This document shows positions 1-64,000 of a stretch of 64,000 nt of DNA, one piece after another. Below the pieces are notes generated by a model. That model searched no databases and was not told where the DNA came from. It worked only from the letters and a program-made list of their open reading frames with translations. The DNA is from Nitrosospira lacus (lineage in GTDB: Bacteria > Pseudomonadota > Gammaproteobacteria > Burkholderiales > Nitrosomonadaceae): the NCBI RefSeq assembly GCF_000355765.4, contig NZ_CP021106.3, forward strand, positions 1-64,000, in the 5' to 3' direction. The translations under genes were made by a program, and so were the position numbers. How positions within the stretch are numbered: the first letter of the stretch is position 1; the number at the start of each line of letters is the position of its first letter.

Positions 1-2
1 AC

Positions 3-335
3 ACCAAAGGCCTCAACCACGGCCAGTACAGCGCGCCGGCTTATGCTTTATTTGCGGTTCAATCCATTGATTCAGGAAAATGGCAGGGAACGGATTCCCT
101 GTCCTTAGTCCAACTTCAATTACGGGACACGCATCGTTTGAGTTGCAAGCATATCTCATGCCAGTCCATGCACATATTTAGAATCAGTGAGTTGAATATC
201 ACTTTCTGCCCGCTGAATAAAATATGTAAAGAAATCCGACAAATCAGGAATCACCACGGGAGGGGTAAGCGGTGTCCTTATTTCCGATACACTCTGTTGT
301 TTTTTTTAGAACCTGCGCAAGGTATGGATGCATAA
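3..335 (+). CDS. Unrecognised open frame entering from the left edge
   Basis: This frame is open from the window edge to a TAA at 333-335, about 110 codons. The first 45 codons read like ordinary protein (GLNHGQYSAPAYALFAVQ); the later part is rich in Cys, His and Ile and looks non-coding. It may be the tail of a gene outside the window or chance. I recognise no family. From 336 to 499 I see no gene, only AT-rich leader sequence before priA. Confidence 0.2.
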   Translation, partial: TKGLNHGQYSAPAYALFAVQSIDSGKWQGTDSLSLVQLQLRDTHRLSCKHISCQSMHIFRISELNITFCPLNKICKEIRQIRNHHGRGKRCPYFRYTLLFFLEPAQGMDA

Positions 336-499
336 CGCAAACCGCCACTCTCCCATCCTGATGATAAATTATATGTCATACATGATGCCGGTTCTATGGA
401 AATGCTGCCTTGTTGTTGCCCCAATCAGCGGAAGATAAATCAGCGATGGACTTTCGGGGGATAATATTCCCGAATTTCCCATAAACCCTCCATCCCGAT

Positions 500-2698
500 A
501 TGCCTATCATTCGCGTCGCACTCGACGTTCCTGTCAATACTTTATTCGACTATCTTGCACAGGATGTAACGGCACAGGATATCGGCGTTCGTGTATGCGT
601 TCCGTTTGGAAAAAAGCAGGTGATAGGGGTAATCATGGAAGTAACTACTCACTCTTTGATTTCGCCATCCAGACTCAGGCAGGCCACTCACGTATTTCAG
701 GATATTCCCCCGCTGCCTGCGTCGTTGCTTGATCTGTTCCGGTTTTGCAGCACCTATTATCATCATCCGCTGGGCGAGGTGGTAATGAACGGCCTCCCCG
801 GCAGGCTACGCAGGACCAAACCCGTGGCGGTGGCCTCCGTTGCCGCCTCCCGATATTGCCTCACCCCTGCAGGACACGCAATCAACCTATCAGCCATTTC
901 CGCCCGCAGTATCATCAAGCGTCGTTTACTGGCGGGACTGCAAGAATCCGGCGGCATGAATATTGAGGAGGTAAAACGGCTTTCGCGGCGTGCACCCGCC
1001 GCATTGCAGGAATTCATTACGCTGCGCTGGGTTGAGGAAACATTGATTGCCCCTCCCTTGACCGCAGATTCACTTATTGAAATAACATCACCAGGTCCTG
1101 TCCTTACAGCAGATCAGGAAAGTGCCGTCAATGACGTTGCCGCCAAAATAAATGACTTCAATACCTGGCTGTTACATGGCATTACCGGCAGCGGCAAAAC
1201 AGAGGTCTATCTGCGGCTGATTTCGCTGCTGTTACGTCAAGGCCGGCAAACGCTGGTGCTGGTTCCTGAAATCAATCTGACGCCGCAACTGGAAGCGATC
1301 TTCCGCACACGCTTTCCCGCCATACAGCTGGTCAGTCTCCACAGCGGACTCACTCCCGGTGAGCGCGTGAATGCCTGGCTGCAGGCTCAGCGGGGTGAAG
1401 CCAGGATAATACTGGGTACGCGCCTGGCGGTCTTCACGCCGCTGCCAAAACTTGGTCTGGTCATTGTGGATGAGGAGCAGGATACTTCATTCAAACAGCA
1501 GGAGGGCTTGCGCTATTCAGCCCGGGACGTGGCAATCTTTCGCGCGAAGCATGCCAATGCACCAGTGATACTGGGTTCCGCCACTCCTTCGCTTGAAAGT
1601 TATTACAACGCGATTAATGGCCGCTACCTCAGATTGCGCCTGCAATCCCGCGCGGTAAAGAATGCAGCGCTGCCGGTCGTGCGGTGTCTCGATACCCGCT
1701 CCGCCAGAACAAAAGAAGGTTTTTCCGTCCCGTTGATCGCCGCGCTGGAGAAGTGCCTCGCCTTACACCAGCAAAGCCTGGTCTTCATCAATCGGCGTGG
1801 TTACGCACCGGTACTGCTGTGCAAGTCGTGCGCATGGACAGCAACCTGTCATCGTTGCGCCAGCCGTCTGGTGGTACATCTGCGAGAAAAACAATTGCGA
1901 TGCCACCATTGCGGTCACCAGGAGCGCTTCCCCTCCGCCTGCCCCAAGTGCGGCGACCAGGATATCGCGCCTTTTGGCCACGGCACGCAGCGGGTAGAAG
2001 CCGCGTTGGCCGAGCGTTTCCCCAAGGCACGAATTGTACGCATCGATCGCGACAGCATGCGCCGAAAGAATGCATGGCAAAAAATATTGAAAGACATTCA
2101 GGAACGGCGTGTGGATATCCTTGTTGGAACACAAATTCTGGCGAAAGGACATGATTTTCCGAATCTGTCGCTGGTTAGCATCCTGAATTCCGATGCTTCA
2201 CTATTCAGTACCGATTTTCGCGCGCCGGAGCGCCTGTTTGCTCAATTGATGCAGGTAGCGGGTCGAGCCGGGCGAGCCACTATTTCGGGAGAAGTTCTGA
2301 TTCAAACCGAATTTCCTGATCATCCCCTATATCAGGCGCTGCGGCGGCACGATTATGATGCGCTCGCGCAAACACTCCTGGCAGAAAGGAAAACAGCGGG
2401 ATTTCCACCGTATGTCTACCAGGCGTTATTGCGGGCGGAAGCGCTGCAGATTGCAGCTGCGCTGGCTTTCCTTGCCAGGGCGGCAGCCATAGCGAAAGCC
2501 CCTGAGCAAGTTGAGATATTCGATCCGGTTCCGGCGCAGATGTCCCGGTTAAAAGGAATGGAGCGCGCGCACCTGCTTATACAATCCGGCTCGCGCAAAC
2601 AATTACAGGAATTTCTCTCTGGGTGGCGGTCGAAACTCGACGCGCTTTCAACACACAAGGTACGATGGACGCTGGATGTCGATCCGCTGGAGTTTTGA
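500..2698 (+). CDS. priA: Primosomal protein N' (PriA), replication restart helicase
   Basis: PriA is the 3'-to-5' superfamily 2 helicase that reloads the replisome at collapsed forks. At 732 residues the length is usual. The N-terminal DNA-binding part (MPIIRVALDVPVNTLFDY) is followed by Walker A GITGSGKT at residues 227-234 and DEEQ at 324-327 in place of the commoner DEEH. Between the helicase lobes sits a zinc-binding region with paired CxxC motifs (CKSCAW, CHRCAS, CHHCGH, CPKCGD). The C-terminal lobe has GTQILAKGHDFPN and QVAGRAGR. No strong ribosome-binding site is visible before the ATG, but the N-terminus matches the family. The gene stands alone and converges with the fructosamine kinase-like gene. 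Confidence 0.97.
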   Translation: MPIIRVALDVPVNTLFDYLAQDVTAQDIGVRVCVPFGKKQVIGVIMEVTTHSLISPSRLRQATHVFQDIPPLPASLLDLFRFCSTYYHHPLGEVVMNGLPGRLRRTKPVAVASVAASRYCLTPAGHAINLSAISARSIIKRRLLAGLQESGGMNIEEVKRLSRRAPAALQEFITLRWVEETLIAPPLTADSLIEITSPGPVLTADQESAVNDVAAKINDFNTWLLHGITGSGKTEVYLRLISLLLRQGRQTLVLVPEINLTPQLEAIFRTRFPAIQLVSLHSGLTPGERVNAWLQAQRGEARIILGTRLAVFTPLPKLGLVIVDEEQDTSFKQQEGLRYSARDVAIFRAKHANAPVILGSATPSLESYYNAINGRYLRLRLQSRAVKNAALPVVRCLDTRSARTKEGFSVPLIAALEKCLALHQQSLVFINRRGYAPVLLCKSCAWTATCHRCASRLVVHLREKQLRCHHCGHQERFPSACPKCGDQDIAPFGHGTQRVEAALAERFPKARIVRIDRDSMRRKNAWQKILKDIQERRVDILVGTQILAKGHDFPNLSLVSILNSDASLFSTDFRAPERLFAQLMQVAGRAGRATISGEVLIQTEFPDHPLYQALRRHDYDALAQTLLAERKTAGFPPYVYQALLRAEALQIAAALAFLARAAAIAKAPEQVEIFDPVPAQMSRLKGMERAHLLIQSGSRKQLQEFLSGWRSKLDALSTHKVRWTLDVDPLEF

Positions 2699-2713
2699 CC
2701 GGGAATCGATGGA

Positions 2714-2744
2714 CTAGAATCCGGCGGTTGATTGCTCATTTTTC
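2714..2744. repeat. Solitary end of repeat family 1
   Basis: The bases CTAGAATCCGGCGGTTG followed by ATTGCTCATTTTTC match the right end of the family 1 elements at 10583-10958 and 14267-14514. No partner end is visible nearby, so this is a decayed or truncated copy. It lies in the short gap between the convergent priA and the fructosamine-kinase gene. Confidence 0.55.
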
Positions 2745-2766
2745 GACGTCCGCCTGTCCCCACGGC

Positions 2767-3651
2767 TTAGTGAATTTCGGCGAGTAATCTGCTTGTCATT
2801 TGTTCCGCCTGGCGAAGATATCCGCCGCCGAACAAGTTGAGATGGTTCAGGACGTGATACAGGTTATACAGTGTCTTCCGTATGGAGTAGCCGGAATCGA
2901 GGGGATAGGCTTCCCGGTAGGCTGCATAGAAGACCGCAGGGAATCCTCCAAAAAGTTCCGTCATGGCAATATCCGTCTCGCGATCCCCATAATAGACGGC
3001 TGGGTCAAATAACACCGGCTGACCCGTACAATCAAAACTATAGTTGCCACCCCACAAGTCACCGTGAAGAAGTGAGGCAGCCGGCCCCGTTCCTGGAAAA
3101 AAGAAATCCAGCTGCGTCAGCAGTTGCTCACCCTGAGTCTGCAATTTTCCGGTGTAGCCATTAATCCGGGCAAGTTGTAATTGATAGCCCAAACGTTGCT
3201 CGCGCCAGAACTGTATCCAGTTGGGAGAATAGCTATTGATTTGCGGCGTGGCGCCGATGACGTTATCACGCATCCATCCGAATTTTTCAAAAGAGACACG
3301 ATGCATCGCAGCCAGTTGTGCGCCCAAGGCTGCAGCGCCGCTACTGGAAACATTACCCATTTCCAAATACTCCAGCACCAGCCATGCTCTGGATTTATTT
3401 TTCCCACAGCAGACCGGTACTGGAACACGCAATGTATGGGAGCGTTGAATTTCTTGCAGGCCTGCCGCTTCCGCCTGAAATATTGACAGGCTGTCGGCAT
3501 TGTTCAGTTTGACGAAAAATTGCCGGCCTGCACCTTCAATCCGATGCGTTTCGTTGATGCAACCGCCGCCAATGGAAGCGGTTTTCTCCACAACGAACGG
3601 AAGGCCGGTGGAATTTGAGATTTGTGCGGCAACATCAGCCCAAGGTAGCAT
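2767..3651 (-). CDS. Fructosamine kinase family protein
   Basis: This 294-residue protein belongs to the fructosamine/ketosamine-3-kinase family (PF03881, E. coli YniA type). Such enzymes phosphorylate sugars attached to protein amino groups so that the adduct falls off. The sequence shows GGGCINETHRI near the N-terminus (nucleotide-binding loop), the catalytic LLHGDLWGGNYS and the metal-binding DPAVYYGDRETDIAM. It starts 22 bases after the stop of argH on the same strand, so the two are probably co-transcribed. The family is confident; the true substrate in bacteria is less certain. Confidence 0.9.
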   Translation of the reverse strand: MLPWADVAAQISNSTGLPFVVEKTASIGGGCINETHRIEGAGRQFFVKLNNADSLSIFQAEAAGLQEIQRSHTLRVPVPVCCGKNKSRAWLVLEYLEMGNVSSSGAAALGAQLAAMHRVSFEKFGWMRDNVIGATPQINSYSPNWIQFWREQRLGYQLQLARINGYTGKLQTQGEQLLTQLDFFFPGTGPAASLLHGDLWGGNYSFDCTGQPVLFDPAVYYGDRETDIAMTELFGGFPAVFYAAYREAYPLDSGYSIRKTLYNLYHVLNHLNLFGGGYLRQAEQMTSRLLAEIH

Positions 3652-3673
3652 AAGCGAATGCCGGAGTATCGTT

Positions 3674-5086
3674 TCAGGACAACCACTTCCTTGCCCGCCG
3701 GATGGCTGCCCTCACCTGTGCCGGTGCTGTTCCGCCAATATGACTACGACTATTTATCGAGCCCTCCAGGGTTAGTACAGCGTAGATATCGCTATCGATC
3801 AACCGCGAGAATTTTTGCAATTCCGGGAGAGACAGCGCGCTCAGGTCCCGGCCGCTCTTGTCGGCGAAGCGCACCGCTTGGGCTACCGCCTCGTGCGCTT
3901 CGCGAAAAGGCAATCCTTTTTTTGTCAGGTAGTCGGCCAGATCGGTAGCCGTGGCGTAACCACGCATTGCGGCGTTGCGCATTACCTCCTGGTTGACGCG
4001 CACGCCGGTCAGCATATCGGCGTAGATGCGCAGCGTGTCAATAAGCGTTTCCACCGTGTCAAAAAGAGGTTCCTTGTCTTCCTGGTTGTCTTTATTGTAA
4101 GCCAGCGGCTGACCTTTCATCAGCGTCAGCAAGGCAACCAGGTGCCCGTTGACGCGCCCGGTTTTGCCCCGCACCAGTTCCGGCACGTCCGGATTCTTTT
4201 TTTGCGGCATGATGGATGAGCCGGTACAGAACCGGTCGGCGAGATCAATGAAGCCAAATGATGGATTCATCCATAAAATCAATTCTTCCGATAGCCGGGA
4301 CAGATGCGTCATGATCAGCGCCGCGCCGGCACAGAACTCGATGGCAAAATCCCGGTCGGAAACCGCGTCCAGCGAATTTTCGCAAACCCCGTCAAATCCC
4401 AGTTGTTGCGCCACCGCCTTGCGATTGATGGGATAACTGGTCCCCGCCAGCGCCGCCGCGCCCAACGGCAGCTTGTTCACGCGCCTCCGGCAATCGGATA
4501 ATCGTTCGACATCGCGCTTCAGCATTTCAAAATATGCCATGAGATGATGACCGAAGACAACCGGCTGCGCCACCTGCAAATGAGTGAAACCAGGCATCAC
4601 GGTATCCACATGCCGTTCGGCGAGGTCAAGCAATGCGCGCTGCATACCCTGGATAAGCCCGATGATATCGTCTATCGCGGCACGCAGATAAAGCCGCACA
4701 TCGGTGGCGACCTGATCGTTACGTGATCGCGCGGTATGCAGCCGTTTGCCGGCATCGCCGATCAGCGTAGTGAGCCGTTTCTCGATATTGAGATGTACGT
4801 CTTCCAGTTCCAGGAGCCAGACGAATTCACCGCTGCGGATTTCGTCACGAATCAAGCCAAGGCCGGATTCGATGGCAGCCAAATCCCCCGCATCGATGAT
4901 GCCTGCGCCAGAAAGCATCCGGGCGTGAGCAAGCGATCCCTGGATATCGTATTCCGCCAGCCTGCGATCAAAACCAACCGATGCGGTATAACGCTGCACC
5001 AGTTCCGAAACCGGCTCATCGAACCGCCCCGACCAGGTGTTCCCTTTTTTTTCAGCCGATGTGCTTTTCTTTTTTGAAGTTGCCAT
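3674..5086 (-). CDS. argH: Argininosuccinate lyase
   Basis: ArgH splits argininosuccinate into arginine and fumarate, the last step of arginine synthesis. The 470 residues carry the fumarase/aspartase superfamily signature [12 protein letters not shown] near residue 290 and the [13 protein letters not shown] block near 125. A lysine-rich extension of about 15 residues ([16 protein letters not shown]) precedes the conserved TWSGRF. The start codon directly abuts a solitary family 1 terminal repeat (5087-5105), so the leader ends AGGAT followed at once by ATG. No other start fits, so initiation seems to depend on this repeat-derived sequence. Confidence 0.96.
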
Positions 5087-5105
5087 ATCCTAAATCCGGC
5101 AGTTG
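5087..5105. repeat. Family 1 terminal repeat abutting the argH start codon
   Basis: A perfect copy of the 19-base end ATCCTAAATCCGGCAGTTG. On the minus strand it reads into the argH ATG without any gap. It is separate from, and in tandem with, the similar end at 5115-5133, which begins the decayed element next to it. Confidence 0.75.
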
Positions 5106-5114
5106 CCGCTTATC

Positions 5115-5242
5115 ATCCTAAATTCGGCAGTTGATCGCATATTCTTCAGTTTAATATTATGATTTATAAATATGCTTACCTAAATCGATCTTCATCTTCT
5201 GGGCGACCGCGCCACATGGTATTCAGCCGCTGGATTCAGGCC
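5115..5242. mobile_element. Decayed family 1 element (about 128 bp)
   Basis: The left part, 5115-5133, is a terminal repeat with one change. It is followed by the sub-terminal block TTCAGTTTAATATTATGATT and by a CTTCATCTTCTGGGCGAC block. These match, in order, the right half of the copies at 10583-10958 and 14267-14514. The far end near 5224-5242 (CAGCCGCTGGATTCAGG) is a degraded opposite repeat. From 5243 to 5346 I see nothing further. Confidence 0.6.
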
Positions 5243-5346
5243 GAAGAACGAGTATAAATCAAAATAACTTTCCTTACGTCCTGCAGGATTTCCATATCGG
5301 GGGACTTTGCGGCATTCAAAATATCCATGTGACAAGGGATGGCGCA

Positions 5347-6957
5347 TTACCCATCCAGATGGGTCTGGAATACCAGTCCGGCATGCTCTCGCAGCCTATG
5401 GAACTGAATCAGCCTCCAGCTCTCCTGCGCGACACTCAGTTCCGCTCCGAATGAGGCCAGAAAGGTAGGCGCGTCCACCGCATCATAGGCCACCCGGTGC
5501 GCGTTGGTATCAATGAACCGCTTCAGTTCGCGTGGATCATCGGACGTGACCCAGCGCGCCATCTGGTACTTTGCCGAAGCGAGACGGGCATCTACGCCAT
5601 ACTCGTGCTTGAGCCGGTGCGCCACCACTTCAAACTGCAATGTGCCCACCGCACCCAACAGCAAAGCACCTCCGGCATGGGGCCGAAATACCTGGATCGC
5701 CCCCTCTTCACCCAACTGGGTAAGTCCCAATTTGAGCTGCTTGCTGCGCATTGGATCGGCAATTTCCACCGTCTGGAAGATTTCAGGTGCGAAAAATGGC
5801 AAACCGGTAAACTGCAAGCGCTCACCTTGCGTCAGTGTATCTCCCAACTGCAACGTTCCATGATTGGGAATGCCAATAATATCGCCGGAGTAGGCGATAT
5901 CAAGCAACTCGCGCCGCTGTGAGAGAAAGGATACTACGCCGTTGGTACGGATATCCTTATCGCTACGTACAACCCTGAGGTTCATTCCGCGCTCGAAGCG
6001 GCCCGAACAGATCCGCACGAAGGCGATGCGATCCCGGTGTGCGGGATTCATGTTCGCCTGAATTTTGAATACAACACCTGAAAACATCGATTCCGCAGGT
6101 TGCACCTGACGCTGTAAGGCTTGGCGCGATCCGGGTGATGGCGCAAGATCGACCAGTGCGTCAAGTACTTCGCGTACGCCAAAATTGTTGATGGCCGAGC
6201 CAAAAAATACCGGGGTCTGCTCACCGGCGAGGAAAGCCACGTGACTGAATTCTGGCGAGGCGCCACGTATCAGCTCAATTTCCTGCCGAGCCTGGGCAAC
6301 ATTCTCCGTGAAACGTAGCGCGATTTCGGGATTATCCAGGCCTTCGATAATTTCGTCCTGTTCATCCAGTCTATCCGCACCTGGGCGAAAAACGCGCATG
6401 CGGTCGCGCCGCAAGTCGAATACACCATGAAAACTGCGGCCCATACCCAGCGGCCAGGTAAAAGGTACCGCCGTCATATTCAACGTCCGTTCGATTTCGT
6501 CAATGAGGTCGAGCGGTTCCCGTACTTCACGATCCATTTTGTTCACGAAAGTGAGGATGGGCGTATTACGCGCACGGCACACTTCCAGCAGACGCAATGT
6601 CTGGGCCTCCACGCCATTGGCGGCATCGATCACCATCAACGCCGCGTCCACCGCGGTCAGCACCCGGTAGGTATCTTCGGAAAAATCCTGGTGACCCGGC
6701 GTATCCAGCAAATTGATGACGCAACCCCGGTACTCCATCTGCATCACGGAGCTGGCGACTGAAATACCCCTTTGCTTCTCGATCTCCATCCAGTCCGAGG
6801 TGGCATGACGGCTCGCTTTGCGCGCCTTGACGCTGCCGGCGATATGAATGGCGCCGGCAAACAGCAACAACTTTTCCGTCAGCGTCGTTTTACCCGCATC
6901 CGGGTGCGAAATTATGGCAAACGTGCGCCGACGCGCCACTTCCTGATCGACCGCCAT
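5347..6957 (-). CDS. prfC: Peptide chain release factor 3
   Basis: RF3 is the translational GTPase that removes RF1/RF2 from the ribosome after termination. I place the start at 6957 (MAVDQEVARRRTFAIISH), giving 536 residues, close to the family length. The open frame continues upstream, but a GAGGAA ribosome-binding site lies 6 bases before this ATG. G-domain motifs are SHPDAGKTTLTEK, DTPGHQDFSEDTYR and NKMDR. The gene begins only 10 bases after the stop of the yejF-like ATPase, so it is probably the last gene of the peptide-transport operon. Confidence 0.95.
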   Translation of the reverse strand: MAVDQEVARRRTFAIISHPDAGKTTLTEKLLLFAGAIHIAGSVKARKASRHATSDWMEIEKQRGISVASSVMQMEYRGCVINLLDTPGHQDFSEDTYRVLTAVDAALMVIDAANGVEAQTLRLLEVCRARNTPILTFVNKMDREVREPLDLIDEIERTLNMTAVPFTWPLGMGRSFHGVFDLRRDRMRVFRPGADRLDEQDEIIEGLDNPEIALRFTENVAQARQEIELIRGASPEFSHVAFLAGEQTPVFFGSAINNFGVREVLDALVDLAPSPGSRQALQRQVQPAESMFSGVVFKIQANMNPAHRDRIAFVRICSGRFERGMNLRVVRSDKDIRTNGVVSFLSQRRELLDIAYSGDIIGIPNHGTLQLGDTLTQGERLQFTGLPFFAPEIFQTVEIADPMRSKQLKLGLTQLGEEGAIQVFRPHAGGALLLGAVGTLQFEVVAHRLKHEYGVDARLASAKYQMARWVTSDDPRELKRFIDTNAHRVAYDAVDAPTFLASFGAELSVAQESWRLIQFHRLREHAGLVFQTHLDG

Positions 6958-6967
6958 CAAATATTCC

Positions 6968-9076
6968 TCATGCTGAATCTTGTTCCTGTGGGTAAAGGTA
7001 GCACCGCGCCGTGTGCGTTGGACTGAATGCGCTTGTTCCGGGGTAATGCTCCCGGCATATCGGCATGACGTGCGGACAACGAGGATGAAAGTGGCAGCCG
7101 GATGGCGGATTGGCTGGAGAAGGCAGATCTCCATGCAGGTGGATGATCTGGCGCTTTGATGCGAGATCAATGACAGGTACCGCCGACAGCAGCGCCTGAG
7201 TATAGGGATGCCTGGGATGATCCAATACTTCATCCACCCGCCCCTGTTCCACGATTCTTCCCAGATACATCACCGCCACCTCGTCGGCGACATACTCCAC
7301 CACCGAGATATTATGAGTGATGAATAGATATGCCAGTCCCAGGTTGCCCTGCAAATCCTTCAGCAGATTCAGGATCTGTGCCTGTACCGATACATCCAGC
7401 GCACTGGTGGGCTCGTCGCAAACAATCAGCCGAGGATTGACCGCCAGGGCGCGGGCAATGGCGATACGCTGGCGCTGGCCCCCGGAGAACTCGTGCGGAT
7501 AGCGCCATTTGGTCTCTGGCGGCAACCCGACACTTTCCAGCAGTGCATCCACTCTTCCTTTCTTGCCGGTGGAATGATACTCCGGATGACTTGTTGCGCT
7601 GCCGCTTTCTGCACCCAGAGCATTCATGCCTTCTTCAATGATGTCCACGATACGCATCCGCGGGTTGAGTGACGAATAGGGGTCCTGAAAGATGAGCTGA
7701 AGTTCAGCACGCATCTTCCGCAAGCGATTGCGTTCCATCCCCACGAGTTCAAGCCCGTTATAGCGCACACTGCCCGCGGATGGCGGAATCAACTGCAGAA
7801 TACCCTTGCCGGCCGTCGTCTTGCCACAGCCGGATTCTCCCACCAGCGCCAGCGTCTTGCCCTGCTGAATCGCCAGCGAGACGCCATCCACCGCCTTGAC
7901 ATATCCGGTAATACTTCTCATCAGCCCCTTATGTATCGGGAAATAAACCTTGAGACCGGTAACGGACAGTAAGCAGGAGCTGGAATCCAGTGATTCAAAA
8001 ACCAATGCCGGTTGAGGACTTGACTCCGCTGGTCTCTCAGCGTCCTGAGCTGTGGCTTTGAAGCGCTGATTCCCGAATTCCGGGCCCTGAACGCTGGGAC
8101 TGGTATCCTCGTTAAAGAGATGACATCTCACCTGGTGTCCGCCGGCCACGACGTTCCACCTCGGCGCGATCTCATGACACAGTTCCCACGCACGGTCACA
8201 TCGGTCGGCAAAACGACAGCCGGTAAATTCGCGTGACAGCGGGGGGACATTTCCGCCAATCGCCGCCAGCCGCAGTCCTCGCTTGCGCACGACCTTGCCC
8301 GGCAGGGAAGCGAATAATTTCTGCGAATAAGGATGTGCCGGCCCGCTAAAAAAATCTTCGCGAGTCGCTGTCTCTACAATTTCACCCGCGTACATGACCG
8401 CCACTCGATGCGCCATTTGCGCCGCCACCGCGAGATCGTGAGTGATGAGCAGGATCGCCATGCCATCGCGTTTCTGCAAACCGCGCATCAGATCCAGCAC
8501 CTGGGCCTGAATGGTGACGTCCAGCGCGGTAGTCGGCTCATCGGCAATGAGTAGCTCAGGCTCTCCAGCCAGCGCCATGGCAATCATCATCCGCTGCTTC
8601 ATTCCACCCGAAAACTGGAAGGGATATTCATTCATGCGGCGTGCCGCATCCGGTATACCCACCTGGTTCAATATCTTCAGTACGCGTTCTTGTACCGCCA
8701 TACCGCTTAAATTGAAATGCCGCCGCAATACCTCGCCAATCTGGTCCGCCACCGTCATTACCGGATTCAAACTTAGCATCGGCTCCTGAAATATCATGCT
8801 GATGCGCTTCCCGCGGATATCGCGCATAGCGGCTTCCGGCAACAGAAGCAGATCCTCCTCGCCGATCCTGACGGACCCCGCCACAATCTCTCCCGCATCT
8901 GGCAACAGCCGCATAACCGAGAGGGCCGTCATGGATTTTCCACAACCGGACTCCCCCAGTAATGCAAAGGTCTCGCCCCTCAGGATTCGCAGCGTAAGCC
9001 CATCTACCGCCCATATCGGTGCCTCTCCTGTGTGGAGGACGGTCTCGAGATTATCAATCTGTAACAGGGGATTCAT
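6968..9076 (-). CDS. yejF: Peptide ABC transporter, two fused ATPase domains (YejF type)
   Basis: This cytoplasmic protein of 702 residues has two complete ABC ATPase domains in one chain, like E. coli YejF. Domain 1 has Walker A GESGCGKSMTA near residue 40, signature FSGGMKQR and Walker B LLIADEPTT. Domain 2 has GESGCGKTTAGK, FSGGQRQRIAIARAL and LIVCDEPTSALD. Each is followed by an oligopeptide-transporter C-terminal motif with several Cys (CRFADRCDRA; CHFHPRCPHVMPIC). It overlaps the upstream permease by 4 bases. It powers import of oligopeptides by the two membrane proteins encoded upstream. Confidence 0.93.
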   Translation of the reverse strand: MNPLLQIDNLETVLHTGEAPIWAVDGLTLRILRGETFALLGESGCGKSMTALSVMRLLPDAGEIVAGSVRIGEEDLLLLPEAAMRDIRGKRISMIFQEPMLSLNPVMTVADQIGEVLRRHFNLSGMAVQERVLKILNQVGIPDAARRMNEYPFQFSGGMKQRMMIAMALAGEPELLIADEPTTALDVTIQAQVLDLMRGLQKRDGMAILLITHDLAVAAQMAHRVAVMYAGEIVETATREDFFSGPAHPYSQKLFASLPGKVVRKRGLRLAAIGGNVPPLSREFTGCRFADRCDRAWELCHEIAPRWNVVAGGHQVRCHLFNEDTSPSVQGPEFGNQRFKATAQDAERPAESSPQPALVFESLDSSSCLLSVTGLKVYFPIHKGLMRSITGYVKAVDGVSLAIQQGKTLALVGESGCGKTTAGKGILQLIPPSAGSVRYNGLELVGMERNRLRKMRAELQLIFQDPYSSLNPRMRIVDIIEEGMNALGAESGSATSHPEYHSTGKKGRVDALLESVGLPPETKWRYPHEFSGGQRQRIAIARALAVNPRLIVCDEPTSALDVSVQAQILNLLKDLQGNLGLAYLFITHNISVVEYVADEVAVMYLGRIVEQGRVDEVLDHPRHPYTQALLSAVPVIDLASKRQIIHLHGDLPSPANPPSGCHFHPRCPHVMPICREHYPGTSAFSPTHTARCYLYPQEQDSA

Positions 9077-10581
9077 GGCTGGGAGGAACCTTCAACCGTA
9101 GAGGAAACGGATTGGGGCTCCGATTTCTTCCCACGTCCCCGGCGACGCGATATTACCGCCTTTGCCGGCCACGTTTTCGCTCGTGGATCAAAGGCATTCT
9201 GTACCGCATCAGCAAAAAGATTGGCGCTCAATACCAGCGCGAACATGAAACTGAAGGCCGCAAGCAATGCCCACCACACCATCGGTTCACGCGCCATTTC
9301 CAGTCGCGCGGCGTTGATCATGGTGCCAAAACTGATCATGGAAGGGTCGACGCCGACGCCCACATAAGACAGTACAGCCTCCGCCAGAACCAATCCGCTG
9401 AAATCCATCACGGTGGCAATCAGCACGATATGCATCACATTGGGAAGGATGTGGCGGCTGATGATACGCCAATGGGAGACGCCGAAGGCATGGGCCGCCT
9501 GAATATATTCCATCTCTCGCAGCTTCAGGGTTTCACCGCGCAGCAACCGGCATAAGCCGGTCCAGCTGGTGACTCCGAGTATGATGCAAAGAAACAGCAG
9601 GCGCAGGTCGGCGCGCGCGGCAATGGTATCGAACAACTCGGGGCGTGTTTCTATATAGACCTGCATCATCAATACCGTGGCTGCAATCAGCAGGACGCTC
9701 GGGATTGAGCTCAGCGTGGTGTACAGGTATTGAATGACATCATCCACCCAGCCACGAAAATAGCCAGCCATAATGCCCAGGAGCAGCGCGAACGGCAGCA
9801 TCATCAGCGTGGTGAGCGTTCCAATCACCAAACCCGTGCGGATGCTTTTGAGCGACTGATAAAATACGTCCTGCCCCACCTTATCGGTGCCAAATATATG
9901 GTAACTGCCGGACAATGCCAGCGCAGCACCGCAGAACAGTAATATGAACGCAAGCGTGATGTATACCGCGTTCCATGGAACCAGGGTGGTGCCGCGCCAG
10001 ACGGCGGAAAACACTGACGAGAATTTTTCACCGCTACGGCGCGCCAGCAGCCTGGTCAAGGAAACCACCACGATACCCCATAGGAGAAGGCCCAAACCTC
10101 CACCCACTCCTGCCTTCCGGGCCACATCGGCGGCAAGCTCAGACTCGGGATCCTGCAAATGCGCGCCGCCGAATTGCAACCGGGGAAATTCCCGCACCTG
10201 CCGGCCGTCCGGAAGCTCTGTTGTTTCCCTGGCATAAAGAAATGCGGCAAAGGGCGCGGAATAAGTTTTCTCCACGCGCGTCCGCAAAGGGGCTGCAATC
10301 ACATCAAGCAGGCTTAGCACTTCCACGCCGTATGCTTTTTCGCCGTTGCCGCTGTGACTATTCTCGATGGCGGGACGCATATGTACCGTATCGAGTAATC
10401 CCACGGCAATAAAGAATACCAGAACCGTAAGCGCCGCCATTCCGCTCGCACTGTGCCCCACACGCCGCCATGGCGCCAGAAGATACTCGTTGCGCCGCAC
10501 GTGCCAGACAAAGACGATTATCACCGCCACCAGCAGGTAGACGAGTGCGTCTGTCCAGAGAATTACCGGTTTGAAGGACAT
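9073..10581 (-). CDS. yejE: Peptide ABC transporter permease (YejE/DppC type)
   Basis: Inner-membrane permease of 502 residues. Two hydrophobic segments lie in the first 60 residues, then a long periplasmic stretch, and the conserved six-helix BPD_transp_1 domain occupies the C-terminal half. The coupling motif is seen in EMEYIQAAHAFGVSHWRII. It is longer than DppC but like YejE-type proteins. The start codon follows a family 1 terminal repeat with a single base between, so the leader ends AGGATA and then ATG. The element upstream separates this gene from its natural partner yejB. Confidence 0.9.
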   Translation of the reverse strand: MSFKPVILWTDALVYLLVAVIIVFVWHVRRNEYLLAPWRRVGHSASGMAALTVLVFFIAVGLLDTVHMRPAIENSHSGNGEKAYGVEVLSLLDVIAAPLRTRVEKTYSAPFAAFLYARETTELPDGRQVREFPRLQFGGAHLQDPESELAADVARKAGVGGGLGLLLWGIVVVSLTRLLARRSGEKFSSVFSAVWRGTTLVPWNAVYITLAFILLFCGAALALSGSYHIFGTDKVGQDVFYQSLKSIRTGLVIGTLTTLMMLPFALLLGIMAGYFRGWVDDVIQYLYTTLSSIPSVLLIAATVLMMQVYIETRPELFDTIAARADLRLLFLCIILGVTSWTGLCRLLRGETLKLREMEYIQAAHAFGVSHWRIISRHILPNVMHIVLIATVMDFSGLVLAEAVLSYVGVGVDPSMISFGTMINAARLEMAREPMVWWALLAAFSFMFALVLSANLFADAVQNAFDPRAKTWPAKAVISRRRGRGKKSEPQSVSSTVEGSSQP

Positions 10582-10582
10582 T

Positions 10583-10958
10583 ATCCTAAATCCGGCGGTT
10601 GGACGGGATGAAGCCTGCGGTTTTTAGGGTACAGGGTAAGGCGCAACGATGCGGAATGCGACCGCGCAGGGCGGAGCGGTTCCTTCCGAAGGAAGATGCG
10701 ACCCCATAGCGGGATGTAGGGCGCCCAACGAGAGCGCGGGCATCCCCTACGCTGCCCGATCCCCGCTTCACGGGGCCCCTCGTGCGACGCTTCGGGGGGC
10801 CATTCCATTCCAAGGAGTTGCAACGCAGCCCTGCGTCGCAAAAATCGTGTAATCTGCCCCGTAGTGAACTCACCCAGGTGAAGATTGATTGAGACGAAAC
10901 AGCTTTGTAAATCATAATATTAAACTGAAAAATGGCGATCAACTGCCAGATTTAGGAT
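10583..10958. mobile_element. Family 1 MITE-like element, long copy (376 bp), between yejB and yejE
   Basis: Terminal inverted repeats lie at 10583-10602 and 10940-10958 and differ at few bases. Inside the left end is the block GCGGTTTTTAGGGTACAGGG, then GCGCAACGATGCGGAATG. The right half has TTGCAACGCAGCCCTGCGTC, GAACTCACCCAGGTGAAG and TAAATCATAATATTAAACTG. The same blocks occur in the same order in the 14267-14514 copy. This copy has about 140 extra GC-rich bases in the middle (about 10670-10805). No transposase gene is present. Confidence 0.8.
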
Positions 10959-10968
10959 TATAGAGTCA

Positions 10969-11946
10969 TCATGCCAATCTCACCCTGGGATCTACCAGCG
11001 TATAGGAAATATCCGTCAATATCAGTCCGACGATATAGAGCAGCGATCCCAGAAAGACCATGGCGCGCACCACGGCAAAGTCCTGTGAGTTGATTGCATC
11101 GATGGTATAGCTGCCCAATCCGGGAATGCCGAAAAATGACTCGGCGATCAGGCTTCCCAGAAATAGCAGCGGAATCAGTACCACCGCGCCGGTAAGTATC
11201 GGAATCATTGCATTCCTGAGCACATGCCTGAATAGCACAAGGCTTTCAGACAATCCCTTGGCGCGCGCGGTGCGAACGTAATCCTTGCCCATTTCCTCAA
11301 GGAAAATGGTGCGATACCAGCGGGTGCTGGCGCCCGCACCGCTAATCACGCCGACGATAACCGGCAGCAGCAGGAATTTAACGGCATTCAGGCCGCTCCC
11401 ATAACCTGAAATGGGCACCAGATGCCACATCTTGCTGATCAAAAACTGGCCGCCAATGATATAGAACAAACTGGAGATGGACATCAGGGCGACGCATAGT
11501 ACCACACCCCAGAAATCCACGTAGGTGGCCCGGAAAAATACCATTGCCAGCGCAAAAAATATGTAGACCACCAATCCCAGCAGGAACACGGGCAGCGCGA
11601 TGGCGAGGCTGGGCATCATGCGTGTCTTGATTTCATGAGCAATGTCACGTCCGTCGTCGGCCCGTCCAAAATCAAAGGCAAACATGGCCACCGACTTCTC
11701 GAAGAAAATAGTGCGCGTGAATTTTGCCACACCTGGCATCGTATCGTTAAACATGAGCGGCTTATCATACCCACGCTCCTGCTTCCATTTGGTAATGGCC
11801 TCGGGTGTGACGCGCTTGATTCCCAGTTGCATCCTCGCCATATCGTCGGGGCTGTTAACCACAAAGAACAGCGTAAAAGTGATCAGATTCACACCGATCA
11901 GGATGGGAATGGCATAAAGCACGCGCCGAATGATGTAATTAAGCAA
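10969..11946 (-). CDS. yejB: Peptide ABC transporter permease (YejB/DppB type)
   Basis: Inner-membrane permease of 325 residues with the N-terminal MLNYIIRRVLYAIPILIGVNLITF segment typical of DppB/OppB/YejB proteins, five or six further helices, and the coupling region EEMGKDYVRTARAKGLSE. The periplasmic loop after helix 1 (RVTPEAITKWKQERGYDKPL) is as in the YejB subfamily. The start overlaps the end of the binding-protein gene by 8 bases, so the two are translationally linked. A family 1 element follows its stop and separates it from yejE. Confidence 0.92.
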   Translation of the reverse strand: MLNYIIRRVLYAIPILIGVNLITFTLFFVVNSPDDMARMQLGIKRVTPEAITKWKQERGYDKPLMFNDTMPGVAKFTRTIFFEKSVAMFAFDFGRADDGRDIAHEIKTRMMPSLAIALPVFLLGLVVYIFFALAMVFFRATYVDFWGVVLCVALMSISSLFYIIGGQFLISKMWHLVPISGYGSGLNAVKFLLLPVIVGVISGAGASTRWYRTIFLEEMGKDYVRTARAKGLSESLVLFRHVLRNAMIPILTGAVVLIPLLFLGSLIAESFFGIPGLGSYTIDAINSQDFAVVRAMVFLGSLLYIVGLILTDISYTLVDPRVRLA

Positions 11947-14170
11947 CGCCGCCTCTTGACTCCGGAATCCCGGCCTGTGATTCCCTACTCCTGATTCCTG
12001 CGCTTCGCTCCCTGCGGCGGTAAACGGCCACGGCCGGGACCAAGCCTACCGCCAGCACGATCAATCCCAGCACAATGGGCCACAACACCGGCTCATTCCA
12101 TTCGCGCCGCTTCTGATCCCGCAACCCCGCATCTACCCGGAAGTACTTGATGTTGTTGTGCGATAGTCTGTTCGGCTTAACATTGCCGTACCAGGCGTGA
12201 TAAAGCCCATAGTCCTTGGGGTGATATCCCCAAAGCCAAGGCGCATCGTGCCGCAGGATGTCGATCATACGATCGATGATTTGCTGGCGTTCGGGACTGT
12301 TTTCCATATTCTTCATTTTCTCGAACAACCGGTTATACTCGGGATTGGAGTAATTGGAGGCATTCTCGCCTTCATTGCCGACTTTCTGTTGCGGACCGTA
12401 CAACAGGAACAGGACATTCTCGGGATCGGGATAATCAACATTCCAGCCCCACTCGAAGATTTGTGCATTGCCCTTGCGTATCTTGTCCTGGAAGCGGTTG
12501 TAATCGGTGCTGCGAACCACCAGCTGGATGTTGAGTTTCTGGAATTGTTTACGCATCCAGTCGAGACTGGATTTATCGTCGACACCTCGGGCGGTCACAT
12601 CGAAATACAGCACCAGCGGTGCGCCGGTTTTCGCGTTCATACCGTTGGGATAGCCCGCCTCGGCCAGCAACGCCTTGGCGGCTTCGATCGGTTTGCGCCG
12701 CGGCCGCCCGTTTAGCCAATCGTAGACCACCGGGTTAATTCCGTCCTTGCCCTCACGATGGCCGGCAATACCCGGTGGAATAGGGCTTTGGGCCGGGATA
12801 CCGCGGCCATTGGCAAATATCGAAACATATTCTTCGTAATCCACCGCGATTGAAATGGCCTGGCGCAATTTTCTGGCGGACTCGCGCTCTTGCCGGGTCA
12901 CGCCGCCGACCACCGGGTCCAACATATTGAAACCCATGTAGTTCGTGGAAGTCGCTATAGCGGTTTCGAGCCGGATACCCTGTTGCTTCATCGCCTCCGT
13001 TACGGACGCTTCCCCCTGGCCCGTCAGTTGCACCGCCTGATCGAAACTGTCGGAGCCAATGCCCGAAGCATCATAGTACCCCTGAAGGAATTTGTTCCAG
13101 CGCGGGATACTTTCCTTATCACGACTGGATATAACCTTGTCGATAAAGGGCAGGGGCTTGCCCGCATCCGCGAGCAACCCTGCCTGCACATCCTCCGGCA
13201 TGCCTTCCGAGGGATAGGCCTCGCCGTGGAAATTGGGATTTTTTTCCAATACCATCATGCGGTTGGGATCATTTTCGGTGAGCATATAAGGACCGGTACC
13301 CACAGGATACCAATCAAAGGTGATATTTTTTTCAGCCAGCCCTTTTTGGGTATAGAAACGCTCCGCCTCCCATGGGATGGGCGCGAAAAAAGGCATTGCC
13401 AACCAGTATATGAACTGGGGATATTTACCCTTGATCTTGATTCGATAGGTGTAACGGCTCACCGCTTCCGCGCCTTCCAGCGAATAATTGTTCAAATCCA
13501 GATAGGCATCGCCGGCCTGCCCGTCGAGCCGCGCCACGACGGCACTCTGAAGCGTTATGGAGTACTCCTTGAGACCTACGATGTAGTCCGCCATCAGGCC
13601 GAAAATTGGCGAATGCAATTTGGGATGCGCCAGTCGCTTGATTTCGAAAACATAATCTTCGGCCGTCAATTCGCGGGAACCGGTGTGACGAAAATCGGAC
13701 AGCTTATAAACCCCGGTCAGATCCTCTGCGGTGAGACTGTGATAAAGAAATCCTCCCTGCTCATTCTTGGCGAAGGCCGGGTGAGGCTGATACTGGATGC
13801 CGGGCTTGATCGAGATTTCATAAATCGTATAGGCGATTTGTGCGGCATCCACGCTGTCGTGCAGACGCTTTCCATCCTTGTCGAAATATTGCGCAACGGG
13901 CATTTCCGCAGCCGCCGATGGAATGAGCGTATAGGGACGTTTGAGGTAATGATATTGCAGCGGCGGTTCATAGATCTGCGCCGTCAGCAGGATTTCGTTG
14001 GAGCTGTATGACTGCACGGGATCAAGGTGCTTTGGACGTTCGGCAAAAGCGGTGTAGAGAATATTCTTCCCCGCATCGGCCGCCGGATAGGGACTGTTCC
14101 ACGAATTACCGCTGCAGGCGCAAATGAAGACCACAAGCGATACCGGCAGATATTTGGATAGAGCCTTCAT
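11939..14170 (-). CDS. yejA: Periplasmic peptide-binding protein, family 5, with lipobox and C-terminal membrane anchor
   Basis: The substrate-binding component of the importer, 743 residues, SBP_bac_5 family. The start (MKALSKYLPVSLVVFICACSG) has a lipoprotein-type signal with the modified cysteine probably Cys19. The body has family features such as AFAERPKHLDPVQSY and NFHGEAYPSEG. Near the C-terminus is a hydrophobic stretch (VLWPIVLGLIVLAVGLVPAV) followed by Arg-rich sequence, which looks like a membrane helix with a cytoplasmic tail. It is much larger than free periplasmic binding proteins (about 550-600 residues). It is the first gene of the run yejA-yejB-yejE-yejF-prfC. Confidence 0.9.
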   Translation of the reverse strand: MKALSKYLPVSLVVFICACSGNSWNSPYPAADAGKNILYTAFAERPKHLDPVQSYSSNEILLTAQIYEPPLQYHYLKRPYTLIPSAAAEMPVAQYFDKDGKRLHDSVDAAQIAYTIYEISIKPGIQYQPHPAFAKNEQGGFLYHSLTAEDLTGVYKLSDFRHTGSRELTAEDYVFEIKRLAHPKLHSPIFGLMADYIVGLKEYSITLQSAVVARLDGQAGDAYLDLNNYSLEGAEAVSRYTYRIKIKGKYPQFIYWLAMPFFAPIPWEAERFYTQKGLAEKNITFDWYPVGTGPYMLTENDPNRMMVLEKNPNFHGEAYPSEGMPEDVQAGLLADAGKPLPFIDKVISSRDKESIPRWNKFLQGYYDASGIGSDSFDQAVQLTGQGEASVTEAMKQQGIRLETAIATSTNYMGFNMLDPVVGGVTRQERESARKLRQAISIAVDYEEYVSIFANGRGIPAQSPIPPGIAGHREGKDGINPVVYDWLNGRPRRKPIEAAKALLAEAGYPNGMNAKTGAPLVLYFDVTARGVDDKSSLDWMRKQFQKLNIQLVVRSTDYNRFQDKIRKGNAQIFEWGWNVDYPDPENVLFLLYGPQQKVGNEGENASNYSNPEYNRLFEKMKNMENSPERQQIIDRMIDILRHDAPWLWGYHPKDYGLYHAWYGNVKPNRLSHNNIKYFRVDAGLRDQKRREWNEPVLWPIVLGLIVLAVGLVPAVAVYRRRERSAGIRSRESQAGIPESRGGVA

Positions 14171-14266
14171 TGATGCGATAGTGTAGCGTAAATATCAGAA
14201 ACGGAAATGACGCTTCAACTCCGGCGACTTTCATGATTCTACAAGCAGGAGAGACTTGAAGCTATA

Positions 14267-14514
14267 ATCCCAATCCAGCAGTTGACCATTCATTTCTCAC
14301 TCATTTTTCAGCTGGGCACCATGATCCACAAAGTTTTTTGCGCCATTTGGCCTTCATCTTTTTGGTGAGTTCGCTAGTGAGTGGGTTGCATGATTTTTGC
14401 GGCAGAGGGCTGCGTTGCAATTCTTGGAATGGAATAACCATTCCGCGTCATTGTGCCTTGCCCTGCACCTCAGAAACCATGCACTCTCCTTCGTCCAACT
14501 GCCGGATTTAGGAT
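14267..14514. mobile_element. Family 1 MITE-like element (248 bp) upstream of fabI
   Basis: Terminal repeats are at 14267-14284 (ATCCCAATCCAGCAGTTG) and 14496-14514. Read on the minus strand, the interior has TGCAGGGCAAGGCACAATG, GCGGAATGG, ATTCCATTCC, TTGCAACGCAGCCCT, GCAAAAATCATGCAA and GAACTCACCAAAAAGATGAA. This matches the 10583-10958 copy block by block without its central insert. It fills most of the gap between yejA and fabI, with its left end facing fabI. Confidence 0.8.
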
Positions 14515-14549
14515 AAATTCCCCAAACTTCACTACTCCAAGGATATGAC

Positions 14550-15338
14550 ATGAAACTTCTCGCTGGTAAACGCATCCTCATCACCGGACTGCTCAGTAAC
14601 CGCTCCATTGCCTATGGCATTGCAAAAGCCATGCATCGCGAGGGCGCGCAACTGGCCTTTACCTATCAGGGAGAAGGGATACGCGAACGAGTGGAAAAAA
14701 TAATCACTGAATTCGAGAGTGATTTGCTGTTTCCCTGTGACGTTTCCAGCGATGATGAGATCACCCGCTGTTTTGATGATTTAGGAAAATATTGGGATGG
14801 CCTCGATGGCATCGTTCATTCGATCGCCTTTGCCCCGCGAGAGGCATTGAGTGGAGATTATCTCGAAAGCGTAAACCGTGAAGCCTTCCGCATTGCTCAC
14901 GATGTCAGTTCCTACAGTTTTGCAGCCCTGGCAAAAGCGGCGATGCCGTTGATGCAAGGCAGGAATGGCTCGCTGCTTACGCTTACTTACCTCGGCGCGG
15001 TCAGGGTTATGCCGAATTACAATGTAATGGGCTTGGCGAAAGCCAGTCTTGAGGCTAATGTGCGCTTCATGGCATCCAGCCTTGGGCCCAAGGGAATACG
15101 CGTCAACGCAATTTCCGCCGGCCCGATCAAAACCCTGGCGGCGGCAGGAATTGGTAATTTCGGAAAACTGCTGAACTATACGGAGAAAGCCGCGCCATTA
15201 CGACGTAATGTTTCCATTGCAGAAGTCGGCAACGTCGCAGCCTTTCTGTGTAGCGATCTGGCTAGCGGCATTACCGGCGAAATTACCCACGTCGATGCAG
15301 GATTTAACATAATCGCTTTTGATATCAGCGAAGCTTGA
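14550..15338 (+). CDS. fabI: Enoyl-[acyl-carrier-protein] reductase (NADH)
   Basis: FabI carries out the last reduction of each fatty-acid elongation cycle. The 262-residue protein has the FabI nucleotide-binding start [20 protein letters not shown], the [10 protein letters not shown] block near residue 93, and the catalytic Tyr-x6-Tyr-x6-Lys array seen in [13 protein letters not shown]. The length is typical. The ribosome-binding site AAGGA lies 8 bases before ATG. It is transcribed alone and converges with ppiD. Confidence 0.97.
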
Positions 15339-15345
15339 TCTTTGA

Positions 15346-15412
15346 AAAAACTCTGAGCAAATTCCGCAGAGTTGCCGGCAAAGCACTCCGGGAAGAATTC
15401 ATTCAGAGGTTC
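15346..15412. repeat. Degenerate short copy of repeat family 2, between convergent fabI and ppiD
   Basis: The left part AACTCTGAGCAAATTCC and the right part ATTCATTCAGAGGTTCC are degraded forms of the family 2 ends AACCTCTGAATAAGTCC and its complement. A local hairpin, AACTCTG paired with CAGAGTT, could help end transcription of the two converging genes, but there is no long T run. Confidence 0.45.
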
Positions 15413-15438
15413 CCTGGCGACAATAAATAAAGGGCTTC

Positions 15439-17328
15439 TTATTTCTTCTCCAGGCTCTCATTCCTGACCGTCACGTCGTACTGCTTTCTAACCGCGGCAA
15501 GATAAGATGTGAGCTCCTCCTGGGCATGTACCTGCTGCAATTGCCGGGCAAAGGTCTTGCGTTCGGATACCTCCGCTGGAACCGGTTCAATGACACGGCT
15601 GATGCGGATTAAGGTAAAACCGCCCTGGGAATTCTCCATACCGGCATAGGATGGAAGTCTCGTCGCTTCAGCTTTGAAAACCGTACGCAGGGTTTCGTTA
15701 TCCAGACCTTGGGGCTCTTTCCTGGAAACTTGCTGGGTTATGCCCCACGCAAGGATTCCACCCTTTCCTTCCTGCAGCTGCGCAAGTTTTTCCCTGCCTG
15801 ATTTTTGGGCCGCTTCCGCAGCTTCCTTACGGGCTACCCGCTCGCTAATTTTATCCCGCAACACCGTAATGGAAGGCGTCGTCTCCGGCCTATGTTCCAG
15901 AACCCTGGCTGAAACAAGCGTATTGGGCACCACTTCCACCGCTTCGGTGTTACGCTTGTTCTTGAGCGCATCTTCCGAAAATATCGCCTGCAGCAATCTT
16001 CCATTAGTGAAATAGGGGGGTTCACCTGCGCTTCTGCCAATCCAATCACTCTGCTGAACGCGCAGGCTGAACTTCTCCGCGGCGGGCCGCAGGCTGTCAC
16101 TCTGCTCATATACCATGTTGCTGAAGCCTTCGGCCGTTTCACCAAAAATTTTCCCGGCTTTTTGCTTCTTCAGCTCCTGCTCGACCTGGTTCTTTACTTC
16201 ATCAAAATGAACAAGTTTTACAGGTTTTATCGCAGAGAGCTTGATGATATGGAAACCGTGATCTGTTTCGACCAGATTACTGATCTCATCCGGTTTCATC
16301 TGAAAAACCGCGTCTTCGAACGCCTTGACCATCATATTGCGTGCGAAAAATCCGAGGTCACCGCCATTGATTGCCGAACCCGGATCTTGGGAATGCTGCT
16401 TGGCAAGTTCCGCAAAGCTTTGCGGGGCCTGCCTTACCTGAACAAGCAATTGCTCGGCCTTGGCGCGCGCCGCGGCTTTCTCCACATCGGATGCCGTAGC
16501 GGGGACCGTTATCAGTATGTGGCTCGCGCGGCGCTCCTCGGGCTGCTCAAACTCACTGCGATGTTCCTCAAAATACTTTATTGCTTCATCAGCGGTCACC
16601 TGCAAGTCTTTAGTCAAATCGTCCAGAGATAGCACAAGGTATTCAACACGTACTTGCTCCGGCACCCGAAACTCGGCTTGGTGGCTATCGTAATATGATT
16701 TGATGGCGGCATCATCGGGTTTCATCTGCGACAGGAATTGCTCCGGTTGTATTTGAATCAGGCTGATTTCGCGCTTCTCGCTGCCCAACCGCATAATTCT
16801 TTCCGCCACCGAGACAGGAACGAAACCATTCCCGGTGTATGCGTCCGTCAATTGCTGACGCATCATTTCCTGGCGCACACGCCCTTCAAATGTTCGTGGA
16901 TTCATTCCCTGACCACGCAGCAGCTCTTCATAACGCTGCTTGGAGAATTTACCATCCTCCTGAAACGCGGAGATATCCTGTATGACCAATATCAATTGCG
17001 AATCCGGCACGGTCAATCCAAGGCGCGCAGCCTCATGCTTCAGCAGCCGCTGCTGGATCAGTCCCTCCAATACCGCGGACCGCAGTTCCGGGTTATCCAG
17101 CATCGCATCGTTAAAATTTTCTCCCATGGTCGCCCGCATGCTTTCCTGCTGATTGCGCAACGCCTGCTCAAATTCCTGACGCGGTATCTTCTCGCCAGCC
17201 GCCAATGCGAGGTAGTCTTTGCCGTCGCCACTGTTATACGACTCGATTCCCCAGAATAGAAATGGTAATGTGGCGAGCGCCAGGATCACCTGGACGATAC
17301 GTTTTTTCCTGTGAACAAAATCAAACAT
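15439..17328 (-). CDS. ppiD: Periplasmic folding chaperone / peptidyl-prolyl isomerase PpiD
   Basis: PpiD is an inner-membrane-anchored chaperone that meets proteins leaving the SecYEG channel. It has 629 residues: a short cytoplasmic start (MFDFVHRKKRIVQ), one membrane helix at about 12-28, a SurA-like N-terminal chaperone region, and a PpiC/parvulin domain at about 270-365 (ASHILITVPATASDVEKA to DHGFHIIKLSAI). It follows hupB and the tRNAs, the usual lon-hupB-ppiD order. The ATG is one base away from a family 1 terminal repeat, so the leader reads AGGCTA then ATG; no other ribosome-binding site is present. Confidence 0.95.
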   Translation of the reverse strand: MFDFVHRKKRIVQVILALATLPFLFWGIESYNSGDGKDYLALAAGEKIPRQEFEQALRNQQESMRATMGENFNDAMLDNPELRSAVLEGLIQQRLLKHEAARLGLTVPDSQLILVIQDISAFQEDGKFSKQRYEELLRGQGMNPRTFEGRVRQEMMRQQLTDAYTGNGFVPVSVAERIMRLGSEKREISLIQIQPEQFLSQMKPDDAAIKSYYDSHQAEFRVPEQVRVEYLVLSLDDLTKDLQVTADEAIKYFEEHRSEFEQPEERRASHILITVPATASDVEKAAARAKAEQLLVQVRQAPQSFAELAKQHSQDPGSAINGGDLGFFARNMMVKAFEDAVFQMKPDEISNLVETDHGFHIIKLSAIKPVKLVHFDEVKNQVEQELKKQKAGKIFGETAEGFSNMVYEQSDSLRPAAEKFSLRVQQSDWIGRSAGEPPYFTNGRLLQAIFSEDALKNKRNTEAVEVVPNTLVSARVLEHRPETTPSITVLRDKISERVARKEAAEAAQKSGREKLAQLQEGKGGILAWGITQQVSRKEPQGLDNETLRTVFKAEATRLPSYAGMENSQGGFTLIRISRVIEPVPAEVSERKTFARQLQQVHAQEELTSYLAAVRKQYDVTVRNESLEKK

Positions 17329-17329
17329 T

Positions 17330-17504
17330 AGCCTAAATCCGACAGTTGGGCAGGAAGGAATGTGCGGTTTTTGGGGTGCAGGGCAAGTCGCAACGCAATC
17401 ATGCGTCGTATAATCAAAAGGATGAAGGCTGGGTGATGAGAAGAGTCTTTATGGATCATAGCTGCCGGACTAAAAAATAAACGGCCAATGGCCAGATTCA
17501 GGAT
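17330..17504. mobile_element. Family 1 MITE-like element (175 bp) between the tRNA terminator and ppiD
   Basis: Ends are 17330-17348 (AGCCTAAATCCGACAGTTG) and 17486-17504 (CAATGGCCAGATTCAGGAT). The interior keeps GTGCGGTTTTTGGGGTGCAG, GGCAAGTCGCAACG, GATGAAGGC and TTTATGGATCAT. It lacks the GGAATGG core of the longer copies. Its left end runs into the ppiD start codon. Confidence 0.75.
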
Positions 17505-17525
17505 CAATAAATTCAGGCAACGCAT

Positions 17526-17549
17526 AAAAAAGGCGAACTCGCGTTCGCC
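17526..17549 (-). terminator. Rho-independent terminator after the hupB-tRNA unit
   Basis: On the minus strand GGCGAAC, loop GCGA, GTTCGCC is followed by six T. It lies about 20 bases past the 3' end of tRNA-Asp and would end the hupB-tRNA-Val-tRNA-Asp transcript. Confidence 0.85.
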
Positions 17550-17567
17550 CTGGTTTAGCACAAAATC

Positions 17568-17644
17568 TGGCGGAGTGGACGGGACTCGAACCCGCGACCC
17601 CCGGCGTGACAGGCCGGTATTCTAACCAACTGAACTACCACTCC
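17568..17644 (-). tRNA. tRNA-Asp (GTC)
   Basis: The 77-base cloverleaf starts GGAGTGG and pairs with CCACTCC at the 3' end. The anticodon GTC sits in CCTGTCACG, the T-loop is GGTTCGAGTCC, and CCA is encoded. It follows tRNA-Val by about 20 bases, downstream of hupB. Confidence 0.95.
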
Positions 17645-17664
17645 AAAGATCTATAAGTTTCTGC

Positions 17665-17740
17665 TGGTGGGTGCTGACGGGGTCGAACCGCCGACATTCG
17701 CCTTGTAAGGGCGACGCTCTACCAACTGAGCTAAGCACCC
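17665..17740 (-). tRNA. tRNA-Val (TAC)
   Basis: The 76-base cloverleaf starts GGGTGCT and pairs with AGCACCC. The anticodon TAC lies in CCTTACAAG, the T-loop is GGTTCGACCCC, and CCA is encoded. It begins 13 bases after the hupB stop, so it is probably processed from the same transcript. Confidence 0.95.
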
Positions 17741-17753
17741 CGTCCGAAGAATG

Positions 17754-18026
17754 CTAGTTTACTGCATCCTTGAGCGCCTTGCCAGCGCTGAATTTCGGAA
17801 CTTTTGCGGCCTTTATCTTGATTGCCGCACCAGTACGAGGATTGCGGCCGGTGCGGGCCGCGCGTTTACCCACTTTAAAAGTTCCAAATCCGACGAGCGT
17901 TACACTCTGACCTTTTTTTAGAGCGGCTTTAATGGCGGATAATGCTCCATCCAGCGCGTTACCTGCAGAGGCCTTGGAAATATCGGAAGACTTGGCGATG
18001 GCATCGATGAGTTCAGATTTATTCAC
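17754..18026 (-). CDS. hupB: DNA-binding protein HU-beta
   Basis: HU is the small histone-like nucleoid protein that bends DNA as a dimer. The 90 residues ([20 protein letters not shown] to [13 protein letters not shown]) carry the signature [20 protein letters not shown] that forms the beta-arms. The ribosome-binding site AAGGGG precedes the ATG. It has its own good promoter and lies between lon and the two tRNA genes. Confidence 0.97.
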
Positions 18027-18076
18027 GGTGATTCCCCTTTCGTTATTTTAGTTACAGAAAAACCCTTGCAATTGGT

Positions 18077-18105
18077 TTTATATCAAGCCGTTTGTGCTTG
18101 GTCAA
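18077..18105 (-). promoter_or_regulatory. Sigma-70 promoter of hupB
   Basis: On the minus strand TTGACC is followed after exactly 17 bases by TATAAA, about 50 bases before the hupB ATG. The spacing and hexamers fit a housekeeping promoter. No dedicated operator is evident. Confidence 0.6.
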
Positions 18106-18222
18106 GCAATTGTGAAAATATTTCAGAAACATTTTGTACATAAACTCAACGCGTGAAAATCTTGCTGTCTCCCGCAATCCAAGTCCTGTTTAGTGAAACG
18201 GAATAACCAGAGACCGAAAAAT

Positions 18223-18240
18223 AAAAACTCACGAGAGTTC
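18223..18240 (-). terminator. Probable terminator of lon
   Basis: On the minus strand AACTC, TCGT, GAGTT is followed by TTTATTTTT. It lies just past the lon stop. The stem is short (5 bp), but the T-rich tail and position support it. Confidence 0.55.
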
Positions 18241-18252
18241 TTTTTTCGGAAT

Positions 18253-20667
18253 TTAGTGCTTGATAACCGTGGTGGTGGCAGTACCCCCCTCAACCCCCAC
18301 GGGACCAGGCACGGGCGCGGGTGTAACAGGAAGCGCTTCCGGCTTGCGCTCCAATGCCAGGTCCAGCACCTGATCTATCCATTTAACCGGATGAATATCC
18401 AGCCGATTCTTGATATTCTCCGGAATTTCGGTCAAATCCTTGACGTTATCCTCTGGAATCAGCACTATCTTTATACCACCACGGTGCGCGGCCAAAAGTT
18501 TTTCCTTGAGACCACCGATAGGCAGCACCTCACCGCGCAGTGTTATTTCTCCCGTCATCGCCACATTTGCCCGAGCCGCAATGCCCGTCAGCGCCGATAC
18601 CATCGCGATGCAGATGCCGATTCCGGCGCTGGGGCCGTCTTTGGGCGTCGCACCCTCCGGCAGGTGGATATGAATATCGTTCTTCTGATAAAAATCATCG
18701 GCAATACCCAACGTTCTTGAACGGCTGCGTACCACCGACAGCGCAGCCTGGACCGATTCCTGCATTACCTCCCCCAATTTTCCGGTAGTGATGGTTTTTC
18801 CCTTGCCCGGTAAGACGACCGCCTCGATGGTCAACAATTCTCCACCTACCTCGGTCCATGCCAGACCCGTAACCTGTCCTACCTGATTTTTCTCTTCCGC
18901 AACGCCATAGGTGTAACGTCTTACCCCAAGGTATTTATCCAGATTGCGTCCGCTGATGGTAATTTTTTTCTGATCACCTTTGAGCAGCAATGCCTTGACC
19001 ACTTTGCGGCATATTTTTGAAATTTCCCGCTCCATAGCCCGCACGCCGGCTTCCCGCGTGTAATAGCGGGTAATATCACGCAAAGCGGATTCGGATACCG
19101 CCAGTTCATCTTCCTTGAGCCCGTGATTTTTTATCTGCTTAGGCAACAGGTAACGCGTCGCGATATTGAGTTTCTCATCCTCGGTATAACCCGACAACCT
19201 GATCACCTCCATGCGATCCAGCAATGCCGGGGGGATATTCAGGGTGTTGGCGGTAGCAACAAACATGACGTCCGACAAATCATACTCGACCTCGATGTAG
19301 TGATCCACGAATGAGTGATTCTGCTCCGGGTCCAGCACTTCCAGTAATGCGGATGATGGATCACCCCGGAAATCCATACCCATTTTGTCCACTTCATCGA
19401 GCAGGAATAATGGATTTTTGACACCCACCTTGGTCATGTTCTGCAAGATCTTGCCCGGCATCGAACCAATGTAGGTACGACGGTGACCGCGTATCTCCGC
19501 CTCGTCGCGCACACCACCCAAGGACATGCGCACGAATTTGCGGTTGGTGGCACGGGCGATGGATTGCCCCAACGATGTCTTGCCCACGCCAGGGGGTCCC
19601 ACCAGGCAAAGAATAGGCGCTTTCAGCTTATCAACACGCTGCTGCACGGCCAGATATTCGACAATACGCTCCTTGACCTTGTCCAGGCCATAATGATCCT
19701 GCTCCAGCACCACTTCAGCGGCATTAAGGTCCTTGCTGATTTTATTTTTTTTCTTCCACGGCAATGCTACCAGCGCGTCAATGTAATTGCGAACCACAGT
19801 CGCCTCAGCCGACATGGGAGACATCAAACGCAGCTTCTTCAACTCCGATTCTGCCTTGGCGCGACCCTCCCTGGACATCTGTGCGGCCTTGATCTTCCTG
19901 TCGATCTCTTCCAGATCGGCCCCATCTTCACCTTCACCGAGCTCCTTCTGTATAGCCTTCACCTGCTCGTTGAGATAGTAATCGCGCTGGCTTTTCTCCA
20001 TCTGGCGCTTGACTCTCCCGCGGATACGTTTCTCCACCTGAAGTATGTCCAGTTCGGTTTCAAGCAGCCCCAGCAGGTGTTCCAAACGTTTTGGAACATC
20101 TGAAATCTCCAGTACTTCCTGCTTTTGCTCAAGCTTCAACGGCAAGTGGGCTGCGATCGTATCAGCCAGGCGCCCGGCTTCGTCTATCCCGCTGAGCGAA
20201 GTCAGTATCTCGGGGGGGATTTTCTTGTTGAGCTTCACATACTGGTCGAACTGAGCCAGCATTGCGCGCCGCATTGCCTCGACTTCGTGGTTGTCAACAG
20301 CATCCGGAGGCAGCAATGCAGCCTGGCCGGAAAAGTAGTTGCCATCATCAATCACCTTCATGATGCGTGCGCGGCGGCTCCCTTCAACCAGCACCTTGAC
20401 GGTGCCATCCGGTAATTTAAGCATTTGCAGCAGGTTTGCCACGCTGCATACACCATAGAGATCGTCAGGAGCCGGTTCATCCTTGGCAGCAAACTTTTGC
20501 GCGACCAGAAGGATACTCTTACCGGACTCCATGGCAATTTCCAGCGCCTTGATAGACTTGGGCCGCCCGACGAATAAGGGAATTACCATATGCGGAAACA
20601 CTACTACGTCGCGCAACGGCAATAACGGCAATGACACCTGAGTGGGATCGTTAACTGGGGAAGACAT
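18253..20667 (-). CDS. lon: ATP-dependent protease Lon
   Basis: Lon is the cytoplasmic AAA+ protease that removes misfolded and short-lived regulatory proteins. The 804 residues contain the LAN substrate-binding domain ([20 protein letters not shown]), a coiled-coil middle ([20 protein letters not shown]), Walker [10 protein letters not shown] near residue 360, Walker [11 protein letters not shown], and the protease domain with catalytic Ser in [11 protein letters not shown] and Lys in [14 protein letters not shown]. The last 25 residues are Pro- and Thr-rich ([16 protein letters not shown]) and extend beyond the usual end. It follows clpX on the same strand. Confidence 0.98.
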
Positions 20668-20757
20668 ATCGGCTCACCTATAAAAGACGAACAAAGGTTA
20701 TGGGGACGCCGCGAGAAAATTCAAGGCAACGGACCAGGCAACGGTCGAGACCCGGGG

Positions 20758-22035
20758 CTAAAAGCTTTTGGCCACTTTCGGCTTATCCGAGTAAATCAGA
20801 ATGGGTTTGATATCACCACTTACCGAGCCATGATCAATGACCACCTTGGCGACGTTTTCCAGCGATGGCAGATCGAACATGGTATCCAGCAGTGTACTCT
20901 CCAGAATGGAGCGCAACCCGCGTGCGCCAGTCTTGCGCGCCAGCGCTTTTTTGGCAATCGCCCTGAGCGCCTGCTCGCGGAACTCGAGATCGACGCCGCC
21001 TTCCATGTGAAACATTTTCTGGTACTGCTTGATAAGCGCGTTTTTGGGCTCGGTCAAAATTTGAATCAGGGCCGACTCGTCCAACTCTTCGAGGGTGGCA
21101 ACTACTGGCAGGCGGCCGACAAATTCCGGAATCAGACCATACTTGACCAGATCTTCCGGCTCCACACCCCGCAGTACAGCACCGAAATTTTTGCGATTGT
21201 CCTGACTTCTCACATTGGCGCTAAAACCTATTCCACCTTTCTCGGAGCGGGCACGTATCACCTTCTCGAGACCGTCAAATGCACCCCCGCAAATGAAAAG
21301 AATATTGGTGGTGTCCACCTGAACAAATTCCTGATTAGGATGCTTTCTCCCGCCTTGGGGGGGCACCGAGGCGATCGTTCCTTCGATCAGCTTCAGCAAC
21401 GCCTGCTGCACCCCTTCCCCCGATACATCCCGGGTAATTGACGGGTTATCCGATTTACGCGAAATCTTATCGATCTCGTCAATATAAACAATCCCCTGCT
21501 GCGCCTTTTCTGCGTCGTAATTACATTTTTGCAGTAGCTTCTGGATGATGTTTTCCACATCCTCGCCGACATAACCCGCTTCGGTCAGCGTTGTCGCATC
21601 GGCCATGACAAAGGGCACATCCAGCAAGCGAGCCAGCGTCTGCGCAAGCAGCGTCTTGCCTGAACCGGTAGGACCGATAAGCAGTATGTTGCTTTTCGCC
21701 AACTCGATGTCGTCGGCATCCGTACTTTTTGCCAGGCTCCTCAGACGCTTGTAATGATTGTATACCGCTACCGACAGGATCTTTTTTGCCGGTTCCTGAC
21801 CAATTACATATTGATCGAGAATCTGGCAGATCTCATGCGGCACGGGCAAATCCGACTTGGTGAGCTTGGCAGCCTCAGCGCCTTGTATCTCCTCACGAAT
21901 GATGTCATTGCAAAGCTCTATACATTCGTCGCAAATGAATACCGATGGACCCGCAATGAGCTTCTTCACTTCATGCTGGCTTTTGCCGCAGAAGGAACAA
22001 TAAAGCAGTTTTTCGCCGCCAGTTTTCTCTGACAT
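20758..22035 (-). CDS. clpX: ClpXP unfoldase subunit ClpX
   Basis: ClpX is the hexameric AAA+ unfoldase that feeds tagged proteins to ClpP. The zinc-binding domain ([19 protein letters not shown], then CDECIELC) lies in the first 50 residues. Walker [13 protein letters not shown] is near residue 120, and [10 protein letters not shown] and the C-terminal small domain follow. I use the ATG at 22035 ([15 protein letters not shown], 425 residues) because it matches the family length; an in-frame ATG five codons upstream is also possible. Order tig-clpP-clpX-lon is the classic one. Confidence 0.96.
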
Positions 22036-22122
22036 AGTTTTATCCCGCATTATCCGAGCCAGTGCGCTCGTAGCTTAAAATTATATCTCCATCTATGATC
22101 ATTATAGGTCACTCTGTATCAC

Positions 22123-22767
22123 TTAGCCCGCACTCTCATTTCTGGCGGTAAGCACAGCATCCACCAAACCGTATTTTACGGAGTCCTCCGCGCTGAGAAA
22201 GTTATCCCGATCGGTGTCTCTCTCGATAGTCTCTATGCTTTGGCCCGTATGCTTTGCCATGAGCGCATTCAATCGGCCTTTAAGAAACAGGATTTCTTTG
22301 GCATGTATTTCGATATCTGAAGCCTGACCCTGAAAACCACCCAGCGGCTGATGAATCATAACACGTGAATTGGGAAGGCAAAAACGCTTGCCGTTTGCAC
22401 CCGCCGTCAGCAGCAGCGATCCCATACTCGCGGCTTGACCTATGCATAGCGTGCTGACATCAGGTTTAATGAATTGCATGGTATCGTATATCGCCATTCC
22501 AGCGGATACCAGCCCCCCGGGGGAATTGATATAGAAATGAATATCCTTGTCCGCATTTTCGGATTCCAGGAACAATAGCTGCGCCACAATCAGGTTGGCG
22601 GAAATTTCGGTCACTGGCCCTACCAGAAATATCACCCGCTCCTTCAGCAAGCGGGAATATATATCGTAAGCGCGCTCACCCCTCCCGCTCGTTTCGATCA
22701 CCATGGGAATCAATCCCAGATTGTTCGGATCAAGGTTACGCTGTTTCCAATCGAGTTGTTGCATCAT
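22123..22767 (-). CDS. clpP: ATP-dependent Clp protease proteolytic subunit
   Basis: ClpP forms the barrel-shaped serine protease chamber used with ClpX. The 214 residues include the catalytic Ser in [11 protein letters not shown] and His in [14 protein letters not shown], with Asp further on. The start region [23 protein letters not shown] is a propeptide that is normally cut off. It begins a single base after the stop codon of tig, which implies translational coupling. Confidence 0.97.
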
Positions 22768-22768
22768 G

Positions 22769-24073
22769 TCATGATTTTCCCATCAATTCATCCAGCGTCA
22801 TTGGCTTGTCCGCGACTGCAACTTTTTCCAGCACCCACGTTACCACGTTATCTTCCAGCACCGCCGACTCCGCCTCGTTAAGGCGATCCCGTGAAGCATA
22901 ATGCCATTTAACCACCTCAGCAGGATTCTCGTAGCTTTGTGCAAGATCCTCCACCACTGTTCGCACCTGTTCAGGCTTTGCATGCAGGCCATTAATCCTT
23001 ACCACTTCACCCAGGATCAATCCCAGATTCACCCGGCGTTGCGCCCGCTCGTAAAACAAATCCCGGGGTAACGGCACGTTTTTAGAGCTCATGCCCCGCG
23101 ATTCGAGATCATTACGCGCATCCTGCATGAGCCGCTCCAGTTCCTGCTCCACCAGCGCTTTGGGTGCCTGAATCGCGGTCGCATCCAGCAATGCCTGCAT
23201 GACTTGTTCCTTGACTCTGGCTTTTACCCGTTTGGATACTTCTCGCTCAAGGTTGCCCTCGATTTCCTCGCGCATTTTTTCGATACTGCCATCCCCAACG
23301 CCGAGCGATCTGGCGAATTCAGCATCCACTTCCGGCAGTTTCGCCGCTTCCACGCTGTTGAGCTTCGCCTCAAAGGTGGCCGTCTTTCCGGCAACCTCCT
23401 TTCCATGATAATCCGCCGGAAAGGTTACTTCAAACGTTTTGCTCTGCCCGGCGCTCATGCCCACAAGAGGTTCTTCAAAGTCTTTGAGGAGCCTGCCTTC
23501 CCCCAGCACGAGGGCAAAATTCTCGGCTTTGCCGCCGTCAAATTCTACTCCATCGATGACGCCACGATAATCGATGGTGACACGATCACCTGTTACCGCG
23601 GGCCGCGCCGCCGGCTCGTATTGAACGCGCTGCTTGCGCAGAATCTCCAGCGTCTTATCGACGTCGGAGCCAATCACGCTGACTACAGGCCGGTCGATTC
23701 GGGCTCCGCTTAAATCACCGAGGATCACATCTGGATAGACCTCAAATGTCGCACTGAATTCAAATTGAGCAGCGTTTTCCGCCCCCTGCTTCGGTTCAAA
23801 ATGCGGATAACCTGCAACCCGCAGCTTTTGCTCACGCACAGCTTCGCTGAAATTCCTCTGCAGCACATCACCCATGACCTCCTGGCGCACCTGCGGGCCG
23901 TATTGCTGCATGACAATTTTCAGCGGCACCTTGCCGGGCCGAAAACCGTGTATTTTTGCGGTACGCGCCAAACGCTTCAGGCGGCTTTCAATTTCCGTTT
24001 CGATTTTTTCCTGAGGAATCGAAACGTTAAGGCGACGCTCTAGCGCACCCAGGTCTTCGACATTCGATTGCAT
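22769..24073 (-). CDS. tig: Trigger factor
   Basis: Trigger factor binds near the ribosome exit tunnel and shields new chains. I place the start at 24073 ([20 protein letters not shown]), which aligns with other trigger factors and has GGGA/GGA bases before it; the frame is open ten codons further upstream. That gives 434 residues: ribosome-binding tail with [12 protein letters not shown] near residue 45, FKBP-type isomerase domain around 160-240 ([31 protein letters not shown]), and the C-terminal helical cradle. It heads the tig-clpP-clpX group. Confidence 0.96.
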
Positions 24074-24197
24074 TCCATTTCCCGACTGGTTGATAACATT
24101 CATGCAGCGTTATAATAACGGGAGCAGCCAACGGACATCTGACATGTGGCCGTCAATCCACGACTCGCGCGACATCACTCGCACCGCTATCACTTCC

Positions 24198-24282
<85 letters not shown>

Positions 24283-24298
24283 GCGCCGCTCCGGGCCA

Positions 24299-24304
24299 AT
24301 TATA
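24299..24304 (-). promoter_or_regulatory. -10 box of the tRNA-Leu promoter
   Basis: A perfect TATAAT on the minus strand lies 16 bases before the mature tRNA 5' end. A GC-rich discriminator (GGCCCGGAGCGGCGC) follows, as expected for growth-rate controlled stable RNA genes. I see no clear -35 box. Confidence 0.5.
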
Positions 24305-24343
24305 CCTGTTTCTCCCAGCTGCGGCAGCCCGTACCGGGGTGAG

Positions 24344-25090
24344 CTAGCAAAATAGGGTCTGGCCTCTGACAGCGTTACTGTCCGGGCCCATCAAATATAG
24401 ATAACCAGGCATCAGATCCTCCGGTGGACGCAAATCCTGCTTGACCTCACCGGGATGAGTCCTCGTCCGCTGGGGCGTGTGCACCGGCCCCGGAATTATC
24501 ACATTGACACGCAGGTTCGGCAGCATTTCCCATTCCTGTGCCTGAATTTTCGCCAGCACCTCCAGTCCCGCCTTGGCCACCGCAAATCCGCCCCAATAGG
24601 CCGCGGGATCATGACCATGCGTTTCCGAGGTCATTATCACGCTTGCATCCGGCGACGCTTTCAGCAGTGGCAGACAGGCGCGTGTCAGCGCAAAGGGCGC
24701 AACCAGATTGACGCGTAGCATCGATAGCCATTGTTCCAGTGTCTGATTCTCTAGTGGAGTCAGACTGAATATCAATGCCGCATTGTGCAGGATGCCATCC
24801 AGTTTGCCCAACTGCAGCTTGATGGCATGAGCAATCGCCTGAAAATCCTTGTCTCCCGCCTTTTCCAGGTCAAGCGGAAAAATTGACGGCTGCACCCCGC
24901 CTCCGGCTTCAATTTCATCATACACACGTTCCAGCTTCTCAACCCGGCGCCCATGCAGAATTACGGTAGCACCGTGAGCGGCATAGGTTAACGCTGCAAT
25001 ACGGCCTATGCCCTGGCCTGCACCAGTAACGAGAATCACACGATCCTTGAGCAAATCAGGCGACGCGCGGTAATTTTTAAAATTATTCAT
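24344..25090 (-). CDS. Short-chain dehydrogenase, YciK type, with catalytic Tyr replaced by Phe
   Basis: A classical SDR of 248 residues. Its N-terminus (DLLKDRVILVTGAGQGIGRIA) and core resemble E. coli YciK. The NAD(P)-binding TGxxxGxG motif is intact, as is the NAG-type motif in ILHNAALI and a Ser in IMTSETHG. The YxxxK catalytic pair reads FAVAK: Phe169 (codon TTT) stands where Tyr is expected, with Lys173 kept. The ATG shares its first two bases with the end of a solitary family 1 repeat. The function of YciK-type enzymes is not well defined; this one may be inactive as a normal SDR reductase. Confidence 0.85.
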   Translation of the reverse strand: MNNFKNYRASPDLLKDRVILVTGAGQGIGRIAALTYAAHGATVILHGRRVEKLERVYDEIEAGGGVQPSIFPLDLEKAGDKDFQAIAHAIKLQLGKLDGILHNAALIFSLTPLENQTLEQWLSMLRVNLVAPFALTRACLPLLKASPDASVIMTSETHGHDPAAYWGGFAVAKAGLEVLAKIQAQEWEMLPNLRVNVIIPGPVHTPQRTRTHPGEVKQDLRPPEDLMPGYLYLMGPDSNAVRGQTLFC

Positions 25091-25108
25091 CCTGAATCCG
25101 GTAGCTGG
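25089..25108. repeat. Solitary family 1 terminal repeat overlapping the yciK-like start codon
   Basis: ATCCTGAATCCGGTAGCTGG is the family 1 end with three changes. On the minus strand its last two bases, AT, are the first two of the start codon. No second end or core blocks are found in the 30 bases to hpnD. Confidence 0.6.
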
Positions 25109-25139
25109 AGGATATACAATCGGGGCAAAGCCCCCTGGC

Positions 25140-25985
25140 TCACCCCTTGATCCAGGTCGTCCATGCTATCCACAATTTACGCATCGGCGTAAGACTTACG
25201 CGTTGCCGCATAATACGACAACCGTCCTCCTTGATCTCCTTTAGCAGAGCTTGATAAATCGCCGCCATGACAATGCCGGGGCGCTGGTTTTTTCGGTCCT
25301 CCGCAGGCAATGCTGCGAAAGCCCGAGCGTAATAACTTTCCGCACGCTCAATCTGAAACTCCATCAGCCGTTTGAAGCTGTCGGTTTCACGCGAATGAAG
25401 GATGTCCTCGTTCGATACGCCAAAACGTACCAATTCATCCTGGGGCAGATAGATACGGTCGCGACGTGCGTCTTCGCCGACGTCGCGTATGATGTTGGTG
25501 AGCTGGAATGCGAGCCCCAAATCCTGCGCATACTTCAGGGTATCGGGATTGCGATAGCCAAAAATCTCCGCCGAACATAATCCCACCACGCTCGCCACAT
25601 GATAGCAATATAGCCGCAAGGTTTCGAAATCAGCATAGCGATTATAATTAAGATCCATTTCCATGCCATCAATGATCTCATTCAATCGCTCAGCGGTGAG
25701 ATTGAATATTTTCGACACGTTAACCAGCGCTTTAGCCACCGGATGGCTGGGTTCATTTCCATGTCCGGCATCAAATATGGCGGCAACTTCCTGCCGCCAC
25801 CACGCAAGTTTCGTTCGCGCCACCGACGCATCGGTGCACTCATCCACCACATCGTCCACCTCGCGGCAGAAAGCATATAAGGCAGTAATGGCGCGGCGTC
25901 TCTCCGTTGGCAGATAGAGAAAGCTGTAATAGAAACTGGAACCGCTTTGAATCGCTTTTTCCTGACAGTACTGATCTGGAGTCAT
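25140..25985 (-). CDS. hpnD: Presqualene diphosphate synthase (HpnD-type squalene/phytoene synthase)
   Basis: This 281-residue enzyme (start MTPDQYCQEKAIQSGSSFYY at 25985) is of the trans-isoprenyl diphosphate synthase, head-to-head type. HpnD joins two farnesyl diphosphates to presqualene diphosphate on the way to squalene and hopanoids. The two Asp-rich metal-binding motifs are visible as CREVDDVVDE and IIRDVGEDARRDRIYLP. The upstream in-frame start (MAARCFLYHKF) is not family-like. HpnC and HpnE partners are not in this window. The assignment HpnD rather than CrtB rests on overall resemblance. Confidence 0.85.
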   Translation of the reverse strand: MTPDQYCQEKAIQSGSSFYYSFLYLPTERRRAITALYAFCREVDDVVDECTDASVARTKLAWWRQEVAAIFDAGHGNEPSHPVAKALVNVSKIFNLTAERLNEIIDGMEMDLNYNRYADFETLRLYCYHVASVVGLCSAEIFGYRNPDTLKYAQDLGLAFQLTNIIRDVGEDARRDRIYLPQDELVRFGVSNEDILHSRETDSFKRLMEFQIERAESYYARAFAALPAEDRKNQRPGIVMAAIYQALLKEIKEDGCRIMRQRVSLTPMRKLWIAWTTWIKG

Positions 25986-26191
25986 AAATTTATGATAAAG
26001 AAAACATCTGGCCGCCACCGCCCCACGGTTTCGAAGCGAGCCTCCACAACTTGAGGGAGTGCGCTTCGCGCTTCTGGCATGGATGGAAAAAACAAATTTT
26101 TTTAATGAAGCAATTATAAAGGGATGTGGCGCACATCATGCACCTCAAAATGAAACCCGGCCAGCAATGGCTTAGACCGGGTTGTGATAAT

Positions 26192-26219
26192 AAAAAACCC
26201 CACCGTGGCGGGGTTTTTT
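26192..26219 (-). terminator. Rho-independent terminator of groESL
   Basis: A GC-rich hairpin (CCCC, CC, GT, GG, GGGG with one mismatch) has six A on one side and six T on the other, so it could stop transcripts from both directions. It lies about 40 bases after the groEL stop. No gene is seen between it and hpnD. Confidence 0.85.
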
Positions 26220-26257
26220 ATCGTACTTCATTTCTACCAAGACCGATACAGCAAATC

Positions 26258-27928
<1,671 letters not shown>

Positions 27929-27966
27929 CTAATTTCCAGAAATATTGTTTAACCGTAGTGAGCAAA

Positions 27967-28257
27967 TTAACTTTCGATGACCCCCATTAGGTCCTCTTCG
28001 CGCATCACCAGAAGCTCTTCCCCCGACACTTTCACCGTCTGTCCGGAGTATTTTCCGAATAGCACTTTGTCGCCAACCTTCACATCCAGCGGACGGACCT
28101 TGCCGTCGTCACCAACCTTGCCTTTGCCTACAGCAATGATTTCGCCTTGATCGGGCTTTTCCGCCGCGCTGTCAGGGATGACGATACCGGATGAAGTCTT
28201 GCGTTCTTCTTCCAGCCGCTTGACAATAACGCGGTCGTGTAACGGACGAATCTGCAT
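27967..28257 (-). CDS. groES: Co-chaperonin GroES
   Basis: The seven-fold lid of the GroEL chamber, 96 residues ([18 protein letters not shown]). The mobile loop is [15 protein letters not shown] and the roof region is in the middle. It is the first gene of the groESL operon and is preceded by a promoter and CIRCE operator. Confidence 0.99.
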
Positions 28258-28351
28258 GTTTTCTTTCTCCTGTTTTGAAATTAATACAATGAAATCTATG
28301 GAAAAACTGATATTTTTGTGTTCAGATTTCCGAATTTACCACAAAAACCTA

Positions 28352-28378
28352 TTAGCACTCACTGCCAACGAGTGCTAA
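28352..28378 (-). promoter_or_regulatory. CIRCE operator (HrcA site) of groESL
   Basis: TTAGCACTC, nine bases (ACTGCCAAC), GAGTGCTAA is a perfect CIRCE palindrome. It lies just downstream of, and touches, the -10 box of the groESL promoter, the position where the HrcA repressor blocks transcription until heat shock. hrcA is not in this window. Confidence 0.95.
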
Positions 28379-28406
28379 TAATACGGACTGTCACCGGAAG
28401 TTTCAA
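28378..28406 (-). promoter_or_regulatory. Sigma-70-type promoter of groESL
   Basis: On the minus strand TTGAAA and TATTAT are separated by exactly 17 bases; the CIRCE palindrome begins at the end of the -10 box. From 28407 to 28735 I see no convincing gene or RNA, only an AT-rich spacer. Confidence 0.7.
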
Positions 28407-28735
28407 GTAAAGAAGCAATAAATACTTGCTGCAAACAATCAATACTGCCTGGCGAAATCACCGTAAGTCTCAATCCGGGCAATTCATCCAGCGACCGAAG
28501 AGCGTCTCAACCGAATGGTGGACTTGCGCCGATAACCCCGCCGTTAGCTTGATTACCAACAATTTGAGGCAACGTATCTTCCCAGTGCATCCTGCAGCCA
28601 TGTTTTCATTTAGGCAATTCGTTGTACTTCGGTACGATGGACAAGACACTTGTGGGTTTCCTAAAATGAAATTGTAGTATTCAGGAATGCAGCAATTCGT
28701 GGGGCCACGGTTTGCTAGACCTATAAGGACACATT

Positions 28736-29389
28736 ATGAGTAACCCGCGCTTTCTCGCCCTGGACAGCATGAATTCATTATCAGAAATACTGCAATCCCG
28801 GCGGGCTAATGTTTACAGCGGAATGCTGCTGGCAACCCTCTTTGGATACTTTGCCCATGCGCATTTCGGCAAGTTTCAGGAAACGCGGGAATGGGCGCTG
28901 TTGCTGGTGGTTATTTCTGAAACTCTGACGGCAGGATTTTTTATCTTCCGCAGCAATCCGAAGACCGTTTCGCTGGCTCCATCCGACTGGCTGGTGGCAA
29001 TTGGCGGTTCCTTCGCGCCGCTGTTTTTCCGCCCTGCAACGTGGGGAATGTTTCCCCCGGCGAGCATCGTGATTGTGCTCGGCACGATGCTTCAGATAAT
29101 CAGCCTGCTATCCCTCAATCGCAGCTTTGCGATAGTCGCGGCCAAACGTGAAATCAAGACCTCATGGATGTACCACATCGTGCGCCATCCGCTCTATGCC
29201 AGCTACTTCCTGTTATTTGGCGGCTACGTGCTGGTGCATACGACGCTCGCGAATCTGCTCGTCTATACGATAACGATGGGGTTCCTCTGTGTGCGAATCT
29301 TCCGCGAAGAAAGGCACCTTGCCCTTGACCCGGCATATCGCGCTTACATGCTTGAAGTGCGTCATCGGCTTGTCCCGTTCGTGTTTTAG
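28736..29389 (+). CDS. Integral membrane protein of the isoprenylcysteine carboxyl methyltransferase (ICMT/PEMT) superfamily
   Basis: This 217-residue protein has about five hydrophobic segments. Its C-terminal half has the family signature: MYHIVRHPLYASYFLLFGGY, then REERHLALDPAYRAYMLEVRHRL. Proteins with this fold methylate small or lipid-linked substrates at the membrane using S-adenosylmethionine, but bacterial members are mostly uncharacterised. A good AAGGAC ribosome-binding site lies 7 bases before the ATG. It stands between groESL and the AAA+ ATPase gene with no clear partner. Confidence 0.75.
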   Translation: MSNPRFLALDSMNSLSEILQSRRANVYSGMLLATLFGYFAHAHFGKFQETREWALLLVVISETLTAGFFIFRSNPKTVSLAPSDWLVAIGGSFAPLFFRPATWGMFPPASIVIVLGTMLQIISLLSLNRSFAIVAAKREIKTSWMYHIVRHPLYASYFLLFGGYVLVHTTLANLLVYTITMGFLCVRIFREERHLALDPAYRAYMLEVRHRLVPFVF

Positions 29390-29541
29390 CCCTGCAGTCT
29401 GTGGCGATATGAAACCCGACTAAGGCCATTGATCTTATTGATTTCTATCTCCATTAAAACAACATTGGCTCAGAACGGATCACGCCCTAATCTATCAATG
29501 CAGAACAATCCACCGCTGGATTCAAATTCAAGGAACCCACC

Positions 29542-30978
29542 ATGGCAAATCCAATCGGTGAACTGCTGGTTCGCGAAGGTCTGATATCACCCGCACAACT
29601 GGCAGAGGCGCTGGCCTGCCAGAAGGGGAGCAGTGACCGTCTGGGGGATATCCTCGTCTCCCTTGGTTTTCTCACCGCAAACCAGTTTAGCCAGTTCTTC
29701 TCCCCTGTCCCATCCGCCCCGCTAAAGGTGGTCAATACTGGCCTGAGTGAAGCATTTCTCACCGACTTGTTGCTCAAGGCCGCGCATCTGGAAGCCGGCA
29801 CATTCTCCTTGCAGCAGATCTCGGACATACTCTCGCTCCCATTCAGTGTCGTCGATGAACTGGCGGAACTGGTCACGACTGACCAACTGGCTTCCATCCG
29901 CTCAGCCACCGGCTATAGCCGGGCGGCCCAGGTTTTCGAGCTGACCCAGCGTGGGCGCGAAAGAGCAAAAGCGGCGCTCGAAACCAGTCTTTACGTGGGG
30001 GCGGCTCCGGTGCCGCTGCAGGACTATACACGCGCCCTGGTGCGCCAAGGTATCCGGCAGATCGAGGTGGATAATGAATGGATACGCCATTCCCTGAAGC
30101 ACATGGTTATTGGAGAAAGAATGCTTAACCAGTTGGGGCCGGCATTTAGCTCGGGACGTTCGATCTTCTTTTATGGCCCGCCTGGAACGGGAAAAACGAG
30201 TATCGCCGAAATATTGGGACGCGCACTGCCGGGGCATGTTTACATTCCGCAAGCGATTGAGGTGAGCGGCCAAGTAATTCGGCTGTTCGATCCCGCAATT
30301 CATTTTAGCGTGGCGGAGGGAACGGCTGAGAGTCCTCAGCTTGATTTGAGAATGAATCTGAAGTATGACCCGCGCTGGAAAAAATGCCGTCGCCCAGTGG
30401 TGATGGTGGGCGGCGAACTGACACTGGATATGCTCGACCTGCGCTACGATAGCAGCAGCAAATTCTATGAGGCTCCGATACACATGAAAGCCGGGAACGG
30501 GGTATTCATCCTCGATGACTTTGGCCGGCAGCAGGTGGAGCCGCGCCAGTTGCTCAACCGCTGGATCATACCTCTGGAACGCGGCACCGATTTCCCGACC
30601 CTGCATACCGGTCTGAAGTTTGAGATACCCTTCGACCAGATCACCGTTTTTTGTACCAATATGCGTCCCGGGGATCTGGTTGATGAGGCATTCTTGCGCC
30701 GCATCCGCCACAAGATCCAGGTGCAATACCAGACCGAGGACGAATTCAGGGAAATCCTGCGCCGGGTTTGTGTCACACAGGGAATCGCCTACGATGCGAT
30801 AGTAGCCGAATATCTGCTGGACAATTATTACCGTAAGCCCATACGGCCGCTGACGGGGAGTCACCCGCGCGATTTGATGGAGCACATCGTGGACCGCGCG
30901 CGCTTCATGAAGAGGCGTCCCGAATTAACAATCGAGAGCGTGGATATGGCAGCGGCCAGCTATTTCGTGGAGATGTGA
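29542..30978 (+). CDS. AAA+ ATPase with N-terminal GspE/MshE-type domain, next to the tad locus
   Basis: A 478-residue protein. Residues 1-60 (MANPIGELLVREGLISPAQL, then ALACQKGSSDRLGDILVSLGFL) look like the MshEN domain found at the N-terminus of type II secretion and type IV pilus ATPases. A linker follows, then an AAA+ domain with Walker A GPPGTGKT at 212-219, a probable Walker B region in GVFILDDFG, a sensor region (TVFCTNMRPGDL) and a lid helix with RRIRHKIQVQY. It is not a GspE-family motor: the ATPase half is MoxR/AAA-like. It converges with the tad locus. Its function is unknown; its domain architecture suggests pilus- or secretion-linked work. Confidence 0.7.
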   Translation: MANPIGELLVREGLISPAQLAEALACQKGSSDRLGDILVSLGFLTANQFSQFFSPVPSAPLKVVNTGLSEAFLTDLLLKAAHLEAGTFSLQQISDILSLPFSVVDELAELVTTDQLASIRSATGYSRAAQVFELTQRGRERAKAALETSLYVGAAPVPLQDYTRALVRQGIRQIEVDNEWIRHSLKHMVIGERMLNQLGPAFSSGRSIFFYGPPGTGKTSIAEILGRALPGHVYIPQAIEVSGQVIRLFDPAIHFSVAEGTAESPQLDLRMNLKYDPRWKKCRRPVVMVGGELTLDMLDLRYDSSSKFYEAPIHMKAGNGVFILDDFGRQQVEPRQLLNRWIIPLERGTDFPTLHTGLKFEIPFDQITVFCTNMRPGDLVDEAFLRRIRHKIQVQYQTEDEFREILRRVCVTQGIAYDAIVAEYLLDNYYRKPIRPLTGSHPRDLMEHIVDRARFMKRRPELTIESVDMAAASYFVEM

Positions 30979-30999
30979 TGCAATTGCCGCATTCTGCCA

Positions 31000-31151
31000 G
31001 GAACTTCTGAATAAGTCCCGCATGGGGCGGATAGTGGAATGGGATGCACAAGGTAAGGATGCGAATGACTCATTTTCGCTACGAGCCTGACGAAGCGGAT
31101 CGCCCCGCAAAGCCGCTGCCGTGCCCGCGTGGGACTCATTCAGAACTTTCC
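31000..31151. mobile_element. Family 2 MITE-like element (about 152 bp) between the ATPase gene and tad locus
   Basis: The ends GGAACTTCTGAATAAGTCC (31000-31018) and GGACTCATTCAGAACTTTCC (31132-31151) are imperfect inverted repeats. They resemble the ends of the element at 63139-63322. The interior holds no gene. It sits at the end of both convergent units. Confidence 0.6.
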
Positions 31152-31162
31152 GGGGGTTCATA

Positions 31163-32233
31163 CTATTCCCGAGGTTCTTCAGCGTCTGCCGCCTTGCCGG
31201 CACTTAGGGCAACCTGTATCTTACCCCGGTTATCGAAGTAGGCAGCCTCACGGGCGAAATCCTTGCCCAGCAGCACCCGAACCTGGACTTCCCGACGCAG
31301 ATTGTAGCTCTCCACCACCGGAGCCTGCTTCGGCATCATCTGGCTGATCTGGCCGGCAAGTACCGAATTGCCAGGCCGGTAGTGAATCTCGGTCTGTACC
31401 TGCTGGTACGGCGGCCGGTCGGTCAGACGTGCCTTGGCAAACCCGCTTCGCTGCAGAAAGCCGGATACCTGCGCGGCCATGCCGCTCATGCCGTTGCCAT
31501 TTGAAACTTCAATACGGACATCCTTGCTGTCAAGATTACCGGCATCCTGCGACACGGCAGTCTTGCCGGTAGATCTACCTGTACGGAGAGCCGTCATTGA
31601 ATCGGCGTCGGTCATCCTGAGCTCGAATACATTAGGGGTTACCTGCACAAGCCGAGAAGGAGCGGCGGGTATGGTGGCGGAAAAAGTGTCAGGTGCCGCG
31701 GTGGGTTCCGGTCTTGCCATTCTCAGCATGGCAGCCTCATCGTGCAATTCCGCTTTTTCGTAAGCAGCCGCCAGGTTGCTGCGCGCTTGGCGGTTTTCCG
31801 GATCGAGCCGCAGTGCTTGCTCGAATGCGGCAACGGCCTCGCTTTCCTGTCCCCGCGCGAAATGGGCATAACCGAGATTATTGTGCAAGTGTGCCGCCAT
31901 CGGCAATAGTTCGATCGCTTTTCGGAAGTGCTGCAGCGCCAGCTCATGCCGCCCCAGCAGGGAATAAGAGACGCCCAGTCCGTTGTGCGCCTCGGCATGA
32001 GCTGGGTCTGCCGCCAACGCCTTTTCGTATGCGGCGGCAGCTTCCGTGTAATTCATCTTGCCCTGGTAGTACCGGCCCAGCCAATACATTGCCTCGGCCC
32101 CCCCGGTTGCGTGCTTTACATCCATCACTGGCTTGATGCTCAAAGCCTGCTTATCGCTGCTTTGATACAATGCACATCCCCCCATGACGGACACGCAGCT
32201 CATCACCCATACCAGCCGTTTTACTTTAAACAT
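31163..32233 (-). CDS. tadD: TadD-like TPR lipoprotein with C-terminal LytR_C domain
   Basis: A 356-residue probable outer-membrane lipoprotein, last gene of the tad locus. I choose the ATG at 32233 because GAGGT lies 7 bases before it. The signal MFKVKRLVWVMSCVSVMGG ends at Cys20. Three to four TPR units run from about 45 to 165 (AMYWLGRYYQGKMNYTEAAA, HNGLGVSYSLLGRHELAL, HNNLGYAHFARGQESEAV). After a low-complexity linker, residues about 240-330 (VRIEVSNGNGMSGMAAQVSG) look like the LytR_C domain. TadD proteins act as assembly factors, perhaps as secretin pilotins. Confidence 0.8.
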   Translation of the reverse strand: MFKVKRLVWVMSCVSVMGGCALYQSSDKQALSIKPVMDVKHATGGAEAMYWLGRYYQGKMNYTEAAAAYEKALAADPAHAEAHNGLGVSYSLLGRHELALQHFRKAIELLPMAAHLHNNLGYAHFARGQESEAVAAFEQALRLDPENRQARSNLAAAYEKAELHDEAAMLRMARPEPTAAPDTFSATIPAAPSRLVQVTPNVFELRMTDADSMTALRTGRSTGKTAVSQDAGNLDSKDVRIEVSNGNGMSGMAAQVSGFLQRSGFAKARLTDRPPYQQVQTEIHYRPGNSVLAGQISQMMPKQAPVVESYNLRREVQVRVLLGKDFAREAAYFDNRGKIQVALSAGKAADAEEPRE

Positions 32234-32250
32234 GTCATACACCTCTTTAT

Positions 32251-33192
32251 TCATTGGCCCGCAAGGGTGGGTAGCAATATACGATAAATGTTGATGAAAG
32301 CCGGTCCCATCAGCACCAACAGGAGCGACGGAAAGATAAAGAAAATCAGAGGGAAAAGCAGTTTCAGCGCTATTTTTGCGGCAGCCTCCTCCGCCCGCAG
32401 CCGGCGCGTGGTGCGCAACGTGTCCGAATGCACACGCAAGGAAGTTGCGATGCTCGTACCGAAGCGGTCAGCCTGCACCAGCATGGAGACCAAGGCGTCG
32501 ATTTCTTCCACCCCCGTTCGCAGGGCAAGGTTGCGCAACGCCTGCTCCCGGGTTCGGCCGGCACGAAGCTCCAGGCTTACCAGATGAAGCTCGCCAGCCA
32601 GGACTCGGCTCCTCAACCGCATCTCTTCTCCTACTCGGACCATTGCGGCATCCAACCCCAATCCGGCCTCAATGCATACTGTCATAAGATCGATAGCGTC
32701 CGGAAAACTCTCGAACAGTTCACGCTGGCGTAGCGCAATCAAACGCGCCAGTATCACATTCGGCAGGTAGTAGCCGGATGCCGCCAATCCCAGCAACGCC
32801 GCCAAGGCAACGCTGGTATCCAGTTCGAGGCGGCCGATACCGGCATAGAGCAGGAAAATCCCCGGCAAAGCCAAAGCCAGCAACGTCTTGGCGGCGAAAT
32901 AAACCATCGGCACCGACCTGGCATGATAGCCTGCATGCATGAAGCGAGTGCGCAGAACAGAGTTTTCCCATCCCTCGCTCGGCAGCGCCAGCTTCGCCAA
33001 CGGCCCGGCCAGATCGATAACGCTCTTATTCCACTGGCTGTCCACTTTTTCCTGCGGCGAGGCACCTTCAGCGGCAATCTGGTCCAGGCGAGTTTTGGTG
33101 GGACGCGGCGCAAGTGCCCGCATCACCGCAAAGGCGGCTCCCGCCACCATGATAAAAATAACCGCCAGATAGGCAATCTGAACTGTTGTCAT
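32251..33192 (-). CDS. tadC: Tad pilus platform protein TadC
   Basis: Inner-membrane platform protein of 313 residues with a T2SSF domain (GspF-like) in the C-terminal half: SFPDAIDLMTVCIEAGLGLD, then MLVQADRFGTSIATSLRVHS. Hydrophobic segments are at the N-terminus, around 90-150 and at the end. With TadB it forms the membrane base through which TadA drives Flp pilin assembly. It lies directly between tadB and tadD in the same direction. Confidence 0.9.
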   Translation of the reverse strand: MTTVQIAYLAVIFIMVAGAAFAVMRALAPRPTKTRLDQIAAEGASPQEKVDSQWNKSVIDLAGPLAKLALPSEGWENSVLRTRFMHAGYHARSVPMVYFAAKTLLALALPGIFLLYAGIGRLELDTSVALAALLGLAASGYYLPNVILARLIALRQRELFESFPDAIDLMTVCIEAGLGLDAAMVRVGEEMRLRSRVLAGELHLVSLELRAGRTREQALRNLALRTGVEEIDALVSMLVQADRFGTSIATSLRVHSDTLRTTRRLRAEEAAAKIALKLLFPLIFFIFPSLLLVLMGPAFINIYRILLPTLAGQ

Positions 33193-33228
33193 ACTTGGGC
33201 TGAGTCCGTTATTAATTAAAAAACCGCT

Positions 33229-34200
33229 TCATACCCGGATCTTGATGATGCGCGACATGATGAAGATACCCATCACCATCATTCCCAGCGCGGTACCGAC
33301 CATTATTATTCCTGCTGGATCCGTCCACAATATACTCAGAAATCCGGGATTGACGATATGGATCGTTAAGCCCGTTGCAAATGGCAGACAGGAAAGAATC
33401 CAGGCCGAAAGCCGTCCCTCGGCCGAAAGCACGCGAATTCTTCCCAGTAACGTGAGGCGATCACGGATCAGCCCGCTGATTTTATCGAGCAATTCCGCCA
33501 GGTTGCCACCACTCTCGCGCTGGATCAGCACCGCGATCACAAAGTAACGCAGATCGGTGATGGGGACCCGGAAGGCGAGGTTCATCAACGCATCCTGCAC
33601 CGAGACGCCAAAGTTGATTTCATCGAATGTCAGGCGGAACTCGCCTGCAGCCGGCTCGGGTCCATCGGTGGACACCATCTGCAACGCACCGGAAAAAGCA
33701 TGGCCAGCCTTTAGCGCACGGGCCATCAAATCAATCGCTTCCGGCAACTGCCGTTCGATTTTCTCCAGGCGCTTGCGTTTCGCGCTGCGCACAAAGAACA
33801 AGGGCAGCACGCTTCCAGCCGCAGCCCCAAGCAGTGTGACAATAAACGGCAGGCCCAGCAACGCCGCGCTCGCCATTCCACCCAACGCCGCCATGGCAGT
33901 GTAGCCGAGGAAATGGGTCACCATGAGCGACATACCCGATTGCTGCAGCAGCCGGTCGAGGCTGTGAATGCGCGGAACCCGCAGCAGGAAGCGTCCCAAG
34001 GCGGGCGAGCTGCTCAGCAGCCGTTGCTTCAGTAGCGCCGTCTCGGCGCCGTTCCATCCGGCGGAAACCGCCTGCAAACGTTCCTGGATGCGTTTTGCTT
34101 CCGGACCCTTGTGAGCATACCAGGCCAGATAGCCCCCTTCCAAAAACAGCACCACGGCAAGAAAGAAGAACAGGAGAAACAGGTAGTAGAGAGAATCCAT
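33229..34200 (-). CDS. tadB: Tad pilus platform protein TadB
   Basis: The second GspF-like platform protein, 323 residues from the ATG at 34200 (MDSLYYLFLLFFFLAVVLFL), which has AAGGGG just upstream; the open frame further upstream is out-of-frame coding of tadA. The T2SSF domain shows LPEAIDLMARALKAGHAFSG and VLIQRESGGNLAELLDKIS. It starts 13 bases after the tadA stop. Its product partners with TadC. Confidence 0.92.
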   Translation of the reverse strand: MDSLYYLFLLFFFLAVVLFLEGGYLAWYAHKGPEAKRIQERLQAVSAGWNGAETALLKQRLLSSSPALGRFLLRVPRIHSLDRLLQQSGMSLMVTHFLGYTAMAALGGMASAALLGLPFIVTLLGAAAGSVLPLFFVRSAKRKRLEKIERQLPEAIDLMARALKAGHAFSGALQMVSTDGPEPAAGEFRLTFDEINFGVSVQDALMNLAFRVPITDLRYFVIAVLIQRESGGNLAELLDKISGLIRDRLTLLGRIRVLSAEGRLSAWILSCLPFATGLTIHIVNPGFLSILWTDPAGIIMVGTALGMMVMGIFIMSRIIKIRV

Positions 34201-34213
34201 CGCCGCCCCTTCG

Positions 34214-35581
34214 CTACGCGTACCGGCGGGATGGGTCGAACAACTCCTCGCGCAATGGTATGCCATGTATACGCAAGCGCTCGGCGAATTTAGGGCGAAT
34301 GCCGGTGGCGCGGAAATGCCCCTGCACCGTTCCGTCCGCTGACATGCCGGTCTGCTCGAAAGCATAAATTTCCTGCATGGTGATGATATCGCCTTCCATG
34401 CCGGTGATCTCCTGGATACTGGTCAATTTGCGCTTGCCGTCGGTCAGGCGCAAGACCTGGATCACCACCCATATGGCCGAGCTGATCTGCTGACGCACCG
34501 CCTTGATCGGCAGGTTCAACCCGCCCATGTTCACCATGTTCTCGATCCTGCCCAAAGCATCTCTGGGTGTATTGGCATGAACCGTGGCCATGGAGCCTTC
34601 ATGGCCGGTGTTCATGGCCTGTAGCATATCCAGCGCTTCAGCGCCGCGCACTTCGCCGATGATGACCCGGTCGGGGCGCATGCGCAGGCTGTTCCTCACC
34701 AGTGCACGCTGGGAAATTTCACCCTTGCCTTCGACGTTGGGTGGACGTGTCTCCAGGCGCACCACGTGCGGTTGCTGCAACTGCAGCTCGGCCGCGTCTT
34801 CGATGGTGACGATACGTTCCGATAATGGAATGAAGCTGGACATGATGTTGAGCAGCGTCGTCTTGCCGCTACCTGTACCACCGGAAATGAGTATGCTGCA
34901 CTTGCCCTTGACCAGGCCGCCGATGATTTCGCCCATTTCCGGCGTCAGGGACTTAAAACCTATCAGATCGTTCATTTTGAGCGGGCTCACGGAAAAGCGC
35001 CGGATCGAAAGCATCGACCCGTCGATCGCCAGTGGCGGAATAATGGCATTGACGCGGGAGCCATCGGGCAGGCGCGCATCCACCATGGGACTCGATTCGT
35101 CCACGCGGCGCCCGACACGCGACACGATCCGGTCTATGATCTTTCTCAAGTGCCCTTCGTTGGCGAAGTGAATATCGGTCATTTCCAGTCGGCCGCGGCG
35201 TTCGACATACACCTGGCGGTGAGTGTTGACCAGAATATCGGAGATGGTTGGATCCGCCAGCAGGGGTTCCAGGGGGCCCAGGCCGAGCACTTCGTTCTGG
35301 ATGTCCCGGACGATGCCCTGGCGCTCCACCTCGTTGATCGGGGTGCTTTCCTCAACCAGCAGGCGTTCCACCAGGTTCTTGATTTCTATCAGCAGACGTT
35401 CGGGTGGCAGACTTTCCATGACCGTCAGATCGACCCGGTCGAGCAACTTCCGATGGATACGTGCCTTCAATTCCTGATATGCCGGGATATCGTGCAGCGC
35501 TGTAAGGGATGCCGGGTATTGCTCCGCAGCCCCGGTTTGCCTCACGCTTTGAAGGCGGTCTCTTATCGACATGGTCGGCAT
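34214..35581 (-). CDS. tadA: Tad pilus assembly ATPase TadA/CpaF
   Basis: The 455-residue GspE/VirB11-type ATPase that powers Flp pilus assembly. It has Walker A SGGTGSGKTTLLN near residue 235, Walker B/Asp box region (RIVTIEDAAELQLQQPHVVR), the His-box region VIIGEVRGAEALDMLQAMNT and an N-terminal domain with IVSRVGRRVDESSPMVDARL. The length matches CpaF. It is followed closely by tadB. Confidence 0.96.
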   Translation of the reverse strand: MPTMSIRDRLQSVRQTGAAEQYPASLTALHDIPAYQELKARIHRKLLDRVDLTVMESLPPERLLIEIKNLVERLLVEESTPINEVERQGIVRDIQNEVLGLGPLEPLLADPTISDILVNTHRQVYVERRGRLEMTDIHFANEGHLRKIIDRIVSRVGRRVDESSPMVDARLPDGSRVNAIIPPLAIDGSMLSIRRFSVSPLKMNDLIGFKSLTPEMGEIIGGLVKGKCSILISGGTGSGKTTLLNIMSSFIPLSERIVTIEDAAELQLQQPHVVRLETRPPNVEGKGEISQRALVRNSLRMRPDRVIIGEVRGAEALDMLQAMNTGHEGSMATVHANTPRDALGRIENMVNMGGLNLPIKAVRQQISSAIWVVIQVLRLTDGKRKLTSIQEITGMEGDIITMQEIYAFEQTGMSADGTVQGHFRATGIRPKFAERLRIHGIPLREELFDPSRRYA

Positions 35582-35639
35582 TCCATAAAATCAGGGTTAT
35601 AGTTTTTCATGGCTTCAATTCAGTATTCTTCAATTTTTC

Positions 35640-36800
35640 CTAAAATGTAAAAAATTTTCTGAGCATGCCTCCCTGGCCGGCACCGCGGGACAATTCGTGC
35701 GCAATCTCCTGCAGCGACTTCGCCACCGGACTGCGCCGGTCGAGTTTTATTGCAGGTATGCCCTGGTTCACCGATGCGGTGACCACGGTGTGATCGTTTG
35801 GTATCACTTTGAATATCTTCAGATTCAAGGTGTTCTCCATATCAGCGAGCGTGATATCGGCATTTTTCTTGTAACGATTCACGACAAACCGGAGCTTATC
35901 GTCTGGATAGTTTAACGCGCTAAACGCATTCGACATGCGTTTGGCATCCCGGATGGAGGGTAGGGTTTGCTGCATGACCGGGAAAACCAGATCGGCCCGG
36001 TCCAGCGCCTGTATCGAAATCGCATCCAGCCCGCGCCCTACGTCCAGAACCACGAAGTCGTAGTGTCTCGTCGCTACCTCGAACAGCGGATTGATGTGCT
36101 CCGGCTTTATCTCCGCAGCCTTTTCCGGCTCTTCCGGCGCGGCCAGCACACCGAAGTTGGGCAATACCTGGAGCATGCTGGAAGCCAGGAATGATCCGTC
36201 CAATCGCTGGATCTGGCGCGCCACATCGGCAATCGAGGTCGTGGGCGGACTATCGTGCACGAACAGCGAGGCATCGCCAAACTGCAGATTGAAATCGAAC
36301 AATGCAACCCGCTTATTCTCCAGCGCGGCCAGAGCATAAGCAATATTGGTGGCCAGGAACGTTGCCCCGCTGCCACCTTTGCAGGGAATGAATGCCAACA
36401 CTTTGCATTGATTGACGGGCATCCGTGCCAGCGTGATTCGTTGCTGAAAGCGCTCAACAGCCTCAATCACGACATTGCGGGTCAGCGGCGTCTGCAACAC
36501 CTCGCGAACGCCAGCGCGCATGACTTCGATGAGGCGTTCCGGCGATTGGGCCGGGCACAGCATAACCACTCCCAAGTCGGGAAAACGTGAAGTGACACCA
36601 TGGAGAATCTGCAGTTCCATCGGATTGAAGTGCTGCCCTTCCAGCATCAGCAGATCGGGTTGCTCCTGCTCCGCCACCGCCACCACCTGGTGCACACCGC
36701 CGATCATCGCGATAAACGGATAGGGCTTGTCGGCTTCGGTGAGAAATCTCTGGATATTGTTCGGATATTGCGAGTCCTGGGCGACGACAGCGATCTTCAC
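35640..36800 (-). CDS. tadZ: Tad pilus localisation protein TadZ/CpaE
   Basis: A 386-residue protein with a receiver-like N-terminal domain and a ParA/MinD-type ATPase domain. It places the pilus machine at its site in the cell. The nucleotide motif reads CKGGSGATFLATN: the Lys of a normal KGGxGKT is replaced by Ala, as commonly seen in TadZ proteins. Other motifs are VALFDFNLQFGDASLF and FVVLDVGRGLD. It lies between tadE and tadA. Confidence 0.9.
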   Translation of the reverse strand: MKIAVVAQDSQYPNNIQRFLTEADKPYPFIAMIGGVHQVVAVAEQEQPDLLMLEGQHFNPMELQILHGVTSRFPDLGVVMLCPAQSPERLIEVMRAGVREVLQTPLTRNVVIEAVERFQQRITLARMPVNQCKVLAFIPCKGGSGATFLATNIAYALAALENKRVALFDFNLQFGDASLFVHDSPPTTSIADVARQIQRLDGSFLASSMLQVLPNFGVLAAPEEPEKAAEIKPEHINPLFEVATRHYDFVVLDVGRGLDAISIQALDRADLVFPVMQQTLPSIRDAKRMSNAFSALNYPDDKLRFVVNRYKKNADITLADMENTLNLKIFKVIPNDHTVVTASVNQGIPAIKLDRRSPVAKSLQEIAHELSRGAGQGGMLRKFFTF

Positions 36801-36852
36801 TTTTTTTCCTTTATATTCGTTCGTGGTAGAACTTTTTTCCAGCCCGGCTCAC

Positions 36853-37311
36853 TCAACTGCAATCCGGATTGGTGTTATCCATATCCATACTTTCGCGCGG
36901 CAGGGTGGTGGAAAATGACGGCATGCTGATATTTAACGGCACAAGCGGAATGAAAGTCGAGACACTCAATCCCGTGATGCTTACCGTGACCGCCCGGCAA
37001 GAATTGATGTCGCAGCCACCGGGCGTATAAGTCAGGTCGATATTGCCGGGGGTCAGGATACCGAGCATGTCGCTCATCCGGGTCTTGATGATAGCTGCGT
37101 CCTTATTGCACACCACTGCCAGCCGTGCGCCCAGGCGCGTGACCTCGGTTGCAGTATTCCAGTAGAACAGGACACGACCCATCTCCATAATGCCGAGCAG
37201 CAGGGTGAACAGGAGCGACGCAACGAGCGCGAATTCGACGGCGGCGGCTCCACGCTGCTTAAGCAGCCCCCCCGGGCTGGATGCCGCACGATATGGTCGC
37301 GCATTCATCAT
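36853..37311 (-). CDS. tadE: TadE-like pseudopilin
   Basis: A 152-residue minor pilin-like protein. The N-terminal signature RGAAAVEFALVASLLFTLLL is a TadE domain with a short basic leader and a prepilin-like hydrophobic helix containing Glu. The C-terminal part is periplasmic with several Cys (CDINSCRAV). It overlaps the next upstream TadE-like gene by 4 bases. Confidence 0.88.
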   Translation of the reverse strand: MMNARPYRAASSPGGLLKQRGAAAVEFALVASLLFTLLLGIMEMGRVLFYWNTATEVTRLGARLAVVCNKDAAIIKTRMSDMLGILTPGNIDLTYTPGGCDINSCRAVTVSITGLSVSTFIPLVPLNISMPSFSTTLPRESMDMDNTNPDCS

Positions 37312-37814
37312 AGCTGCCTCATCGTCGCGTGAATTTCACTGAATGGGATGGTATTCGCGGCGTTGGCCAAAAGGTTCGCGGGATTGAATACAAAGTTGAA
37401 TACATAGCCAGTGATGCTGACTTCAACCAGTGTAACCGGCGTTCCGGCCGCAGTAGTCGTGGTTGTGGACGCAATCCCTACCATACCCGTCGTCAGCCCC
37501 GGTGCAAGAGACGGCCCGGAACAGGTAGTGTTGCCATGCACGGCCAGGCATCTGGCGTCGGTCAGCGCGACCGAGTAGGAAGCCGTATCCGTGGGATTAT
37601 ATTGCGACAACAGACGTGCCGAATCACGCACCGTCTTCACAAGGGTGTTGTACTGGTAGAGGGCGCGGCCGTATTCAACCACGCCGAACGCCAGCAGCAG
37701 CATGGGTATCAGTAGCAGGGCAAACTCCACGGCAACCGCGCCACGCATCCCGCTGCGCTTCAAGCCTTGACTGATACCGAGAGATGTCTCCATTGTGTAT
37801 GTTTGCTTGTGCAT
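37308..37814 (-). CDS. tadF: Second TadE/TadF-like pseudopilin
   Basis: A second minor pilin of 168 residues. I place the start at 37814 (MHKQTYTMETSL), 8 bases after the stop of the TadG-like gene and preceded by GAGAG; the open frame upstream overlaps that gene. The signature is RGAVAVEFALLLIPMLLLAF, followed by a region with ARLLSQYNPTDT and two Cys. TadF is a name by position; by domain it is TadE-like. Confidence 0.82.
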   Translation of the reverse strand: MHKQTYTMETSLGISQGLKRSGMRGAVAVEFALLLIPMLLLAFGVVEYGRALYQYNTLVKTVRDSARLLSQYNPTDTASYSVALTDARCLAVHGNTTCSGPSLAPGLTTGMVGIASTTTTTAAGTPVTLVEVSITGYVFNFVFNPANLLANAANTIPFSEIHATMRQL

Positions 37815-37822
37815 GACAGCTC

Positions 37823-39124
37823 TCATCGCACCAGGGTCGGAACAAGCGGCCCTCCGCTCGTGGAGCCGCCGGGTACACCCGATGTCACGCAAGGACTGGC
37901 AGGGTCATCCGCCCAGCCGAGGTACTCGAGATACATCCGGGCCGCGCCCGTCCCGCCGCCGCCGGCACTGTTGTTGAGCGGATGCAGCATCAGAACACAC
38001 GCCCATGACAGTACCGGCGCAACGGTCGATCCGCTGGTAAAGCCAACACAATCCACCACGGCAGCAATCGCTATTCTCCGGTCGCCACCCGCTGTCTGGA
38101 GATAACCGGGATTCGCGACCGTTCCATTCGTGCTCAAGCCGGTTGTCCCATCCCCCTGATATTGCGCGTAGGTTCCTCTCCTGTTCCTGAAATCGGCAAA
38201 AGCGTTGAACTTTGTGGGCCAACTTCCCGCTGCGTCGGTATAGGCGTAACCGGTGTAATCGGGAATCGACTCGCCTTGCTTGACACTGCCCTTGTAGATA
38301 CCGAAACGGCTGTTCCAGCTGGCTGCCAACGACGATATGACACCCGACTGCCCCACCTGGGAGCCGATCGCGGGTAGATTGCAGACACCTGCGCCGGTCA
38401 GGTTTCCGCCAAGCTCGGCCGCCCCGCCGCCAGGAGGGGAATAATCCACCCACATGAAATTCCCCGTCAGGTTACCGCTTCCGCCGCTTCCGCCAGTGCC
38501 GATTACGCTTTGCAACCACGTTCCGGATGGTGGGGGAGTAGGAGCGAGCGCGCTGCTGCAGATCCCCACGGGGATGGCGCAGGAAACAGTTTGTGACGGC
38601 GAGCGAGTGGCCACCGCCCCGGCGGCGACCGCCTGGTTGCCGATTGAAATTCCCGGCATAAGGTTCATGACCTGCATGAACCAGTTGGCAATGCCGGTGC
38701 GATCCACCGTGCAACGTGCGAACTGCGCCAGGAGTGCTTCTGCGGCAGTGAAAGCGATCTTTGGCTGATAGGTGCCGTTGAGTGTCTGGCTGAATGTCAC
38801 GCTGTTATCGACAGAAAGAGAAATTGCTTCGCCTTGAAAGAGGACGTCGTGACGCATGCCTGCCGCGATACCCGCTGCTTCGGCGAGTATGAGCTGATTT
38901 GTGCTGGCGCCGGTAAGTTCGCGTACTGCGGCCAGTGCGCATGCATCCGCACTGTTTTGCAGTTCGGATTTCGCAACATAGAGCTTGCCCAGATCAAGCG
39001 CCAAGCCGGCAAAACCAACCAGGACAACCATCGACAGTGCCACAATGATCGCGATTGTGCCTCTTTCTCTTCGGAGACTCGGACAACTGCGGCGACTGAG
39101 CAATATGACTGGAAGGGATCTCAT
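37823..39124 (-). CDS. tadG: TadG-like pilus-associated protein
   Basis: A 433-residue protein with the TadG/Flp-associated N-terminus: RRERGTIAIIVALSMVVLVG as membrane helix, then AGLALDLGKLYVAKSELQNS and DACALAAVRELTG. The long periplasmic part is Gly- and Ser-rich with paired Cys (VSCAIPVGICSSAL). TadG proteins are thought to anchor the pilus. It lies between the small lipoprotein gene and the two TadE-like genes. Confidence 0.85.
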   Translation of the reverse strand: MRSLPVILLSRRSCPSLRRERGTIAIIVALSMVVLVGFAGLALDLGKLYVAKSELQNSADACALAAVRELTGASTNQLILAEAAGIAAGMRHDVLFQGEAISLSVDNSVTFSQTLNGTYQPKIAFTAAEALLAQFARCTVDRTGIANWFMQVMNLMPGISIGNQAVAAGAVATRSPSQTVSCAIPVGICSSALAPTPPPSGTWLQSVIGTGGSGGSGNLTGNFMWVDYSPPGGGAAELGGNLTGAGVCNLPAIGSQVGQSGVISSLAASWNSRFGIYKGSVKQGESIPDYTGYAYTDAAGSWPTKFNAFADFRNRRGTYAQYQGDGTTGLSTNGTVANPGYLQTAGGDRRIAIAAVVDCVGFTSGSTVAPVLSWACVLMLHPLNNSAGGGGTGAARMYLEYLGWADDPASPCVTSGVPGGSTSGGPLVPTLVR

Positions 39125-39167
39125 TGGTTTTTATCCAAGCTTCGCATATCTTCGCGCGGTGAACATG

Positions 39168-39503
39168 TTATCTTCCCATCCCCATTCCACTCCCGCCTCC
39201 ACCCCCGCTTCCCGCCCTGCCGGAACCGACGTTAACCACGCCGCCCGACAGCGCCGGCCTGGGATTGACGAATGATTCGCGGTAGTTATCCAGAGCCGCG
39301 TCGCCGGCCTGACCGTCGATCCCCTGCACGGGGTCCTTGCGCGAGGGTTCCGGGTTGGCAGTCTGCTGGGTGCGGGCAATAGCTACGGAACTGCCGAATT
39401 GCGCGTCCAACCTTGGGGTGATCGGCACACAGGCCGTCGTCAAAATTGCGATCAGAATCACAGGCAGCCTTCCCGGGATATTCTTCAGTGATGTCGTTTT
39501 CAT
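39168..39503 (-). CDS. Small Tad-locus lipoprotein
   Basis: A 111-residue protein with a lipoprotein signal (GRLPVILIAILTTAC, Cys25) and an acidic middle with ANPEPSRKDPVQGIDGQAGD, then YRESFVNP. The tail is almost all Gly, Ser and Met. Small lipoproteins with this kind of GIDG motif occur next to the secretin gene in many Tad loci, where they may serve the role of RcpB/CpaD. Its place between rcpA and tadG supports this. The exact family name is uncertain. Confidence 0.7.
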   Translation of the reverse strand: MKTTSLKNIPGRLPVILIAILTTACVPITPRLDAQFGSSVAIARTQQTANPEPSRKDPVQGIDGQAGDAALDNYRESFVNPRPALSGGVVNVGSGRAGSGGGGGSGMGMGR

Positions 39504-39516
39504 ATTTTCCGTCTCC

Positions 39517-41145
39517 TTATTTCATCTGAAAGCCGCCGGCATTCGCGGGATTGGCCGAGGGTTCTGCCTGAGGTTGAGCCCCTGTACCGGGTATTTCTTT
39601 TGCGGGCAGTTCTTTGGGTGAACCTTCCATTTTCCCGTCTATCAGGAACTCTGGCCGGCTGGGCGGGACGAAATTGTCTATCGGTAGTTGGTAAACGGGC
39701 TGTAATGGTTTTACCAGGCGCGGTGTCACCACGATCATGAGCTCCGTCTTGTCCGTCTGAAAATCGCTGCTGCGGAACAGCGCGCCAAGTATCGGCAGTT
39801 CCCCCAGTACCGGAAAACGCTTGGCATGCTCCTTGATGTTGTCCTGCAACAATCCGCCGACAGCGAGCGACTGCCCGTCCCGCAACTGCACCGTTGTCGA
39901 TATGCGCCGGGTGGTGAAGGTCGGCACCGCCAGCACGCCACCGAGGCCAGTCGTGGCTATGGTGTTGAAGCTGACCAGTTCCGTCACTTCCGGGGATACT
40001 ACGAGGTTGATCCGGCCCTCCTCGAGTACTGTTGGCGTAAACTTCAACCCCACGCCGAATTGCCTGGACTGGAGGGTGACCACGCCGGCAAACTGGGGGA
40101 CGGGAATCATGACTTCGCCGCCCACAAGGAAGCTGGCCTCCTGGCCACTGATTGCCACGATAGTGGGTTCGGCCAGAATCTTTATCAGGTCGTCCTTTTT
40201 CTCGGCATCGATGAGAAAGGAGTCACCCGTATTCGGAGTACCCAGGGACTGGAATAGCTGTCCGGGCGCACCGCCAATGATGCCGGTCATGATCTGCGTA
40301 AATGCGCTTCCGGCTTTTCTGGCCGCTCTCTGAAAATCAAAACCAAGTTTTTCCGCAACCGTCCGGTTGATCTCAACTATTTTCACTTCCAGCATGACCT
40401 GCTGGTTGCTGCCTACCTGAAGAAGATTGATCACCTGAACACTGCCCAACCCCTGGCCGGCACCCGGTGATTCACCACCTTGCCCCCCTCCTTGCATACC
40501 CGCTCCTTGCGTGCCGGCACGTTGCCCTCCCTGGGTGCCGGACGAGGCGCGCACATAAGCATCCGCCAGCGCCACCGCCCGATCCGCCTTGAGCGTATCG
40601 GATACCGTGCCGGACATCGCGAGGGAATCCCCTGCCGCGCTTACCCGGATATTTTTCTCACCAGGCAAGAGTTCCTGCAACTTGCTTTGCAGGGCGGCTG
40701 CGTCCATGATGACGGTCACGTCGATGACAGCAGCCTGCCCCCCCCGGGTCCACAGGATGATATTGGTTGTCCCGATGGATTTGCCCAGCACATAGATCTC
40801 GCCCGGACTAATCAGTGTCACATCGGCGACCTCGGGATTCCCCACCGATAGACGTGTGACCGGCGCCGACATTTTAAGCAGGGCAGATTTGCCCAATGTC
40901 ACATTCATGCTGGAGATGCCCACCAGCAAGCCCTCGGCCGGTTTCGCTGCAACCACCTGGGCTGTCGCAACCGGAACCCCAGTCGTCAGCGCCGCAACGG
41001 CACATATCGCCATTGCAGCGAGAAGTAATGGCAATGAGTGGAGCGGGCCACCCCCCGGGAGTAAATCTGAATTGACGGTTCGCGAGAAAAGGTGTCTTTC
41101 CGCAGGGGGGACAGGATAGCTGTCCATGGATTGTCGCGGCTTCAT
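39517..41145 (-). CDS. rcpA: Outer-membrane secretin RcpA/CpaC
   Basis: The 542-residue secretin forms the outer-membrane pore of the Flp pilus. A signal/hydrophobic segment is near residue 40-60. A BON-like/N-domain region contains SVGNPEVADVTLISPGEIYV and TNIILWTRGGQ. The secretin core is at about 260-475 with VEINRTVAEKLGFDF, VPQFAGVVTLQSRQFGVGLK and LRDGQSLAVGGLL. It starts 4 bases within the end of rcpC, so the genes are coupled. Confidence 0.93.
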   Translation of the reverse strand: MKPRQSMDSYPVPPAERHLFSRTVNSDLLPGGGPLHSLPLLLAAMAICAVAALTTGVPVATAQVVAAKPAEGLLVGISSMNVTLGKSALLKMSAPVTRLSVGNPEVADVTLISPGEIYVLGKSIGTTNIILWTRGGQAAVIDVTVIMDAAALQSKLQELLPGEKNIRVSAAGDSLAMSGTVSDTLKADRAVALADAYVRASSGTQGGQRAGTQGAGMQGGGQGGESPGAGQGLGSVQVINLLQVGSNQQVMLEVKIVEINRTVAEKLGFDFQRAARKAGSAFTQIMTGIIGGAPGQLFQSLGTPNTGDSFLIDAEKKDDLIKILAEPTIVAISGQEASFLVGGEVMIPVPQFAGVVTLQSRQFGVGLKFTPTVLEEGRINLVVSPEVTELVSFNTIATTGLGGVLAVPTFTTRRISTTVQLRDGQSLAVGGLLQDNIKEHAKRFPVLGELPILGALFRSSDFQTDKTELMIVVTPRLVKPLQPVYQLPIDNFVPPSRPEFLIDGKMEGSPKELPAKEIPGTGAQPQAEPSANPANAGGFQMK

Positions 41146-41951
41146 CTGATCTCCTTCGGCGCCAGTATTGTTTCGGTTTTCTGAATGCCTCGGATGATTT
41201 CGATCGTCGGCTTCGGTGCAGCGGGTTTGCCCCGGTAAGCGGGTGCTGTTCCGGTTTCGACACTCAGCCTCAGCAGATCTTTGGTGCGCACTCCGTCCGT
41301 CGTGCCCGGGCTCTTATCGATCTGGTTGCGCAGCACCAGCGACAGCGTACCGATGCTGCGCGCGAGATCGAGTTTTTCTGCTTCCTCCGGGGTCACTTCC
41401 AGCGTGACGGCGGTTACCGCCTTGGGCTTGGTTTCGTCGCGACCGAGATCCTGGCCCACTGCCAACACCAGAATGCGCTCCAGCACGATCTTGGAGATGG
41501 GTTTATCACTTTCGTCCTTCGCGTTTACCAGAATGTCCACATTGTTTCCCGGCAAAGCTAATCCGGCGAGGCCGATGACCTCATTCACTTTCACGGTAAT
41601 GGCGCGCTTGCCCTCCGTAATCACGCCGGATAATCCGCCCATGGCGCCCTCCGGCGCCAGTTTGGATTCCATCAGCGGTTCACCGCGCACCAGATTGATT
41701 TTGACTACACGGGAAGCGAGCAGCTTCGCATCCTCGAACGATCCCGGAGGCATGCTGGCGCGTGGCCAATCCGTCGACTGCAGCATATCCGGGGTCAGCG
41801 ATGTGCCGACATCAATGTCCCGCGAAGCGGTAATAACCTTGGATGCATCCACACTCGCCCGATCGACGACCCATTTACCCGCCACCACGACGGCAGCCAG
41901 ACCCAACAGCAGCGAGATCACGATCATCCATATGGCTCTTACATTCTTCAT
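41142..41951 (-). CDS. rcpC: Pilus assembly protein RcpC/CpaB
   Basis: A 269-residue protein with an N-terminal membrane helix (IWMIVISLLLGLAAVVVAG) and a SAF domain (VITASRDIDVGTSLTPDMLQ), then a CpaB-type RcpC domain with RAITVKVNEVIGLAGLALPG and NNVDILVNAKDESDKP. CpaB is thought to bind peptidoglycan and support the secretin. It overlaps rcpA by 4 bases. Confidence 0.92.
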   Translation of the reverse strand: MKNVRAIWMIVISLLLGLAAVVVAGKWVVDRASVDASKVITASRDIDVGTSLTPDMLQSTDWPRASMPPGSFEDAKLLASRVVKINLVRGEPLMESKLAPEGAMGGLSGVITEGKRAITVKVNEVIGLAGLALPGNNVDILVNAKDESDKPISKIVLERILVLAVGQDLGRDETKPKAVTAVTLEVTPEEAEKLDLARSIGTLSLVLRNQIDKSPGTTDGVRTKDLLRLSVETGTAPAYRGKPAAPKPTIEIIRGIQKTETILAPKEIR

Positions 41952-42068
41952 TTAATCATTCCTTTTTGCCGACTGTTATCCCAGACTATGCGGCATTCGA
42001 TTATTCTTACAGTCCGATCACTCAGCTCAATAAACCCGATTAATCTATTAATGTGTATCTGCAGCTGG

Positions 42069-42629
42069 TCATCCGCCCCATTGGGCAACGGCCAGATACA
42101 CCAACGTTCCGGTTGCGATCGCCACGCCATAAGGTAGCTTGCCCATGGATTCCGCGGCGTCTGCGGCAGACCCTGGGAGATAGCCGGTCATGGGACGACT
42201 CTCCAGTGAACTCCCAGCCGCGCGGGTGAACAGCATCATCGTGAGTTTGCGCAACAGTCTGTGCAGCGTGCCCTGACGCCACGCAATCCCCAACGCCAGC
42301 ACCCCGCCCGCAAGCAGTACGCACAGCAATGCGCCACTCACACCACGCGCGCCCAGAAAGGCGCCAGTCATGGCCATGAGTTTCACGTCCCCCGCAGCCA
42401 TGGCGCGCAGGAGGTAAAGTGGCAGCAACAGCACCAGACCCATTCCCAGCCCCGCCAGGGAATCGAGAACTCCCAGTCCCCCCATTTCCTGGGGCAGCAA
42501 GGCATTCGACAGCACCCCTGCAACCGTGCCCGGAAAAACCAGGGCGTTCGGAATTCGGCGGCTGCGGATATCGTGCCAAGCTGCGACAAGCAGCAGTGGC
42601 AGCAAAAACCCTGTGTTTAATGAATACAT
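42069..42629 (-). CDS. tadV: Prepilin peptidase TadV/CpaA
   Basis: A 186-residue A24-family aspartic membrane protease that trims Flp prepilin. Both catalytic Asp are visible: in AWHDIRSRRIPNALV and in AAGDVKLMAMTGAFLG. Six hydrophobic stretches run through the protein; the last third is longer than in minimal CpaA. The gene lies between flp and rcpC, as in most Tad loci. Confidence 0.92.
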   Translation of the reverse strand: MYSLNTGFLLPLLLVAAWHDIRSRRIPNALVFPGTVAGVLSNALLPQEMGGLGVLDSLAGLGMGLVLLLPLYLLRAMAAGDVKLMAMTGAFLGARGVSGALLCVLLAGGVLALGIAWRQGTLHRLLRKLTMMLFTRAAGSSLESRPMTGYLPGSAADAAESMGKLPYGVAIATGTLVYLAVAQWGG

Positions 42630-42745
42630 TTGATCATTTCGCTTAACGCCGCCCGGCCAAGCGACCGGGCGGCATATAAAACTTCAATTCCGACTGCCAG
42701 GGCGATTAAAGAAAACCACGCACTTGGCAATCGTTGAAGGTTTTT

Positions 42746-42928
42746 TTACAGTGCCGTCGAGAGTGCAGTGGTAATAGCAGTAAACACGGCAACCAACTGA
42801 GGCCCAAGCAATTGCAGTGCACCAATAATAAACACCGCGATCAGAGCTGCGATCAGTCCATACTCAATGGCGGTCACGCCTTCTTCGTCGTTCAGAAACT
42901 GTTTTACATCTTGTACAATTTTGTTCAT
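42746..42928 (-). CDS. flp: Flp pilin
   Basis: The 60-residue major pilin subunit. The leader MNKIVQDVKQFLNDEEG ends at Gly17; cleavage there by TadV gives a mature protein starting VTAIEYGLIAALIAV with the conserved Glu at position 5. The remainder is one hydrophobic helix and a short tail. AAGGAAA lies a few bases before the ATG. First gene of the Tad locus, 117 bases from tadV. Confidence 0.97.
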   Translation of the reverse strand: MNKIVQDVKQFLNDEEGVTAIEYGLIAALIAVFIIGALQLLGPQLVAVFTAITTALSTAL

Positions 42929-43048
42929 GATGCTTTTCCTTGTTTATGTCGTTAAAATAAAATTCCACCAGAATATGGCGGAGACTGCTTTCCCAAATAT
43001 TACGATTTCATTTTAGGAAATCTGCAAGCGCCTCGTCTATCGTACGGT

Positions 43049-43093
43049 GGTACAGGCTGTACCAAGGTACCAGTTACTTCATAAGGTACTGGT
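43049..43093. repeat. Cluster of GGTAC inverted repeats between flp and bioA
   Basis: GGTACAGGCTGTACC at 43049-43063 is a near-perfect palindrome. It is followed by GGTACC at 43066-43071 and by a TACCAGT/TACTGGT pair (43068-43074 and 43087-43093). It could be an operator or a folded leader. The rest of the 42929-43396 gap shows AT-rich leader sequence but no clear gene. Confidence 0.4.
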
Positions 43094-43396
43094 GCACGTA
43101 TGCCGGTGGATTGCTGGACGTGGGCGCACCACATCAACACTCACCGCACCCCCACGATCTTCTCCCTCGAAATCTTCATGCGGTTTATCTAGTCTGCCTA
43201 CCATGACGCTCCCGATTGCGCGGTGTTGAAATGATTATCGATGGAATAATGTACCGACCGTGCGAGGAATAAACGGGAAAAAGCGCGCTATTTCGGGAAT
43301 TTGATGCAGATGCGAAAAAAACGGCGAAATATGAATTGGTCGGGTGCTTTTGCAGTCGATTTCCTTTAATTCCGACAGGCTGCTAATATTAGATCG

Positions 43397-44707
43397 ATGA
43401 ACAATAAATACCTGATGGAACGCAGCTTAAAGACCGTCTGGCACCCCTGCACCCAGATGAAACAACACGAGGTGCTGCCACTCGTTCCCATAGCCCGCGG
43501 GGAAGGCGCGTGGCTTTATGGCTTCCAAGGCGAACGCTACCTTGACGCCATCGGTTCCTGGTGGGTCAATCTGTTTGGTCATACCAATCCGCGCATCAAT
43601 GCCGCCATCCGCGAGCAGCTCGATAAACTGGAGCATGTCATGCTCGCGGGTTTCACCCATGAACCCGTGATCGAATTATCGGAACGCCTGGGCAATCTCG
43701 TATCGGGCAAGCTCGGCCATTGCTTCTATGGCAGCGATGGCGCATCCGCGATAGAAATCGCATTGAAAATGAGTTTCCATTACTGGCACAATAGCGGTCA
43801 TCCGGAAAAAAATGATTTTGTCAGCCTGCAAAATGGCTATCACGGTGAAACACTGGGTACACTGTCAGTGACCGATGTGGCACTGTTCAGGGATACCTAC
43901 GCTCCGCTGTTGCGCCACAGCGCGCACGTTCTTACCCCGGACTGGCGCTATGCGGCGGCGGGAGAGTCCGCCGAAGACTATACCCAACGTGCCGCGGCCG
44001 CGCTGGAAGCGCATCTCGCGCAACACCATGCCGAAACCGCGGCACTCATTGTCGAGCCGCTGGTGCAGGGCGCGGCGGGCATGGGCATGTATCATCCCGA
44101 TTATCTGAAGCTTGCGAGACAGATATGCGATAAATACCGGGTACATCTGATCGCCGACGAAATCGCGGTCGGCTTTGGCAGGACCGGCACCATGTTTGCC
44201 TGCGAACAGGCCCATATCACACCGGATTTTTTGTGCCTGGCAAAAGGCTTGAGCGGCGGCTATCTGCCCTTATCCGTAGTGATGACTACGGATTCGATAT
44301 ACCAGGCGTTTTATCACGACGAAACCACGCACGGCTTCCTGCATTCCCATACCCACGCAGGCAATGCACTTGCCTGCCGTGCCGCGCTGGCTACGCTAGA
44401 TATTTTCGAGCATGACGATATCATTAATACTAACCGTGTTAAAGCAAATTATCTCAATCATGCGGTACAGCCGATCGCATCCCATCCCACGGTCAAGAAT
44501 TTTAGAAACTGCGGAATGATATGGGCATTCGAAGTGGAAACCAATGACCCTGCTTTTGCCGGGAGATTCTTCCAGGCAGCACTTGCGCAGGAATTGGTGC
44601 TGCGCCCGCTGGGAAACACTGTTTATTTCATGCCGCCGTATATCATTAATGAGCAGGAAATGGATTTGCTGGCAGCGGGTACTTTGCGGGCGCTTGATTC
44701 ATGTTGA
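43397..44707 (+). CDS. bioA: Adenosylmethionine-8-amino-7-oxononanoate aminotransferase
   Basis: BioA makes 7,8-diaminopelargonate in biotin synthesis, using S-adenosylmethionine as amino donor. The 436 residues have the BioA N-terminus (VWHPCTQMKQHEVLPLVPIA), the DAIGSWWVNLFGH block, HYWHNSGH, the PLP-lysine region LCLAKGLSGGYLPLS and TTHGFLHSHTHAGNALAC. Other bio genes are not in the window. It begins a three-gene run with the RNase and PBP4 genes. Confidence 0.95.
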   Translation: MNNKYLMERSLKTVWHPCTQMKQHEVLPLVPIARGEGAWLYGFQGERYLDAIGSWWVNLFGHTNPRINAAIREQLDKLEHVMLAGFTHEPVIELSERLGNLVSGKLGHCFYGSDGASAIEIALKMSFHYWHNSGHPEKNDFVSLQNGYHGETLGTLSVTDVALFRDTYAPLLRHSAHVLTPDWRYAAAGESAEDYTQRAAAALEAHLAQHHAETAALIVEPLVQGAAGMGMYHPDYLKLARQICDKYRVHLIADEIAVGFGRTGTMFACEQAHITPDFLCLAKGLSGGYLPLSVVMTTDSIYQAFYHDETTHGFLHSHTHAGNALACRAALATLDIFEHDDIINTNRVKANYLNHAVQPIASHPTVKNFRNCGMIWAFEVETNDPAFAGRFFQAALAQELVLRPLGNTVYFMPPYIINEQEMDLLAAGTLRALDSC

Positions 44708-44729
44708 CCATCTGCGCACGCCGCAATTC

Positions 44730-46142
44730 ATGCAGCTTACTTTTCTAGGCGCAGCCGGCGAAGTCACCGGCTCGCGCTATCTGATCGAAACCCGCGATAT
44801 ACGCTTTCTGGTTGACTGCGGCATGTTCCAGGGCGGGCGCGAAGCGGAGCGAAAAAATCGTGGAGCGTTTGGTTTCAGCCCTGAGACGCTCGATTTCGTC
44901 CTGCTGACTCACGCCCATATCGATCACTCCGGACTGCTGCCTCGGCTTGGTGCACTGGGTTTCAGAGGGCCGGTGTACACCACGACCGCGACCGCCGACC
45001 TGCTCAAGGTGTTGCTCAGGGATAGCGCGCATATCCAGGAAAAAGAAGCCGAGTGGCAAAATAAGGCGCACTACCACGAGCAGCACAAATCACACCGTTC
45101 GCTTCACGAAACCGCCCCGCTTTATACCGTGACCCAGGCAACTGATTTTCTCAGACAGATCAGAAATATCGAATACGACACGGAGATCACACCTCATCGG
45201 TCAGTACGCTGCATCTTCCGCGATGCCGGGCACATCCTGGGCTCCGCCATCATCGAGGTATGGGTAGAGTCCGGCACCGGGCATAAGAAACTGGTGTTCT
45301 CCGGCGATCTGGGTCAGCCAGGCCATCCCGTCGTGCGCGATCCGACACCTATCCAGGAAGCAGATGTGCTGCTTGTGGAATCAACATACGGCAATCGTTT
45401 GCACCGAAGCATGCCGGACACGCTGGATGAACTGGTTCACGCCATCAGCGATACACTGGAGCGCAAGGGCGGCAACGTTATAGTGCCCGCTTTCGCTGTG
45501 GGGCGAACCCAGGATTTACTGTTTTTGCTGGTCGATCTCTCTCGCCAGAGTAAGCTCGGAAAGATGGGCATTTATGTGGATTCGCCCATGGCGCTGGCAG
45601 CAACCGACATCACGCTGAAGCACATGGGATTACTCGACAAGGAAGCTGCCAGCACGCTGCAGTGGTTGAATAAGAACGGTGAAAAACTGCAGATTCATTT
45701 CGTACAGGATGTCGAGGAATCCATACGGATCAATAGCGTGCGGCATGGCGCAGTTATTATTTCGGCAAGCGGTATGTGCGATGCGGGACGGATCAAGCAT
45801 CACCTCAAGTACAATCTGGGAAGACCCGAATGTAGTATCCTCATTACCGGTTTTCAGGCAGCGGGAACGCTGGGACGGCGCCTGGTGGATGGAGCCAAAT
45901 ACGTGAAAATCTTTGGTGAGGAGGTACCCGTGCGCGCGGATATCTATACCATAGGCGGCCTCTCCGCCCATGCCGATCAAGCTGGCCTGATGGGTTGGTT
46001 GAGTCATTTCCGGGCTGCTCCCCGGCAAACATTCCTGGTTCATGGCGAACCGTTGAATGCCGCAACCCTGGCTGAAGTTATCCAGCGACAATTAAAATGG
46101 AATGTGAGCATCCCGGCGCAATACACATCGGTTACGTTCTGA
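44730..46142 (+). CDS. Metallo-beta-lactamase fold beta-CASP ribonuclease (RNA-specificity domain)
   Basis: A 470-residue protein of the beta-CASP family, similar to bacterial CPSF73-like RNases. I start at MQLTFLGAAGEVTGSRYLIE (44730), 22 bases after the bioA stop, as the upstream frame overlaps bioA. Metal-binding motifs are LLTHAHIDHSGLL, DAGHILGSAIIEV and SGDLGQPG; the beta-CASP part has NVIVPAFAVGRTQDLLF and ISASGMCDAGRIKHHL, and RMMBL-type GGLSAHADQAGL and FLVHGEP end it. It is probably an RNA nuclease of uncharacterised target. Confidence 0.88.
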   Translation: MQLTFLGAAGEVTGSRYLIETRDIRFLVDCGMFQGGREAERKNRGAFGFSPETLDFVLLTHAHIDHSGLLPRLGALGFRGPVYTTTATADLLKVLLRDSAHIQEKEAEWQNKAHYHEQHKSHRSLHETAPLYTVTQATDFLRQIRNIEYDTEITPHRSVRCIFRDAGHILGSAIIEVWVESGTGHKKLVFSGDLGQPGHPVVRDPTPIQEADVLLVESTYGNRLHRSMPDTLDELVHAISDTLERKGGNVIVPAFAVGRTQDLLFLLVDLSRQSKLGKMGIYVDSPMALAATDITLKHMGLLDKEAASTLQWLNKNGEKLQIHFVQDVEESIRINSVRHGAVIISASGMCDAGRIKHHLKYNLGRPECSILITGFQAAGTLGRRLVDGAKYVKIFGEEVPVRADIYTIGGLSAHADQAGLMGWLSHFRAAPRQTFLVHGEPLNAATLAEVIQRQLKWNVSIPAQYTSVTF

Positions 46143-46144
46143 CC

Positions 46145-47674
46145 ATGATTCGACTTATGGAACCTTTGAATAAGTCCTGCGCGGGCGCGAGGTTCCTCAA
46201 AACCGTTTCCCTGTGCATCTCGCTGGCTGCCGCGCCGCTCCCTGCGTTTTCATACAACATGCCGATCGCCGTCGGTCAGGCGCTCAAGCAGGCAGGCATT
46301 CCCGAGTCTGCGGTAGGTATGTATGTTCAGGAAATTGGTGCAGCCAAGCCACTGCTCGCCGTCAATGCCGGCACGGCGATGAATCCCGCGTCGGTAATGA
46401 AGCTGGTCACGACTTTTGCCGGACTGGAACTGCTGGGACCGGCGTATACCTGGAAAACCGAATTATACGCCAGTGGCATGCTTGAAGGCGATACACTGCG
46501 AGGTAATCTGGTGATCAAGGGTTACGGCGACCCCAAGCTGAATCTGGAAAATTTCTGGCTGCTTGTGCGACGCCTGCGTCAGACCGGGTTACGCGAAATT
46601 ACGGGTGACCTGGTGCTGGATAGCAGCCATTTCGATTTGCCCGGCGGCAATCCGGCCGCCTTCGACGGCAAGCCCCACCGTGCATACAATGTGCTTCCCG
46701 AAGCGCTGCTGGTGAACTACCGTACACTGGCGCTACGCCTGATCCCGCAGCCTGCGAGCAAGACCATTCGCGTTGTAGTCGATCCGCCTCTGCCATCACT
46801 GGACCTCAAAAATGGCCTGACGCTTACCAATGGCCCCTGCAATGAATGGCGCGACACGCTCGCCGCCGATATTCGCACTGCCGTCAATGGCGACATCCGC
46901 GTATCAATTGCGCTTAATGGCAGTTATTCCACTGACTGTGACGAAAAGACCTTATATCTCAGCGTGCATGATACCGCCGATTATATCTTCGGCCTGTTCA
47001 GGCAATTATGGGAAGAACAGGGTGGAATATTCCGCGGCAAGGTGCGCACCGGCACGGCTCCGGAAGGAATGACGCCGCTGGAAACCCATCAATCGCCCCC
47101 ACTTGCCGACATCGTTCGGGATATCAACAAATTCAGTAACAACACCGCGGCGCGGCAGCTATATCTCGCATTAGGGCTGACCACGGGACTGACTCCTGGC
47201 TCGTCTCCGAGCATGGCTGCCGGCGACGCAGCAAATGGCCATGACAGGCCGCCCGCAACGCTCGCCAAATCGGATATGGCCCTACGGCGCTGGCTTACGT
47301 CCAAACGGCTCAGTTTTCCTGAATTGGTTATCGAAAACGGCTCGGGGCTATCACGCAATGAGCGCATCAGTACCGGTCACCTGGGGGCACTTTTGCTGGC
47401 GGCGTTCCAGAGCCCGGTCATGCCCGAATTCATTTCCTCCCTGCCGATCGCAGCGGTGGATGGAACCATGAAGAAGCGCCTGAATGGCAGCGCTACCGCG
47501 GGACAGGCCCATATCAAGACCGGTTTTCTGGATGGCGTGAGAACCATGGCAGGTTATGTGCTCGATAAATCCGGCAGGCGCGTAGCTGTGGTCATGTTCA
47601 TCAATCATCCAAAATCGGGAATTGCGCAACCAGCAATGGATGCGCTGCTGCATTGGGCTTATGAAAGACCATGA
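46145..47674 (+). CDS. dacB: D-alanyl-D-alanine carboxypeptidase / endopeptidase (PBP4)
   Basis: PBP4 trims and cuts peptidoglycan cross-links in the periplasm. I start at 46145 (MIRLMEPLNKSCAGARF), two bases after the RNase stop; 509 residues. A signal peptide follows (KTVSLCISLAAAPLPAFS). Active-site motifs are SVMK in NPASVMKLVTTFAG, SNN in KFSNNTAARQLYL and KTG in AHIKTGFLDGVRTMAG. The first codons after the start lie within a family 2 repeat fragment, so the signal-peptide N-terminus seems partly repeat-derived; ATG 46157 is an alternative start. Confidence 0.92.
   Translation: MIRLMEPLNKSCAGARFLKTVSLCISLAAAPLPAFSYNMPIAVGQALKQAGIPESAVGMYVQEIGAAKPLLAVNAGTAMNPASVMKLVTTFAGLELLGPAYTWKTELYASGMLEGDTLRGNLVIKGYGDPKLNLENFWLLVRRLRQTGLREITGDLVLDSSHFDLPGGNPAAFDGKPHRAYNVLPEALLVNYRTLALRLIPQPASKTIRVVVDPPLPSLDLKNGLTLTNGPCNEWRDTLAADIRTAVNGDIRVSIALNGSYSTDCDEKTLYLSVHDTADYIFGLFRQLWEEQGGIFRGKVRTGTAPEGMTPLETHQSPPLADIVRDINKFSNNTAARQLYLALGLTTGLTPGSSPSMAAGDAANGHDRPPATLAKSDMALRRWLTSKRLSFPELVIENGSGLSRNERISTGHLGALLLAAFQSPVMPEFISSLPIAAVDGTMKKRLNGSATAGQAHIKTGFLDGVRTMAGYVLDKSGRRVAVVMFINHPKSGIAQPAMDALLHWAYERP
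46159..46197. repeat. Family 2 repeat fragment inside the 5' end of dacB
   Basis: GGAACCTTTGAATAAGTCC differs by one base from the family 2 end. Thirteen bases later AGGTTCC pairs with its first seven bases. In frame it encodes EPLNKSCAGARFL, the start of the dacB signal region. Confidence 0.5.
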
Positions 47675-47749
47675 CAAACTAAAGATAAGTTATTGGCGCT
47701 CACCATGACCCATTCCCTACCTGCGCCGGCTTGACACTAAGGCTCGACG

Positions 47750-47932
47750 CAAGCGGTGTAATCTGGCGGTTAAGCGCGAGCACCTGGCATTGCAGAGTAG
47801 GCCTAACGAAGTGTGGACTTTCTTGGTTTGGTTCTGCCGGAAAAATATGAATACCGGCCAAGTAGCAGGGTGGGGCTATAAGATCGGCAACGCTTGCGCT
47901 TCACTCCGCTCCTTTGAATAGCCCGACCTGGG
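47750..47932 (+). pseudogene. Possible transposase (DDE integrase) remnant
   Basis: One frame reads KREHLALQSRPNEVWTFL, WFCRKN, before a stop. RPNEVW followed by an aromatic block resembles the start of the catalytic domain in IS481- or IS3-type transposases. The DDE motif and the rest of the gene are missing. Weak evidence; it may be chance. Confidence 0.25.
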
Positions 47933-48111
47933 CACACTGGGTGGTACTTGAACTTTCTCGTCTATAGTCTATAAAAATACACAGGTGGGTTTCTTACGTC
48001 AGACGTACTGTCGAAATGATGAAAACACTCATCGGACGACAAATGGAAACCCCATTTCAGCGGCCAGGATCTGTCACGGTCACTGGGTTTCACTGGTGAT
48101 CAGATTCATGG

Positions 48112-48335
48112 TGCTAAGAACCGAAATTGGTACACTGATGAGCATCACAATTCTTATGGAAGCTGATATCGGAGAGACTCGTTTCAATGCTCTGCTCCCT
48201 GATATAAATATCCCAAGTGAGCAGGAGGTATCCATCCGGACCCAGGATATTACAAACCCGCACAAATTCTGTGTCGTTCCGATGAGTGTACAGGGGAATT
48301 CTTATACTGCGACACGCCTGAACGGCTGCACCTAG
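48112..48335 (+). CDS. Possible small unknown protein
   Basis: A short frame (MVLRTEIGTLMSITILMEAD, then GETRFNALLPDIN and NPHKFCVVPMSVQG) ends at a TAG at 48333-48335. It has no recognisable domain and no strong ribosome-binding site. It lies in the otherwise gene-free 47675-48397 stretch. The amino-acid mix is protein-like but I cannot support a function. Confidence 0.2.
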
Positions 48336-48397
48336 CGGATATTCTTCTAGACCGGAACAGGCAAAACTGGGAGCCCTGAGGGAGAATAAGCCAAGCC

Positions 48398-49759
48398 ATG
48401 GTTCTATTTCGAAACGCGGTACTTTTACTCCCCCTCTTCCTGATGTTATTCCTCACCATATTTAGTAATGAGGCGAGTGCCTTGCCTGCTTTTGCGCGTC
48501 AGACCGCCATGCCATGCAGTGCCTGTCATGTGCAGGCCTTTGGCCCCGGCCTGACTCCTACCGGCAGGAATTTCAAGCTTTACGGTTATACCGACAAAAG
48601 CGAAGAAAGCACACAGCTGATTCCGTTGAGTGCAATGATCAGAGGTTCATTCACACATACCCAAAGAGGCCAGCCTGATGGTGCGGCCGAACATTTTGGG
48701 TCTAACAATAATGCAACCATTGATGAAGCTGCGATTTTTTATGCCGGCCGTATCAGCTCCAAAGCGGGTGCTTTTATTGAAGGAACTTACGATGGCGTGG
48801 AAAAGAAGGTATTGCTTGATAATACCGATATTCGTTTTGCCGATTATGCAGACCTGGCAGGAAACCGGTTTGTTTACGGCGTATCATTGAATAATTCCCC
48901 CACGGTTTCAGACCTGTGGAATACGACGCCTGTATGGGGTTTTCCCTGGGCAGCATCGCCTTTGGCTCCGACCCAGTCAGCGGGCACGCTTATCGAGTCA
49001 CTCGGGGGCCAGGTAGGCGGTGCGACGGCTTATATGATGTGGAATGACTTCTTGTATATCGAGGGCGGCGGGTATACAAGTCTTGCCCGTAACGTGCAGC
49101 AGACAGTGGGAACATTCGATGCTGCGCAAAACAAAATTGATGGAGGCGCACCTTATTGGCGGGTTGCGCTCCAGCACAATTGGCACGGGCACTATGGCGC
49201 AATCGGCTCTTTTGGCATGCACGCGAATGTCAACCCGCAGCGACTGCAAGGCGCAGGCACTGATCAGTTTACCGATTTTGGATTTGATGCCACCTATCAG
49301 TATCTGGTAAATCCAAAACACATTCTTGAATTCAATGCCACTTATATTCGCGAGAACCGGGACATGAACGCCAGCTTGGCATTAGGGTTCGCGGAGAAAC
49401 AGAGCAGCAGTCTCGACACCGTCCGTATCAGGGGCGCGTACACGTTCCTGCAGACCTACGGTCTTACCCTGGCTTATGGACAAACTTCAGGAACAGCGGA
49501 CAACATCATATACAGCTTTGCAGACCCTATCACCGGCAGCCGCTCAGGAAAACCCGATAATCAGGCAATTACCGCCGAGGTGAGCTATATACCGTTCGGG
49601 AAATCCACATCAGCGTATTCCACCTTGACCAACCTGCGGCTTACACTCCAATACGTCCACTACTTTCAGTTTAACGGAGGTATTCGCAATTATGATGGTT
49701 TTGGGCGCAATGCGGCGGGTAACGACACGCTCTATTTGAATGGCTGGCTGGCATTCTAG
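48398..49759 (+). CDS. Cyc2-like fused monohaem cytochrome c-outer membrane porin
   Basis: A 453-residue secreted protein. Signal peptide residues 1-28 (to SNEASA), then LPAFARQTAMPCSACHVQAF: a single CxxCH haem site at 40-44, followed by PTGRNFKLYGYTD. The rest is a beta-barrel pattern of alternating hydrophobic residues, with many Gly, Asn, Tyr, ending in a Phe (LYLNGWLAF), as outer-membrane proteins do. The FARQT-CxxCH-GRxFKxxGY pattern is that of Cyc2 proteins, which in iron oxidisers take electrons from outside the cell. A role in electron uptake or release is inferred. Upstream is possible transposase debris, downstream a small repeat element. Confidence 0.8.
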   Translation: MVLFRNAVLLLPLFLMLFLTIFSNEASALPAFARQTAMPCSACHVQAFGPGLTPTGRNFKLYGYTDKSEESTQLIPLSAMIRGSFTHTQRGQPDGAAEHFGSNNNATIDEAAIFYAGRISSKAGAFIEGTYDGVEKKVLLDNTDIRFADYADLAGNRFVYGVSLNNSPTVSDLWNTTPVWGFPWAASPLAPTQSAGTLIESLGGQVGGATAYMMWNDFLYIEGGGYTSLARNVQQTVGTFDAAQNKIDGGAPYWRVALQHNWHGHYGAIGSFGMHANVNPQRLQGAGTDQFTDFGFDATYQYLVNPKHILEFNATYIRENRDMNASLALGFAEKQSSSLDTVRIRGAYTFLQTYGLTLAYGQTSGTADNIIYSFADPITGSRSGKPDNQAITAEVSYIPFGKSTSAYSTLTNLRLTLQYVHYFQFNGGIRNYDGFGRNAAGNDTLYLNGWLAF

Positions 49760-49760
49760 T

Positions 49761-49901
49761 AGTGTGCTTGTAATTGAATAAAAGCGATGAGTTTTTGTGC
49801 AGGCTACGCGTAAAATCAAGCGATATATCGCGAGGATTTGCAACGACGCATGACACGGAAAGATGCGTTTTTAGATTCAATCAATTGCAAAGCACACCAC
49901 T
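49761..49901. mobile_element. Possible third small inverted-repeat element (about 141 bp)
   Basis: AGTGTGCTTGTAATTGAAT (49761-49779) is mirrored by ATTCAATCAATTGCAAAGC then ACACCACT (49875-49901). It begins one base after the stop of the cytochrome-porin gene. The middle has the palindrome GCGATATATCGC. No second copy is seen in the window. From 49902 to 50199 I see no gene. Confidence 0.4.
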
Positions 49902-50199
49902 GGATCCAGAGATTGAATCTGGCGCCTGCGATGATTGCATAAAAATCATTATATTGGGATCTTTCGCTTTCGGTGGATGCAGCAAGGTACGAGTTGGAGA
50001 TTGGGTGCTGGTACGGGGCGAGCTTTCAAGCTACCGATTAATATAGTATTTCTGTCGACCTTCTGACTGCTTGAAAAACTTCGCTAACAGGCGATCATTT
50101 TTGCTGTCAGCGTCGCATCATGTCGCTCTAGAATCCACGCGGATTTTCAGACGTCAGTGATTGCACGGGAAACAAGAAAACTTTCTATCAGATCATTCT

Positions 50200-51690
50200 C
50201 TATTCGATCTTACTGTCCAACCCACCCTCCGCAATCTCCGCCGCCCGCAGCAGTGCCTTGGCCTTGTTCTGAGTCTCGATCCATTCGCTTTGCGGCACGG
50301 AATCGGCCACGATGCCCGCGCCGGCCTGTATATGCAGCTTACCGTCTTTGATGACACCGGTGCGAATAGCGATGGCCAGATCCATATCGCCATCGAATCC
50401 CAGGTAACCTACCGCGCCAGCGTAGATACCGCGCTTGGACACTTCCAGCTCATCGATGATTTCCATCGCCCGCACTTTCGGGGCGCCGCTCACGGTACCC
50501 GCAGGGAAAGTGGCGCGCAGTACATCCATCGCATTCAAGCCGGGTTTGAGCTTGCCATCCACATTGGAAACAATGTGCATGACATGGGAATAATGCTCGA
50601 TCTGCATGTTCTCCGTGACCTTGACCGTTCCGGTCTGCGCGACGCGGCCGACATCATTACGCCCGAGATCCATCAGCATCAAATGTTCCGCACGCTCCTT
50701 CGGATCGGCCAGCAGATCGTCCGCCAGCGTGGCATCTTCCTGAATGGTCTTACCGCGCGGGCGGGTGCCGGCAATGGGACGTACGGTCACGGTGCCGCTT
50801 TCCAGTCGGACCAGGATTTCCGGCGACGCGCCGATCACGTGAAACTCGCCAAAGTGATAATAAAACATGTACGGAGAGGGATTGAGACTGCGCAGCGCGC
50901 GATAAAGCGCCAGCGGCGACGCGCCATACGGCTTGCTGGTGCGCTGCGATAAAACCACCTGCATGATGTCGCCATCAAAAATATAGCGCTTGGCGCGCTC
51001 CACCGCTTCAATATAACCTGTTTCACTGAATTCCGAGATGGCCTCGGCCGGTTTGCTGGGCGTTTCAAGCGGAATTTCCACCGGTTCACGGAGATTGACG
51101 AGCAACTCCTTCAAGCGTTTTTTTGCAGCTTTATACGCTTCCGTTGCTTCCGTTGGACCTGCGTCCCCAGGCGCTGCATACACGATGAGATAGAGTTTGC
51201 CGGAAAGATTATCCACCACCGCCAGCTCCTCAGACAGGAGTAACAGCATATCGGGCGTATTGAGTGTGTCGGGGCAGGCATGACCGGCCAGTTTACGCTC
51301 GATATATCGCACGGCATCGTAGGCAAAATAGCCCACGAGGCCGCCGCAGAAACGGGGTAAACCGGGGCATGGCGCGGCTTTGAAGCGAGACAGGTAGGAT
51401 TCCACGAAAGCCAGCGGATCTTCCACCTCGGATTCCCGCGTTCCCGCACCATTGATGATCCTGACAAGACCGCCCCGCGCCTCTATGCGAGTCACGGCGG
51501 GCAGGCCGATAAAGGAATAACGTCCGAAGCGCTCGCCACCCTGTACCGATTCCAATAAATACGAGTACGGTTGGTTGGCAAGCTTGAGATAAACCGACAG
51601 CGGGGTATCGAGATCGGCAAACGTTTCCAGCACTACCGGGATGCGGTTATAGCCTTGCGCCACAAGGTTATTGAATTCAGCTTCGGTCAT
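50200..51690 (-). CDS. trpE: Anthranilate synthase component I
   Basis: TrpE makes anthranilate from chorismate, the first step of tryptophan synthesis. From the ATG at 51690 ([24 protein letters not shown] upstream) it is 496 residues. The N-terminal feedback-binding region contains [18 protein letters not shown], and the chorismate-binding core contains [62 protein letters not shown] and [15 protein letters not shown]. Usually trpG, trpD and trpC follow in betaproteobacteria; here the cytochrome-porin gene lies downstream in the opposite direction. Confidence 0.97.
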
Positions 51691-51827
51691 GATGTGACTC
51701 CACAAGAAAACAGGAAGGAAAGAAAGTGCGGTAGCGTGTGAGTGCTAGGTCCGCCAGCGATCGAGGCCAGGACGCTAGGGACGCCAGGCATTTATCGCGT
51801 ATTCCTCGATTCCGGTGTTTTCGGGGA

Positions 51828-52556
51828 TCATGACAATTTCTGAATTAATTTTGTAGCATCGTATACGGACGTAACGATGGCATCGCAATTCAGTTCGCGC
51901 ACGTCGCGCCCCTCATTGTAGCCATAGGGTACGCAAAAGACATGACAACCCGCCGCACGCGCCGCTTCGGCGTCATTGAGGGAGTCGCCGATCAGCAGCA
52001 TTTCACGGGGTAGAATGCCGAAATGCTTGCAGGCATGCAGGAGGGGCATCGGATCAGGCTTCTTTTTGGGGAGGCTGTCGCCTGACAGGACGATATCAAA
52101 ATAATCCAGCAAGCCGGTGGCACGAAGTAGTGGCAAGGTAAACGCCTCAGCCTTGTTGGTTATGCAGGCCAGGCGAAAATCCGCTTCCAGCAAGGCGTTC
52201 AATCCCTCTATTACGCCTGGATAGGGCCGAGTACTAACGCACAATGTTTTCGCGTAATCGCGCTCGTAGAGCGGCATCGCTTTGTCGAATAACTCAACAT
52301 CGGGCTCATCATCGAGGCTGCCGGTAAGCGAGCGCTTCACCAGCTTCTGTATGCCCTTGCCAATGTAGGATTGGATAGTCTCCAGCGGGAGCTCGGCCCT
52401 CCCCAGCTCCCGTAACATCATATTGGCCGCCGCGGCCAGATCGCCCGCCGTATCGAGAAGTGTACCATCCAGATCGATCATCACGGCCTTGACCGACAGT
52501 GGATATTCGCTGCCGACCACAACAGTGTCCCCAAGCCGGGAAGCGCTTTTGTTCAC
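51828..52556 (-). CDS. gph: Phosphoglycolate phosphatase
   Basis: A HAD-family phosphatase of 242 residues that removes phosphate from 2-phosphoglycolate, a product of DNA repair and of Rubisco oxygenation. The catalytic motif MIDLDGTLLDTAGDLAAA is near residue 27. Motif II is ACITNKAEA, and GDSLNDAEAARAAGC holds the C-terminal Asp pair. It sits between rpe and trpE, as in many proteobacteria. Confidence 0.92.
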   Translation of the reverse strand: MNKSASRLGDTVVVGSEYPLSVKAVMIDLDGTLLDTAGDLAAAANMMLRELGRAELPLETIQSYIGKGIQKLVKRSLTGSLDDEPDVELFDKAMPLYERDYAKTLCVSTRPYPGVIEGLNALLEADFRLACITNKAEAFTLPLLRATGLLDYFDIVLSGDSLPKKKPDPMPLLHACKHFGILPREMLLIGDSLNDAEAARAAGCHVFCVPYGYNEGRDVRELNCDAIVTSVYDATKLIQKLS

Positions 52557-52651
52557 GTAAAGTTATCCCCTAACATTAATAAAGTCTCGTATTCCGCGAC
52601 GCGCTCGCAAATCAGGATTTCTGGAGACGTCGTTTCGTTCGCAAACTGAAA

Positions 52652-53335
52652 TCAAGCGTTCGCCAATTCCGCCCGCAGCGCTGCTACGACGCTATCATAG
52701 CGGTGCGGATCGCTGTCCTTGCCCGCACCATAAATGGCGGACCCGGCAACAAAGGTATCGGCTCCCGCGCGGGCGATCTCGGCGATGTTATCCACTTTTA
52801 CGCCACCATCAATCTCCAGCATGATATCTTTGCCCGTTGCATCAATGCGTTTGCGCACGGCTTTTAATTTTTCCAGTGCTTCAGGGATGAATTTCTGTCC
52901 ACCGAAGCCTGGGTTTACCGACATGATCAACACCAGATCCAGCTTATCGAGTACATGGTCGAGATAATATAAAGGCGTCGCCGGGTTGAATACCAGCCCT
53001 GCCTTGCAGCCCTGTTCCTTGATCAGCCCGATGGTGCGGTCGATATGCCTGGATGCTTCGGGATGAAAGGAAATAATATTGGCTCCGGCCTTGGCAAAAT
53101 CCGGAACAATGCGGTCGACCGGCTCGACCATCAAGTGCACATCGATAACTGCCTGGGTCAGGGGACGAATAGCCTCACACACGAGCGGACCGATGGTGAG
53201 ATTAGGCACATAGTGATTATCCATCACATCAAAATGAATGATGTCCGCGCCTGAATCGATGACGGCGGTTATTTCCTCACCCAGCTTGGCGAAATTGGCG
53301 GAAAGGATGCTCGGAGCGATGCGATAATTAGCCAT
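52652..53335 (-). CDS. rpe: Ribulose-phosphate 3-epimerase
   Basis: Rpe interconverts ribulose-5-phosphate and xylulose-5-phosphate in the pentose phosphate and Calvin pathways. From the ATG at 53335 ([20 protein letters not shown], preceded by AAGGA) it has 227 residues. Motifs are [37 protein letters not shown] and [10 protein letters not shown], with metal ligands in the TIM barrel. It heads rpe-gph-trpE and diverges from apaG. Confidence 0.97.
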
Positions 53336-53432
53336 GAAGGCGTCCTTATAATCAAAAAGCGCCATTTTAACCGCAAATGGTCTTTCGCGCTAACAGCTTC
53401 ATGCCGCAGCGATCGTTCTAACTTTTATTATT

Positions 53433-53600
53433 TTGAGTCCGGCAGCTGAACAGTATGGAGTGCCCGGTTTTTTGGGACTCAGGTCAATGCGTAGCGGCGC
53501 GAGATGATACGTCAACTCCAGGGTGATGTAATGCAACCCCGCTGCTACAAAACTGCGCAATCCGTCGGGTAGACCTCGTCATGAAAGGCGGAGATCGAAT
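53433..53600. mobile_element. Degenerate family 1 element between rpe and apaG
   Basis: TTGAGTCCGGCAGCTGAACAG matches the left end, and GCCCGGTTTTTTGGGACTCA, ATGCAACCCCGCTGC and GTCATGAAAGGCGGAG match internal blocks of the family in the same order. Every block is degraded and the right end cannot be fixed. Confidence 0.45.
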
Positions 53601-53734
53601 TTTGCAAAATCCTTTTTTTGATCAGGTCACTATACTAAGAGATTGCCGTCGGCGACTGGACTTGGGAGCATGCGGCACCATATTTTGTAGCCACCACCCT
53701 TGCCGTGACTCGAAAAATAGTGTGCAATGCGGGG

Positions 53735-54118
53735 ATGGCCGATAGTAAAAAATACGAAATTATTGTAACGGTTCACACTACCTACCTCCCGGAACAGTCG
53801 GATGAAGCGCTCGACCGTTACGTTTTTGCGTACACCATCTCGCTTGCCAACACAGGTACAGTTTCGGCACAGCTCATCAGCCGCCACTGGATCATTGCGG
53901 ATGGGACTGGCGGTGTGCAAGAGGTACGGGGCCTGGGAGTGGTCGGTGAGCAGCCGTTGCTAAAACCCGGAGACAATTTCGAATATACAAGTGGTACCGC
54001 CATTTCCACACCGGTTGGGTCGATGAAAGGTAGCTATCAAATGGTGGCTGAAGACGGCCTGCGCTTCGATGCAACCATCCCTGAATTCATCTTGAGCGTG
54101 CCCAGGGTATTGCACTAA
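53735..54118 (+). CDS. apaG: ApaG protein
   Basis: ApaG is a small beta-sandwich domain protein (same fold as fibronectin type III), 127 residues from the ATG at 53735 (MADSKKYEIIVTVHTTYLPE). It carries VFAYTISLANTGTVSAQLIS, SRHWIIADGTGGVQEVRG and the Gly-rich EYTSGTAISTPVGSMKGSYQ. Its physiological role is not well defined; it is linked to diadenosine tetraphosphate metabolism and cobalt/magnesium tolerance. The divergent neighbour rpe is typical. Confidence 0.92.
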   Translation: MADSKKYEIIVTVHTTYLPEQSDEALDRYVFAYTISLANTGTVSAQLISRHWIIADGTGGVQEVRGLGVVGEQPLLKPGDNFEYTSGTAISTPVGSMKGSYQMVAEDGLRFDATIPEFILSVPRVLH

Positions 54119-54244
54119 GGAATCGCTGCACGCTTTTCTGCGGAAATGGAGGATCCGTCCGGAGGTTCGTTGGCTCCTGCTCTGCCGAGTTCGGTGTTGT
54201 TTTTTTTCATTCCTTAAGCCCATCAGGCTGATTGCTGCTACTGC

Positions 54245-55645
54245 TCAACCATATTTCTTCCTTCCGACCATGCGGCGGCGATGGGCACGTTTTGCTTCCG
54301 CTTCGCTGAGAGGTGCTGCACCTTTTTCGGCATAGGGATTGTGACCCGACCGGAACACAACTCTCAATGGCGTACCTTCCAGCTGAAAGGCCTCGCGGAA
54401 GGTGTTTTCGAGATAACGCTGATAGGTTTCGGGAACCTTATCCAGAGCACTGCCATGGATTACGATCAATGGCGGGTTGGAGCCGCCCTGATGGGCATAG
54501 CGCAGTTTGGGGCGTGACAGGCCAGCACGCGGAGGCTGCTGCTTCTCTACCGCCGCCAGCAGGGTGCGGGTAAGCCGGGGGGTGGATAGATTCGCCATCG
54601 CGGCCGCATAAGCGGCATCAATCGACGGAAGCAATCCTTTCATGCCACTGCCTCGCAATGCCGAGATATAGTGGAGTTTCGCGAAATTCAGCAAGAAAGA
54701 GAGTTTGCGGGCGATATCGTTCTTGATGGTATCGCGCTGATAATTATCCAGGCCATCCCATTTGTTAACCGCCACCACCAGTGCGCGCCCCGTTTCCAGG
54801 ATGAACCCGGCGATGTGGGCATCCTGATCGGAAATTTCGTTTCCCGCGTCCAGTACCAGGACCACCACGTTGGCGTCTTCCACCGACTGCAAGGTCTTTA
54901 CCACCGAGAATTTTTCCACGGTTTCAAATACCTTGCCACGCCGGCGCAAACCGGCGGTATCGATCAGCGTGTACGGACGGCCGTTGCGATGAAAGTCAAT
55001 ATAGATACTGTCGCGGGTGGTACCCGGCTGATCAAACGCGATGACGCGTTCCTCGCCCAGCAGTGCATTCACCAGCGTGGATTTGCCAACATTGGGGCGT
55101 CCCACGATGGCAATTTTTGGATGCCTGTCTTCTTTTTCTTCTGCTTGCGGCAGAGGGAAATCCGCTAGCGCCAACTCCACCAGCTCATTCACATTGTCGC
55201 CGTGCGCGGCGGAGATCGCGCAGGGTTCCCCCAGGCCCAGTTGGTGAAATTCTGCAGTAACGACGGAGGACGCCATGCCTTCGGTTTTATTCACCACCAG
55301 CATGATTTTTCGTCCGGTCTTGCGCAGTTGCTCCGCAATTACCTTATCATGCGGCGCCAAACCGGTTCTGCCATCGACGATGAACAGCACCCTGTCCGCT
55401 TCGTCCACCGCTTGTCGAGTCTGCTTGGCCATCTCATGCAAAATGCCTTCCTTCACCATTGGCTCGAAGCCACCGGTGTCGACCACCAGATAAGGCTTAT
55501 CGCCCAGCCTGCCATGGCCGTAATGGCGATCCCGCGTCAATCCGGGAATATCCGCCACAATTGCGTCACGGCTGCGGGTCAGGCGGTTAAAAAGTGTTGA
55601 TTTGCCGACATTGGGCCGCCCGACCAGTACGAGGGTGGGTTTCAT
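54245..55645 (-). CDS. der: Ribosome-assembly GTPase Der
   Basis: Der has two GTPase domains in tandem and aids 50S ribosome assembly. The 466 residues show G1 motifs [13 protein letters not shown] near residue 8 and [19 protein letters not shown] near 184, DTGGFEP and [11 protein letters not shown], and NKTEG and NKWDG. A KH-like domain and a basic tail ([15 protein letters not shown]) finish it. It converges with apaG and follows bamB. Confidence 0.97.
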
Positions 55646-55741
55646 GGCTTCTGGTTCTTATGTGGAGACCGCCAATCCTTCTGCCCGGAAGGATAACAGC
55701 AAGCACTTTCTAAAATAAATGAATTTGCCGAATTTTCTCGG

Positions 55742-56947
55742 TTACATGCTGAACGCATAAAGCCCACCTTTCATGGTCTGCACCACGAAGCCATTAGGCA
55801 GAGAGACGGGGCGGGCAGTGATGGCGCTCCCGTCAGTGGCAGAGCGCGCGACAATACTACCGGTGTCATTCCTGATGAGATTTACATAGCCCAGAGAATC
55901 ACCCACCACCACATGCGTGCCCTGGATGAGGGGGGGAGATAACTGGACGCCGCTGAGCAAATCCTGTTTCCAGATACTGGTACCATTTTTTTTATTGTAA
56001 GCCACTACTGCGCCTTGAGCATCGCTCACATATATGTAATCATCATTCATGGCAAGACCTGCGCTGCTCGACGCGTCTCGCGCCCAAATCTGATTTCCGT
56101 TGGCGATTTCAAAGCAGGCAACACGCCCCTGATAGGCTACAGCGCATATCTGTTGTTCGTCAGCCACCGGCAGACTGGCGACATCGGTTATTCGCTCCAG
56201 TTCTGTCGCTCCCCGCGGCCGCGATACGACCGCTTCCCAGACGACCCCGCCGTTGGCCAGATTTATCGCCACCAGCTTTCCGCCTGCAAATCCGGCAAAT
56301 ACCATGCCTCGCGAGATCAGCACACCAGCAAAGCTCCGAACCGTCAAGGGAGGAGTTGCACCCTGATATATCCACTTACGTTTGCCGCTGCCGGCATCCA
56401 GACTGAAAATCCGGCCATCTCCAGTGCGAACCACTACCGTGCCGCTCTCCGCTCGCGGGGGACTTAATACCTCGGTGGATACCTGGGCCGTCCACAGGGC
56501 TTTACCGTCTTTGCTGCCATATGTCAGAACCTCACCTTTGAAGGTTCCAAGCAGCAACATTCCGTCACCTGCACCTACGCCGCCCGACAGATTATGCTTG
56601 GTATTGACACTTCCCGCTTGTTTGCCTGTGGTGGGATCAAAACGCACAAGGAATCCATTCAGGCCCGCGGCATAAACGGCGCCGTTCTCGAATACCGGCA
56701 TAAACCCCATCGCTTTACTTTCTTCGATGCCGTTCTGCCACAATAGACGCACTTCCGGAACTGTCTTTAATTGGGCAGCCTGTTCCGGGCTCATCTCAAA
56801 GGTCTCGCCGCCAAGGAGCCCGCCGCTGATACCCGCCACATCGATATCCGACAGGTCGCGTGCGAGGTCGCGTGCCATATCGACCACACTTACGCATCCG
56901 GAAAACGCCAGCAGCGGCACCAGCAGCAGGATATGCCGCCGAATCAT
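55742..56947 (-). CDS. bamB: Outer membrane assembly lipoprotein BamB
   Basis: BamB is a lipoprotein beta-propeller of the BAM complex. The 401 residues have a lipobox (RRHILLLVPLLAFSGC, Cys18) and repeated PQQ-like units (LWTAQVSTEVLSPPRAESGT, KRKWIYQGATPPLTVRSFAG, IWARDASSSAGLAMNDDYIY). The ATG shares its first two bases with the end of a family 1 element, so the leader reads GGATTTAGG then ATG. It lies between yfgM and der in the standard hisS-yfgM-bamB-der order. Confidence 0.95.
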   Translation of the reverse strand: MIRRHILLLVPLLAFSGCVSVVDMARDLARDLSDIDVAGISGGLLGGETFEMSPEQAAQLKTVPEVRLLWQNGIEESKAMGFMPVFENGAVYAAGLNGFLVRFDPTTGKQAGSVNTKHNLSGGVGAGDGMLLLGTFKGEVLTYGSKDGKALWTAQVSTEVLSPPRAESGTVVVRTGDGRIFSLDAGSGKRKWIYQGATPPLTVRSFAGVLISRGMVFAGFAGGKLVAINLANGGVVWEAVVSRPRGATELERITDVASLPVADEQQICAVAYQGRVACFEIANGNQIWARDASSSAGLAMNDDYIYVSDAQGAVVAYNKKNGTSIWKQDLLSGVQLSPPLIQGTHVVVGDSLGYVNLIRNDTGSIVARSATDGSAITARPVSLPNGFVVQTMKGGLYAFSM

Positions 56948-57065
56948 CCTAAATCCGGCAGTTGTAGCGAGCTCACCAGAAAGGTGAAGGTCAAATATGG
57001 AAAAGATTCATTATGGATCATGATATTAAACAAAGAAATGAACGATCAACCGCCGGATTCAGGAT
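56946..57065. mobile_element. Family 1 MITE-like element, short copy (120 bp) between yfgM and bamB
   Basis: Perfect left end ATCCTAAATCCGGCAGTTG (56946-56964) and right end CAACCGCCGGATTCAGGAT (57047-57065). Between them only the right-half blocks remain: GAGCTCACCAGAAAGGTGAA and TTATGGATCATGATATTAAA. The left half is deleted. Confidence 0.75.
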
Positions 57066-57178
57066 CATGCGTGTAATCCTGGAGAAGCTCTGCATAAATT
57101 CTCCATGAATGATTCCGCCAGCTACACCCCCATTTTCTCGGTCTTGCTTGGTGCATCATTGCAATTCGAGATATTTGC

Positions 57179-57817
57179 CTATTTGCCTTCCGCCAGGGCA
57201 TCGAGCTTCATTTGAACAATGCTATGATAGGTGCCTTTTTTGCCCAGCTTGCCAAGCGCTGTTTGATAAGCGGCACGCGCCTCGGGAATCTTACCCGCCG
57301 AAGTGAGAATATCGCCTTTGAGATCCGCATAAAGGCCATCAAAGGATTCACCATGCTTGGTATCCAGCAGTCTCACGGCATCGTCGTATTTTCTCTCATC
57401 CAGTAATATGCCCGCCAACCGCAACCGCACGAGATCCTTCAACTCCTCTTCCTTGGTGTTATCCAGCGTCCATTGCAAGCGACTTTTGGCATTTTGCATG
57501 TCGCCGCTTTCAAAGCTTGCACGTGCTGAAATCAAGGCGGCGCGCGCCGCGTACCCGCTGGCAGGGAAGCCTTCCATCAGTAAATGTGCGGCATCGCTAA
57601 TCTTCTTGGGATCACCGCTCGCCTCGACTTGCAACAGCGATGCATACAATTCCGCTGCCTGCTCGGTCTGTTGTGTCTTATAGTATTTCCACGCCTGCTG
57701 ACCCGCCATCCCGGCGATTAAAATCGCCACAATTATGATCACCAGTGTGCCATAGGCTTCCCACCAGGATTTAAGCCCATCTATTTTTTCCTGCTCTTCC
57801 AGATCATAGGTTGCCAT
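57179..57817 (-). CDS. yfgM: YfgM-like ancillary translocon protein
   Basis: A 212-residue membrane-anchored TPR-like protein. The N-terminus ATYDLEEQEKIDGLKSWWEA is followed by one membrane helix (TLVIIIVAILIAGMAG) and a periplasmic alpha-helical repeat region (AAELYASLLQVEASGDPKKI and SRLQWTLDNTKEEELKDLVR). YfgM interacts with SecYEG and PpiD in E. coli. It lies between hisS and bamB, with a family 1 element before bamB. Confidence 0.9.
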   Translation of the reverse strand: MATYDLEEQEKIDGLKSWWEAYGTLVIIIVAILIAGMAGQQAWKYYKTQQTEQAAELYASLLQVEASGDPKKISDAAHLLMEGFPASGYAARAALISARASFESGDMQNAKSRLQWTLDNTKEEELKDLVRLRLAGILLDERKYDDAVRLLDTKHGESFDGLYADLKGDILTSAGKIPEARAAYQTALGKLGKKGTYHSIVQMKLDALAEGK

Positions 57818-57844
57818 TTGATTTCCTGATAAGAATTTTCCGAT

Positions 57845-59116
57845 TCAAGTTCTCTTAAGCAGATCCACCGCTTCCGCCATTCCGACTCTCACCTGCCCGG
57901 CTGCCTCGCGCAGCGGCTTGATGCTTATCTCACCCGCTTGTACCTCGTCATCGCCAATAATAACGGCAAAACGCGCACCACTGACATCCGCCTTTTTCAT
58001 TTGCGCCTTGAAACCGCCTGCGCCACAATGCAGGATTGCCCTGAGTCCGCTATCGCGCAAATATCTGACGGTCTTCCACGCGGCTCCATTCGCGGCCTCG
58101 CCCTGATGTATCACATACACATCCGGTACCGGGCGCAGTATTTCACTGCCGCATTCCACCATCAGCGCCAGCACACGCTCCACGCCCATGGCAAAACCGC
58201 ACGCTGGCGCCGCTGATGCCGGTTTGCCGCCAATCTGCTCCACCAGTCCGTCATACCGGCCGCCGGCGCATATGGCGCCTTGCGCACCAAGCTTCCCGGT
58301 GATCCATTCGAATACGGTGCGGTTGTAATAATCCAGCCCTCTTACCAGCCGCGGATTGATCTCGAAGTCTACTCCTTGGTCACGCAGAAGCCGCTGTAAC
58401 GTTTCAAAATGCGCCAGCGAGTCCTCGTCGAGGTCATCCAGCAACCGTGGCGCCCCATCAATAATCTCTCTCATCTCCGAATTCTTGCTATCGAGTATCC
58501 GTAATGGATTGCTGTGCAGCCGCCGGCGAGCATCATCATCGAGCCTGCCCAGATGCCGCTCCAGATACCCGATTAACCGCGTTCGGTGCAAGGCGCGCGA
58601 TTCGGCACTACCCAGCGTGCCGATTTCCAGGCGCACATCAGAAATACCCAGCTTCTTCCATAATTCCGCACACATGACGATGAGCTCGGCGTCAATATCA
58701 GGTCCGGAGTAACCCAGTGCTTCGACACCCACTTGGTGGAACTGTCGGTAACGTCCCTTTTGCGGACGCTCGTGGCGAAACATGGGCCCGGAATAGTACA
58801 GCCTCTGCGGCCCCGCGTAGAGCAGGTTATGTTCCAGCACTGCACGCACACAGGAAGCGGTCCCTTCAGGCCGCAGTGCCAGACTGTCGCCGTTGAGGCT
58901 ATCCAGAAAGGAATACATCTCCTTCTCGACGATATCGGTCACCGCGCCTATGGAGCGCACGAACAGATCAGTCTGCTCGACAATCGGCATGCGGATGTTA
59001 CGGTAACCATACGCCGTCATCCAATCACGCACGGTCTGCTCAAAAAATTCCCAAAGGTATATCTGATCAGGCAGGATGTCATTCATCCCGCGGATGGCCT
59101 GAATGGTTCTGGTCAT
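57845..59116 (-). CDS. hisS: Histidine-tRNA ligase
   Basis: HisS charges tRNA-His. The class II synthetase of 423 residues shows the start [20 protein letters not shown], motif 2 [16 protein letters not shown], the histidine-specific [15 protein letters not shown] and [10 protein letters not shown], motif 3 [15 protein letters not shown], and the C-terminal anticodon-binding domain. It overlaps the upstream ispG by 4 bases. Confidence 0.97.
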
Positions 59117-60372
59117 TGACTGATTTCTGCGGCGCCTGACTTCTTCGGGTATTTCATCTGTACATATTCATCGACTATCTGGCGGAATTCGCCCGCAATA
59201 TTATCGCCTTTCAAGGTCACCGATTTCTGCCCATCCACATATACCGGCGCCACCGGCCTCTCACCTGAACCGGGCAGACTGATACCGATGTTGGCATGCT
59301 TGCTTTCCCCCGGGCCGTTGACCACGCACCCCATCACCGCCAGCGTCATGTTTTCCACGCCTTCGTATTCCTCGCGCCACACCAGCATCTGGGTGCGTAC
59401 ATAGCCCTGAATACTTTCCGCCAGTTCCTGGAAATAGGTGCTGGTGGTACGCCCGCAACCGGGACATGCCGCCACCAGCGGGACAAACGCGCGCAGACCC
59501 GTGGTTTGCAGAATCTCCTGCGCCACCACCACTTCGCGAGAGCGGTCACCGCCAGGCTCCGGTGTAAGCGATATGCGGATGGTGTCGCCAATGCCATCAA
59601 GAAGCAGCACCGACAGCGCGGCGGTGGAGGCAACGATTCCTTTCGAACCCATACCGGCTTCGGTCAGTCCAAGATGCAAGGCATAATCGCAACGCGATGC
59701 CAAGTCGCGATAAACGGCAATCAAGTCCTGTACGCCGCTTACCTTGCAGGACAATATGATCCTGTCGCGCCCCAGTCCGATCTCTTCAGCCCTGGCCGCA
59801 CTTTCCAGTGCGGAGGTGATCAATGCCTCACGCATGACCAGCACCGCGTCCTTCGGATCACCGGACCGGGCATTCTCATCCATGAGGCGGGCCAGCAGTT
59901 CGGGATCGAGACTCCCCCAGTTGACGCCGATACGTACCGGCTTACCATATTTACAGGCAGCTTCTATCAGGATGGAAAATTGCTCGTCGCGTTTTTTTCC
60001 ATGCCCCACGTTGCCCGGGTTGATACGGTATTTGGCAAGCGCCTTCGCGCAATCGGGATATTCAGTCACCAGTTTGTGACCGTTAAAATGAAAATCGCCT
60101 ATCAGCGGCACGTGACAGTCCATGTCATCGAGACGCGCGCGGATACCCGGCACTGCTTTAGCGGCGGCGGCGGTATTGACGGTTATACGCACCAGTTCCG
60201 ATCCCGCCCGCGCGAGTTGGGCCACCTGGACCGTGGTGGCGATTTCATTTTCCGTATCGGTATTGGTCATGGATTGCACCACCACCGGCGCACCGCCGCC
60301 AACTGTAATGGGACCTACACGGACGCCGACGCTGTTTCGGCGCGGCGGAAAAATATTTTGTGACATAGTCAT
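59113..60372 (-). CDS. ispG: (E)-4-hydroxy-3-methylbut-2-enyl-diphosphate synthase
   Basis: IspG performs the penultimate step of the MEP isoprenoid pathway. The 419-residue protein has the TIM-barrel part ([20 protein letters not shown]) and three Cys for the 4Fe-4S cluster in [16 protein letters not shown] and [18 protein letters not shown] second in-frame ATG two codons later ([10 protein letters not shown]) could be the start. It lies between rodZ and hisS, overlapping hisS by 4 bases. Confidence 0.97.
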
Positions 60373-60405
60373 GATAAGTATGAGAATCTTATAAATGTAA
60401 AGGTT

Positions 60406-61386
60406 TCATTTGAGTGACAGACGTGCTGTTCCCCCATAAGCATTGGTATACGGTGCCAGATCCACCGGCTTGTTATTGTAGACCAGCTTGACTTCGGCGG
60501 CGTTGCCTATCGTAAGGGAGAATGGCGGCTTGCCGTGTAACACCTGCTCGGTGCCTCGGGGATTAATCCGCGAAAGAAGCAGCCTGCCTCCATTATCCCT
60601 GACTTCAGTCCATGATTCTCCCTCAAATACGAGACGAAGAACATCTCCGCTGCTTGCCGGTTCAGGAGCGGCAATATTCACTGATTCACGGGCAGGGACG
60701 CTTGCCGCTTCAGGGACGATGACCGCTGGCGCACCTTGCGGTGCGAGCGGCGCAGCAGGAATGGGAACAGGAAGAGGAGCGGGCACTTCGCGTTTTTGTT
60801 CAGCTACCACGGCTTTGTCAGTGGATGCCCCCGTGTCGCCGGTCGTTTTTGCGGATGGCGGTTGATTTTGAGGTAGCGCGTCAGCCCGGTCAGCCCCGGT
60901 TCGGGTTTCCGTTTTCACCTCCGGTTGCGGTTGCTTCCCTTTATTGCCTTCGCTGCCATCATAAATTTCAAAAATCAGCAGCAGCACCAGAATGGCCACT
61001 CCCGCAATGATCAGATTACGTTTCCCGCCTCCCTGATTTGAGGGAAAAGGGATGCCCTCGGTCTGATACGAGATGGTTGGGGCAGGAGTGGGCGGAAGCG
61101 ATTGCTCCAGCCGCTGCAATAACGGTCCAGCATCCATCTGCAACAGCTTGGCGTAGTTCCGTACGAAGCCGCGCAAAAATGTTCCGCTTGCAAGATTGTC
61201 GTAATCATCCTGCTCCAGCGCCGTAACCTGTCGCACCGATAACCGCAGCTGTCGTGCTACGTCTTCAATATTCATTCCGCGCGCCAGCCGCACAGCGCGA
61301 AATTCGTGCCCCACGCCTGTTCCTACCTCGGCCTGGCCCGCTTCCGCACCATGGCCGGCACCGCTGTTGCTGTCAGTGGCGTTCAT
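60406..61386 (-). CDS. rodZ: Cell-shape regulator RodZ
   Basis: RodZ links MreB to the cell-wall machine. The 326 residues have a cytoplasmic helix-turn-helix (residues about 28-95, LARGMNIEDVARQLRLSVRQ), one membrane helix at 124-142 (LIIAGVAILVLLLIFEIY), a Pro/Ala-rich linker, and a periplasmic DUF4115 domain (LRLVFEGESWTEVRDNGGRL). Its ATG overlaps by one base the TAA ending the short pilF-like remnant (TAATG). No separate ribosome-binding site is visible. Confidence 0.92.
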   Translation of the reverse strand: MNATDSNSGAGHGAEAGQAEVGTGVGHEFRAVRLARGMNIEDVARQLRLSVRQVTALEQDDYDNLASGTFLRGFVRNYAKLLQMDAGPLLQRLEQSLPPTPAPTISYQTEGIPFPSNQGGGKRNLIIAGVAILVLLLIFEIYDGSEGNKGKQPQPEVKTETRTGADRADALPQNQPPSAKTTGDTGASTDKAVVAEQKREVPAPLPVPIPAAPLAPQGAPAVIVPEAASVPARESVNIAAPEPASSGDVLRLVFEGESWTEVRDNGGRLLLSRINPRGTEQVLHGKPPFSLTIGNAAEVKLVYNNKPVDLAPYTNAYGGTARLSLK

Positions 61387-61445
61387 TACTCGAATCCGCG
61401 ATCATGCAGCGCCAATGCCTGTTTGGAATTCGGAAACTGTTTCCA
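61386..61445 (-). pseudogene. Fossil 3' end of a pilF/pilW-like gene
   Basis: The frame that ends at the TAA at 61386-61388 reads WKQFPNSKQALALHDRGFE. That pattern (FPxS, Ala/Leu-rich, ending Phe-Glu) resembles the last residues of PilF/PilW, the pilotin gene that normally stands between rlmN and rodZ in this cluster. The TAATG junction with rodZ is what a coupled upstream gene leaves behind. The rest of the gene is gone: only 109 bases separate rlmN and rodZ. Confidence 0.45.
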
Positions 61446-61495
61446 TGACATGCACGGGGCCAATGGCACTGTGAAGATATCCATCCGTCTTTGCT

Positions 61496-62662
61496 TCATC
61501 TCGCCGCTTCCACAATTGCGCGGCTAGTCCGCCGGGTCTTGTCATGCACTTTTCCGGCGAGTTGCCCGCAGGCAGCGGCAATATCGTCACCGCGGGTCTT
61601 GCGCACGGTCGTTATCAATCCAGCCTGCATCAGCACATCGCGGAAGCGATGCACCGCCTCCTGCGATGAGCGCCTGTACCCCGAATTGGGAAAAGGATTA
61701 AACGGGATCAGATTGAATTTACAAGGCGTATCCCGTACCAGTTGGACCAATTCACGCGCATGGGCCAAGCTGTCATTGACACCATCCAGCATGACATATT
61801 CAAAAGTGATGAAATCCCGCGGTGCGGACTGAAGGTAGCGCTGGCAGGCCGCCAGCAATTCCCTGATCGGATATTTCTTGTTAATGGGCACCAGCTCGTC
61901 ACGCAGCGCATCGTTCGACGCATGCAGCGACACCGCAAGCGCCACCGGGCAACGTTCCCGCAGCCGGTCCATCGCCGGAACCAGGCCCGAAGTACTCACC
62001 GTCACGCGCCGCCGCGACAGCCCATAGGCATTGCCATCCAGCATCAGATGGAGCGCGGTCACCACGTTCTCAAAATTGGCCAGTGGCTCGCCCATACCCA
62101 TCATGACTACATTCGTGACGGCACGACTATGGTTCTGAAAATTGGGGTGGCTTGGAGGACTCACACCTTTCTGACCGCTCGCGATCCCCTCAAGTTCCGT
62201 GATGGACTTGCCAGCGGAGGCTCCCGCCAGCGTTTTATTCGCCCACCACAACTGGCCGATGATTTCCGCAACCGTCAGATTGCGATTAAATCCCTGCCTG
62301 CCGGTGGAGCAAAAGGTACATGCCAGCGCACAACCCACCTGGCTGGAAATACATAGTGTGCCGCGACTGGTTTCGGGTATGAAAACAGTCTCGATGCCAT
62401 TACCCGCACCTACTGACAACAGCCACTTTCGGGTGCCGTCCGCGGCGATATGATCGCTGATTACCTTGGGAGGCTCAATCACCGCGCCTGTGGAAAGCTT
62501 GTCCCGCAATCCCTTCGCCAAATCACTCATACTCGCGAAATCGGCCTCGCCGAACCGGTGTATCCAGCGCAGCAACTGCTTGGCACGAAATGGCTTCTCA
62601 CCTATTTCAGCACAGAAACCGGCAAGAGCATTCGCATCAAAATCCAGCAGGTTGACACTCAT
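61496..62662 (-). CDS. rlmN: Dual-specificity 23S rRNA/tRNA methyltransferase RlmN
   Basis: RlmN is a radical-SAM enzyme that methylates A2503 of 23S rRNA and A37 of some tRNAs. The 388 residues show the cluster motif [18 protein letters not shown] and the partner Cys near the C-terminus. [18 protein letters not shown] and [10 protein letters not shown] are typical. Between IIGQLWW and [11 protein letters not shown] about 40 residues occur where E. coli RlmN has about 18, so an insert of roughly 25 residues is present. It lies between ndk and rodZ. Confidence 0.95.
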
Positions 62663-62684
62663 GATGTTGAACTAGAAACCATTC

Positions 62685-63110
62685 TTATCTGGAATAAATG
62701 TTCAGCGCCGGAAAATAATAGGCAATTTCAACCGCCGCGGTTTCCGGCGCATCGGAACCATGCACGGCGTTGGCATCTATACTGTCGGCAAAATCTGCGC
62801 GAATGGTTCCTTTTTCCGCTTTTTTTGGGTCGGTTGCACCCATCAGGTCCCGGTTCTTCCTGATCGCGTCTTCGCCTTCGAGCACCTGCACCATGACAGG
62901 CCCGGAAATCATGAATTTCACCAGATCACTAAAAAATGGGCGGCTGCGATGCACAGCGTAAAAGCCCTCGGCCTCCGCCTGTGAAAGATGCAGCATGCGG
63001 GCTGCAATTACTTTCAGTCCGCTGGTTTCAAAACGGGAATAGATTTCTCCAATCACGTTTTTAGCCACCGCATCCGGCTTGATAATAGACAATGTTCTTT
63101 CGACAGCCAT
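62685..63110 (-). CDS. ndk: Nucleoside diphosphate kinase
   Basis: Ndk exchanges the terminal phosphate between nucleoside triphosphates. The 141 residues from 63110 ([20 protein letters not shown]) have the signature around the active-site His in [19 protein letters not shown] and [19 protein letters not shown]. The longer upstream frame runs through a family 2 element and is not part of the gene. It is the first gene of the ndk-rlmN group. Confidence 0.97.
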
Positions 63111-63138
63111 CAAACACTCCACTAAATTAAGAAATGAA

Positions 63139-63322
63139 AAAACCTCTGAATAAGTCCTCCGTCGAGCGCGCTGCGGCAAAATCGGAAGGATCACAAGGCA
63201 CGTCACGAAGGTAGCACGAGTCGTAATTTGACCTGCGATACCAAAGCGAAGCGCGCAACGCAATGAGCACCCAACTTGCCGCAACTGAAGGGACGCCCAT
63301 ATGGGACTTATTCAGAGGTTCC
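63139..63322. mobile_element. Family 2 MITE-like element (about 184 bp) upstream of ndk
   Basis: The ends AACCTCTGAATAAGTCC (63141-63157) and GGACTTATTCAGAGGTT (63304-63320) are perfect 17-base inverted repeats. The interior has no gene. It lies 28 bases upstream of the ndk ATG. Confidence 0.75.
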
Positions 63323-63367
63323 TTTTTGTATTTTAACAAAAAAACCGATTCCGAAGTCGGAAAAAGC

Positions 63368-63393
63368 AAAAAGCCCGGTGTTGACCGGGCTTT
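63368..63393 (-). terminator. Rho-independent terminator after the right-edge gene
   Basis: A ten-base stem, AAAGCCCGGT with ACCGGGCTTT, loop GTTG. On the minus strand it is followed by TTGCTTTTT. It lies about 85 bases past the stop of the edge gene and would end its transcript before the family 2 element. Confidence 0.8.
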
Positions 63394-63477
63394 GAGCCGA
63401 GAAATGCACGACCGCTCGGTTACGTAATGATTTTCACGGTAAGCTTGCGTACAGTTTCAGGCATTCTTGCGATACCT

Positions 63478-64000
63478 TCAATCGAGCTTCAACACCTGCG
63501 CACGTGTGGGCCACGCGCCCCGCCCGATCGCCTTGGCTCCCTCAAAAATGACATAACTCTGACGGCCGTAGTGCGGCAGAGGCCGTATCAGCGCAGTGAG
63601 CGAGGCCGCATCCCGCGCGGACACCATCGCCAGCGTCACGCCATCGGAACGGCTGATCGTCCAGGCCTGCGCCGAGCCTTTGCCCCGCACGATCTCCGGC
63701 CGGCCAGGCAACTGATGCCGCGCAAGCCACGCATCGACTTGTTCCTCCAACCCAATCACCAGTGCAGGCACAGACGGCAGGTTATCTGTCGCCGGGACCA
63801 GTTTCAGGGATCGATTTTGAAGTTTGCCGGCAAGCGTCTCGGCGGTACTGCGCAGCTCGCCGCTTTCCGGCAGTAGAATGGCCATCGCTGTCCGGTCAAC
63901 CATGATCTGGCGCAGAATCGGCGGCGCCTCGTCGGGTGTCAAGCGCCGGAATAACCGCAGATCCGGATCCAGGATCACTTCCAGCGGAAGGGTGCGTACC
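63478..64000 (-). CDS. C-terminal part of a large protein, perhaps M1-type peptidase-like (partial)
   Basis: The frame is open to the right window edge, so only the last 174 residues are visible. VRTLPLEVILDPDLRLFRRL and TPDEAPPILRQIM resemble the C-terminal region that follows the metallopeptidase domain in some M1-like bacterial proteins, which carries a DPDxxxFRRL motif. The zinc site, if present, is outside the window. The remaining part (SGELRSTAETLAGKLQNRSL, YVIFEGAKAIGRGAWPTRAQ) is not familiar. Treat the family as tentative. Confidence 0.5.
   Translation of the reverse strand, partial: VRTLPLEVILDPDLRLFRRLTPDEAPPILRQIMVDRTAMAILLPESGELRSTAETLAGKLQNRSLKLVPATDNLPSVPALVIGLEEQVDAWLARHQLPGRPEIVRGKGSAQAWTISRSDGVTLAMVSARDAASLTALIRPLPHYGRQSYVIFEGAKAIGRGAWPTRAQVLKLD

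Follow-up and report, generated by a model that had tools for sequence, protein, structure and literature searches.

The Correia elements of Neisseria are abundant small MITE-like elements (miniature inverted-repeat transposable elements, MITEs) that lie near genes and carry promoters. They use a TA target, and we know of no start-codon register for them. A 3-bp TNA target is the mark of IS1031-type IS5 elements.

MITEAba12 of Acinetobacter is about 113 bp long and has terminal inverted repeats (TIRs), no gene and a 9-bp target duplication (PMC6382973). According to the parts of that paper used here, MITEAba12 copies in three records provide the four initial residues (MQQS) of a neighboring gene, and an outward promoter is active, with transcripts in one direction. 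The QMITEs of Coxiella are small TIR elements that overlap genes, and the portion of the source consulted says that they leave the 5' ends of known genes unaffected (PMC5896051). The original prediction for the locus described below had known of no comparable case. MITEAba12 provides single cases of a MITE-lent start; an excess of MITEs at start codons was not reported in the literature searched (most subscription journals were outside its scope), nor was any paper found there that pairs Nitrosospira with the term “miniature inverted-repeat transposable”.

The window is the whole analyzed stretch of DNA, the first 64,000 nucleotides of contig NZ_CP021106.3 of Nitrosospira lacus. The original prediction placed five repeat ends at the starts of argH, yejE, ppiD, yciK and bamB, all facing the gene, and these positions were confirmed. 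The features concerned are the following.

3674..5086, minus strand: argH
5087..5105, minus strand: MITE end with a head-like inner sequence, directly before the argH ATG (5086), no base between
5115..5133, minus strand: second tandem copy of the argH end, with one mismatch
9073..10581, minus strand: oligopeptide-type ABC permease gene (yejE in the original prediction)
10583-10601, minus strand: yejE-facing end, one base from the ATG (10581)
10584..10957, minus strand: 374-bp two-ended MITE in the yejB-yejE gap, exact duplication TAA (minus strand); the yejB stop is 11 bp off and the tail faces the yejE ATG
14267..14513, plus strand: 247-bp MITE upstream of a fabI-like gene (ATG 14550), over 30 bp away from that ATG and not start-adjacent
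15439..17328, minus strand: gene of a ppiD-like peptidylprolyl isomerase
17330-17348, minus strand: ppiD-facing end, one base from the ATG (17328)
17331..17503, minus strand: 173-bp MITE in the TAATG of ppiD; an empty site is seen in Nitrosospira sp. NpAV
24344..25090, minus strand: gene of a YciK family oxidoreductase
25089..25107, minus strand: solitary end at yciK, whose ATG (25090) is composed of the end's last A and the target TG, an overlap of AT
55742..56947, minus strand: bamB
56946-56964, minus strand: bamB-facing end, overlapping the ATG (56947) by AT
56947..57064, minus strand: 118-bp two-ended MITE at bamB, exact duplication TGA (minus strand); its last A plus TG is the bamB ATG

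The repeat is a MITE family of Nitrosospira, gene-less, with short inverted repeats and a duplicated 3-bp TNA target. It is identified as such by paired outward-pointing ends that bound short gene-less elements and by the 3-base duplication. The elements are multicopy, with 120 end matches at up to three mismatches in the host genome (G000). They span 87-391 bp in 48 of its 49 end pairs (the remaining pair, of 589 bp, is doubtful), and the TIRs of the 49 two-ended copies are 18-19 bp long. The 3-bp duplication is exact in 26 of these pairs, 25 times in the form TNA, and in 40/49, 17/27 and 13/18 two-ended elements of three congeners, always as TNA; the target logo is WTNAW. The two inner ends differ: the head is AAATGAGCGGT and the tail is CTTCACCCCGTC or GTGAGTTCGCTA. 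Read outward, the head end (e.g., at L022 and L072) holds a nine-codon frame from ATGAGCGGT, which stops on the target if this is TAA or TGA and then overlaps the ATG of the gene. Of 61 genomes, 26 contain the end sequence (18 of the 23 within Nitrosospira), with at least 10 matches in 12 of them, and it also occurs in another genus of the same family (28 matches in G026).

The family shares its 3-bp TNA target with the IS1031-type IS5 elements. No parent insertion sequence with the same TIRs was found among the transposase loci scanned, i.e., five with PF01609 in the host genome and 30 with PF13340 in 26 genomes, and one genome (G007) has 21 PF13340 matches against a single end match. Seven wide end pairs of the host genome, read by eye, contain no evident transposase. 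The family does not belong to MITEAba12, which carries the TIR and 9-bp duplication of ISAba12. An unrelated insertion sequence of 1272 bp with CACTGCTGTCCCACAA ends is identical at three loci of the host genome (L141, 746919-750548; L143, 1810262-1813891; L144, 1909448-1913077). Its transposase domain gives equal-score matches at five places, and ACCCAAGCC is repeated on both sides of it in the flanks of L141.

Gene starts were taken from a simple home-made gene caller based on codon usage, and an end was regarded as start-adjacent if a called start lay at -3..+5 from the first target base. The 188 host ends come from 150 places among the matches listed for three patterns (120, 146 and 168 hits) and from their surroundings; minus-strand places at about 1.3-3.0 Mb seem under-represented among the matches listed for two of the patterns, and the place 2906546 was left out of the count. 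The congeners counted were G006 (65 of 112 hits), G005 (45 loci of 139 hits) and G004 (24 loci of 74 hits), with 11 overlapping loci of the latter two dropped.

The start adjacency of the MITE ends is real and exceeds chance. Among the matches listed, 29 of the 188 host ends have a start at the joint, 11 of them at -1 and 12 at +2; with at most two mismatches, 26 of 155 do. The genome-wide peak that the original prediction called for thus exists. Against a control of intergenic TNA sites weighted by the target logo (4.6%), the host excess is 3.65-fold (p 1.2e-8); an unweighted control (2.9%) gives 5.7-fold and a window-only control (6.4%) 2.6-fold. The congeners show the same among the matches listed, weakly in G006 (7/105 ends, 2.4-fold, p 0.028) and G005 (6/79, 2.5-fold, p 0.035) and at 5.8-fold in G004 (9/40, p 2e-5). 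All these p values treat ends as independent, and shared insertions make them too small; some insertions may be common to several genomes (e.g., pyk in G000 and G004), and the ends are therefore not fully independent. Elements with an exact duplication, pooled, give 23/192 ends against 6.7 expected (p 3e-7); taken alone, they show no significant excess in G006 (p 0.07) and G005 (p 0.09). The host genome is also enriched at +6..+15 (12/155 among the matches listed, 4.3-fold), so exact rebuilding of the frame is not the whole cause; the corresponding ratio is 2.4-fold in G006 and about 1 in G005 and G004.

Among the matches listed, 23 of the 29 host start-adjacent ends fall into two registers. 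Insertion in the -1 register is into A|TGA: TGA persists in the left copy, and the last A of the element makes an in-frame ATG with the duplicated TG. The duplication is exact in thirteen two-ended elements of this kind; 11 of them have an A before the left copy, so that the old ATG is still visible. In the other two, L350 and L340 of G004, this base is G or T, and a former GTG or TTG start may have become ATG through the insertion. The +2 register uses TNATG as its target, with the duplicated A as the A of the ATG. Of the 36 start-adjacent elements with two ends, 7 have the called stop of the preceding gene ending flush with the left copy; the target copies are identical in L031, L203, L350 and L356 and differ by one base in L047, L110 and L335. 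With that stop at the left copy and an ATG at the joint, both genes remain whole.

The crude gene calls raise the question of whether these starts are genuine. The whole effect could be an artefact of the calls or of the control, given the home-made caller and a control fraction that ranges from 2.9% to 6.4%. An ORF-length count that depends little on the caller gives a similar ratio: an ORF of 100 codons or more starts at the joint of 53 of 366 TNA ends (14.5%) and at 262 of 6894 control sites (3.8%), where the position of control sites outside coding DNA is still set via gene calls. Profiles and relatives add evidence for the starts. NCBIfam models were run on 40 of the 51 proteins with a start-adjacent end, covering all 29 from the host and 11 of the other 22. 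Four proteins had no match; matches to many others start among the first few residues, and at residue 1-4 in GlcF, HemY, RNase G, pyruvate kinase, FabZ, LepA, AccA, CysG, PurB, GspF, Map and SecD. Profiles and relatives together support starts including those of fabZ, lepA, pyk, accA, frr and map, and an artefact is in our opinion highly improbable.

In element-free relatives, the start of argH, pyk, ppiD, yejE and yciK is unchanged, which makes the insertion the later event. In five of the six genes examined the starts are thus older than the elements, and the element did not create them. The exception is bamB, whose N-terminus is longer in relatives. The host clade (G000, G012 and G015) has the insertion inside the N-terminus, so that the protein now starts at the element joint and is shortened; in G004 another element end lies at the gene's own, more upstream start. 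BamB of Nitrosospira (loci L152-L174) has a highly variable N-terminal extension before the lipoprotein signal, and its length varies among the genomes.

The idea that the element supplies the leader held well: the leader is physically made up of the element end, which also contributes to the ATG in the A|TGA register. The proposed ribosome-binding site fared worse. The AGGA said to lie 0-4 bases from the ATG is, where present, overlapped by the ATG at its last A or 1-2 bases off, and the ppiD end reads AGGCT instead; the GGA does lie before the ATG, at 6-9 rather than 6-10 bases. The median anti-Shine-Dalgarno energy is -3.3 for 27 element-led starts vs -2.9 for 187 other genes (p 0.28), which does not point to a notable ribosome-binding site, and at bamB the copies common to G012 and G015 read AAGA and CCGGCTT. 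As many as 139 of those 187 genes have no Shine-Dalgarno sequence of 4-5 bases at the spacing tested (with crude starts). By eye, the leaders of pyk, ppiD and yejE in relatives have no clear one, and argH of G002 has AGGA. A strong Shine-Dalgarno sequence thus seems to be neither lost nor gained with the element. The suggestion that solitary ends are the retained useful part was not borne out, as the partner is absent in 12 of 29 start-adjacent ends vs 78 of 159 others (of the 17 paired start-adjacent ends, the argH pair is doubtful).

The ends at starts are oriented unequally: of 51 in the four genomes, 34 are tails, 12 heads and 5 unclassified (p 0.0016). The tail to head ratio is 22:21 at +16..60 and 55:40 at +61..400, and away from starts heads outnumber tails (125:62). 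When insertions simulated at 70 of 83 eligible sites are folded, the start region is predicted to be slightly more open behind a tail than behind a head (0.382 vs 0.343 for short elements, 0.463 vs 0.392 for long ones), and native start regions are predicted to be more open still (0.494). Conservation is not clearly higher in start-facing ends than in their partners (25 vs 38 mismatches in 36 pairs, p 0.14).

Given the observed target, registers, excess, orientation bias and prior starts, the best reading, to which we lean with slightly more belief than doubt, is junction-preserving insertion with a serviceable leader, filtered by selection. A MITE with a WTNAW target and a 3-bp TNA duplication would enter gene junctions with neither reading frame broken. 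At A|TGA the terminal A and the duplicated TG would restore the ATG, at TNATG the duplicated A would start it, and where TNA is the stop of the preceding gene the left copy would preserve this stop. The element end, mostly the tail, would then act as a new leader that presumably works. Many Nitrosospira leaders seem to have no strong Shine-Dalgarno sequence, and an element leader is probably of about average quality; start-adjacent insertions would therefore be tolerated more often than those at other intergenic targets, and would accumulate. That selection rather than insertion preference makes the excess is what we infer. The tail bias bears on this point: since one TIR is common to both ends, it argues, if indirectly, for a filter after insertion.

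A transposase that favors some trait of start regions beyond WTNAW, such as open DNA or the state of transcription or translation, with neutrality afterwards, would also produce an excess. It would fit the excess in exact-duplication, hence probably younger, elements, its extension to +15 in the host genome, and seemingly repeated hits at or near the start of two or three genes. The bamB insertions of G000 and G004 lie at different sites and seem separate; the pyk elements at the start in the same genomes also seem separate but may be shared; and a permease start carries head-facing elements in G000 (L018) and G005 (L378) that differ in target base and in size and sequence, which may mean that one start codon was hit twice. 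A tail bias that is present at starts and absent at +16..60, although the TIR is common to both ends, speaks against such a preference. AT-rich targeting was rejected: the AT fraction of the flanks is 0.527 at 127 far ends vs 0.536 at 1650 control sites, i.e., no different. We regard it as unlikely that insertion preference makes the excess. Positive selection of copies whose promoter and leader benefit the gene would explain the tail bias as well, and would be in line with the active outward promoter of MITEAba12 in the part of the report used here (PMC6382973). The bamB and yej copies carry matches resembling sigma70 promoters that read from head to tail, and the yej copy has one reversed match too. 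Yet the best head-to-tail promoter scores are close to those of shuffled sequences (7.4 vs 7.1 in 25 short copies, p 0.11; 7.75 vs 7.5 in 20 long copies, p 0.22; 4 of the 49 elements, whose orientation is unclear, were excluded), the Shine-Dalgarno strength is average, and some starts have a solitary end with no further part of the element. This domestication therefore appears quite improbable. An internal promoter as a conserved function was likewise discarded: it is not clearly above shuffles, though single copies score. A bolder reading, in which the ends are shaped to rebuild starts and stops and to be a portable translation-initiation leader, and the element has start codons and operon junctions as its preferred home, repeatedly replacing housekeeping leaders and perhaps turning GTG or TTG into ATG (L350, L340), is speculative and rather doubtful.

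The IS1031-type IS5 elements are alike in the 3-bp TNA target; no parent with the TIRs of the MITE was found where searched. Like the Nitrosospira MITE, MITEAba12 is small, TIR-bounded and gene-less and can lend a gene its start. Its TIR is different, and its duplication is 9 bp rather than 3 bp. In the MITEAba12 fusions the ATG is read from the TIR, whereas in Nitrosospira it is rebuilt at the joint. The part of the MITEAba12 report considered here presents three single fusions and no start-codon excess (PMC6382973); the Nitrosospira MITE shows a genome-wide one. Four genomes yield 51 observed leader swaps, of which some may be shared; those checked have element-free relatives, and the set allows a test of how far a bacterial leader can change. 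The swaps suggest how a 3-bp duplication can let a transposon enter packed operons with the frames unbroken, and housekeeping genes seem to survive an insertion expected to be harmful. Single start codons lent by mobile elements were known before; an excess of insertions exactly at start codons, many of them of housekeeping genes, in several genomes of one genus did not turn up in the literature searched.
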